Below are positions 1-64,000 of a DNA stretch of 64,000 bases, piece after piece. The first letter of the stretch is position 1. Each line of letters starts with the position of its first letter. The stretch lies in the NCBI GenBank assembly GCA_949152475.1, contig OX424563.1, positions 39,442,120 through 39,506,119 on the forward strand, written 5' to 3'. The translations under genes and the position numbers were made by a program. The DNA is from Terebella lapidaria. Taxonomy: Eukaryota; Annelida; Polychaeta; Terebellida; Terebellidae. The notes beneath the pieces were generated by a model. It had not been told where the DNA came from. It did no database searches and saw nothing but the letters and a program-made list of their open reading frames with translations.

Positions 1-310
1 CAATCAGTACCCAAACATGCTCAAAGCACAAATCTCCCATGGACACATCGAGCTCAATCATACCATAACAGGGTAGTATCGAACCATTGGCAGCTCGTAG
101 TCTCAACATATTGCTGGCATTGATTTTATCTACATGCGACATATGCTGACGGTAGAAACTTTCGGTAATTGTTGTTACCTCGGACCCAGTATCCAACAGA
201 CATTTTACTGGTATTCCAGCCAATTTCACTTCTATCACAGGACATTTACCAGCTATTTTACTGACCGATGGCTTTTTTTCAAATGAGCCAGTTTCGTTCA
301 CTGACAGACC
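1..310 (-). pseudogene. Retropepsin-like protease region of the LTR element (partial)
   Basis: Minus-strand translation of this stretch gives the aspartic-protease core LLDTGSEVTTI, at about 165-200. In this family the Asp-Thr-Gly supplies one half of the active site of a dimeric enzyme that cuts the Gag-Pol polyprotein. Upstream residues (KCPVIEVKLAGIPVKC) form the usual first strands, and downstream an ANGS...CYGMIELDV segment matches the flap and later strands. The rest of the protease and all of pol lie outside the window. It belongs to the element above and is treated as a fossil fragment, not a host protease. The zinc-knuckle gag directly upstream argues against a cellular aspartic protease such as DDI1. 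Confidence 0.8.
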
Positions 311-339
311 CGGCGCTTGGCTCCCAGCGTCGAGTACAT

Positions 340-1008
340 TCAGTTTAAATCAGACTCATCTCTAGCGCTGGAAGCTTTTTGCTGTCTTTTCTTTATTAGA
401 TCGGCTTTACGTTGCAAGCAGTTACGGGCATAATGGTTAGGGCCATTACAGTAGAAACACGTGTTCGACTGATCAGATTCTGACTTACCATCATTTCCCG
501 AGGGTGACTGGTGTCGGCTGCTTGAGTGATATTCACGCCGTCCTCTACCGCGCCTGCGGCCACGTGCTCGGTCATAACTGCGTCCGCGGCTACCGGAAAA
601 CTTCACCTGTTCCTGGAAACAGCGCTTCAATTCATTAATACTTTCTTCCTGCTTAGCAAGAGCGCTAGTTATTTCGGCGGCACATTCGGGTTTCGCGGTA
701 TTTTGTTTCGCGCTTTCTACGCTCTCTTGTATCACATCTTCACTGATAGTCCATCTTCGCGCATTTTCTCGCAATTCCCAAAATTTTAATTCGGGCCGCT
801 CGATATTTAGACGCCGTAGTTCGCGCTTTAGACTACGATCAAACACACCCTCCGCAAATTTCTCTTTCAGGACCTTTTCTGTATCTGCGAAGTAATTTTT
901 GTTCAGTTTCTCTAATCGCAGCGCTAAATTGATCAGAGCGTAAGCATAGTCATCGAGTGACTCGGATATTTCTTGATTCCGCCCAAAAAATTTCTGTTGC
1001 AACTGCAC
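340..1008 (-). pseudogene. gag, C-terminal part with CCHC zinc knuckle
   Basis: This is a 222-codon minus-strand stretch. Its first half is charged and probably helical, as in capsid C-terminal domains (for example SLDDYAYALINLALRLEKL near residue 17). A basic arginine/glycine-rich stretch follows at about residues 140-165. A CX2CX4HX4C zinc knuckle (CFYCNGPNHYARNC, residues 184-197, about 418-459 on the plus strand) binds nucleic acid during RNA packaging in this family. A lysine-rich tail closes it. Composition and order are those of a Ty3/gypsy Gag nucleocapsid end. It sits just upstream, in element orientation, of the protease region. A shorter plus-strand open stretch inside it (526-789) is a shadow. 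Confidence 0.85.
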
Positions 1009-1049
1009 GGGCGAATCTTTAGCACCGAATATCTGTTTAAGTTCACCAG

Positions 1050-1382
1050 TTATATCACTGAATGACGCTTTTCAACACGCAATTTGAGTTCGACTTTCGC
1101 TTCACGCCCAACATGATCAAGCACGAAATCGCGTTTATCTTGGTCTTTCGTGTAACGTTGTGTCACAAAGTGCATAACACCTTCTAACCACTCATCGATA
1201 TCATCCTTATCGGAAAATTGTTTTATCTGTTTATCTTTACTGATAAACATCGGCGCACGATTTGCTTCAGAGTTTTCGGCTCTCGATATCTCCAGTTCGC
1301 GTTCCAATTTGGTTATTTTTTCACGCATATTTCGTTCCAACGAGCTATCACGCCCCGCCCCTTTATCACTTTGTGTCGACAT
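1050..1382 (-). pseudogene. gag, N-terminal part
   Basis: This is a 110-codon minus-strand stretch starting with an ATG at 1,382. After a short polar leader it has a heptad-like segment (MREKITKLERELEI, about residues 19-32) that could form a coiled coil. A segment ending KQFSDKDDIDEWLEGVMHF follows, which resembles the conserved F...D.IDEWL start of the capsid-like region in many metazoan gypsy Gag proteins. This start is chosen because it is the first Met of the open stretch and the matching motif lies about 50 residues inside. It belongs with the zinc-knuckle part at lower coordinates. The element is a fossil and no functional protein is proposed. Confidence 0.7.
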
Positions 1383-1730
1383 CTTAACTAAGTGCTAACC
1401 ACGTTAGGACTACACGTACACAGGACACACACACACAACGGGTTCTGTTCAAATTTGTCAAAGTTCGCAGTCCAAGTCCAGTAAGTCAGTCAGTCTATAG
1501 GCCTACACCCGAAGCTCCCAAAATCCTCGCCTATGAAATACCCAAACTGTCAGAAATGAATCAATTTTCCTACCTATGTAATAGCTAAGATATGATTAAA
1601 AAATACATATGTTCAGCTGGTTTGTATGCCTATATATGCTGATCTGATATATATGCTGATCTGATATTCTAACAAAAACAAAAGCAAGCAAAATTCAAAA
1701 ATTCACCAGAAAAAAATCAATATTTACGAT
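1383..1730. other. Spacer beside gag; no gene seen
   Basis: This should contain the 5' leader, and possibly part of the LTR, of the minus-strand retroelement. I could not identify a primer-binding site or a TG...CA LTR boundary with confidence. Visible features are a short AC run (about 1,425-1,437), GTCA-type short repeats near 1,480-1,495 and increasing AT content toward 1,730. No tRNA-like fold or coding stretch is seen. Confidence 0.5.
1631..1664. repeat. 17-bp perfect tandem pair
   Basis: TATATATGCTGATCTGA occurs twice back to back (1,631-1,647 and 1,648-1,664). A two-copy tandem duplication of this size is consistent with replication slippage. No function is implied. Confidence 0.9.
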
Positions 1731-1747
1731 TTATTATTATTATTATC

Positions 1748-1792
<45 letters not shown>
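1731..1792. repeat. TTA / TTTA / T low-complexity tract
   Basis: The tract is a run of TTA repeats, then TTTA repeats, then about 18 T. Read on the minus strand it is an A-rich tail ending in AAAT and AAT repeats. It lies directly beside the CpG-rich stretch that follows. It could be a plain microsatellite or the tail of a minus-strand non-LTR retroposon; the sequence alone does not decide. Confidence 0.85.
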
Positions 1793-1794
<2 letters not shown>

Positions 1795-2290
1795 TGTGTG
1801 CACGTAATACCAATTATAGGCCTAGTTGGCGCGCTTCGATGGCGATCCGGCGAAGATTCCTTCCGATGGGCGACGTGATCCAGCGGCGACAGAGACGACT
1901 CCCTCGACGCGCGTTGTCGTACACGTGGTGTCGTAATCTATGCGGTGTCGTACCGTGAAGACAAGCTGACGACTCGAATCTTACTCGACGCACAGGGTGA
2001 CGCACATGCAAGTGCCCTCGAAAACAGACTTGACGCGGTTTCGTCCGTCAGAATGTAGAGCTCAGGAGAACTGCTCACATCTCAGCAGTACACGTTAACA
2101 TTCGTACGATAGGACACGATGAGACGTTGACATAAGTACAAGTATACGAACACAGAAGACGTGGAAGTGCAGTTGGACGGGTGCGTGATTCCCAACCTGA
2201 CTGGGCCACACGGAGGTCCGGACGTTGGCTCGGGGATTCGTAGCGGCGTACCGTGGGGTTGTGTTCAATTAACGGGTTGAAATGCTTCCT
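1793..2290. other. CpG-rich intergenic stretch; no gene recognised
   Basis: Base composition changes sharply from the AT-rich flanks to a CpG-rich stretch with many CGAC, TCGT and GCGC words. A minus-strand open stretch at 1,814-2,011 (65 codons, arginine- and histidine-rich) reflects this composition and resembles no family I know. I looked for Pol III A and B box patterns of a tRNA-derived SINE and did not find a convincing pair. It may be the body of a retroposon whose A-rich tail is the tract at 1,731-1,792, or part of an LTR. Confidence 0.35.
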
Positions 2291-3044
2291 GATGCTCGCA
2301 GCGCCACATGTAGTAGAGTGGTGTGAAATTCAGGCTCGGAACAGGAATGCGTTTGAACTTTTTATTCAACATGAAACAAACCTAAAAGAAACAGTATATA
2401 AAAACAAGTATATAATTGAAAATAAGCACCGAAAGAAAAAAGTAAATAATTTCAAGATGACAATTCCAACTCATGACAATCATGAATATTCCATGAATAT
2501 TTAAAGTCTATACTCGGCATCAAAATTACACTGAAATAAGTTCCAATAAATTAATAGATATCAGTAGACAAATGAATACCAATAAGCAATGATAATACTG
2601 AGCTTACCCCACGAGCAAAGCGGATAAATTAATTCCAACTAAATGCCACGTGATTCTCCCCGACCTATCTGTCCGTCCGTCTCCGTGGGCAGCTAGCGTT
2701 AGACTGACCACGAGTACCGGTCAATATTCGTCACGTCGGTCAGTGGTACATTGTGATTGGTCAACATTTGTTATGACACCATGGACACGAGTATTAATAG
2801 ATGTTAGATAATTAAATATTTGATATTACATATCAATAACGCAATCTTGTATTAACCAACGGTAAATGACGATATTCGCACCGCAGTATTCACGCAAAAA
2901 TATAAAAATGAATTATTACACGATACGATATGTGTCGCTTACGTTTAGCCATTATAATCATAATGTAACCACGATAATTTCGGAACATCATAATGTAATC
3001 ATAATGTAATAGTACTTTGTCATACTCGTATATATCAAAACGTG
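2291..3044. other. AT-rich intergenic stretch; no gene recognised
   Basis: This is mostly AT-rich non-coding DNA. A plus-strand open stretch at 2,253-2,504 is lysine- and asparagine-rich low-complexity translation with no recognised family. A more GC-balanced part at about 2,645-2,780 contains CACGTG and an inverted CCAAT-like ATTGG. Near 2,950-3,010 the short word TCATAATGTAA is repeated three times. None of this is enough to call a promoter. Confidence 0.5.
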
Positions 3045-3341
3045 TTGGCGGTTACGATGTTCTGGCTTTGACGCAAGTGCACTTACGAGGTTCTGGCGTC
3101 ACCATTGTGAATCACATACGGGCGCTTGCGACCTTCTGGCAAAAATCGCTGGTGCTTACGACCTTTTGGCGAACACGTTTTGTGCAATTTGGCGCTTACG
3201 ACTTTTTAGAAAAAAACGAATTTCCGGTTTTGGTTTATTGAGAGCATGATCAGTCATCGATTGGATGATGACAAAGAAGCTCCTGGCTTGATTTGACTGA
3301 TTAACTCATTTTCACCAAAAATGGCGCTTACGACCTTCTGG
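3045..3341 (+). repeat. Six diverged copies of a 20-bp motif flanking the satellite
   Basis: Variants of GGCGCTTACGACCTTCTGGC start near 3,045, 3,077, 3,119, 3,150, 3,190 and 3,322. The first four gaps alternate about 32, 42, 31 and 40 bp, suggesting an older composite unit of about 73 bp. The last copy ends 12 bp before the first satellite unit. The copies differ from each other more than satellite neighbours do, so this looks like an older, decaying minisatellite. A plus-strand open stretch at 3,017-3,241 is only its translation. Confidence 0.7.
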
Positions 3342-3503
3342 TTTTTACCCGTCGATGTGACGCTCCACCGTACGATGGACATGGGATGCTCCATCGTACG
3401 ATGGACATGTGATGCTCCACCATACGATGGACATGCTATGCTCCACCATACGATGGACATGTGACGCTCCACCGTACGATGGACATGAGACGCTCCACCG
3501 TAC

Positions 3504-3737
3504 GATCGACATGCGATGCTCCATTGTACGATGGACATGTGACGCTCCACTGTACAATGGACATGTGACGCTCCACCATACGATCGACATGCGATGCTCC
3601 ATTGTACGATGGACATGTGACGCTCCACTGTACAATGGACATGTGACGCTCCACCGTACGATCGACATGCGATGCTCCATTGTACGATGGACATCTAACG
3701 CTCCACCATACGATGGACATTAGATGCTCCACCGTAC
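3504..3737 (+). repeat. Three-unit (78-bp) higher-order repeat, about 3 copies
   Basis: A trio of unit types (GATCGACATGCGATG..., then one with CCATTGTAC, then one with ACTGTACAATGG) recurs with starts at 3,504, 3,582 and 3,660, exactly 78 bp apart. It is the clearest short-period higher-order structure near the left edge of the array. The third copy has begun to diverge (CATCTAACG in place of CATGTGACG). Confidence 0.8.
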
Positions 3738-5049
3738 GATGGACATGTGACGCTCCACCGAATGATGGACATTCGAGGTTCCACCGTAAGATGGACATGT
3801 GACGCTCCACCGTACGATAGACATGCGATGCTCCACCGTACGATGGACATGTGACGCTCCACTGTACAATGGACATGTGACGCTCCACTGTATGATGGAC
3901 ATGCGAGGCTCCACCGTACGATGGAAATGGGATGCTCCATCGTACGATGGACATGTGATGCTTCACCGTACGATCGACATGCGATGCTCCACCGTACGAT
4001 GGACATGCGACGCTCCACCGTACGATGGACATCTGACGCTCCACCTTCCGATGGACATCTGACGCTCCACCGTACGATCGGCATGCGATGCTCCACCGTA
4101 CGATGGACATGTGATGCTCCACCGTACGATGGACATCTGATGCTCCACCGTACGATGGACATGCTATGCTCCACCGCACGATGGACATGTGATGCTCCAC
4201 CGTACGATGGACATGGGACGCTCCACCGAATGATGGACATGCGAGGCCCCACCATAAGATGGACATGTGACGCTCCACCGTACGATGGACATGCGTCGCT
4301 CCACCGTACGATGGACATGTGACGCTCCACCGAAGGATGGACATGCGAGGCTCAACTGTAAGATGGACATGTTATGCTCCACCGTACGATGGACATGCGA
4401 TGCTCCATCGTACGATGGACATGGGATGCTCCACCGTATGATGGACATGTGACACTCCACTGTACGATGGATATGCGATGCTCCACCGTACGATGGACAT
4501 GTGATGTTCCACCGTACGATGGACATCTGACGCTCCACCGTAGGATGGACATGTGATGCTCCACCGTACGATGGACATGTGACGCTCCACCGTACGATGG
4601 ACATGGGATGCTCCATCGTACGATGGACATGTGATGCTCCACCATACGATGGACATGCTATGCTCCACCATACGATGGACATGTGACGCTCCACCGTACG
4701 ATGGACATGAGACGCTCCACCGTACGATCGACATGCGATGCTTCACAGTACGATTGACATGTGATGCTCCACTGTACGATGGACATCTAACGCTCCACCA
4801 TACGATGGACATGAGATGCTCCACCATACGATGGACATGTGACGCTCCACCGAATGATGGACATGCGAGGTTCCACCGTAAGATGGACATGTGACGCTCC
4901 ACCGTACGATAGACATGCGATGCTCCACCGTACGATGGACATGTGACGCTCCATTGTACAATGGACATGTGACGCTCCACCGTATGATGGACATGCAAGG
5001 CTCCACTGTACAATGGACATGTGACACTCCACCTTACGATGGACATGCG

Positions 5050-5415
5050 ACGCTCCACCGTACGATGGACATGCGACGCTCCATCGTATGATGGCCTAGC
5101 GACGCTCCATCGAAAGATGGACATGCAACTCTCCACTGTATGATGGACATGCGATGCTTTACTGTACAATGGACACGTGACGCTGCACCGTACGATGGAC
5201 ATGCGATGCTCCACTGCACGATGGACATATGACGCTCCACCGTACGATGGACATGCGACGCTCCATCGTATGATGGCCTAGCGACGCTCCATCGAAAGAT
5301 GGACATGCAACGCTCCACTGTATGATGGACATGCGATGCTTTACTGTACAATAGACACGTGATGCTGCACCGTACGATGGACATGCGATGCTCCACGTAC
5401 GACGGACATGTGACG
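5050..5415 (+). repeat. 182-bp (7-unit) tandem duplication
   Basis: The marker ATGGCCTAGCGACGCTCCAT followed by CGAAAGATGG occurs at about 5,091 and 5,273, exactly 182 bp apart, with matching units around it, including GCTTTACTGTACAAT and an ACGTGA variant. A further copy lies at about 6,726 (see the 1,453-bp offset block). Confidence 0.75.
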
Positions 5416-7190
5416 CCCCACCGTACGATGGACATGCGACGCTCCACTGTATGATGGACATGCGAATCTCCACTGTACGATGGACATGGGATTCTCCATC
5501 GTATGTTGGACATGTGATGCTGCATTGTACGATCGACATGCGATGCTCCACCGTACGTTGGACATGGGATGCTCCACCGTACGATGGACCTCTGACGCCC
5601 ACCGTACGATGGACATGCTATGCTCCAATGTACGATGGACATGAGACGCTCCACTGTACGATGGACATGCGACGCTCCATCGTACAATGGACTAGCGATG
5701 CTCCACCGTAAGATGGACATGTGACGCTCCACCGTACGATGGACATGCGACGCTCCTTCGTACGATGGACATGGGACGCTCCACCGTACGATCGACATGC
5801 GATGCTCCACCGTACGATGGACATGTGATGCTCCACCGTACGATGGACATGGGACGCTCCAATGTACGATGGACATGTGACGCTCCACTGTACGATGGAC
5901 ATGCAAAGCTCCACTGTACGATGGACATGTGACGCTCCACCGTACGATGGACATGCGAGGCTCCACCGTAAGATGGACATGTGACGCTCCACCGTACGAT
6001 GGACATGCGATGTTCCATCGTACGATGGACATGGGATGCTCCACCGTATGATGGACATGTGACGCTCCACCTTATGATGGACATGCGTTGCTTCACCGTA
6101 CGATGGACATGTGATGCTCCACCGTACGATGGACATCTGACGCTCCACCGTACGATAGACATGCGACGCTCCATCGTACGATGGACATGTGACGCTCCAC
6201 CGTACGATGGACATGTGACGCTCCACAGTATGATGGACATGCAAAGCTCCACGGTACAATGGACATGTGACTCTCCACCGTACGATGGACATGGGACGCT
6301 CCACCGTACGATGGACATGGGAAACTCCACCGTATAATGGACATGTGACGCTCCACTGTACGATGGACATGCGACGCTCCACCGTACCATGGACATGCGA
6401 TGCTCCACACACGATGGACATGTGACGCCCCACCGTACGATGGACATGCGACGCTCCACCGTACGATGGACATGCGACGCTCCACAGTACGATGGACATG
6501 TGACGCTCCAGCGTAAGATGGACATGCGACGCTCCAGCGTACGATGGACTAGCGAAGCTCCACCGTAAGATTGACATGCGACGCTCCATCGTACGATGGA
6601 CATGTGACGTTCCACCGTACGATGGACATCTGACGCTTCTCCGTACGATGGACATGCGATGCTCCAATGTACGATGGACATGTGACGCTCCACCGTACGA
6701 TGGACATGCGACACTCCATCGTATGATGGCCTAGCGACGCTCCATCGAAAGATGGACATGCAACGCTCCACTGTATGATGGACATGCGATGCTTTACTGT
6801 ACAATGGACACGTGACGCTGCACCGTACGATGGACATGCGATGCTCCACGTACGATGGACATGTGACGCCCCACCGTACGATGGACATGCGACGCTCCAC
6901 TGTATGATGGACATGCGAATCTCCACTGTACGATGGACATGGGATGCTCCATCGTATGATGGACATGTGACGCTGCATTGTACGATCGACATGCGATGCT
7001 CCACCGTACGATGGACATGGGATGCTCCACCGTACGATGGACCTCTGACGCCCACCGTACGATGGACATGCTATGCTCCACCATACGATGGACATGTGAC
7101 GCTCCACCGTACGATGGACATGGGACGCTCCATCGTACGATGGACATGGGATGCTCCACCGTATGATGGACATGTGACGCTCCACCGTAC
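5230..7190 (+). repeat. Duplicated segment at 1,453-bp offset
   Basis: About 5,230-5,690 recurs at about 6,680-7,140. Shared rare variants are GGCCTAGCG/CGAAAG, GCTTTACTGTACAAT, the shortened CTCCACGTACGA unit, GCGAATCTCC, TGCATTGTACGATCG and the shortened CTGACGCCCACCG unit. The offset 1,453 is 3 bp short of 56 units, as expected if the interval contains units with small deletions. Confidence 0.7.
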
Positions 7191-8786
7191 GATGGACATG
7201 CGACGCTCCATCGTACGATGGACATGGGATGCTCCACCGTATGATGGACATGTGACGCTCCACCGTACGATGGACATACGAGTCTCCATCGTAAGATGGA
7301 CATGTGACGCTCCACTGTACAATGGACATGTGACGCTCCACCGTATGATGGACATGCAAGGCTCCACTGTACAATGGACATGTGACACTCCACCGTACGA
7401 TGGACATGCGACGCTCTAACGTAGGATGGACTAGCGAAGCTCCACCGTAAGATGGACATGTGACGCTCCACAGTACGATGGACATCTGACGCTCCACCGT
7501 ACGATGGACATGTGATGCTCCACTGTACGATGGACATGTGACGCTCCACCGTACGATGGACATGGGACGCTCCAATGTACGATGGACATGCGACGCTCCA
7601 CTGTACGATGGACATGCGATGCTCCACTGTACGACGGACATGTGACGCTCCACTGTATGATGGACATGCGAGGCTCCACCGTACGATGGACATGGGACGC
7701 TCCATCGTACGATGGACATGTGACGCTCCACCGTACGATCGACATGCGATGCTCCACCCAACGATGGACATGTGATGCTCCACCGTACGATGGACATCTG
7801 ACGCTCCACCGTACGATGGACATGCTATGCTCCACCGTACGATCGACATGCGATGCTCCACCGTACGATGGACATGCTATGCTCCACCGCACGGTGGACA
7901 TGTGAGGCTCCACCGTACGATGGACATGGGACGCTCCACCGAATGATGGACATGCGAGGCTCCACCATAAGATGGACATGTGACGCTCCACCGTACGATG
8001 GACATGCGACGCTCCACCGTACGATGGACATGTGACGCTCCACCGAAGGATGGACATGCGAGGCTCCACTGTAAGATGGACATGTTACGCTCCACCGTAC
8101 GATGGACATGCGACGCTCCATCGTACGATGGACATGGGATGCTCCATCGTATGATGGACATGTGACACTCCACTGTACGATGGATATGCGATGCTCCATC
8201 GTACGATGGACATGTAATGTTCCACCGTACGATGGACATCTGACGCTCCACCGTAGGATGGACATGTGAGTGACGCTCCACCGTACGATGGACATGTGAC
8301 GCTCCACCGTACGATGGACATGGGATGCTCCATCGTACGATGGACAGGTGATGCTCCACCATACGATGGACATGCTATGCTCCACCGTACGATGGACATT
8401 TGACGCTCCACCGTACGATGGACATGAGACGCTCCACCGTACGATCGACATGCGATGCTTCACAGTACGATTGACATGTGATGCTCCACTGTACGATGAA
8501 CATCTAACGCTCCACCATACGATGGACATGAGATGCTCCACCGTACGATGGACATGTGATGCTCCACCGAATGATGGACATGCGAGGTTCCACCGTAAGA
8601 TGGACATGTGACGCTCCACCGTACGATAGACATGCGATGCTCCACCGTACGATGGACATGTGATGCTCCACTGTACAATGGACATGTGACGCTCCACCGT
8701 ATGATGGACATGCAAGGCTCCACTGTACAATGGACATGTGACACTCCACCGTACGATGGACATGCGACGCTCTACCGTAGGATGGA

Positions 8787-11090
8787 CTAGCGAAACTCCA
8801 CCGTAAGATGGACATGTGACGCTCCACCGTACGATGGACATCTGACGCTCCACCGTACGATGGACATGCTATGCTCCAGCGTACGATAGACGTGTGACGC
8901 TCCAGCGTACGATGGACATAAGACGCTCCACCGTATAATGGACATGTGACGCTCCACCGTACGATGGACATGAGACGCTCCACCGTATATGGACATGTGA
9001 CGCTCCACCGTACGATGGACATGTGACACTCCACTGTACGATGGATATGCGATGCTCCACCGTACGATGGACATGTGATGTTCCACCGTACGATGGACAT
9101 CTGACGCTCCACCGTAGGATGGACATGTGACGCTCCACCGTACGATGGACATGTGACGCTCCACCGTACGATGGACATACGAGGCTCCACCGTAAGATGG
9201 ACATGTGACGCTCCACTGTACAATGGACATGTGACGCTCCACCGTATGATGGACATGCAAGGCTCCACTGTACAATGGACATGGGACGCTCCACTGAATG
9301 ATGGACATGCAAGGCTCCACCATAAGATGGACATGTGACGCTCCACCGTACGATGGACATGCGACGCTCCACCGTACGATGGACATGTGACGCTCCACCG
9401 AAGGATGGACATGTGATGCTCCACCGAAGGATGGACATGCGAGGCTCCACTGTAAGATGGACATGTTATGCTCCACCGTACGATGGACATGCGAAGCTCC
9501 ATCGTACGATGGACATGGGATGCTCCACCGTATGATGGACATGTGACACTCCACTGTACGATGGATATGCGACGCTCCACCGTACGATGGACATGCGACG
9601 CTCCATCGTACGATGGACATGGGATGCTCCACCGTATGATGGACATGTGACACTCCACTGTACGATGGATATGCGATGCTCCACCGTACGATGGACATGT
9701 GATGTTCCACCGTACGATGGACATCTGACGCTCCACCGTAGGATGGACATGTGACGCTCCACCGTACGATGGACATGTGACGCTCCACCGTGCGATGGAC
9801 ATGGGATGCTCCATCGTACGATGGACAGGTGATGCTCCACCAAACGATGGACATGCTATGCTCCACCGTACGATGGACATTTGACGCTCCACCGTACGAT
9901 GGACATGAGACGCTCCACCGTACGATCGACATTTTTCACTAGCGAAACTCCACCGTAAGATGGACATGTGATGCTCCACCGTACGATCGACATCTGACGC
10001 TCCACCGTACGATGGACATGCTATGCTCCAGCGTACGATAGACATGTGACGCTCCACCGTACGATGGACATGGGACGCTCCACCGTATAATGGACATGTG
10101 ACGCTCCACCGTACGATGGACATGAGACGCTCCACCGTATATGGACATGTGACGCTCCACCGTACGATGGACATGTGACACTCCACTGTACGATGGATAT
10201 GCGATGCTCCACCGTACGATGGACATGTGATGTTCCACCGTACGATGGACATCTGACGCTCCACCGTAGGATGGACATGTGACGCTCCACCGTACGATGG
10301 ACATGTGACGCTCCACCGTACGATGGACATACGAGGCTCCACCGTAAGATGGACATGTGACGCTCCACTGTACAATGGACATGTGACGCTCCACCGTATG
10401 ATGGACATGCAAGGCTCCACTGTACAATGGACATGGGACGCTCCACCGAATGATGGACATGCGAGGCTCCACCATAAGATGGACATGTGACGCTCCACCG
10501 TACGATGGACATGCGACGCTCCACCGTACGATGGACATGTGACGCTCCACCGAAGGATGGACATGTGATGCTCCACCGAAGGATGGACATGCGAGGCTCC
10601 ACTGTAAGATGGACATGTTATGCTCCACCGTACGATGGACATGCGACGCTCCATCGTACGATGGACATGGGATGCTCCACCGTATGATGGACATGTGACA
10701 CTCCACTGTACGATGGATATGCGATGCTCCACCGTACGATGGACATGTGATGTTCCACCGTACGATGGACATCTGACGCTCCACCGTAGGATGGACATGT
10801 GACGCTCCACCGTACGATGGACATGTGACGCTCCACCGTACGATGGACATGGGATGCTCCATCGTACGATGGACATGTGATGCTCCACCATACGATGGAC
10901 ATGCTATGCTCTACCATACGATGGACATGTGACGCTCCACCGTACGATGGACATGAGACGCTCCACCGTACGATCGACATGCGATGTTTCACAGTACGAT
11001 TGACATGTGATGCTCCACTGTACGATGGACATCTAACGCTCCACCATACGATGGACATGAGATGCTCCACCGTACGATGGACATGTGACG
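8787..11090 (+). repeat. 1,152-bp tandem duplication (8,787-9,938 and 9,939 to about 11,090)
   Basis: Starting at a CTAGCGAAACTCC unit, the same order of rare unit types recurs 1,152 bp later: CCGTATATGG, GATATGCGATG, GTAGGATGG, CATACGAGG, GCAAGGCTCC, GAAGGATGG. The first copy carries an extra 104 bp (4 units) near 9,560-9,665. 1,152 is 44 units plus 8 bp. The extra bases sit at the junction near 9,930, where ATTTTTCA interrupts a unit. Confidence 0.75.
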
Positions 11091-12667
11091 CTCCACCGAA
11101 TGATGGACATGCGAGGTTCCACCGTAAGATGGACATGTGACGCTCCACCGTACGATAGACATGCGATGCTCCACCGTACGATGGACATGTGACGCTCCAC
11201 TGTACAATGGACATGTGACGCTCCACCGTATGATGGACATGCAAGGCTCCACTGTACAATGGACATGTGACACTCCACCGTACGATGGACATGCGACGCT
11301 CTACCGTAGGATGGACTAGCGAAGCTCCACCGTACGATGGACATGTGACGCTCCACTGTACAATGGACATGTGACGCTCCACCGTATGATGGACATGCAA
11401 GGCTCCACTGTACAATGGACATGTGACACTCCACCGTACGATGGACATGCGACGCTCTACCGTAGGATGGACTAGCGAAGCTCCACCGTAAGATGGACAT
11501 CTGACGCTCCACCGTACGATGGACATGTGATGCTCCACTGTACGATGGACATGTGACGCTCCACCGTACGATGGACATGGGACGCTCCAATGTACGATGG
11601 ACATGCGATGCTCCACTGTACGATGGACATGCGATGCTCCACTGTACGACGGACATGTGACGCTCCACCTTACGATGGACATCTGACGCTCCACTGTGCG
11701 ATCGGCATGTGATGCTCCACTGTACAATGGACATGTGACGCTCCACCGTATGATGGACATGCAAGGCTCCACTGTACAATGGACATGTGACACTCCACCG
11801 TACGATGGACATGCGACGCTCTAACGTAGGATGGACTAGCGAAGCTCCACCGTAAGATGGACATGTGACGCTCCACAGTACGATGGACATCTGACGCTCC
11901 ACCGTACGATGGACATGTGATGCTCCACTGTACGATGGACATGTGACGCTCCACCATACGATGGACATGGGACGCTCCAATGTACGATGGACATGCGACG
12001 CTCCACCGTACGATGGACATGCGATGCTCCACTGTACGACGGACATGTGACGCTCCACTGTATGATGGACATGCGAGGTTCCACCGTACGATGGACATGG
12101 GATGCTCCATCGTACGATGGACATGTGACGCTCCACAGTACGATCGACATGCGATGCTCCACCGTACGATGGACATGTGATGCTCCATCGTACGATGGAC
12201 ATCTGACGCTCCACCGTACAATGGACATGTGACGCTCCATCGTACGATGGACATGTGACGCTATACTGAATGATGGACATGCGAGGCTCCACCGTAAGAT
12301 GGACATGTGACGCTCCACCGTATGATGGACATGCGACGCTCAATCGTACGATGGACATGGGATGCTCCACCGTATGATGGACATGTGACGCTCCACCGTA
12401 CGATGGACATGTGACGCTCCACTGTATGATGGACATCTGATGCTCCACCGTACGATGGACATCTGACGCTCCACCGTACGATGGACATGCTATGCTCCAC
12501 CGTACGATCGACATGCGATGCTCCACCGTACGATGGACATGTGATGCACCACCGTACGATGGACATGTGATGCTCCACCGTACGATGGACATCTGATGCT
12601 CCACCGTACGATGGACATGCTATGCTCCACCGCACGGTGGACATGTGAGGCTCCACCGTACGATGGA

Positions 12668-14463
12668 CATGGGACGCTCCACCGAATGATGGACATGTGA
12701 GGCTCCACCATAAGATGGACATGTGACGCTCCACCGTACGATGGACATGCGACGCTCCACCGTACGATGGACATGTGACGCTCCACCGAAGGATGGACAT
12801 GCGGGGCTCCACTGTAAGATGGACATGTTACGCTCCACCGTACGATGGACATGCGACGCTCCATCGTACGATGGACATGGGATGCTCCACCGTATGATGG
12901 ACATGTGACACTCCACTGTACGATGGATATGCGATGCTCCACCGTACGATGGACATGTGATGTTCCACCGTACGATGGACATCTGACGCTCCACCGTAGG
13001 ATGGACATGTGACGCTCCACCGTACGATGGACATGTGACGCTCCACCGTACGATGGACATGGGATGCTCCATCGTACGATGGACAGGTGATGCTCCGCCA
13101 TACGATGGACATGCTATGCTCCACCGTACGATGGACATTTGACGATCCACCGTACGATGGACATGAGACGCTCCACCGTACGATCGACATGCGATGCTTC
13201 ACAGTACGATTGACATGTGATGCTCCACTGTACGATGGACATCTAACGCTCCACCATACGATGGACATGAGATGCTCCACCGTACGATGGACATGTGATG
13301 CTCCACCGAATGATGGACATGCGAGGTTCCACCGTAAGATGGACATGTGACGCTCCACCTTACGATAGACATGCGATGCTCCACCGTACGATGAACATGT
13401 GATGATCCACTGTACAATGGACATGTGACGCTCCACCGTATGATGGACATGCAAGGCTCCACTGTACAATGGACATGTGACACTCCACCGTACGATGGAC
13501 ATGCGACGCTCTACCGTAGGATGGACTAGCGAAGATCCACCGTAAGATGGACATGTGACGCTCCACATGGGACGCTCCACCGAATGATGGACATGCGAGG
13601 CTCCACCATAAGATGGACATGTGACGCTCCACTGTACGATGGACATGCGACGCTCCACCGTACGATGGACATGTGACGCTCCACCGAAGGATGGACATGC
13701 GAGGCTCCACTGTAAGATGGACATGTTACGCTCCACCGTACGATGGACATGCGACGCTCCATCGTACGATGGACATGGGATGCTCCACCGTATGATGGAC
13801 ATGTGACACTAAACTGTACGATGGATATGCGATGCTCCATCGTACGATGGACATGTGATGTTCCACCGTACGATGGACATCTGACGCTCCACCGTAGGAT
13901 GGACATGTGACGCTCCACCGTACGATGGACATGTGACGCTCCACCGTACGATGGACATGGGATGCTCCATCGTACGATGAACAGGTGATGCTCCACCATA
14001 CGATGGACATGCTATGCTCCACCGTACGATGGACATTTGACGCTCCACCGTACGATGGACATGAGACGCTCCACCGTACGATCGACATGCGATGCTTCAC
14101 AGTACGATTGACATGTGATGCTCCACTGTACGATGGACATCTAACGCTCCACCATACGATGGACATGAGATGCTCCACCGTACGATGGACATGTGACGCT
14201 CCACCGAATGATGGACATGCGAGGTTCCACCGTAAGATGGACATGTGACGCTCCACCGTATGATAGACATGCGATGCTCCACCGTACGATGGACATGTGA
14301 TGCTCCACTGTACAATGGACATGTGACGCTCCACCGTATGATGGACATGCAAGGCTCCACTGTACAATGGACATGTGACACTCCACCGTACGATGGACAT
14401 GCGACGCTCTACCGTAGGATGGACTAGCGAAGCTCCACCGTAAGATGGACATGTGACGCTCCA
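12668..14463 (+). repeat. 898-bp tandem duplication with out-of-register junction
   Basis: Copy 1 is 12,668-13,565 and copy 2 is 13,566 to about 14,463. At the junction a unit reads GCTCCAC directly joined to ATGGGACGC, losing part of a unit, so 898 is 34 units plus 14 bp. The same junction is present at about 33,088, showing it predates the 19.5-kb duplication. Confidence 0.8.
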
Positions 14464-17399
14464 CCGTACGATGGACATCTGACGCTCCACCGTACGATGG
14501 ACATGCTATGCTCCAGCGTACGATAGACATGTGACGCTCCACCGTACGATGGACATGGGACGCTCCACCGTATAATGGACATGTGACGCTCCACCGTACG
14601 ATGGACATGAGACGCTCCACCGTATATGGACATGTGACGCTCCACCGTACGATGGACATGTGACGCTCCAACGAATGATGGACATGCGATGCTCCACCGT
14701 AGGATGGACATGTGACGCTCCACCGTACGATGGACATCTGACGCTCCACCGTACGATGGACATGCTATGCTCCAGCGTACGATGGACATGTGACGCTCCA
14801 CCGTACGATGGACATGGGACGCTCCACCGTATAATGGACATGTGACGCTCCACCGTACGATGGACATGAGATGCTCCACCGTATATGGACATGTGACGCT
14901 CCACCGTACGATGGACATGTGACGCTCCACCGAATGATGGACATGCGAGGCTCCACCGTAGGATGGACATGTGACGCTCCACCCTACGATGGACATGCGA
15001 CGCTCCATCGTACGACGGACTAGCGAAGCTCCACCGTAAGATGGACATGTGACGCTCCACCGTACGATGGACATGCGATGCTCCATCGTACGATGGACAT
15101 GGGATGCTCCACCGTATGATGGACATGTGACGCTCCACCGAATGATGGACATGCGATGCTCAATCGTACGATGGACATGGGATGCTCCACCGTATGATGG
15201 ACATGTGACGCTCCACCGTACGATGGACATGTGACGCTCCACTGTATGATGGACATGTGACGCTCCACCGTACGATGGACATGTGACGCTCCACTGTACG
15301 ATGGACATGCGACGCTCCACCGTACGATGGACATGCGATGCTCCACCGTACGATGGACTAGCGAAGCTCCACCGTAAGATGGACATTCGACGCTCCATCG
15401 TACGATGGACCCGTGACGCTCCACCGTACGATGGACATGCGACGCTCCATCGTACGATGGACTAGCGAAGCTCCACCGTAAGATGGACATGTGACGCTCC
15501 ACAGTACGATGGACATGGGACGCTCCATCATACGATGGACATGTGATGCTCCACCGTACAATCGGCATGCGATGCTCCACCGTACGATCGACATGTGATG
15601 CTCCACTGTACGATGGACATGTCACGCTCCACCGTACGATGGACATGGGACGCTCCAATGTACGATGGACATGCGACGCTCCACTGTACGATGGACAGGC
15701 GATGCTCCACTGTATGATGGACATGTGACACTCCACTGTATGATGGACATGCGAGGCTCCACCGTACGATGGACATGTGACGCTCCACCGAATGATGGAC
15801 ATGCGAGGCTCCACCGTAAGATGGACATGTGACGCTCCACCGTACGATGGACATGGGACGCTCCACCAAACGATTGACATGTGAGGCTCCACCGTAAGAT
15901 GGACATGTGACGCTCCACCATACGATGGACATGCGACGCTCCACCATATGATGGACATGTGACGCTCCACCATACGATGGACATCTGACACTCTACCGTA
16001 CGATGGACATGCTATGCTCCACCGTACGATGGACATGTGACGCTCCACCGTACGATGGACATGGGATGCTCCATCGTACGATGGACATGTGACGCTCCAC
16101 CCATCGATGGACATGCTATGCTCCACCGTATGATGGACATGTGACGCTCCACCGTACGATGGACATGGGACGCTCCACCGTAGGATGGACATGTGACGCT
16201 CCACCGTACGATGGACATGTGACGCTCCACCGTAAGATGGACCTGAGACGCTCCACTGTACGATGGACATGCGACGCTCCATCGTACAATGGACTAGCGA
16301 TGCTCCACCGTAAGATGGACATGTGACGCTCCACCGTACGATGGACATGCGACGCTCCTTCGTACGATGGACATGGGACGCTCCACCGTACGATCGACAT
16401 GCGATGCTCCACCGTACGATGGACATGTGATGCTCCACCGTACGATGGACATGGGACGCTCCAATGTATGATGGACATGTGACGCTCCACTGTACGATGG
16501 ACATGCGATGCTCCACTGTACGATGAACATGTGACGCTCCACCGTATGATGAACATGTGACGCTCCACCGTACGATGGACATGCGAGGCTCCACCGTACG
16601 ATGAACATGGGTGCTCCATCGTACGATGGACATGCGACGCTCCACCGTACGATGGACTAGCGAAGCTTCACCGTAAGATGGACATGCGACGCTCCATCGT
16701 ACGATGGACACGGGACGCTCCACCGTACGATGGACCTCTGACGCCCACCGTACGATGGACATGCTATGCTCCACCGTACGATGGACATGTGACGCTCCAC
16801 CGTACGATGGACATGGGGCGCTCCAATGTACGATGGACATGCGATGCTCCACTCTACGATGGACATGGGATGCTCCACCGTATAATGGACATGTGACGCT
16901 CCACCGTACGATGGACATGGGATGCTCCATCGTACGATGGACATGTGACGCTCCACCCATCGATGGACATGCTATGCTCCACCATACGATGGACATGTGA
17001 CTCTCCACCGTACGATGGACATGGGACGCTCCACCGTAGGATGGACATGTGACGCTCCACCGTACGATGGACATGGGACGCTCCACCGTAAGATGGACAT
17101 GCGACGCTCCACCGTACGATGGACTAGCGAAGCTCCACCATAAGATGGACATTCGACGCTCCATCGTACGATGGACACGTGACGCTCCACCGTACGATGG
17201 ACATGCGACGCTCCATCGTACAATGGACTAGCGAAGCTCCACCGTAAGATGGACATGTGACGCTCCACAGTACGATGGACATGGGACGCTCCACCGTACG
17301 ATGGACATGGGACGCTCCACCGTACGATGGACATGCAACGCTCCACTGTATGATGGACATGTGACGCTCCACCGTATGATGGACATGCGAGGCTCCACC

Positions 17400-19297
17400 G
17401 TACGATGGACATCTGATGCTCCACCGTACGATGGACATGCGATGCTCCACTGTACGATGGACATTTGACGCCCCACCGTATGATTGACATGCAAGGCTCC
17501 ATCGTACGATGGACATGCGATGCTCCACCGTACGATGGACATGCGACGCTTTATCGTACGATGGACATGTGACGCTCCACCGTACGATCGACATGCGATG
17601 CTTCACAGTACGATGGACATGTGATGCTCCACCGTACGATGGACATCTGACGCTCCACCGTGCGATGGACATGCGATGCTCCACGGTACGATGGACATGT
17701 GATGCCCCACCGTATGATTGACATGCAAGGCTCCATCGTACGATGGACATGCGATGCTCCACCGTACGATGGACATGCAACGCTTTATCGTACGATGGAC
17801 ATGTGACGCTCCACCGTACGATCGACATGCGATGCTTCACAGTACGATGGACATGTGATGCTCCACCATACGATGGACATCTCACGCTCCATCATACGAT
17901 GGACATGCGATGCTCCTCCGTACGATAGACATGTGATGCTCCATTGTACGATGGACATCTGACGCTCCACCGTACAATGGATATGCGATGCTCCACCGTA
18001 CGATGGACATGGGACGCTCCACCGTACGATGGACATGGGACGCTCCACCGTATGATGGACATGCGAGGCTTCACTGTACGATGGACATGTGATGCTCCAC
18101 AGTACGATGGACATGGGATGCTCCATCGTACGATGGACATGTGACGCTCCACCGTACGATGGACATGCGACGCTCCAATGCACGATGGACATGCGACGCT
18201 CCACTGTACGATGGACATGCAACGCTCCACTGTATGATGGACATGTGACGCTCCACCGTATGATGGACATGCGAGGCTCCACCGTACGATGGACATGGGA
18301 CGCTCCAAAGTATGATGGACATGTGATGCTCCACCGTACGATGGACATGTGATGCTCCACCGTACGATGACCATGCGAGGCTCCAATGTACGATGGACAT
18401 GTGACGCTCCACTGTACGATGGACATGCGACGCTCCATCGTATGATGGACATGTGATGCTCCACCGTACGATGGACATGCGACGCTTTATCGTATGATGG
18501 ACATGTGACGCTCCATCAATACGATCGACATGCGATGCTTCACAGTACGATGGACATCTCACGCTCCATCATACGATGGACATGCGATGCTCCACCGTAC
18601 GATAGACATGTGATGCTCAATTGTACGATGGACATGGGACGCTCCACCGTACGATGGACATGTGACACTCCACCGTATGATGGACATGCGAGGCTCCACG
18701 GTACGATGGACATGTGATGCTCCACCGTACGATGGACATGGGATGCTCCATCGTACGATGGACATGTGACGCTCCACCGTACGATCGACATGTTATGCTC
18801 AACCGTACGATGGACATGTGATGATCCATCGTACGATGGACTAGCGACGCTCCACCGTAAGATGGACATGCGACGCTCCACAGTACGATGGACATGTGAC
18901 GCTCCACTATACGATCGACATGCGATGCTCCATCGTACGATGGACATGTGATGCTCCACCATACGATGGACATCTGACGCTCCACCATACGATGGACATG
19001 CGACGATCCACTGTACGATGGACATGTGACGCTCCACTGTACGATGGACATGTGACACTCCATCGTACTATGGACTAGCGACGCTCCACCGTAAGATGGA
19101 CATGCGACGCTCCACGTACAATGGACATGTGACGCTCCACCGTACGATGGACATCCGACGTTCCACTGTATGATGGACATCCGATGCACCACCGTACGAT
19201 GGACATGCGACGTTCCATCGTACGATGGACATGCGATGCTCCACCGTACGATGGACATGGGATGATCCGCCGTATGATGGACATGTGACGCTCCACC
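17400..19297 (+). repeat. 1.9-kb block, first of four copies
   Basis: This block recurs at about 31,115-33,012 (offset 13,715), 36,896-38,792 (offset 19,496-19,495) and 47,187-49,085. Shared rare units include GCTTTATCGTACGATGG, GCTTCACAGTACG, ATCTCACGCTCC, GTGATGATCC, the shortened CTCCACGTACAATGG and GACATCCGACG. The 31.1-kb copy ends exactly where the 19.5-kb duplication restarts, so this block probably mediated that event. Confidence 0.75.
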
Positions 19298-19979
19298 GTA
19301 CGATGGACATGCGTTGCTCCACCGTGCGATGGACATGAGATGCTCCACCGTACGATAGACATCTGACGCTCCATTGTACGATAGACATGCGATGCCCCAC
19401 CGTACAATGGACATGCGGCGCTCCACTGTATGATGGACATGCGATGCTTTACTGTACAATGGACACGTGACGCTCCACCGTACGATGGACATGCGACGCT
19501 CCATCGTACGATGGACTAGCGAAGCTTCACCGTAAGATGGACATGTGATGCTCCACAGTGCGATGGACATGAGATGCTCCATCATACGATGGACATGTGA
19601 CGCTTCACCGTACGATCGACATGCGATGCTCCACCGTAGGATGGACATGTGACGCTCCACCGTACGATGGACATCTGACGCTGGACCGTACGATGGACAT
19701 GCTATGCTCCAGCGTACGATGGACATGTGACGCTCCACCGTACGATGGACATGGGATGCTCCACCGTATAATGGACATGTGACGCTCCACCGTACGATGG
19801 ACATGAGACGCTCCACCGTATATGGACATGTGACGCTCCACCGTACGATGGACATGTGACGCTCCACCGAGTGATGGACATGCGAGGCTCCACCGTAGGA
19901 TGGACATGTGACGCTCCACCATACGATGGACATGCGACGCTCCACCGTACGATGGACATGTGACGCTCCACCGTACGAT

Positions 19980-21075
19980 GGACATGTGACGCTCCACGGT
20001 ATGATGGACATGCAAAGCTCCACTCTACGATGGACATGTGACGCTCCATCGTACGATGGACTAGCGAAGCTCCACCGTAAGATGGACACGTGACGCTCCA
20101 CAGTACGATGGACATGGGACGCTCCATCATAAGATGAACATGTGATGCTCCACCGTACGATCGACATGCGATGCTCCACCGTACGATCGACATGTGATGC
20201 TCCACTGTACGATGGACATGTGATGCTCCACCGTACGATGGACATGGGACGCTCCAATGTACGATGGACATGCAACGCTCCACTGTATGATGGACATGTG
20301 ACGCTCCACCGTATGATGGACATGTGAGGCTCCACCGTACGATGGACATGGGACGCTCCACCGTACGATGGACATGCAACGCTCCACTGTATGATGGACA
20401 TGTGACGCTCCACCGTATGATGGACATGCGAGGCTCCACCGTACGATGGACATCTGATGCTCCACCGTACGATAGACATGCGATGCTCCACCGTACGATG
20501 GACATGTGACGCTCCACCGTACGATGGACATGTGATGCTCCACGGTATGATGGACATGCAAAGCTCCACTCTACGATGGACATGTGACGCTCCATCGTAC
20601 GATGGACTAGCGAAGCTCCACCGTAAGATGGACACGTGACGCTCCACAGTACGATGGACATGGGACGCTCCATCATACGATGAACATGTGATGCTCCACC
20701 GTACGATCGACATGCGATGCTCCACCGTACGATCGACATGTGATGCTCCACTGTACGATGGACATGTGATGCTCCACCGTACGATGGACATGGGACGCTC
20801 CAATGTACGATAGACATGCAATGCTCCACTGTATGATGGACATGTGACGCTCCACCGTATGATGGACATGTGAGACTCCACCGTACGATGGACATGGGAC
20901 GCTCCACCGTACGATGGACATGCAACGCTCCACTGTATGATGGACATGTGACGCTCCACCGTATGATGGACATGCGAGGCTCCACCGTACGATGGACATG
21001 GGACGCTCCACCGTATGATGGACATGTGATGCTCCACCGTACGATGGAAATGTGACGCTCCACCGTACGATGGAC
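19980..21075 (+). repeat. 546-bp (21-unit) tandem duplication
   Basis: Two copies sit 546 bp apart, about 19,980-20,527 and 20,528-21,075. They share GCAAAGCTCCACTCTACG, a CTAGCGAAGC unit, ACGTGACGCTCCACAG and TGAACATGTGATGC. 546 is exactly 21 units. The pair is also present in copy B (about 39.5-40.6 kb), so it predates the 19.5-kb duplication. Confidence 0.75.
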
Positions 21076-21279
21076 ATGCGAGGCTCCACTGTACGATGAA
21101 CATGTGACGCTCCACTGTACGATGGACATGCGACGCTCCATCGTATGATGGACATGTGATGCTCCACCGTACGATGGACATGCGACGCTTTATCGTACGA
21201 TGGACATGTGACGCTCCACCGTACGATCGACATGCGATGCTTCACAGTACGATGGACATCTCACGCTCCATCATACGAT

Positions 21280-21660
21280 GGACATGCGATGCTCCACCGT
21301 ACGATGGACATGTGACGCTCCACCGTACGATGGACATGCTATGCTCCACCGTACGATGGACATGTGACGCTCCACCGTACGATGGACATGGGATGCTCCA
21401 CCGTACGATGGACATGTGACGCTCCACCGTACGATGGACATGTGACGCTCCACCGTACGATGGACATGGGAAGCTCCACCGTACGATGGACATGTGATGC
21501 TCCACCGTACGATGGACATGGGATGCTCCACCGTACGATGGACATGTGACAATCCACCGTACGATGGACATCTGACACTCCTCCGTACGATGGACATGGG
21601 ATGCTCCACGGTACGATGGACATGTGACGCTCCACCGTACGATGGACATGCGACGCTCAA
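21280..21660 (+). repeat. Highly homogeneous sub-block
   Basis: About 14 consecutive units here are close to the consensus, with CCACCGTACGATGGACATG in nearly every unit, and differ mainly in the variable core. Matching homogeneous blocks lie at about 40,775-41,155, 50,630-51,060 and 56,035-56,465. This contrasts with the variant-rich neighbours and suggests more recent local amplification. Confidence 0.6.
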
Positions 21661-22963
21661 TCGTACGATGGACTAGCGACACTCCACCGTAAGATGGACA
21701 TGCGACGCTCCATCGTACGATGGACATGCGACGCTCCATCGCAGGATGGACATGCGACGCTCCACCGTACGAAGGACATGCGATGCTCCACCGTACTATG
21801 GACATGCGACGCTCCATCAGACGATAGACAAGTGACACTCCACTGTAAGATGGACATGCGAGGCTCCACCGTTCGATGGACATGTGACGCTCCACCGTAT
21901 GATGGACATGTGACGCTCCACCGTACGATGGACATGTGACGCACCACTGTATGATGGACATGCGATGCTTTACTGTACAATGGACACGTTGCGCTCAACC
22001 GTAAGATGGACATGCGATGCTCCACAGTACGATGGACATGGGACGCTCCATCATACGATGGACATGTGACGCTCCACCGTACGATCGACATGCGATGCTC
22101 CACCGTACGATCGACATGTGATGCTCCACCGTTCGATCGACATGTGATGCTCCACCGTACGATGGACATGTGACGCTCCACCGTACGATCGACATGTGAT
22201 GCTCCACCGTACGATGGACATGTGACAATCCACCGTACGATGGACATCTGACACTCCTCCGTACGATGGACATGGGAAGCTCCACCGTACGATGGACATG
22301 TGACGCTCCACCGTACGATGGACATGCGACGCTCAATCGTACGATGGACTAGCGACACTCCACCGTAAGATGGACATGCGACGCTCCACCGTACGATGGA
22401 CATGCGACGCTCCATCGCAGGATGGACATGCGACGCTCCACCGTACGAAGGACATGCGATGCTCCACCGTACTATGGACATGCGACGCTCCATCGTACGA
22501 TGGACATGCGACGCTCCATCGTATGATGGACATGTGATGCTCCACCGTACGATGGACATGCGACGCTTTATCGTACGATGGACATGTGACGCTCCACCGT
22601 ACGATCGACATGCGATGCTTCACAGTACGATGGACATCTCACGCTCCATCATACGATGGACATGCGATGCTCCACCGTACGATGGACATGTGACGCTCCA
22701 CCGTACGATGGACATGCTATGCTCCACCATACGATGGACATGTGACGCTCCACCGTACGATGGACATGCGACGCTCAAATGTACGATGGACATGCGACGC
22801 TCAAATGTACGATGGACATAAGACGCTCCACCGTACGATGGCCTAGTGACGCTCCAGCGTAAGATGGACATGTGACGCTCCACTGTACGATGGACATGTG
22901 ATGCTCAGCTGTATGATGGACATGCGACGCTCCATCGTACGATGGACTAGCGATGCTCCAACG

Positions 22964-25900
22964 TAAGATGGACATGTGATGCTCCACCGTACGATGGACA
23001 TGCGACGCTCCATCGCAGGATGGACATGCGACGCTCCACCGTACGAAGGACATGCGATGCTCCACCGTACTATGGACATGCGACGCTCCATCATACGATA
23101 GACATGTGACACTCCACTGTAAGATGGACATGCGAGGCTCCACCGTACGATGGACATGTGACGCTCCACCGTATGATGGACATCTGACGCTCCACCGTAC
23201 GATGGACATGCTATGCTCCACTGTACGATGGACATGTGATGCTCCACCGTACGATGGACATGCTATGCTCCACCGTACGATGGACATGTGACGCTCCACC
23301 GTACGATGGACATGGGATGCTCCACCGTATGATGGACATGCGATGCTCCACTGTACGATGGACATGTGACGCTCCACCATATGATGGACATGTGAGGCTC
23401 CACTGTACGATGGACATGTGACGCTCCACCGTACGATGGACATGGGATGCTCCATCGTACGATGGACATGTGACGCTCCACCGTACGATCGACATGCGAT
23501 GCTCCACCGTACGATGGACATGTGATGCTCCACCGTACGATGGACATCTGACGCTCCACCGTACGATGGACATGCTATGCTCCACCGTACGATGGACATG
23601 TGACGCTCCACCGTACGATGGACATGCTATGCTCCACCGTACGATGGACATGTGACGCTCCACCGTACGATGGACATGGGACGCTCCACCGTCCGATGGA
23701 CATGTGACGCTCCACCGTACGATGGACATGTGACGCTCCACCATACGATGGACATGGGAGGCTCCACCGTACGATGGACATGTGACAATCCACCGTACGA
23801 TGGACATCTGACGCTCCTCTGTACGATGAACATGCGACGCTCCACCGTACGATGGACTTGTGACGCTCCACCGTACGATGGACATGCGACACTCCATCGT
23901 ACGATGGACTAGCGACACTCCACCGTAAGATGGACATGTGACGCTCCACCGTACGATGGACATGCGACGCTCCATCGTACGATGGACATGGGATGCTCTA
24001 TCGTATGATGGACTATCGATGCTCCACCGTAAGATGGACATGTGACGCCCCACCGTATGATGGACATGCGACGCTCCATCGTACGATGGACATGGGATGC
24101 TCCACCGTACGATTTACATGTGATGCTCCACCGTACGATGGACATGCGACGCTCCACCGTACGATTTACATGCGATGCTCCACCGTACGATGGACCTGTG
24201 ATGCTCCACCGTACGATGGACATCTGACGCTCCACCGTATGATGGACATGCAAGGCTCCACTGTACAATGGACATGTGACGCTCCACCGTACGATGGACA
24301 TGCGACGCTCCACCGTATGATGGACATGCAACGCTCCATCGTACGATGGACATGTGACGCTCCACCATACGATGGACATCTGACGCTCCACCGTACGATG
24401 GACATGCGATGCTCCAATGTACGATGGACATGTGACGCTCCACCGTATGATTGACATGCAAGGCTCCACCGTAAAATGGACATGTGACGCTCCACCATAC
24501 GATGGACATGCGACGCTCCACCATACGATGGACATATGACGCTCCACTGTACGATGGACATGTGACACTCCACCGTATGATGGACATGCAAGGCTCCACT
24601 GTACAATGGACATGTGACGCTCCACCGTACGATGGACATGGGACGCTCCAACGTATGATGGACATGCAACGCTCCATCGTACGATGGACATGTGACGCTC
24701 CACCATACGATGGACATCTGACGCTCCACCGTACGATGGACATGCGATGCTCCACTGTACGATGGACATGTGACGCCCCACCGTATGATTGACATGCAAG
24801 GCTCCACTGTACGATGGACATGTGACGCTCCAACGTATGATTGACATGCAAGGCTACACCGTAAAATGGACATGTGACGCTCCACCATACGATGGACATG
24901 CGACGCTCCATCGTACGATGGACATGAGATGCTCCACCGTACGATGGACATCTGATGCTCCACCATACGATGGACATGTGACACTCCGCTGTACGATGGA
25001 CATGTGACGCTCCACCATATGATGGACATGTGACACTCCGCTGTACGATGGACATGTGACGCTCCACCATATGATGGACATGCGATGCTCCACCATACAA
25101 TGGACATGCGACGCTCAAATGTACGATGGACATATGACGCTCCACCGTACGATGGACATGAGACGCTCCATCGGATGATGGCCTAGTGACGCTCCAGCGT
25201 AAGATGGACATGCGATGCTCCACCGTACGATGGACATGTGATGCTCCGCTGTACGATGGACATGCGACGCTCCATCGTACGATGGACTAGCGATGCTCCA
25301 ACGTAAGATGGACATGTGATGCTCCACCGTACGATGGACTAGCGATGCTCCACCGTAAGATGGACATGTGACGCTCCACAGTACGATGGACATGGGACGC
25401 TCCATCATACGATGGACATGTGACGCTCCACCGTACGATCGACATGCGATGCTCCACCGTACGATGGACATGTGATGCTCCACCGTACGATGGACATGTG
25501 ATGCTCCACGGTACGATGGACATGTGACGCTCCACCGTACGATGGACATGGGACGCTCCAATGTACGATGGACATGCAACGCTCCACTGTATGATGGACA
25601 CATAAGATGGACATGTGATGCTCCACCGTACGATGGACATGCGACGCTCCATCGCAGGATGGACATGCGACGCTCCACCGTACGAAGGACATGCGATGCT
25701 CCACCGTACTATGGACATGCGACGCTCCATCATACGATAGACATGTGACACTCCACTGTAAGATGGACATGCGAGGCTCCACCGTACGATGGACATGTGA
25801 CGCTCCACCGTATGATGGACATCTGACGCTCCACCGTACGATGGACATGCTATGCTCCACTGTACGATGGACATGTGATGCTCCACCGTACGATGGACAT

Positions 25901-28214
25901 GCTATGCTCCACCGTACGATGGACATGTGACGCTCCACCGTACGATGGACATGGGATGCTCCACCGTATGATGGACATGCGATGCTCCACTGTACGATGG
26001 ACATGTGACGCTCCACCATATGATGGACATGTGAGGCTCCACTGTACGATGGACATGTGACGCTCCACCGTACGATGGACATGGGATGCTCCATCGTACG
26101 ATGGACATGTGACGCTCCACCGTACGATCGACATGCGATGCTCCACCGTACGATGGACATGTGATGCTCCACCGTACGATGGACATCTGACGCTCCACCG
26201 TACGATGGACATGCTATGCTCCACCGTACGATGGACATGTGACGCTCCACTGTACGATGGACATGCTATGCTCCACCGTACGATGGACATGTGACGCTCC
26301 ACCGTACGATGGACATGGGATGCTCCACCGTACGATGGACATGTGACGCTCCACCGTACGATGGACATGTGACGCTCCACCATACGATGGACATGGGAGG
26401 CTCCACCGTACGATGGACATGTGACAATCCACCGTACGATGGACATCTGACGCTCCTCTGTACGATGAACATGCGACGCTCCACCGTACGATGGACTTGT
26501 GACGCTCCACCGTACGATGGACATGCGACACTCCATCGTACGATGGACTAGCGACACTCCACCGTAAGATGGACATGTGACGCTCCACCGTACGATGGAC
26601 ATGCGACGCTCCATCGTACGATGGACATGGGATGCTCTATCGTATGATGGACTATCGATGCTCCACCGTAAGATGGACATGTGACGCCCCACCGTATGAT
26701 GGACATGCGACGCTCCATCGTACGATGGACATGGGATGCTCCACCGTACGATTTACATGTGATGCTCCACCGTACGATGGACATGCGACGCTCCACCGTA
26801 CGATTTACATGCGATGCTCCACCGTACGATGGACCTGTGATGCTCCACCGTACGATGGACATCTGACGCTCCACCGTATGATGGACATGCAAGGCTCCAC
26901 TGTACAATGGACATGTGACGCTCCACCGTACGATGGACATGCGACGCTCCACCGTATGATGGACATGCAACGCTCCATCGTACGATGGACATGTGACGCT
27001 CCACCATACGATGGACATCTGACGCTCCACCGTACGATGGACATGCGATGCTCCAATGTACGATGGACATGTGACGCTCCACCGTATGATTGACATGCAA
27101 GGCTCCACCGTAAAATGGACATGTGACGCTCCACCATACGATGGACATGCGACGCTCCACCATACGATGGACATATGACGCTCCACTGTACGATGGACAT
27201 GTGACACTCCACCGTATGATGGACATGCAAGGCTCCACTGTACAATGGACATGTGACGCTCCACCGTACGATGGACATGGGACGCTCCAACGTATGATGG
27301 ACATGCAACGCTCCATCGTACGATGGACATGTGACGCTCCACCATACGATGGACATCTGACGCTCCACCGTACGATGGACATGCGATGCTCCACTGTACG
27401 ATGGACATGTGACGCCCCACCGTATGATTGACATGCAAGGCTCCACTGTACGATGGACATGTGACGCTCCAACGTATGATTGACATGCAAGGCTACACCG
27501 TAAAATGGACATGTGACGCTCCACCATACGATGGACATGCGACGCTCCATCGTACGATGGACATGAGATGCTCCACCGTACGATGGACATCTGATGCTCC
27601 ACCATACGATGGACATGTGACACTCCGCTGTACGATGGACATGTGACGCTCCACCATATGATGGACATGTGACACTCCGCTGTACGATGGACATGTGACG
27701 CTCCACCATATGATGGACATGCGATGCTCCACCATACAATGGACATGCGACGCTCAAATGTACGATGGACATATGACGCTCCACCGTACGATGGACATGA
27801 GACGCTCCATCGGATGATGGCCTAGTGACGCTCCAGCGTAAGATGGACATGCGATGCTCCACCGTACGATGGACATGTGATGCTCCGCTGTACGATGGAC
27901 ATGCGACGCTCCATCGTACGATGGACTAGCGATGCTCCAACGTAAGATGGACATGTGATGCTCCACCGTACGATGGACTAGCGATGCTCCACCGTAAGAT
28001 GGACATGTGACGCTCCACAGTACGATGGACATGGGACGCTCCATCATACGATGGACATGTGACGCTCCACCGTACGATCGACATGCGATGCTCCACCGTA
28101 CGATGGACATGTGATGCTCCACGGTACGATGGACATGTGACGCTCCACCGTACGATGGACATGGGACGCTCCAATGTACGATGGACATGCAACGCTCCAC
28201 TGTATGATGGACAT
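22964..28214 (+). repeat. 2,639-bp tandem duplication (copies at 22,964 and 25,603)
   Basis: Copy 1 is about 22,964-25,602 and copy 2 is 25,603-28,214. Variant order is nearly identical over the whole length: for example, 23,993-24,454 and 26,632-27,093 translate to the same 153 residues. The junction reads GATGGACACATAAGATGG, which is out of register (2,639 is 101 units plus 13 bp). Copy 1 has one extra 26-bp unit near 25,480. Confidence 0.88.
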
Positions 28215-31200
28215 GCGATGCTCCACTGTACGATTAACATGTGACGCTCCACCGTATGATGGACATGCGAGGCTCCACCGTATGATGGACATGGGATGCT
28301 CCTCCGTATGATGGACATGTGATGCTCCACCATCGTACGATGGACATGTGACGCTCCACCGTACGATGGACATGCGAATCTCAACTGTACGATGGACATG
28401 TGACGCTCCACTGTACGATGGACATGCGACGCTCCATCGTATGATGGACATGTGATGCTCCACCGTACGATGGACATGCGACGCTTTATCGTACGATGGA
28501 CATGTGACGCTCCACCGTACGATCGACATGCGATGCTTCACAGTACGATGGACATGTGATGCTCCACCGTACGATGGACATCTCATGCTCCATCATACGA
28601 TGGACATGCGATGCTCCACCGTACGATAGACATGTGATGCTCCATTGTACGATGGACATCTGACGCTCCACCGTACAATGGATATGCGATGCTCCACCGT
28701 ACGATGGACATGGGACGCTCCACCGTATGGTGGACAGCGACACTCCACTGTACGATGGACATGTGATGCTCCACCGTACGACGGACATGCGATACTCCAC
28801 CATACGATGGACATGTGACGCTCCACTGTACGATGGACATGTGACGCTCCACCGTATGATGGACATGCAAGGCTCCACTGTACAATGGACATGTGACGCT
28901 CCACCGTACGATGGACATGGGACGCTCCACCGTATAATGGACATGTGATGCTCCACCGTACGATGGACATGTGACGCTCCTCCATATGATGGACATGCGA
29001 GGCTCCACCGTAAGATGGACATGTGACGCTCCACCATACGATGGACATGCGACGCTCCATCGTACGATGGACATGTGATGCTCAACCGTACGATGGACAT
29101 GTGATGCTCCACCGTATGATGGACATGCAAGGCTCCACGGTACAATGGACATGTGACGCTCCAACGCACGATGGACATGCGATGCTCCATCGTACGATGG
29201 ACATGTGACGCTCCACCGTACGATGGACATGCGATGCTCCACTGTACGATGGACATGTGACGCTCCACCGTACGATTGACATGCGAGGCTCCACTGTACA
29301 ATGGACATCTGACGCTCCACCGTACGATGGACATGCGATGCTCCACTGTACGATGGAAATGTGACGCTCCACCGAACGATGGACATGCAACGCTCCAGCG
29401 TACGATGGGCTAGCGACGCTCCACCGTAAGATGGACATGCGACGCTCCATGTACGATGGACATGTGACGCTCCACCGTACGATGGACATGCGACGCTCCA
29501 CTCTATGATGGACATGCGATGCCTTACTGTACAATGGACATGTGACACTCCACCGTATGGGGGACATGTGATGCTCCACCATACGATGGACATCTGACGC
29601 TCCACCATACGATGGACATGCGATGCTCCACTGTACGATGGACATGTGAGGCTCTACCGTATGATTGACATGCAAGGCTCCACTGTACGATGGACATGTG
29701 ACGCTCCACCTTACGATGGACATGCGACGCTCCACTGTATGATGGACATGCGATGCTTTACTGTACAATGGACATGTGACACTCCACCGTATGGGGGACA
29801 TGTGACGCTCCACCATACGATGGCCATGCGATGCTTTACTGTACAATGGACATGTGACGCTCTACCGTATGATTGACATGTGACGCTCCACCGTATGATC
29901 GACATGCGATGCTTCACAGTACGATGGACATGTGATGCTCCACCGTACGATGGACATCTCATGCTCCATCATATGATGGACATGCGATGCTCCACCGTAC
30001 GATAGACATGTGATGCTCCATTGTACGATGGACATCTGACGCTCCACCGTACAATTTATATGCGATGCTCCACCGTACGATGGACATGGGACGCTCCACC
30101 GTATGGTGGACATGCGACACTCCACTGTACGATGGACATGTGATGCTCCACCGTACGATGGACATGTGATGCTCCACCGTACGATGGACATGCGATACTC
30201 CACCATACGATGGACATGTGACGCTCCACTGTACGATGGACATGTGACGCTCCACCGTATGATGGACATGCAAGGCTCCACTGTACAATGGACATGTGAC
30301 GCTCTACCGTACGATGGACATGGGACGCTCCACCGTATAATGGACATGTGACGCTCCACCGTACGATGGACATGTGACGCTCCTCCATATGATGGACATG
30401 CGAGGCTCCACCGTAAGATGGACATGTGACGCTCCACCATACGATGAACATGCGACGCTCCATCGTACGATGGACATGGGATGCTCCACCGTATGATGGA
30501 CATGCGATGCTCCACCGTACGATGGACATGCGTTGCTCCACCGTACGATGGACATGTGATGCTCCACCGTACGATGGACATCTGACGCTCCACCGTACGA
30601 TAGACATGCGATGCTCCACTGTATGATGGACATGCAAAGCTCCACCGTACGATGGACATGCGACGCTCCATCGTGCGATGGACATGCGATGCTCCATCGT
30701 GCGATGGACATGCGATGCTCCACTGTACGATGGACATGGGACGCTCCACCATACGATGGACATGGGACGCTCCATCGTACGATGGACTAGCGAAGCTCCA
30801 CCGTAAGATGGACATGCGACGCTCCATCGTACGATGGACACGGGACGCTCCACCGTACGATGGACATGTGACGCTCCACCGTACGATTTACAAGCGATGC
30901 TCCACCGTACGATGGACCTGTGATGCTCCACAGTACGATGGACATCTGACGCTCCACCGTACGATAGACATGCGATGCTCCACCATACGATGGACATGTG
31001 ACGCTCCACTGTACGATGGACATGTGACGCTCCACCGTACGATGGACATGCGACGCTCCACCGTATGATGGACATGCAACGCTCCATCGTACGATGGACA
31101 TGTGACGCTCCACCATACGATGGACATCTGACGCTCCACCGTACGATGGACATGCGATGCTCCACTGTACGATGGACATTTGACGCCCCACCGTATGATT

Positions 31201-34200
31201 GACATGCAAGGCTCCATCGTACGATGGACATGCGATGCTCCACCGTACGATGGACATGCGACGCTTTATCGTACGATGGACATGTGACGCTCCACCGTAC
31301 GATCGACATGCGATGCTTCACAGTACGATGGACATGTGATGCTCCACCGTACGATGGACATCTGACGCTCCACCGTGCGATGCACATGCGATGCTCCACT
31401 GTACGATGGACATGTGACGCCCCACCGTATGATTGACATGCAAGGCTCCATCGTACGATGGACATGCGATGCTCCACCGTACGATGGACATGCGACGCTT
31501 TATCGTACGATGGACATGTGACGCTCCACCGTACGATCGACATGTGATGCTTCACAGTACGATGGACATGTGATGCTCCACCATGCGATGGACATCTCAC
31601 GCTCCATCATACGATGGACATGCGATGCTCCACCGTACGATAGACATGTGATGCTCCATTGTACGATGGACATCTGACGCTCCACCGTACAATGGATATG
31701 CAATGCTCCACCGTACGATGGACATGGGACGCTCCACCGTACGATGGACATGGGACGCTCCACCGTATGATGGACATGCGAGGCTCCACTGTACGATGGA
31801 CATGTGATGCTCCACCGTACGATGGACATGGGATGCTCCATCGTACGATGGACATGTGACGCTCCACCGTACGATGGACATGCGACGCTCCACTGCACGA
31901 TGGACATCCGACGCTCCACTGTACGATGGACATGCAACGCTCCACTGTATGATGGACATGTGACGCTCCACCGTATGATGGACATGCGAGGCTCCACCGT
32001 ACGATGGACATGCGACGCTCCAAAGTATGATGGACTTGTGATGCTCCACCGTACGATGGACATGTGACGCTCCACCGTACGATGACCATGCGAGGCTCCA
32101 CTGTACGATGGACATGTGACGCTCCACTGTACGATGGACATGCGACGCTCCATCGTATGATGGACATGTGATGCTCCACCGTACGATGGACATGCGACGC
32201 TTTATCGTATGATGGACATGTGACGCTCCATCGTACGATCGACATGCGATGCTTCACAGTACGATGGACATCTCACGCTCCATCATACGATGGACATGCG
32301 ATGCTCCACCGTACGATAGACATGTGATGCTCCATTGTACGATGGACATGGGACGCTCCACCGTACGATGGACATGTGACACTCCACCGTATGATGGACA
32401 TGCGAGGCTCCACGGTACGATGGACATGTGATGCTCCACCGTACGATGGACATGGGATGCTCCATCGTACGATGGACATGTGACGCTCCACCGTACGATC
32501 GACATGTTATGCTCCACCGTACGATGGACATGTGATGATCCATCGTACGATGGACTAGCGACGCTCCAGCGTAAGATGGACATGCGACGCTCCACAGTAC
32601 GATGGACATGTGACGCTCCACCATACGATCGACATGCGATGCTCCATCGTACGATGGACATGTGATGCTCCACCATACGATGGACATCTGACGCTCCACC
32701 ATACGATGGACATGCGACGATCCACTGTACGATGGACATGTGACGCTCCACTGTACGATGGACATGTGACACTCCATCGTACTATGGACTAGCGACGCTC
32801 CACCGTAAGATGGACATGCGACGCTCCACGTACAATGGACATGTGACGCTCCACCGTACGATGGACATCCGACGCTCCACTGTATGATGGACATCCGATG
32901 CACCACCGTACGATGGACATGCGACGTTCCATCGTACGATGGACATGCGATGCTCCACCGTACGATGGACATGGGATGCTCCACCGTATGATGGACATGT
33001 GACGCTCCACTGTACGATGGACATGCGACGCTCTACCGTAGGATGGACTAGCGAAGATCCACCGTAAGATGGACATGTGACGCTCCACATGGGACGCTCC
33101 ACCGAATGATGGACATGCGAGGCTCCACCATAAGATGGACATGTGACGCTCCACTGTACGATGGACATGCGACGCTCCACCGTACGATGGACATGTGACG
33201 CTCCACCGAAGGATGGACATGCGAGGCTCCACTGTAAGATGGACATGTTACGCTCCACCGTACGATGGACATGCGACGCTCCATCGTACGATGGACATGG
33301 GATGCTCCACCGTATGATGGACATGTGACACTAAACTGTACGATGGATATGCGATGCTCCATCGTACGATGGACATGTGATGTTCCACCGTACGATGGAC
33401 ATCTGACGCTCCACCGTAGGATGGACATGTGACGCTCCACCGTACGATGGACATGTGACGCTCCACCGTACGATGGACATGGGATGCTCCATCGTACGAT
33501 GAACAGGTGATGCTCCACCATACGATGGACATGCTATGCTCCACCGTACGATGGACATTTGACGCTCCACCGTACGATGGACATGAGACGCTCCACCGTA
33601 CGATCGACATGCGATGCTTCACAGTACGATTGACATGTGATGCTCCACTGTACGATGGACATCTAACGCTCCACCATACGATGGACATGAGATGCTCCAC
33701 CGTACGATGGACATGTGACCCTCTACCGAATGATGGACATGCGAGGTTCCACCGTAAGATGGACATGTGACGCTCCACCGTACGATAGACATGCGATGCT
33801 CCACCGTACGATGGACATGTGATGCTCCACTGTACAATGGACATGTGACGCTCCACCGTATGATGGACATGCAAGGCTCCACTGTACAATGGACATGTGA
33901 CACTCCACCGTACGATGGACATGCGACGCTCTACCGTAGGATGGACTAGCGAAGCTCCACCGTAAGATGGACATGTGACGCTCCACCGTACGATGGACAT
34001 CTGACGCTCCACCGTACGATGGACATGCTATGCTCCAGCGTACGATAGACATGTGACGCTCCACCGTACGATGGACATGGGACGCTCCACCGTATAATGG
34101 ACATGTGACGCTCCACCGTACGATGGACATGAGACGCTCCACCGTATATGGACATGTGACGCTCCACCGTACGATGGACATGTGACGCTCCAACGAATGA

Positions 34201-37200
34201 TGGACATGCGATGCTCCACCGTAGGATGGACATGTGACGCTCCACCGTACGATGGACATCTGACGCTCCACCGTACGATGGACATGCTATGCTCCAGCGT
34301 ACGATGGACATGTGACGCTCCACCGTACGATGGACATGGGACGCTCCACCGTATAATGGACATGTGACGCTCCACCGTACGATGGACATGAGATGCTCCA
34401 CCGTATATGGACATGTGACGCTCCACCGAATGATGGACATGCGAGGCTCCACCGTAGGATGGACATGTGACGCTCCACCCTACGATGGACATGCGACGCT
34501 CCATCGTACGACGGACTAGCGAAGCTCCACCGTAAGATGGACATGTGACGCTCCACCGTACGATGGACATGCGATGCTCCATCGTACGATGGACATGGGA
34601 TGCTCCACCGTATGATGGACATGTGACGCTCCACCGAATGATGGACATGCGATGCTCAATCGTACGATGGACATGGGATGCTCCACCGTATGATGGACAT
34701 GTGACGCTCCACCGTACGATGGACATGTGACGCTCCACTGTATGATGGACATGTGACGCTCCACCGTACGATGGACATGTGACGCTCCACTGTACGATGG
34801 ACATGCGACGCTCCACCGTACGATGGACATGCGATGCTCCACCGTACGATGGACTAGCGAAGCTCCACCGTAAGATGGACATTCGACGCTCCATCGTACG
34901 ATGGACCCGTGACGCTCCACCGTACGATGGACATGCGACGCTCCATCGTACGATGGACTAGCGAAGCTCCACCGTAAGATGGACATGTGACGCTCCACAG
35001 TACGATGGACATGGGACGCTCCATCATACGATGGACATGTGATGCTCCACCGTACAATCGGCATGCGATGCTCCACCGTACGATCGACATGTGATGCTCC
35101 ACTGTACGATGGACATGTCACGCTCCACCGTACGATGGACATGGGACGCTCCAATGTACGATGGACATGCGACGCTCCACTGTACGATGGACAGGCGATG
35201 CTCCACTGTATGATGGACATGTGACACTCCACTGTATGATGGACATGCGAGGCTCCACCGTACGATGGACATGTGACGCTCCACCGAATGATGGACATGC
35301 GAGGCTCCACCGTAAGATGGACATGTGACGCTCCACCGTACGATGGACATGGGACGCTCCACCAAACGATTGACATGTGAGGCTCCACCGTAAGATGGAC
35401 ATGTGACGCTCCACCATACGATGGACATGCGACGCTCCACCATATGATGGACATGTGACGCTCCACCATACGATGGACATCTGACGCTCTACCGTACGAT
35501 GGACATGCTATGCTCCACCGTACGATGGACATGTGACGCTCCACCGTACGATGGACATGGGATGCTCCATCGTACGATGGACATGTGACGCTCCACCCAT
35601 CGATGGACATGCTATGCTCCACCGTATGATGGACATGTGACGCTCCACCGTACGATGGACATGGGGCGCTCCACCGTAGGATGGACATGTGACGCTCCAC
35701 CGTACGATGGACATGTGACGCTCCACCGTAAGATGGACCTGAGACGCTCCACTGTACGATGGACATGCGACGCTCCATCGTACAATGGACTAGCGATGCT
35801 CCACCGTAAGATGGACATGTGACGCTCCACCGTACGATGGACATGCGACGCTCCTTCGTACGATGGACATGGGACGCTCCACCGTACGATCGACATGCGA
35901 TGCTCCACCGTACGATGGACATGTGATGCTCCACCGTACGATGGACATGGGACGCTCCAATGTATGATGGACATGTGACGCTCCACTGTACGATGGACAT
36001 GCGATGCTCCACTGTACGATGAACATGTGACGCTCCACCGTATGATGAACATGTGACGCTCCACCGTACGATGGACATGCGAGGCTCCACCGTACGATGA
36101 ACATGGGTGCTCCATCGTACGATGGACATGCGACGCTCCACCGTACGATGGACTAGCGAAGCTTCACCGTAAGATGGACATGCGACGCTCCATCGTACGA
36201 TGGACACGGGACGCTCCACCGTACGATGGACCTCTGACGCCCACCGTACGATGGACATGCTATGCTCCACCGTACGATGGACATGTGACGCTCCACCGTA
36301 CGATGGACATGGGGCGCTCCAATGTACGATGGACATGCGACGCTCCACTCTACGATGGACATGGGATGCTCCACCGTATAATGGACATGTGACGCTCCAC
36401 CGTACGATGGACATGGGATGCTCCATCGTACGATGGACATGTGACGCTCCACCCATCGATGGACATGCTATGCTCCACCATACGATGGACATGTGACTCT
36501 CCACCGTACGATGGACATGGGACGCTCCACCGTAGGATGGACATGTGACGCTCCACTGTACGATGGACATGTGACGCTCCACCGTAAGATGGACATGCGA
36601 CGCTCCACCGTACGATGGACTAGCGAAGCTCCACCGTAAGATGGACATTCGACGCTCCATCGTACGATGGACACGTGACGCTCCACCGTACGATGGACAT
36701 GCGACGCTCCATCGTACAATGGACTAGCGAAGCTCCACCGTAAGATGGACATGTGACGCTCCACAGTACGATGGACATGGGACGCTCCACCGTACGATGG
36801 ACATGGGACGCTCCACCGTACGATGGACATGCAACGCTCCACTGTATGATGGACATGTGACGCTCCACCGTATGATGGACATGCGAGGCTCCACCGTACG
36901 ATGGACATCTGATGCTCCACCGTACGATGGACATGCGATGCTCCACTGTACGATGGACATTTGACGCCCCACCGTATGATTGACATGCAAGGCTCCATCG
37001 TACGATGGACATGCGATGCTCCACCGTACGATGGACATGCGACGCTTTATCGTACGATGGACATGTGACGCTCCACCGTACGATCGACATGCGATGCTTC
37101 ACAGTACGATGGACATGTGATGCTCCACCGTACGATGGACATCTGACGCTCCACCGTGCGATGGACATGCGATGCTCCACGGTACGATGGACATGTGATG

Positions 37201-40200
37201 CCCCACCGTAGGATTGACATGCAAGGCTCCATCGTACGATGGACATGCGATGCTCCACCGTACGATGGACATGCAACGCTTTATCGTACGATGGACATGT
37301 GACGCTCCACCGTACGATCGACATGCGATGCTTCACAGTACGATGGACATGTGATGCTCCACCATACGATGGACATCTCACGCTCCATCATACGATGGAC
37401 ATGCGATGCTCCTCCGTACGATAGACATGTGATGCTCCATTGTACGATGGACATCTGACGCTCCACCGTACAATGGATATGCGATGCTCCACCGTACGAT
37501 GGACATGGGACGCTCCACCGTACGATGGACATGGGACGCTCCACCGTATGATGGACATGCGAGGCTTCACTGTACGATGGACATGTGATGCTCCACCGTA
37601 CGATGGACATGGGATGCTCCATCGTACGATGGACATGTGACGCTCCACCGTACGATGGACATGCGACGCTCCAATGCACGATGGACATGCGACGCTCCAC
37701 TGTACGATGGACATGCAACGCTCCACTGTATGATGGACATGTGACGCTCCACCGTATGATGGACATGCGAGGCTCCACCGTACGATGGACATGGGACGCT
37801 CCAAAGTATGATGGACATGTGATGCTCCACCGTACGATGGACATGTGATGCTCCACCGTACGATGACCATGCGAGGCTCCACTGTACGATGGACATGTGA
37901 CGCTCCACTGTACGATGGACATGCGACGCTCCATCGTATGATGGACATGTGATGCTCCACCGTACGATGGACATGCGACGCTTTATCGTATGATGGACAT
38001 GTGACGCTCCATCGTACGATCGACATGCGATGCTTCACAGTACGATGGACATCTCACGCTCCATCATACGATGGACATGCGATGCTCCACCGTACGATAG
38101 ACATGTGATGCTCAATTGTACGATGGACATGGGACGCTCCACCGTACGATGGACATGTGACACTCCACCGTATGATGGACATGCGAGGCTCCACGGTACG
38201 ATGGACATGTGATGCTCCACCGTACGATGGACATGGGATGCTCCATCGTACGATGGACATGTGACGCTCCACCGTACGATCGACATGTTATGCTCCACCG
38301 TACGATGGACATGTGATGATCCATCGTACGATGGACTAGCGACGCTCCACCGTAAGATGGACATGCGACACTCCACAGTACGATGGACATGTGACGCTCC
38401 ACCATACGATCGACATGCGATGCTCCATCGTACGATGGACATGTGATGCTCCACCATACGATGGACATCTGACGCTCCACCATACGATGGACATGCGACG
38501 ATCCACTGTACGATGGACATGTGACGCTCCACTGTACGATGGACATGTGACACTCCATCGTACTATGGACTAGCGACGCTCCACCGTAAGATGGACATGC
38601 GACGCTCCACGTACAATGGACATGTGACGCTCCACCGTACGATGGACATCCGACGTTCCACTGTATGATGGACATCCGATGCACCACCGTACGATGGACA
38701 TGCGACGTTCCATCGTACGATGGACATGCGATGCTCCACCGTACGATGGACATGGGATGATCCGCCGTATGATGGACATGTGACGCTCCACCGTACGATG
38801 GACATGCGTTGCTCCACCGTGCGATGGACATGAGATGCTCCACCGTACGATAGACATCTGACGCTCCATTGTACGATAGACATGCGATGCCCCACCGTAC
38901 AATGGACATGCGACGCTCCACTGTATGATGGACATGCGATGCTTTACTGTACAATGGACACGTGACGCTCCACCGTACGATGGACATGCGACGCTCCATC
39001 GTACGATGGACTAGCGAAGCTTCACCGTAAGATGGACATGTGATGCTCCACAGTGCGATGGACATGAGATGCTCCATCATACGATGGACATGTGACGCTT
39101 CACCGTACGATCGACATGCGATGCTCCACCGTAGGATGGACATGTGACGCTCCACCGTACGATGGACATCTGACGCTGGACCGTACGATGGACATGCTAT
39201 GCTCCAGCGTACGATGGACATGTGACGCTCCACCGTACGATGGACATGGGATGCTCCACCGTATAATGGACATGTGACGCTCCACCGTACGATGGACATG
39301 AGACGCTCCACCGTATATGGACATGTGACGCTCCACCGTACGATGGACATGTGACGCTCCACCGAGTGATGGACATGCGAGGCTCCACCGTAGGATGGAC
39401 ATGTGACGCTCCACCATACGATGGACATGCGACGCTCCACCGTACGATGGACATGTGACGCTCCACCGTACGATGGACATGTGACGCTCCACGGTATGAT
39501 GGACATGCAAAGCTCCACTCTACGATGGACATGTGACGCTCCATCGTACGATGGACTAGCGAAGCTCCACCGTAAGATGGACACGTGACGCTCCACAGTA
39601 CGATGGACATGGGACGCTCCATCATAAGATGAACATGTGATGCTCCACCGTACGATCGACATGCGATGCTCCACCGTACGATCGACATGTGATGCTCCAC
39701 TGTACGATGGACATGTGATGCTCCACCGTACGATGGACATGGGACGCTCCAATGTACGATGGACATGCAACGCTCCACTGTATGATGGACATGTGACGCT
39801 CCACCGTATGATGGACATGTGAGGCTCCACCGTACGATGGACATGGGACGCTCCACCGTACGATGGACATGCAACGCTCCACTGTATGATGGACATGTGA
39901 CGCTCCACCGTATGATGGACATGCGAGGCTCCACCGAACGATGGACATCTGATGCTCCACCGTACGATAGACATGCGATGCTCCACCGTACGATGGACAT
40001 GTGACGTTCCACCGTACGATGGACATGTGATGCTCCACGGTATGATGGACATGCAAAGCTCCACTCTACGATGGACATGTGACGCTCCATCGTACGATGG
40101 ACTAGCGAAGCTCCACCGTAAGATGGACACGTGACGCTCCACAGTACGATGGACATGGGACGCTCCATCATACGATGAACATGTGATGCTCCACCGTACG

Positions 40201-41938
40201 ATCGACATGCGATGCTCCACCGTACGATCGACATGTGATGCTCCACTGTACGATGGACATGTGATGCTCCACCGTACGATGGACATGGGACGCTCCAATG
40301 TACGATAGACATGCAATGCTCCACTGTATGATGGACATGTGACGCTCCACCGTATGATGGACATGTGAGACTCCACCGTACGATGGACATGGGACGCTCC
40401 ACCGTATGATGGACATGCAACGCTCCACTGTATGATGGACATGTGACGCTCCACCGTATGATGGACATGCGAGGCTCCACCGTACGATGGACATGGGACG
40501 CTCCACCGTATGATGGACATGTGATGCTCCACCGTACGATGGAAATGTGACGCTCCACCGTACGATGGACATGCGAGGCTCCACTGTACGATGAACATGT
40601 GACGCTCCACTGTACGATGGACATGCGGCGCTCCATCGTATGATGGACATGTGATGCTCCACCGTACGATGGACATGCGACGCTTTATCGTACGATGGAC
40701 ATGTGACGCTCCACCGTACGATCGACATGCGATGCTTCACAGTACGATGGACATCTCACGCTCCATCATACGATGGACATGCGATGCTCCACCGTACGAT
40801 GGACATGTGACGCTCCACCGTACGATGGACATGCTATGCTCCACCGTACGATGGACATGTGACGCTCCACCGTACGATGGACATGGGATGCTCCACCGTA
40901 CGATGGACATGTGACGCTCCACCGTACGATGGACATGTGACGCTCCACCGTACGATGGACATGGGAAGCTCCACCGTACGATGGACATGTGATGTTCCAC
41001 CGTACGATGGACATGGGATGCTCCACCGTACGATGGACATGTGACAATCCACCGTACGATGGACATCTGACACTCCTCCGTACGATGGACATGGGATGCT
41101 CCACGGTACGATGGACATGTGACGCTCCACCGTACGATGGACATGCGACGCTCAATCGTACGATGGACTAGCGACACTCCACCGTAAGATGGACATGCGA
41201 CGCTCCATCGTACGATGGACATGCGACGCTCCATCGCAGGATGGACATGCGACGCTCCACCGTACGAAGGACATGCGATGCTCCACCGTACTATGGACAT
41301 GCGACGCTCCATCAGACGATAGACATGTGACACTCCACTGTAAGATGGACATGCGAGGCTCCACCGTTCGATGGACATGTGACGCTCCACCGTATGATGG
41401 ACATGTGACGCTCCACCGTACGATGGACATGTGACGCACCACTGTATGATGGACATGCGATGCTTTACTGTACAATGGACACGTTACGCTCAACCGTAAG
41501 ATGGACATGCGATGCTCCACAGTACGATGGACATGGGACGCTCCATCATACGATGGACATGTGACGCTCCACCGTACGATCGACATGCGATGCTCCACCG
41601 TACGATCGACATGTGATGCTCCACCGTTCGATCGACATGTGATGCTCCACCGTACGATGGACATGTGACGCTCCACCGTACGATCGACATGTGATGCTCC
41701 ACCGTACGATGGACATGTGACAATCCACCGTACGATGGACATCTGACACTCCTCCGTGCGATGGACATGGGATGCTCCACCGTACGATGGACATGTGACG
41801 CTCCACCGTACGATGGACATGCGACGCTCAATCGTACGATGGACTAGCGACACTCCACCGTAAGATGGACATGCGACGCTCCACCGTACGATGGACATGC
41901 GACGCTCCATCGCAGGATGGACATGCGACGCTCCACCG

Positions 41939-42354
41939 TACGAAGGACATGCGATGCTCCACCGTACTATGGACATGCGACGCTCCATCGTACGATGGAC
42001 ATGTGACGCTCCAAAGTACGATGGACATCTGACGCTCCACCGTACGATGGCCTAGTGACGCTCCAGCGTAAGATGGACATGTGACGCTCCACTGTACGAT
42101 GGACATGTGATGCTCAGCTGTATGATGGACATGCGACGCTCCACCGTACGAAGGACATGCGATGCTCCACCGTACTATGGACATGCGACGCTCCATCGTA
42201 CGATGGACATGTGACGCTCCAAAGTACGATGGACATCTGACGCTCCTCCGTACGATGGACATGCGACGCTCAAATGTACGATGGACATGCGACGCTCAAA
42301 TGTACGATGGACATAAGACGCTCCACCTAACGATGGCCTAGTGACGCTCCAGCG
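41939..42354 (+). repeat. 208-bp (8-unit) tandem duplication
   Basis: Starting at the rare CGTACGAAGGAC unit (about 41,939), the next eight units include CGTACTATGG, CCAAAGTACG, ATGGCCTAGTGACG and GCTCAGCTGTATG. They begin again at about 42,147, exactly 208 bp later. The partner region in copy A (22,509-22,755) has different content. Confidence 0.65.
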
Positions 42355-45253
42355 TAAGATGGACATGTGACGCTCCACTGTACGATGGACATGTGATGCT
42401 CAGCTGTATGATGGACATGCGACGCTCCATCGTACGATGGACTAGCGATGCTCCAACGTAAGATGGACATGTGATGCTCCACCGTACGATGGACATGCGA
42501 CGCTCCATCGCAGGATGGACATGCGACGCTCCACCGTACGAAGGACATGCGATGCTCCACCGTACTATGGACATGCGACGCTCCATCATACGATAGACAT
42601 GTGACACTCCACTGTAAGATGGACATGCGAGGCTCCACCGTACGATGGACATGTGACGCTCCACCGTATGATGGACATCTGACGCTCCACCGTACGATGG
42701 ACATGCTATGCTCCACTGTACGATGGACATGTGATGCTCCACCGTACGATGGACATGCTATGCTCCACCGTACGATGGACATGTGACGCTCCACCGTACG
42801 ATGGACATGGGATGCTCCACCGTAGGATGGACATGCGATGCTCCACTGTACGATGGACATGTGACGCTCCACCATATGATGGACATGTGAGGCTCCACTG
42901 TACGATGGACATGTGACGCTCCACCGTACGATGGACATGGGATGCTCCATCGTACGATGGACATGTGACGCTCCACCGTACGATCGACATGCGATGCTCC
43001 ACCGTACGATGGACATGGGACGCTCCAACGTATGATGGACATGCAACGCTCCATCGTACGATGGACATGTGACGCTCCACCATACGATGGACATCTGACG
43101 CTCCACCGTACGATGGACATGCGATGCTCCACTGTACGATGGACATGTGACGCCCCACCGTATGATTGACATGCAAGGCTCCACTGTACGATGGACATGT
43201 GACGCTCCAACGTATGATTGACATGCAAGGCTACACCGTAAAATGGACATGTGACGCTCCACCATACGATGGACATGCGACGCTCCATCGTACGATGGAC
43301 ATGAGATGCTCCACCGTACGATGGACATCTGATGCTCCACCATACGATGGACATGTGACACTCCGCTGTACGATGGACATGTGACGCTCCACCATATGAT
43401 GGACATGTGACACTCTGCTGTACGATGGACATGTGACGCTCCACCATATGATGGACATGCGATGCTCCACCATACAATGGACATGCGACGCTCAAATGTA
43501 CGATGGACATATGACGCTCCACCGTACGATGGACATGAGACGCTCCATCGGATGATGGCCTAGTGACGCTCCAGCGTAAGATGGACATGCGATGCTCCAC
43601 CGTACGATGGACATGTGATGCTCCGCTGTACGATGGACATGCGACGCTCCATCGTACGATGGACTAGCGATGCTCCAACGTAAGATGGACATGTGATGCT
43701 CCACCGTACGATGGACTAGCGATGCTCCACCGTAAGATGGACATGTGACGCTCCACAGTACGATGGACATGGGACGCTCCATCATACGATGGACATGTGA
43801 CGCTCCACCGTACGATCGACATGCGATGCTCCACCGTACGATGGACATGTGATGCTCCACGGTACGATGGACATGTGACACTCCACCGTACGATGGACAT
43901 GGGACGCTCCAATGTACGATGGACATGCAACGCTCCACTGTATGATGGACATGCGATGCTCCACTGTACGATTAACATGTGACGCTCCACCGTATGATGG
44001 ACATGCGAGGCTCCACCGTACGATGGACATGGGATGCTCCTCCGTATGATGGACATGTGATGCTCCACCGTACGATGGACATGTGACGCTCCACCGTACG
44101 ATGGACATGCGAATCTCAACTGTACGATGGACATGTGACGCTCCACTGTACTATGGACATGCGACGCTCCATCGTATGATGGACATGTGATGCTCCACCG
44201 TACGATGGACATGCGACGCTTTATCGTACGATGGACATGTGACGCTCCACCGTACGATCGACATGCGATGCTTCACAGTACGATGGACATGTGATGCTCC
44301 ACCGTACGATGGACATCTCATGCTCCATCATACGATGGACATGCGATGCTCCACCGTACGATAGACATGTGATGCTCCATTGTACGATGGACATCTGACG
44401 CTCCACCGTACAATGGATATGCGATGCTCCACCGTACGATGGACATGGGACGCTCCACCGTATGGTGGACAGCGACACTCCACTGTACGATGGACATGTG
44501 ATGCTCCACCGTACGATGGACATGCGATACTCCACCATACGATGGACATGTGACGCTCCACTGTACGATGGACATGTGACGCTCCACCGTATGATGGACA
44601 TGCAAGGCTCCACTGTACAATGGACATGTGACGCTCCACCGTACGATGGACATGGGACGCTCCACCGTATAATGGACATGTGATGCTCCACCGTACGATG
44701 GACATGTGACGCTCCTCCATATGATGGACATGCGAGGCTCCACCGTAAGATGGACATGTGACGCTCCACCATACGATGGACATGCGACGCTCCATCGTAC
44801 GATGGACATGTGATGCTCAACCGTACGATGGACATGTGATGCTCCACCGTATGATGGACATGCAAGGCTCCACGGTACAATGGACATGTGACGCTCCAAC
44901 GCACGATGGACATGCGATGCTCCATCGTACGATGGAATGTGACGCTCCACCGTACGATGGACATGCGATGCTCCACTGTACGATGGACATGTGACGCTCC
45001 ACCGTACGATTGACATGCGAGGCTCCACTGTACAATGGACATCTGATGCTCCACCGTACGATGGACATGCGATGCTCCACTGTACGATGGAAATGTGACG
45101 CTCCACCGAACGATGGACATGCAACGCTCCAGCGTACGATGGGCTAGCGACGCTCCACCGTAAGATGGACATGCGACGCTCCATGTACGATGGACATGTG
45201 ACGCTCCACCGTACGATGGACATGCGACGCTCCACTGTACGATGGACATGCGA

Positions 45254-46137
45254 TGCTCCACTGTACGATGGACATGTGAGGCTCTACCGTATGATTGACA
45301 TGCAAGGCTCCACTGTACGATGGACATGTGACGCTCCACCTTACGATGGACATGCGACGCTCCACTGTATGATGGACATGCGATGCTTTACTGTACAATG
45401 GACATGTGACACTCCACCGTATGGGGGACATGTGACGCTCCACCATACGATGGCCATGCGATGCTCCACTGTACGATGGACATGTGACGCTCTACCGTAT
45501 GATTGACATGTGACGCTCCACCGTATGATCGACATGCGATGCTTCACAGTACGATGGACATGTGATGCTCCACCGTACGATGGACATCTCATGCTCCATC
45601 ATATGATGGACATGCGATGCTCCACCGTACGATAGACATGTGATGCTCCATTGTACGATGGACATCTGACGCTCCACCATACGATGGACATGCGATGCTC
45701 CACTGTACGATGGACATGTGAGGCTCTACCGTATGATTGACATGCAAGGCTCCACTGTACGATGGACATGTGACGCTCCACCTTACGATGGACATGCGAC
45801 GCTCCACTGTATGATGGACATGCGATGCTTTACTGTACAATGGACATGTGACACTCCACCGTATGGGGGACATGTGACGCTCCACCATACGATGGCCATG
45901 CGATGCTCCACTGTACGATGGACATGTGACGCTCTACCGTATGATTGACATGTGACGCTCCACCGTATGATCGACATGCGATGCTTCACAGTACGATGGA
46001 CATGTGATGCTCCACCGTACGATGGACATCTCATGCTCCATCATATGATGGACATGCGATGCTCCACCGTACGATAGACATGTGATGCTCCATTGTACGA
46101 TGGACATCTGACGCTCCACCGTACAATTTATATGCGA
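45254..46137 (+). repeat. 442-bp (17-unit) tandem duplication
   Basis: The series GTGAGGCTCTACC, CACCTTACGATGG, GCTTTACTGTACAATGG, GTATGGGGGACATG, GATGGCCATGCG and GATTGACATGTGACG occurs twice, 442 bp apart. In copy A the corresponding region (about 29.6-29.9 kb) has it once, so the duplication is specific to copy B. Confidence 0.75.
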
Positions 46138-49100
46138 TGCTCCACCGTACGATGGACATGGGACGCTCCACCGTATGGTGGACATGCGACACTCCACTGT
46201 ACGATGGACATGTGATGCTCCACCGTACGATGGACATGTGATGCTCCACCGTACGATGGACATGCGATACTCCACCATACGATGGACATGTGACGCTCCA
46301 CTGTACGATGGACATGTGACGCTCCACCGTATGATGGACATGCAAGGCTCCACTGTACAATGGACATGTGACGCTCTACCGTACGATGGACATGGGACGC
46401 TCCACCGTATAATGGACATGTGACGCTCCACCGTACGATGGACATGTGACGCTCCTCCATATGATGGACATGCGAGGCTCCACCGTAAGATGGACATGTG
46501 ACGCTCCACCATACGATGAACATGCGACGCTCCATCGTACGATGGACATGGGATGCTCCACCGTATGATGGACATGCGATGCTCCACCGTACGATGGACA
46601 TGCGTTGCTCCACCGTACGATGGACATGTGATGCTCCACCGTACGATGGACATCTGACGCTCCACCGTACGATAGACATGCGATGCTCCACTGTATGATG
46701 GACATGCAAAGCTCCACCGTACGATGGACATGCGACGCTCCATCGTGCGATGGACATGCGATGCTCCATCGTGCGATGGACATGCGATGCTCCACTGTAC
46801 GATGGACATGGGACGCTCCACCATACGATGGACATGGGACGCTCCATCGTACGATGGACTAGCGAAGCTCCACCGTAAGATGGACATGCGACGCTCCATC
46901 GTACGATGGACACGGGACGCTCCACCATACGATGGACATGTGACGCTCCACCGTACGATTTACAAGCGATGCTCCACCGTACGATGGACCTGTGATGCTC
47001 CACAGTACGATGGACATCTGACGCTCCACCGTACGATAGACATGCGATGCTCCACCATACGATGGACATGTGACGCTCCACTGTACGATGGACATGTGAC
47101 GCTCCACCGTACGATGGACATGCGACGCTCCACCGTATGATGGACATGCAACGCTCCATCGTACGATGGACATGTGACGCTCCACCATACGATGGACATC
47201 TGACGCTCCACCGTACGATGGACATGCGATGCTCCACTGTACGATGGACATTTGACGCCCCACCGTATGATTGACATGCAAGGCTCCATCGTACGATGGA
47301 CATGCGATGCTCCACCGTACGATGGACATGCGACGCTTTATCGTACGATGGACATGTGACGCTCCACCGTACGATCGACATGCGATGCTTCACAGTACGA
47401 TGGACATGTGATGCTCCACCGTACGATGGACATCTGACGCTCCACCGTGCGATGCACATGCGATGCTCCACTGTACGATGAACATGTGACGCCCCACCGT
47501 ATGATTGACATGCAAGGCTCCATCGTACGATGGACATGCGATGCTCCACCGTACGATGGACATGCGACGCTTTATCGTACGATTAACATGTGACGCTCCA
47601 CCGTACGATCGACATGTGATGCTTCACAGTACGATGGACATGTGATGCTCCACCATACGATGGACATCTCACGCTCCATCATACGATGGACATGCGATGC
47701 TCCACCGTACGATAGACATGTGATGCTCCATTGTACGATGGACATCTGACGCTCCACCGTACAATGGATATGCGATGCTCCACCGTACGATGGACATGGG
47801 ACGCTCCACCGTACGATGGACATGGGACGCTCCACCGTATGATGGACATGCGAGGCTCCACTGTACGATGGACATGTGATGCTCCACCGTACGATGGACA
47901 TGGGATGCTCCATCGTACGATGGACATGTGACGCTCCACCGTACGATGGACATGCGACGCTCCACTGCAGGATGGACATCCGACGCTCCACTGTACGATG
48001 GACATGCAACGCTCCACTGTATGATGGACATGTGACGCTCCACCGTATGATGGACATGCGAGGCTCCACCGTACGATGGACATGGGACGCTCCAAAGTAT
48101 GATGGACATGTGATGCTCCACCGTACGATGGACATGTGACGCTCCACCGTACGATGACCATGCGAGGCTCCACTGTACGATGGACATGTGACGCTCCACT
48201 GTACGATGGACATGCGACGCTCCATCGTATGATGGACATGTGATGCTCCACCGTACGATGGACATGCGACGCTTTATCGTATGATGGACATGTGACGCTC
48301 CATCGTACGATCGACATGCGATGCTTCACAGTACGATGGACATCTCACGCTCCATCATACGATGGACATGCGATGCTCCACCGTACGATAGACATGTGAT
48401 GCTCCATTGTACGATGGACATGGGACGCTCCACCGTACGATGGACATGTGACACTCCACCGTATGATGGACATGCGAGGCTCCACGGTACGATGGACATG
48501 TGACGCTCCACCGTACGATGGACATGGGATGCTCCATCGTACGATGGACATGTGACGCTCCACCGTACGATCGACATGTTATGCTCCACCGTACGATGGA
48601 CATGTGATGATCCATCGTACGATGGACTAGCGACGCTCCACCGTAAGATGGACATGCGACGCTCCACAGTACGATGGACATGTGACGCTCCACCATACGA
48701 TCGACATGCGATGCTCCATCGTACGATGGACATGTGATGCTCCACCATACGATGGACATCTGACGCTCCACCATACGATGGACATGCGACGATCCACTGT
48801 ACGATGGACATGTGACGCTCCACTGTACGATGGACATGTGACACTCCATCGTACTATGGACTAGCGACGCTCCACCGTAAGATGGACATGCGACGCTCCA
48901 CGTACAATGGACATGTGACGCTCCACCGTACGATGGACATCCGACGCTCCACTGTATGATGGACATCCGATGCACCACCGTACGATGGACATGCGACGTT
49001 CCATCGTACGATGGACATGCGATGCTCCACCGTACGATGGACATGGGATGCTCCACCGTATGATGGACATGTGACGCTCCACCGTACGATGGACATGCGT

Positions 49101-49498
49101 TGCTCCACCGTGCGATGGACATGAGATGCTCCACCGTACGATAGACATCTGACGCTCCATTGTACGATAGACATGCGATGCCCCACCGTACAATGGACAT
49201 GCGACGCTCCACTGTATGATGGATATGCGATGCTTTACTGTACAATGGACACGTGACGCTCCACCGTACGATGGACATGCGACGCTCCATCGTACGATGG
49301 ACTAGCGAAGCTCCACCGTAAGATGGACATGTGATGCTCCACAGTGCGATGGACATGAGATGCTCCATCATACGATGGACATGTGACGCTTCACCGTACG
49401 ATCGACATGCGATGCTCCACCATAGGATGGACATGTGACGCTCCACCGTACGATGGACATCTGACGCTGGACCGTACGATGGACATGCTATGCTCCAG

Positions 49499-52400
49499 CG
49501 TACGATGGACATGTGACGCTCCACCGTACGATGGACATGAGACGCTCCACCGTATATGGACATGTGACGCTCCACCGTACGATGGACATGTGACGCTCCA
49601 CCGAGTGATGGACATGCGAGGCTCCACCGTAGGATGGACATGTGACGCTCCACCATACGATGGACATGCGACGCTCCATCGTGCGATGGACATGGGATGC
49701 TCAACCGTATGATGGACATGTGACGCTCCACCGTACGATGGACATGCGTTGCTCCACTGTACGATGGACATGTGATGCTCCACCGTACGATGGACATCTG
49801 ATGCTCCACCGTACGACAGACATGCGATGCTCCACCGTACGATGGACATGTGACGCTCCACCGTACGATGGACATGTGACGCTCCATGGTATGATGGACA
49901 TGCAAAGCTCCACTCTACGATGGACATGTGACGCTCCATCGTACGATGGAATAGCGAAGCTCCACCGTAAGATGGACACGTGACGCTCCACAGTACGATG
50001 GACATGGGACGCTCCATCATACGATGAACATGTGATGCTCCACCGTAAGATCGACATGCGATGCTCCACCGTACGATCGACATGTGATGCTCCACTGTAC
50101 GATGGACATGTGATGCTCCACCGTACGATGGACATGGGACGCTCCAATGTACGATGGACATGCAACGCTCCACTGTATGATGGACATGTGACGCTCCACC
50201 GTATGATGGACATGTGAGGCTCCACCGTACGATGGACATGGGACGCTCCACCGTACGATGGACATGCAACGCTCCACTGTATGATGGACATGTGACGCTC
50301 CACCGTATGATGGACATGCGAGGCTCCACCGTACGATGGACATCTGATGCTCCACCGTACGATAGACATGCGATGCTCCACCGTACGATGGACATGCGAC
50401 GCTCCACCGTACGATGGACATGTGACGCTCCACGGTATGATGGACATGCAAAGCTCCACTCTACGATGGACATGCGACGCTCCATCGTATGATGGACATG
50501 TGATGCTCCACCGTACGATGGACATGCGACGCTTTATCGTACGATGGACATGTGACGCTCCACCGTACGATCGACATGCGATGCTTCACAGTACGATGGA
50601 CATCTCACGCTCCATCATACGATGGACATGCGATGCTCCACCGTACGATGGACATGTGATGCTCCACCGTACGATGGACATGCTATGCTCCACTGTACGA
50701 TGGACATGTGACGCTCCACCGTACGATGGACATGGGATGCTCCACCGTACGATGGACATGTGACGCTCCACCGTACGATGGACATGTGACGCTCCACCGT
50801 ACGATGGACATGGGATGCTCCACCGTACGATGGACATGTGATGCTCCACCGTACGATGGACATGGGATGCTCCACCGTACGATGGACATGTGACAATCCA
50901 CCGTACGATGGACATGGGATGCTCCACCGTACGATGGTCATGTGACAATCCACCGTACGATGGACATCTGACACTCCTCCGTACGATGGACATGGGATGC
51001 TCCACTGTACGATGGACATGTGACGCTCCACCGTACGATGGACATGCGACGCTCAATCGTACGATGGACTAGCGACACTCCACCGTAAGATGGACATGCG
51101 ACGTTCCACCGTACGATGGACATGCGACGCTCCATCGCAGGATGGACATGCGACGCTCCACCGTACGAAGGACATGCGATGCTCCACCGTACTATGGACA
51201 TGCGACGCTCCATCATACGATAGACATGTGACACTCCACTGTAAGATGGACATGCGAGGCTCCACTGTACGATGGACATGTGACGCTCCACCGTATGATG
51301 GACATGTGACGCTCCACCGTACGATGGACATGTGACGCACCACTGTATGATGGACATGCGATGCTTTACTGTACAATGGACACGTTACGCTCAACCGTAA
51401 GATGGACATGCGATGCTCCACAGTACGATGGACATGGGACGCTCCATCATACGATGGACATGTGACGCTCCACCGTACGATCGACATGTGATGCTCCACC
51501 GTACCATGGACATGGGATCCTCCATCGTACGATGGACATGTGACGCTCCACCGTACGATCGACATGCGATGCTCCACCGTACGATCGACATGTGATGCTC
51601 CACCGTTCGATCGACATGTGATGCTCCACCGTACCATGGACATGGGATCCTCCATCGTACGATGGACATGTGACGCTCCACCGTACGATCGACATGCGAT
51701 GCTCCACCGTACGATCGACATGTGATGCTCCACTGTACGATCGACATGTGACGCTCCACCGTACGATGCACATGCGATGCTCCACTCTACGATGGACATG
51801 TGACGCTCCACTCTACGATGGACATGTGACGCTCCACCGTATGATGGACATGTGAGGCTCCACTGTACGATGGACATGTGACGCTCCACCGTACGATGGA
51901 CATGGGATGCTCCATCGTACGATGGACATGTGACGCTCCACCGTACGATCGACATGCGATGCTCCACCGTACGATGGACATGTGATGCTCCACCGTATGA
52001 TGGACATGGGAGGCTCCACCGTACGATGGACATGTGACAATCCACCGTACGATGGACATCTGACGCTCCACCGTACGATGGACATGCTATGCTCCACCGT
52101 ACGATGGACATGTGACGCTCCATCGTACGATGGACATGGGATGCTCCACCGTACGATGGACATGGGAGGCTCCACCGTACGATGGACATGTGACAATCCA
52201 CCGTACGATGGACATCTGACGCTCCTCCGTACGATGGACATGCGACGCTCCACTGTACGATGGACATGTGACGCTCCACCGTACGATGGACATGCGACGC
52301 TCCATCGTACGATGGACTAGCGACACTCCACCGTAAGATGGACATGTGACGCTCCACCTTACGATGGACATGCGACGCTCCATCGTACGATGGACATGGG

Positions 52401-55400
52401 ATGCTCTATCGTATGATGGACTATCGATGCTCCACCGTAAGATGGACATGTGACGCCCCACCGTATGATGGACATGCGACGCTCCATCGTACGATGGACA
52501 TGGGATGCTCCATCGTAGGATGGACATGTGACGCTCCACCGTACGATTTACATGCGATGCTCCACCGTACGATGGACCTGTGATGCTCCACCGTACGATG
52601 GACATGGGATGCTCCACCGTATGATGGACATGTGACGCTCCACCGTACGATGGACATGCGTTGCTCCACCGTGTGATGGACATGAGATGCTCCACCGTAC
52701 GATAGACATCTGACGCTCCATTGTACGATAGACATGCGATGCCCCACCGTACAATGGACATGCGACGCTCCACTGTATGATGGACATGCGATGCTTTACT
52801 GTACAATGGACACGTGACGCTCCACCGTACGATGGACATGCGACGCTCCATCGTACGATGGACTAGCGAAGCTCCACCGTAAGATGGACATGTGATGCTC
52901 CACAGTGCGATGGACATGAGATGCTCCATCATACGATGGACATGTGACGCTTCACCGTACGATCGACATGCGAGGCTCCACCGTAGGATGGACATGTGAT
53001 GCTCCACCGTATGATGGGCATCTGACGCTGGACCGTATGATGGGCATCTGACGCTGGACCGTACGATGGACATGCTATGCTCCAGCGTACGATGGACATG
53101 TGACGCTCCACCGTACGATGGACATGGGATGCTCCCCGTAGAATGGACATGTGACGCTCCACCGTACGATGGACATGAGACGCTCCACCGTATATGGACA
53201 TGTGACGCTCCACCGTACGATGGACATGTGACGCTCCACCGAGTGATGGACATGCGAGGCTCCACTGTAGGATGGACATGTGACGCTCCACCATACGATG
53301 GACATGCGACGCTCCATCGTACGATGGACATGGGATGCTCAACCGTATGATGGACATGTGACGCTCCACCGTATGATGGACATGCGTTGCTCCACTGTAC
53401 GATGGACACGTGATGCTCCACCGTACGATGGACATCTGATGCTCCACCGTACGATAGACATGCGATGCTCCACCGTACGATGGACATGTGACCTTCCACC
53501 GTACGATGGACATGTGACGCTCCACGGTATGATGGACATGCAAAGCTCCACTCTACGATGGACATGTGACGCTCCATCGTACGATGGACTAGCGAAGCTC
53601 CAACGTAAGATGGACACGTGACGCTCCACAGTACGATGGACATGGGACGCTCCATCATACGATGAACATGTGATGCTCCACCGTACGATCGACATGCGAT
53701 GCTCCACCGTACGATCGACATGTGATGCTCCACTGTACGATGGACATGTGATGCTCCACCGTACGATGGACATGTGACGCTCCACCGTACGATGGACATG
53801 TGACGCACCACTGTATGATGGACATGCGATGCTTTACTGTACAATGGACACGTTACGCTCAACCGTAAGATGGACATGCGATGCTCCACAGTACGATGGA
53901 CATGGGACGCTCCATCATACGATGGACATGTGACGCTCCACCGTACGATCGAGATGCGATGCTCCACCGTACGATCGACATGTGATGCTCCACCGTACGA
54001 TCGACATGTGATGCTCCACCGTACGATGGACATGTGATGCTACACCATACGATGGACATGTGACGCTCCACTGTATGATGGACATACGATGCTTTACTGT
54101 ACAATGGACACGTTACGCTCAACCGTACGATGGACATGGGACGCACCATCATATGATGGACATGTGACGCTCCACCGTACGATCGACATGCGATGCTCCA
54201 CCGTACGATCGACATGTGATGCTCCACCGTACGATGGACATGGGATCCTCCATCGTACGATGGACATGTGATGCTCCACCGTACGATGGACATGCGATGC
54301 TCCACCGTACGATGGACATGCGATGCTCCACCGTAAGATGGACATGTGACGCCCCACCGTATGATGGACATGCGACGCTCCATCGTACGATAGACATGGG
54401 ATGCTCCACCGTACGATGGACATGTGACGCTCCACCGTAGGATAGACATGTGATGCTCCATTGTACGATGGACATCTGACGCTCCACCGTACAATGGATA
54501 TGCGATGCTCCACCGTACGATGGACATGGGACGCTCCACCGTACAATGGACATGTGACGCTCCACCGTAGGATAGACATGTGATGCTCCATTGTACGATG
54601 GACATCTGACGCTCCACCGTATGATGGACATGTGACGCTCCACCGTACGATGGACATGTGACGCACCACTGTATGATGGACATGCGATGCTTTACTGTAC
54701 AATGGACACGTTACGCTCAACCGTAAGATGGACATGCGATGCTCCACAGTACGATGGACATGGGACGCTCCATCATACGATGGACATGTGACGCTCCACC
54801 GTACGATCGACATGCGATGCTCCACCGTACGATCGACATGTGATGCTCCACCGTTCGATCGACATGTGATGCTCCACCGTACCATGGACATGGGATCCTC
54901 CATCGTACGATGGACATGTGACGCTCCACCGTACGATGGACATGAGACGCTCCACCGTATATGGACATGTGACGCTCCACCGTACGATGGACATGTGACG
55001 CTCCACCGAGTGATGGACATGCGAGGCTCCACCGTAGGATGGACATGTGACGCTCCACCATACGATGGACATGCGACGCTCCATCGTGCGATGGACATGG
55101 GATGCTCAACCGTATGATGGACATGTGACGCTCCACCGTACGATGGACATGCGTTGCTCCACTGTACGATGGACATGTGATGCTCCACCGTACGATGGAC
55201 ATCTGATGCTCCACCGTACGACAGACATGCGATGCTCCACCGTACGATGGACATGTGACGCTCCACCGTACGATGGACATGTGACGCTCCATGGTATGAT
55301 GGACATGCAAAGCTCCACTCTACGATGGACATGTGACGCTCCATCGTACAATGGAATAGCGAAGCTCCACCGTAAGATGGACACGTGACGCTCCACAGTA

Positions 55401-57831
55401 CGATGGACATGGGACGCTCCATCATACGATGAACATGTGATGCTCCACCGTAAGATCGACATGCGATGCTCCACCGTACGATCGACATGTGATGCTCCAC
55501 TGTACGATGGACATGTGATGCTCCACCGTACGATGGACATGGGACGCTCCAATGTACGATGGACATGCAACGCTCCACTGTATGATGGACATGTGACGCT
55601 CCACCGTATGATGGACATGTGAGGCTCCACCGTACGATGGACATGGGACGCTCCACCGTACGATGGACATGCAACGCTCCACTGTATGATGGACATGTGA
55701 CGCTCCACCGTATGATGGACATGCGAGGCTCCACCGTACGATGGACATCTGATGCTCCACCGTACGATAGACATGCGATGCTCCACCGTACGATGGACAT
55801 GCGACGCTCCACCGTACGATGGACATGTGACGCTCCACGGTATGATGGACATGCAAAGCTCCACTCTACGATGGACATGCGACGCTCCATCGTATGATGG
55901 ACATGTGATGCTCCACCGTACGATGGACATGCGATGCTTTATCGTACGATGGACATGTGACGCTCCACCGTACGATCGACATGCGATGCTTCACAGTACG
56001 ATGGACATCTCACGCTCCATCATACGATGGACATGCGATGCTCCACCGTACGATGGACATGTGACGCTCCACCGTACGATGGACATGCTATGCTCCACTG
56101 TACGATGGACATGTGACGCTCCACCGTACGATGGACATGGGATGCTCCACCGTACGATGGACATGTGACGCTCCACCGTACGATGGACATGTGACGCTCC
56201 ACCGTACGATGGACATGGGATGCTCCACCGTACGATGGACATGTGATGCTCCACCGTACGATGGACATGGGATGCTCCACCGTACGATGGACATGTGACA
56301 ATCCACCGTACGATGGACATGGGATGCTCCACCGTACGATGGTCATGTGACAATCCACCGTACGATGGACATCTGACACTCCTCCGTACGATGGACATGG
56401 GATGCTCCACTGTACGATGGACATGTGACGCTCCACCGTACGATGGACATGCGACGCTCAATCGTACGATGGACTAGCGACACTCCACCGTAAGATGGAC
56501 ATGCGACGTTCCACCGTACGATGGACATGCGACGCTCCATCGCAGGATGGACATGCGACGCTCCACCGTACGAAGGACATGCGATGCTCCACCGTACTAT
56601 GGACATGCGACGCTCCATCATACGATAGACATGTGACACTCCACTGTAAGATGGACATGCGAGGCTCCACTGTACGATGGACATGTGACGCTCCACCGTA
56701 TGATGGACATGTGACGCTCCACCGTACGATGGACATGTGACGCACCACTGTATGATGGACATGCGATGCTTTACTGTACAATGGACACGTTACGCTCAAC
56801 CGTAAGATGGACATGCGATGCTCCACAGTACGATGGACATGGGACGCTCCATCATACGATGGACATGTGACGCTCCACCGTACGATCGACATGCGATGCT
56901 CCACCGTACGATCGACATGTGATGCTCCACCGTTCGATCGACATGTGATGCTCCACCGTACCATGGACATGGGATCCTCCATCGTACGATGGACATGTGA
57001 CGCTCCACCGTACGATCGACATGCGATGCTCCACCGTACGATCGACATGTGATGCTCCACTGTACGATCGACATGTGACGCTCCACCGTACGATGCACAT
57101 GGGACGCTCCAATGTACGATGGACATGCGATGCTCCACTCTACGATGGACATGTGACGCTCCACCGTATGATGGACATGTAAGGCTCCACTGTACGATGG
57201 ACATGTGACGCTCCACCGTACGATGGACATGGGATGCTCCATCGTACGATGGACATGTGACGCTCCACCGTACGATCGACATGCGATGCTCCACCGTACG
57301 ATGGACATGTGATGCTCCACCGTATGATGGACATGGGAGGCTCCACCGTACGATGGACATGTGACAATCCACCGTACGATGGACATCTGACGCTCCACCG
57401 TACGATGGACATGCTATGCTCCACCGTACGATGGACATGTGACGCTCCATCGTACGATGGACATGGGATGCTCCACCGTACGATGGACATGGGAGGCTCC
57501 ACCGTACGATGGACATGTGACAATCCACCGTACGATGGACATCTGACGCTCCTCCGTACGATGGACATGCGACGCTCTACTGTACGATGGACATGTGACG
57601 CTCCACCATACGATGGACATGCGACGCTCCATCGTACGATGGACTAGCGACACTCCACCGTAAGATGGACATGTGACGCTCCACCTTACGATGGACATGC
57701 GACGCTCCATCGTACGATGGACATGGGATGCTCTATCGTATGATGGACTATCGATGCTCCACCGTAAGATGGACATGTGACGCCCCACCGTATGATGGAC
57801 ATGCGACGCTCCATCGTACGATGGACATGGG
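49499..57831 (+). repeat. Duplicated segments at 5.4-kb offset (49,499-52,504 and 54,904-57,831)
   Basis: The first segment recurs at offset 5,405, dropping to 5,327 after about 51.77 kb because the second copy lacks 78 bp (3 units). Shared rare units include CCGTATATGG, CGAGTGATGG, CATGGTATG, GTAAGATCG, GGTCATGTGACAATCC and CGCAGGATGG. The intervening 52.5-54.9 kb is related instead to 60.2-62.3 kb. Confidence 0.78.
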
Positions 57832-60800
57832 ACGCTCCATCATACGATGGACATGTGACGCTCCACCGTACGATCGACATGCGATGCTCCACCGTACGAT
57901 CGACATGTGATGCTCCACCGTTCGATCGACATGTGATGCTCCACCGTACGATGGACATGTGACGCTCCACCGTACGATCGACATGCGATGCTCCACCGTA
58001 TGATCGACATGTGATGCTCCACCGTACGATGGACATGGGATCCTCCATCGTACGATGGACATGTGACGCTCCACCGTACGATCGACATGCGATGCTCCAC
58101 CGTACGATCGACATGTGATGCTCCACTGTACGATCGACATGTGACGCTCCACCGTACGATGCACATGGGACGCTCCAATGTACGATGGACATGCGATGCT
58201 CCACTCTACGATGGACATGTGACGCTCCACCGTAAGATGGACATGTGAGGCTCCACTGTACGATGGACATGTGACGCTCCACCGTACGATGGACATGGGA
58301 TGCTCCATCGTACGATGGACATGGGACGCTCCACCGTACGATCGACATGCGATGCTCCACCGTACGATGGACATGTGAGGCTCCACCGTACGATGGACAT
58401 CTGACGCTCCACCGTACGATGGACATGCTATGCTCCACCGTACGATGGACATGTGACGCTCCACCGTACGATGGACATGCTATGCTCCACCGTACGATGG
58501 ACATGTGACGCTCCATCGTACGATGGACATGGGATGCTCCACCGTACGATGGACATGTGACGCTCCACCGTACGATGGACATGGGAGGCTCCACCGTACG
58601 ATGGACATGTGACAATCCACCGTACGATGGACATCTGACGCTCCTCTGTACGATGGACAGGCGACGCTCCACTGTACGATGGACATGGGATGCTCCACCG
58701 TACGATGGACATGCGACGCTCCATCGTACGATGGACTAGCGACACTCCACCGTAAGATGGACATGTGACGCTCCACCTTACGATGGACATGCGACGCTCC
58801 ATCGTACGATGGACATGGGATGCTCTATCGTATGATGGACTATCGATGCTCCACCGTAAGATGGACATGTGACGCCCCACCGTATGATGGACATGCGACG
58901 CTCCATCGTACGATGGACATGGGATGCTCCATCGTAGGATGGACATGTGACGCTCCACCGTACGATTTACCTGCGATGCTCCACCGTACGATGGACCTGT
59001 GATGCTCCACCGTACAATGGACATGGGATGCTCCACCGTACGATGGACATGCGTTGCTCCACCGTGCGATGGACATGAGATGCTCCACCGTACGATAGAC
59101 ATCTGACGCTCCATTGTACGATAGACATGCGATGCCCCACCGTACAATGGACATGCGACGCTCCACTGTATGATGGACATGCGATGCTTTACTGTACAAT
59201 GGACACGTGACGCTCCACCGTACGATGGACATGCGACGCTCCATCGTACGATGGACTAGCGAAGCTCCACCGTAAGATGGACATGTGATGCTCCACAGTG
59301 CGATGGACATGAGATGCTCCATCATACGATGGACATGTGACGCTTCACCGTACGATCGACATGCGAGGCTCCACCGTAGGATGGACATGTGATGCTCCAC
59401 CGTATGATGGACATCTGACGCTGGACCGTACGATGGACATGCTATGCTCCAGCGTACGATGGACATGTGACGCTCCACCGTACGATGGACATGGGATGCT
59501 CCACCGTAGAATGGACATGTGACGCTCCACCGTACGATGGACATGAGACGCTCCACCGTATATGGACATGTGATGCTCCACCGTACGATGGACATGTGAC
59601 GCTCCACCGAGTGAAGGACATGCGAGGCTCCACCGTAGGATGGACATGTGACGCTCCACCATACGATGGACATGCGATGCTCCATCGTACGATGGACATG
59701 GGATGCTCAACCGTATGATGGACATGTGACGCTCCACCGTACGATGGACATGCGTTGCTCCACTGTACGATGGACATGTGATGCTCCACCGTACGATGGA
59801 CATCTGATGCTCCACCGTACGATAGACATGCGATGCTCCACCGTACGATGGATATGTGACGCTCCACCGTACGATGGACATGTGACGCTCCACGGTATGA
59901 TGGACATGCAAAGCTCCACTCTACGATGGACATGTGACGCTCCATCGTACGATGGACTAGCGAAGCTCCACCGTAAGATGGACACGTGACGCTCCACAGT
60001 ACGATGGACATGGGACGCTCCATCATACGATGAACATGTGATGCTCCACCGTACGATCGACATGCGATGCTCCACCGTACGATCGACATGTGATGCTCCA
60101 CTGTACGATGGACATGTGATGCTCCACCGTACGATGGACATGTGACGCTCCACCGTACGATGGACATGTGACGCACCACTGTATGATGGACATGCGACGC
60201 TCCATCGTACGATGGACATGGGATGCTCCATCGTAGGATGGACATGTGACGCTCCACCGTACGATTTACCTGCGATGCTCCACCGTACGATGGACCTGTG
60301 ATGCTCCACCGTACAATGGACATGGGATGCTCCACCGTATGATGGACATGTGACGCTCCACCGTACGATGGACATGCGTTGCTCCACCGTGCGATGGACA
60401 TGAGATGCTCCACCGTACGATAGACATCTGACGCTCCATTGTACGATAGACATGCGATGCCCCACCGTACAATGGACATGCGACGCTCCACTGTATGATG
60501 GACATGCGATGCTTTACTGTACAATGGACACGTGACGCTCCACCGTACGATGGACATGCGACGCTCCATCGTACGATGGACTAGCGAAGCTCCACCGTAA
60601 GATGGACATGTGATGCTCCACAGTGCGATGGACATGAGATGCTCCATCATACGATGGACATGTGACGCTTCACCGTACGATCGACATGCGAGGCTCCACC
60701 GTAGGATGGACATGTGATGCTCCACCGTATGATGGACATCTGACGCTGGACCGTACGATGGACATGCTATGCTCCAGCGTACGATGGACATGTGACGCTC

Positions 60801-62262
60801 CACCGTACGATGGACATGGGATGCTCCACCGTAGAATGGACATGTGACGCTCCACCGTACGATGGACATGAGACGCTCCACCGTATATGGACATGTGATG
60901 CTCCACCGTACGATGGACATGTGACGCTCCACCGAGTGAAGGACATGCGAGGCTCCACCGTAGGATGGACATGTGACGCTCCACCATACGATGGACATGC
61001 GATGCTCCATCGTACGATGGACATGGGATGCTCAACCGTATGATGGACATGTGACGCTCCACCGTACGATGGACATGCGTTGCTCCACTGTACGATGGAC
61101 ATGTGATGCTCCACCGTACGATGGACATCTGATGCTCCACCGTACGATAGACATGCGATGCTCCACCGTACGATGGATATGTGACGCTCCACCGTACGAT
61201 GGACATGTGACGCTCCACGGTATGATGGACATGCAAAGCTCCACTCTACGATGGACATGTGACGCTCCATCGTACGATGGACTAGCGAAGCTCCACCGTA
61301 AGATGGACACGTGACGCTCCACAGTACGATGGACATGGGACGCTCCATCATACGATGAACATGTGATGCTCCACCGTACGATCGACATGCAATGCTCCAC
61401 CGTACGATCGACATGTGATGCTCCACTGTACGATGGACATGTGATGCTCCACCGTACGATGGACATGTGACGCTCCACCGTACGATGGACATGTGACGCA
61501 CCACTGTATGATGGACATGCGATGCTTTACTGTACAATGGACACGTTACGCTCAACCGTAAGATGGACATGCGATGCTCCACAGTACGATGGACATGGGA
61601 CGCTCCATCATACGATGGACATGTGACGCTCCACCGTACGATCGAGATGCGATGCTCCACCGTACGATCGACATGTGATGCTCCACCGTACGATCGACAT
61701 GTGATGCTCCACCGTACGATGGACATGTGATGCTACACCATACGATGGACATGTAACGCTCCACTGTATGATGGACATACGATGCTTTACTGTACAATGG
61801 ACACGTTACGCTCAACCGTACGATGGACATGGGACGTACCATCATATGATGGACATGTGACGCTCCACCGTACGATCGACATGCGATGCTCCACCGTATG
61901 ATCGACATGTGATGCTCCACCCTACGATGGACATGGGATCCTCCATCGTACGATGGACATGTGATGCTCCACCGTACGATGGACATGCGATGCTCCACCG
62001 TACGATGGACATGCGATGCTCCACCGTAAGATGGACATGTGACGCCCCACCGTATGATGGACATGCGACGCTCCATCGTACGATAGACATGGGATGCTCC
62101 ACCGTACGATGGACATGTGACGCTCCACCGTAGGATAGACATGTGATGCTCCATTGTACGATGGACATCTGACGCTCCACCGTACAATGGATATGCGATG
62201 CTCCACCGTACGATGGACATGGGACGCTCCACCGTACAATGGACATGTGACGCTCCACCGTA
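52505..62262 (+). repeat. Duplicated segments at 7.7-kb offset (52,505-54,569 and about 60,220-62,262)
   Basis: Offset 7,693 holds over 53,140-54,569. It is 7,718 before an extra GGGCATCTGACGCTGG unit near 53,040, and a one-base loss follows near 53,132. Shared rare units include GATTTAC-type units, the CTGACGCTGGACC unit, GTAGAATGG, GAGATGCGATG, GATGCTACACC and GTAGGATAGAC. Confidence 0.75.
58882..61505 (+). repeat. 1.3-kb tandem duplication (58,882-60,180 and 60,181-61,505)
   Basis: Copy 1 is 1,299 bp and copy 2 is 1,325 bp. They differ by one 26-bp unit (CCGTATGATGGACATGTGACG, present only in copy 2 near 60,335-60,360) and very few substitutions. Both share the one-base-short CCGTATATGG unit and the odd GAGTGAAGG unit. 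The low divergence marks this as one of the youngest events in the window. Confidence 0.88.
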
Positions 62263-62899
62263 TGATGGACATGCGAGGCTCCACTGTACGATGGACATGT
62301 GATGCTCCACCGTACGATGGACATGTGATGCTCCACCGTACGATGGACATGTGATGCTCCACCGTACGATGGACATGCGACGCTATATCGTGCGATGGAC
62401 ATGGGATGCTCTATCGTATGATGGACTATCGATGCTCCACCGTAAGATGGACATGTGACGCCCCACCGTATGATGGACATGCGACGCTCCATCGTATGAT
62501 GGACATGGGATGCTCCACCGTATGATGGACATGTGATGCTCCATCGTACGATTTACATGCGATGCTCCACCGTACAAAGGACCTGGATGCTCCACCGTAC
62601 GATGGACATCTGACGCTCCACCGTACGATAGACATGCGATGCTCCACCATACGATGGACCTGTGACGCTCCACTGTACGATGGACATGTGACGCTCCACC
62701 GTATGATGGACATGCAAGGCTCCACTGTACAATGGACATGTGAAGCTCCACCGTACGATGGACATGCGAAGCTCCACCGTATGATGGACATGCAAACGCT
62801 CCATCGTACGATGGACATGTGACGCTCCACCATACGATGGACATCTGACGCTCCACCATACGATGGACATGCGAAGCTCCACTGTACGATGGACATGTG

Positions 62900-63680
62900 A
62901 TGCCCCACCGTATGATTGACATGCAAGGCTCCACTGTACGATGGCCATGTGACGCTCCACCGTATGATTGACATGCAAGGCTCCACCGTAAAATGGACAT
63001 GTGACGCTCCACCATACGATGGACCTGCGACGCTCCATCGTACGATGGACATGGGATGCTCCACCGTACGATGGACATCTGATGCTCCACCATACGATGG
63101 ACATGTGACACTCTGCTGTACAATGGACATGTGACGCTCCACCATATGATGGACATGTGACACTCCGCTGTACGATGGACATGTGACGCTCCACCATATG
63201 ATGGACATGCGATGCTCCACCATACAATGGACATGCGACGCTCCATCGTACGATGGACATGTGACGCTCCACCGTACGATGGACATCTGACGCTCCTCCG
63301 TACGACGGACATGCGACGCTCAAATGTACGATGGACATATGACGCTCCACCGTACGATGGACATGCGATGCTCCACTGTACGATGGACATGTGACGCCCC
63401 ACCGTATGATTGACATGCAAGGCTCCACCGTAAAATGGACATGTGACGCTCCACCATACGATGGACATGCGACCCTCCATCGTACGATGGACATGGGATG
63501 CTCCACCGTACGATGGACATCTGATGCTCCACCATACGATGGACATGTGACACTCCGCTGTACAATGGACATGTGACGCTCCACCATATGATGGACATGT
63601 GACACTCCGCTGTACAATGGACATGTGACGCTCCACCATATGATGGACATGCGATGCTCCACCATACAATGGACATGCGA
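62900..63680 (+). repeat. Second 442-bp-offset duplication near the right edge
   Basis: The series GATTGACATGCAAGGCTCC, GTAAAATGG, GGGATGCTCC and CACTC(C/T)GCTGTAC recurs 442 bp later (for example 63,134 versus 63,576). The surrounding 62.4-64.0 kb is a diverged relative of 24.0-25.3, 26.6-28.0 and 43.1-43.7 kb. The array continues past the window end. Confidence 0.65.
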
Positions 63681-64000
63681 CGCTCTATCGTACGATGGAC
63701 ATGTGACGCTCCACCGTACGATGGACATCTGATGCTCCTCCGTACGATGGACATGCGACGCTCAAATGTACGATGGACATATGACGCTCCACCGTACGAT
63801 GGACATGAGACGCTACATCGGATGATGGCCTAGTGACGCTCCAGCGTAAGATGGACATGCGACGCTCCTCCGTATGATGTACATGTGATGCTCCGCTGTA
63901 CAATGGACATGCGACGCTCCATCGTACGATGGACTAGCGATGCTCCAACGTAAGATGGACATGTGATGCTCCACCGTACGATGGACTAGCGATGCTCCAC

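Follow-up and report, generated by a model that had tools for sequence, protein, structure and literature searches.

A 26-bp tandem array on chromosome 9 of Terebella lapidaria, probably part of a satellite family in megabase blocks on a few chromosomes

Most of a 64,000-nucleotide stretch of chromosome 9 (C9) of Terebella lapidaria (assembly wtTerLapi1.1; the whole analysed stretch is referred to here as the window) consists of a tandem array of a 26-bp unit, raising the question of what kind of repeat DNA so short a unit forms at this scale. In unit length it falls in the class of minisatellites or VNTRs, for which the available text of PMC8122249 gives arrays of 0.5–30 kb in euchromatic regions; the Terebella array is unlike these in measuring ~96 kb and lying within a megabase block. 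Judged from the sequence, the array is probably part of a non-coding satellite family that occupies megabase, heterochromatin-type blocks on few chromosomes. The 26-bp satellite is best read as a new family within an already known, ordinary kind of satellite DNA.

The original prediction of one uninterrupted head-to-tail array is confirmed by TRF, which returned a single array in the window (Table 1) with rows at periods 26, 52 and 78, as well as by two parsers (2,318 and 2,314 units, or ~2,300) and by orientation: among 2,331 bins, each of 26 bp, the plus strand fits better in 2,330, with one tie and none better reversed. The right-hand bound of 64000 stands, and the start moves from 3353 to 3355. 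Unit starts are spaced by exactly 26 bp in 2,276 of 2,317 consecutive pairs and are never more than 53 bp apart, thus no insert longer than about one unit is present in the window. Self-identity is 82.8% at lag 26, whereas lags under 300 other than multiples of 26 reach about 35% at best, a gap that rules out chance as the source of the array. Rfam profiles gave 0 matches above the gathering score, either in the window or in six further loci. The head-to-tail, non-coding organization of satellite DNA is present, and several loci carry long arrays of tens of kb to Mb, as seen in sampled stretches of the blocks.

Table 1. Features of the window by position, with strand and accompanying detail.
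Feature	Position	Strand	Detail
LTR retrotransposon interior	1..2308	-	gag zinc-knuckle and aspartyl-protease fragments; whole element C9:39437483-39445143
716-bp LTR	2309..3024	.	partner LTR at C9:39437483-39438198, 0/716 differences
Right-hand 330 bp of dispersed ~4.2-kb repeat element	3025..3354	+	cut by LTR retrotransposon
26-bp satellite array	3355..64000	+	consensus CTCCACCGTACGATGGACATGTGACG; runs on to about C9:39541066
~10-kb array segment, first copy	13490..23600	+	duplicated 19.5 kb downstream
~10-kb array segment, second copy	33012..43100	+	scan in 400-bp windows
Longest ungapped exact repeat in array, first copy	23694..25483	+	1,790 bp; second copy 2,639 bp downstream

The minus strand of the array has open frames reaching 874 codons, from which a gene for a repetitive protein could be proposed; these frames arise because the consensus lacks a stop on that strand, and they are spread over all three minus frames. 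Random reordering of the units in 30 shuffles yields longest frames of 601–1,226 codons, making such a gene extremely improbable and bearing out the earlier view that the array holds no gene. A coding array was rejected on this unit permutation.

The layered higher-order structure described previously holds in the form of large, irregular segment duplications, but not as a regular period. Compared in 26 windows of 400 bp, the two copies of the ~10-kb segment match at >97% in 20 (averaging 99.7% there) and at 80–96% in the remaining six; of 116 windows of 520 bp across the array, 67 are matched elsewhere in it at 99% or better, and up to 68 identical units follow one another, versus at most 3 in 20 unit permutations. 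Unit identity is nearly flat with lag (0.837–0.849 at lags 1–40; mean 0.845 over lags 1–1,199), with a top value of 0.875 at lag 746 that corresponds to the ~10-kb duplication; no regular multi-unit period with high identity between copies was found, and adjacent single units are no more similar than distant ones. Duplicated segments measure about 1 to 10 kb and agree at up to ~99.7%. The array has probably grown by the copying of such kilobase pieces, with no regular higher-order repeat involved. Both growth and turnover would likely depend on unequal exchange or break-induced copying, the pieces copied being kilobase segments and border-containing blocks, and not on slippage of single units.

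Repeats are a classic source of assembly error, and two loci at the C9:38.29-Mb edge contain 194 and 63 N, as might be seen if a short array had been expanded or mis-joined. Such an artefact is very unlikely, as N counts, where made, were zero at the other block loci checked, ungapped exact repeats in the window reach at most 1,790 bp, well under the mean HiFi read, and the 465 sequence types among 2,317 units allow reads to be placed. The HiFi data comprise 22.32 Gb in 2.37 million reads with a mean of about 9.4 kb, and the published consensus quality is QV 60, as given in the available part of the genome report (PMC11364976).

Within the unit, the mean transition frequency is 0.145 at the six consensus CpG positions versus 0.038 at the nine other C/G positions, a bias that suggests methylation. 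As the decay of the consensus is mainly by transitions at CpG, the array may be methylated at CpG in the germ line. The array is not depleted of CpG (observed/expected 1.21); position 22 (T/C/G, ahead of a G) is highly variable though non-CpG, and position 6, also non-CpG, has a transition frequency of 0.15. The unit further contains the near-palindrome TCCAYCGTACGATGGA, which might be a candidate protein-binding sequence; covariation between its arms is weak (0.003–0.028 bit versus a median of 0.011 over all position pairs). Near-palindromic units are named as a feature of various satellites in the portion of PMC8122249 available.

To the left of the array, the LTR retrotransposon is recognized by Pfam (zf-CCHC and Asp_protease_2 above cut-offs in its interior, rve and Integrase_H2C2 integrase fragments above cut-off further left) and is flanked by CTCG on each side, with a single CTCG at the unoccupied site. 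Copies of the 330-bp element end that are 97–100% alike occur on other chromosomes, and the full-length element was also recovered. Five left array edges, found with a query that contained the dispersed element and would miss edges lacking it, share a 100% identical 330-bp end and at least the same first 166 bp of array. This junction could indicate that the array was born inside the element and carried by it, as TIR-220 is by Tetris in Drosophila virilis, where a transposable element is likewise closely tied to a satellite array (PMC4079207, in the part available). Unlike in TIR-220/Tetris, however, the 26-bp unit is not part of the edge element: at a threshold of at least 20/26 matches, the 4,152-bp body of the element has 0 units, as have four loci with 5 dispersed copies, a subset of copies, and the sequences flanking these 5 copies are unrelated. 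An origin within the element is accordingly a highly improbable account, and later co-duplication accounts better for the junction that the edges share. An array carried by a mobile element was rejected on the absence of the unit from the element body and the 5 dispersed copies.

To the right, the full array spans 95.6 kb, the stretch beyond the window having been sampled in part. An insert of ~1.07 kb was seen once in this stretch, at C9:39.5326 Mb; no meaningful Pfam family was assigned to it, and it is presumably a 5'-truncated LINE, judging by the tails and C-termini of such elements. In the two right edges read, the array is followed by a 339-bp repeat and then by a 158- or 75-bp satellite. 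The 26/339-bp junction is common to chromosomes 4 and 9, and the same array borders recur at distances of as much as 2 Mb along chromosome 9 as well as on chromosome 4.

On sampling, the window proved to lie within a 3-Mb block of several satellites near one scaffold end of chromosome 9 (38.29–41.29 Mb), with the unit present in 12 of 15 samples. Other sampled blocks measure ~1.9 Mb on chromosome 3 (unit in all four samples from C3 3.2–4.59 Mb), ~0.2 Mb on chromosome 11 (contig C12, 3.56–3.79 Mb) and ~0.03 Mb on chromosome 4. The predicted satellite scale and heterochromatin-type block are therefore supported, and a 26-bp unit is not what the term megasatellite describes. The claim that mobile elements and reversed units are absent is correct inside the window; the wider block contains both, along with other satellites. 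The neighbouring satellites and the CpG-biased transitions indirectly suggest the heterochromatin-type reading. As no sequence-specific function is needed to explain the array, its role would be a generic one in heterochromatin, or none.

A centromeric satellite is usually, not universally, present on all chromosomes. Among the matches listed, an exact 51-mer of the unit is found on neither C1 nor C2 and an exact 52-mer on none of C1, C2 and C5–C8; an exact 78-mer has 24 matches genome-wide, only on C3, C9 and C12, although this 78-mer is rare (it also misses the small C4 locus) and is the only probe covering contigs after C9. A repeat common to all centromeres is thus unlikely. The unit could still carry CENP-A on those chromosomes that have it, since its megabase blocks on chromosomes 9 and 3 adjoin a 157/158-bp satellite of near nucleosome length and the unit has the near-palindromic character cited above for various satellites. 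Against this stand the restricted distribution of the exact k-mers, a unit length of 26 bp that is far from that of a nucleosome, and the presence of sequences related to the 158-bp family where scaffolds of chromosomes 6, 12 and 16 (C6, C13 and C17) end, which makes that family the better centromere candidate; a centromeric role for the 26-bp unit is accordingly improbable.

In a location variant compatible with ordinary satellite DNA, the blocks on chromosomes 9 and 11 would be heterochromatin of a subtelomeric or terminal kind and not pericentromeric. This reading is possible but tentative. The unit comes within 0.25 Mb of the chromosome-9 scaffold end and is carried at the C12 locus, and one 75-bp satellite, 96% alike between the two and oriented the same way relative to the end, closes both the C9 and the C12 scaffold, the chromosome-9 scaffold terminating inside this satellite and not in a telomere repeat. 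However, on chromosome 4 the unit is 8 Mb away from the end and a similar 75-bp satellite that looks like the chromosome-9 end family is interstitial (62 copies), so that the C9 and C12 scaffold ends may be assembly breaks in a satellite block. Of two patterns of the 75-bp satellite searched, one of 62 bases gave 31 matches, all at the C9 end, missing the 96%-like C12 copy, and one of 150 bases that joined two variants gave a single match. Satellites of ~70 bp are seen at scaffold ends. Of the 31 scaffold ends that could be read, none carries the 26-bp unit itself, and a search for the telomerase RNA-binding domain gave no match, as did its control. That chromosome ends carry complex satellites instead of TTAGGG, and that the blocks of chromosomes 9 and 11, array included, are terminal domains which recombination maintains and passes between non-homologous chromosomes as border-containing cassettes, is an unlikely extension. 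The long terminal repeats of Chironomus telomeres (PMC10767889, in the part available) bear on the ~70-bp scaffold-end satellites only, and not on the 26-bp unit, which is absent from the ends read.

Ordinary satellite DNA of this kind is familiar from the human pericentromeric satellites I, II and III, which form long arrays. Their units are 17/25 bp, 10–80 bp and 5/10 bp, respectively, likewise short, and they lie in pericentric regions of a chromosome subset, according to the available text of PMC8122249; the likeness drawn is one of description. The Terebella satellite is unusual mainly in combining so short a unit with megabase size and edges common to different chromosomes. Among the papers listed, the literature search showed no satellite study for annelids, and the array is a short-unit satellite assembled from long reads in such an animal. 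If the chromosome-end pattern holds, Terebella lapidaria would be a candidate animal without the usual telomere repeat. With its shared borders and ~99.7% internal segment copies, the satellite makes it possible to follow the growth of short-unit satellites and their movement between chromosomes.

By the tests made, the 26-bp array is satellite DNA, being tandem, non-coding, very long and present on several chromosomes. In the window, C9:39442120-39506119, the unit CTCCACCGTACGATGGACATGTGACG forms one head-to-tail array over positions 3355-64000, which two parsers divide into 2,318 and 2,314 units; 465 different sequence types occur among 2,317 units, and mean identity to the consensus is 90%. 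When the array was split into 2,331 bins, each 26 bp long, the reversed unit outmatched the forward unit in none, and consecutive unit starts are never more than 53 bp apart, therefore the uninterrupted, one-direction array of the original prediction is confirmed for the window, its start lying 2 bp from the position first noted. Minus-strand open frames reach 874 codons, which is what the unit composition yields by chance; thus, the array holds no gene, as had been read from the sequence.

To the right of the window, where 39,506,120-39,516,119 was read entire and the remainder sampled (more inserts may lie between samples), the array continues to ~C9:39,541,066 on chromosome 9 and there meets a 339-bp repeat, followed by a 158-bp satellite. 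Its total span is ~95.6 kb, with one insert of ~1.07 kb near C9:39,532,630, and it lies inside a multi-megabase block, in keeping with the satellite scale first proposed. The unit was present in 12/15 samples of C9 between 38.29 and 41.29 Mb and in 4/4 samples of C3, and minus-strand stretches on C9 place both orientations in the block. A 78-mer of the unit has 24 matches in its full list: 8 on C3, 11 on C9 and 5 on C12 (by their lengths, scaffolds C11, C12 and C13 correspond to chromosomes 10, 11 and 12, respectively). The exact-pattern searches had 902, 357 and 2,295 matches, of which each lists the ~100 that come first; therefore the absence of exact 52-mers among the matches listed, C3 and C4 excepted, holds for contigs before C9, and beyond these absence is judged by the rare 78-mer only. 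DNA similarity searches with edge queries give lower bounds, one lacking even the window among its matches. As far as exact k-mers show, the unit is not common to all chromosomes, and the pattern placements and sample matches together would put the satellite at roughly 4 to 5 Mb, or ~0.6% of the genome. The assembly analysed holds 761.6 Mb in 438 contigs and that published as wtTerLapi1.1 holds 765.2 Mb in 576 scaffolds, so the two are not identical (PMC11364976); C8 measures 43.07 Mb vs 43.11 Mb as published (PMC11364976). The published longest scaffold (100,833,644), N50 (43,950,887) and N90 (34,304,479) correspond to C1, C7 and C16 (PMC11364976).

Locations of the 26-bp satellite, its borders and the other repeats (C, scaffold)
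Feature	Location	Basis or remark
Element-to-array junctions	C9 38.290, 39.445 (window), 39.916, 40.467 Mb; C4 39.880 Mb	
26-bp unit, chromosome 3	2.70-4.58 Mb	exact pattern searches, among matches listed
26-bp unit, chromosome 4	39.86-39.88 Mb	exact pattern searches, among matches listed
26-bp unit, chromosome 9	38.29 to 41.29 Mb	start, exact patterns, among matches listed; end, 78-mer
26-bp unit, chromosome 11	3.58-3.79 Mb	78-mer search
Minus-strand unit stretches	C9 39.82-39.84 and 40.00-40.37 Mb	
~4.2-kb dispersed element, copy on chromosome 9	C9:40463208-40467369	
158-bp satellite	in or beside the chromosome-9 block	
61-bp and 17-bp satellites	C9, just left of 38.29 Mb	
75-bp satellite of chromosome 9	C9 scaffold end	
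~70-bp satellite ends	C2 both, C3 end, C5 start, C6 start, C11 start, C13 end, C15 start, C16 start	
75-bp satellite ends	C9 end, C12 start, C5 end	3/31; all same orientation
157/158-bp family ends	C13 start, C17 start, C6 end	3/31; mixed orientation

On its left, the window array abuts the 330-bp right end of a ~4.2-kb element that is dispersed in the genome, an end with 97-100% copies on many chromosomes; the satellite is not part of this element at its edge. An LTR retrotransposon splits the element in the window, carrying gag, protease and integrase pieces, with 0/716 differences between its LTRs and CTCG flanking either side. The retrotransposon is present also at the 39.916-Mb copy, where a 3,716-bp stretch that surrounds the left LTR has 5 differences, therefore a large duplication followed the insertion. 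In all five element-to-array junctions the 330-bp end is 100% identical and the array begins alike for 166 bp or more, past which the arrays diverge through shifts consistent with unit gain and loss; as the queries that detected these junctions contained the element, element-free array edges would escape detection. At 40.467 Mb the element is flanked by a reversed array of ~30 units and by a forward array. Judged from the tabulated copy on chromosome 9 and from dispersed copies, the element is unclassified, with 138-bp internal subrepeats, six GGCGCTTACGACCTTCTGGC-like motif copies near a variable right terminus and no long inverted ends; its reading frames do not exceed 96 codons. The right border, from 26-bp unit to 339-bp repeat, is common to C9 and C4, the two sites read, and the C4 order on the array strand is 26 bp, 339 bp, 226/339-bp remainder, 75 bp, partial element and 26 bp. 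The recurrence of left and right borders, at the few edges available, thus points to a block of repeated cassettes in which the borders are fixed and the filling is variable.

Unit-by-unit slippage does not fit as the growth mode, adjacent units being no more alike than distant ones (83.7% identity vs a mean of 84.5% over lags 1-1,199), and neither does a regular higher-order repeat. Copying of kilobase segments fits: 67/116 windows of 520 bp match elsewhere in the array at 99% or above, the longest identical-unit run is 68 (at most 3 in 20 random reorderings), and a ~10-kb segment is duplicated 19.5 kb away, with 20/26 windows of 400 bp above 97% (mean 99.7%) and 6/26 at 80-96%. The layered structure originally described is therefore retained as kilobase segment duplications, whereas regular higher-order structure is absent.

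Within the unit lies the near-palindrome TCCAYCGTACGATGGA, whose arms show weak covariation. Transitions average 0.145 at the six consensus CpG positions vs 0.038 at the nine other C/G positions (0.177 vs 0.053 when the 446 distinct units alone are counted), a bias that suggests methylation-driven decay; CpG observed/expected in the array is 1.21, i.e., there is no overall depletion, and variation is just as high at two other unit positions, 6 and 22.

Sampling of 500-600 bp at each of 32 scaffold ends, 31 of them readable (the C9 start is N), showed a ~70-bp satellite terminating 9/31, in 9/9 with the same orientation toward the end, and other sequence at 16/31 beside the families tabulated. 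At the C2, C5 and C16 starts the 70-bp array still occurs at 5 kb and no longer at 20 kb; at the C11 and C15 starts it is already absent at 10 kb. No short telomere-like repeat was seen at the readable ends (0/31), exact (TTAGGG)12 has 0 occurrences in the analysed assembly, and a TERT search with the telomerase RNA-binding domain, run without a working positive control, returned no match; the pattern could reflect a non-canonical telomere, or else subtelomeres whose true ends are missing from the assembly. Sequences related to the 158-bp satellite occur at the C13 start, C17 start and C6 end (~93% alike) and at C3:4650001, and this family is a candidate common centromeric repeat. The C8 end carries two copies of a ~142-bp tandem repeat, which we take to resemble U6 snRNA, with no Rfam match above the gathering score. 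The invertebrate code and a mitochondrial gene order tentatively read as nad3-nad2-cox1-cox2-cox3 suggested an annelid, and contig C438 looks like the annelid mitochondrion. Contig C417 has a divergent split COX1 frame with TGA codons read through and a nad1-like frame; it resembles a ciliate mitochondrion and so perhaps derives from a symbiont or contaminant.

No published description of the 26-bp satellite was found in literature searches by topic or species name, partly judged by title; 'repeat' occurs 0 times in the main text of the genome note (PMC11364976), and 'satellite' 0 times in the passages of three papers that name Terebella lapidaria. The original prediction was thus true in its observation and correct in scale, and the array is of an ordinary kind, most likely heterochromatin filler, pericentromeric or terminal, that would have been enlarged through recombination. 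The interest lies in the borders common to different chromosomes and in the chromosome-end pattern.
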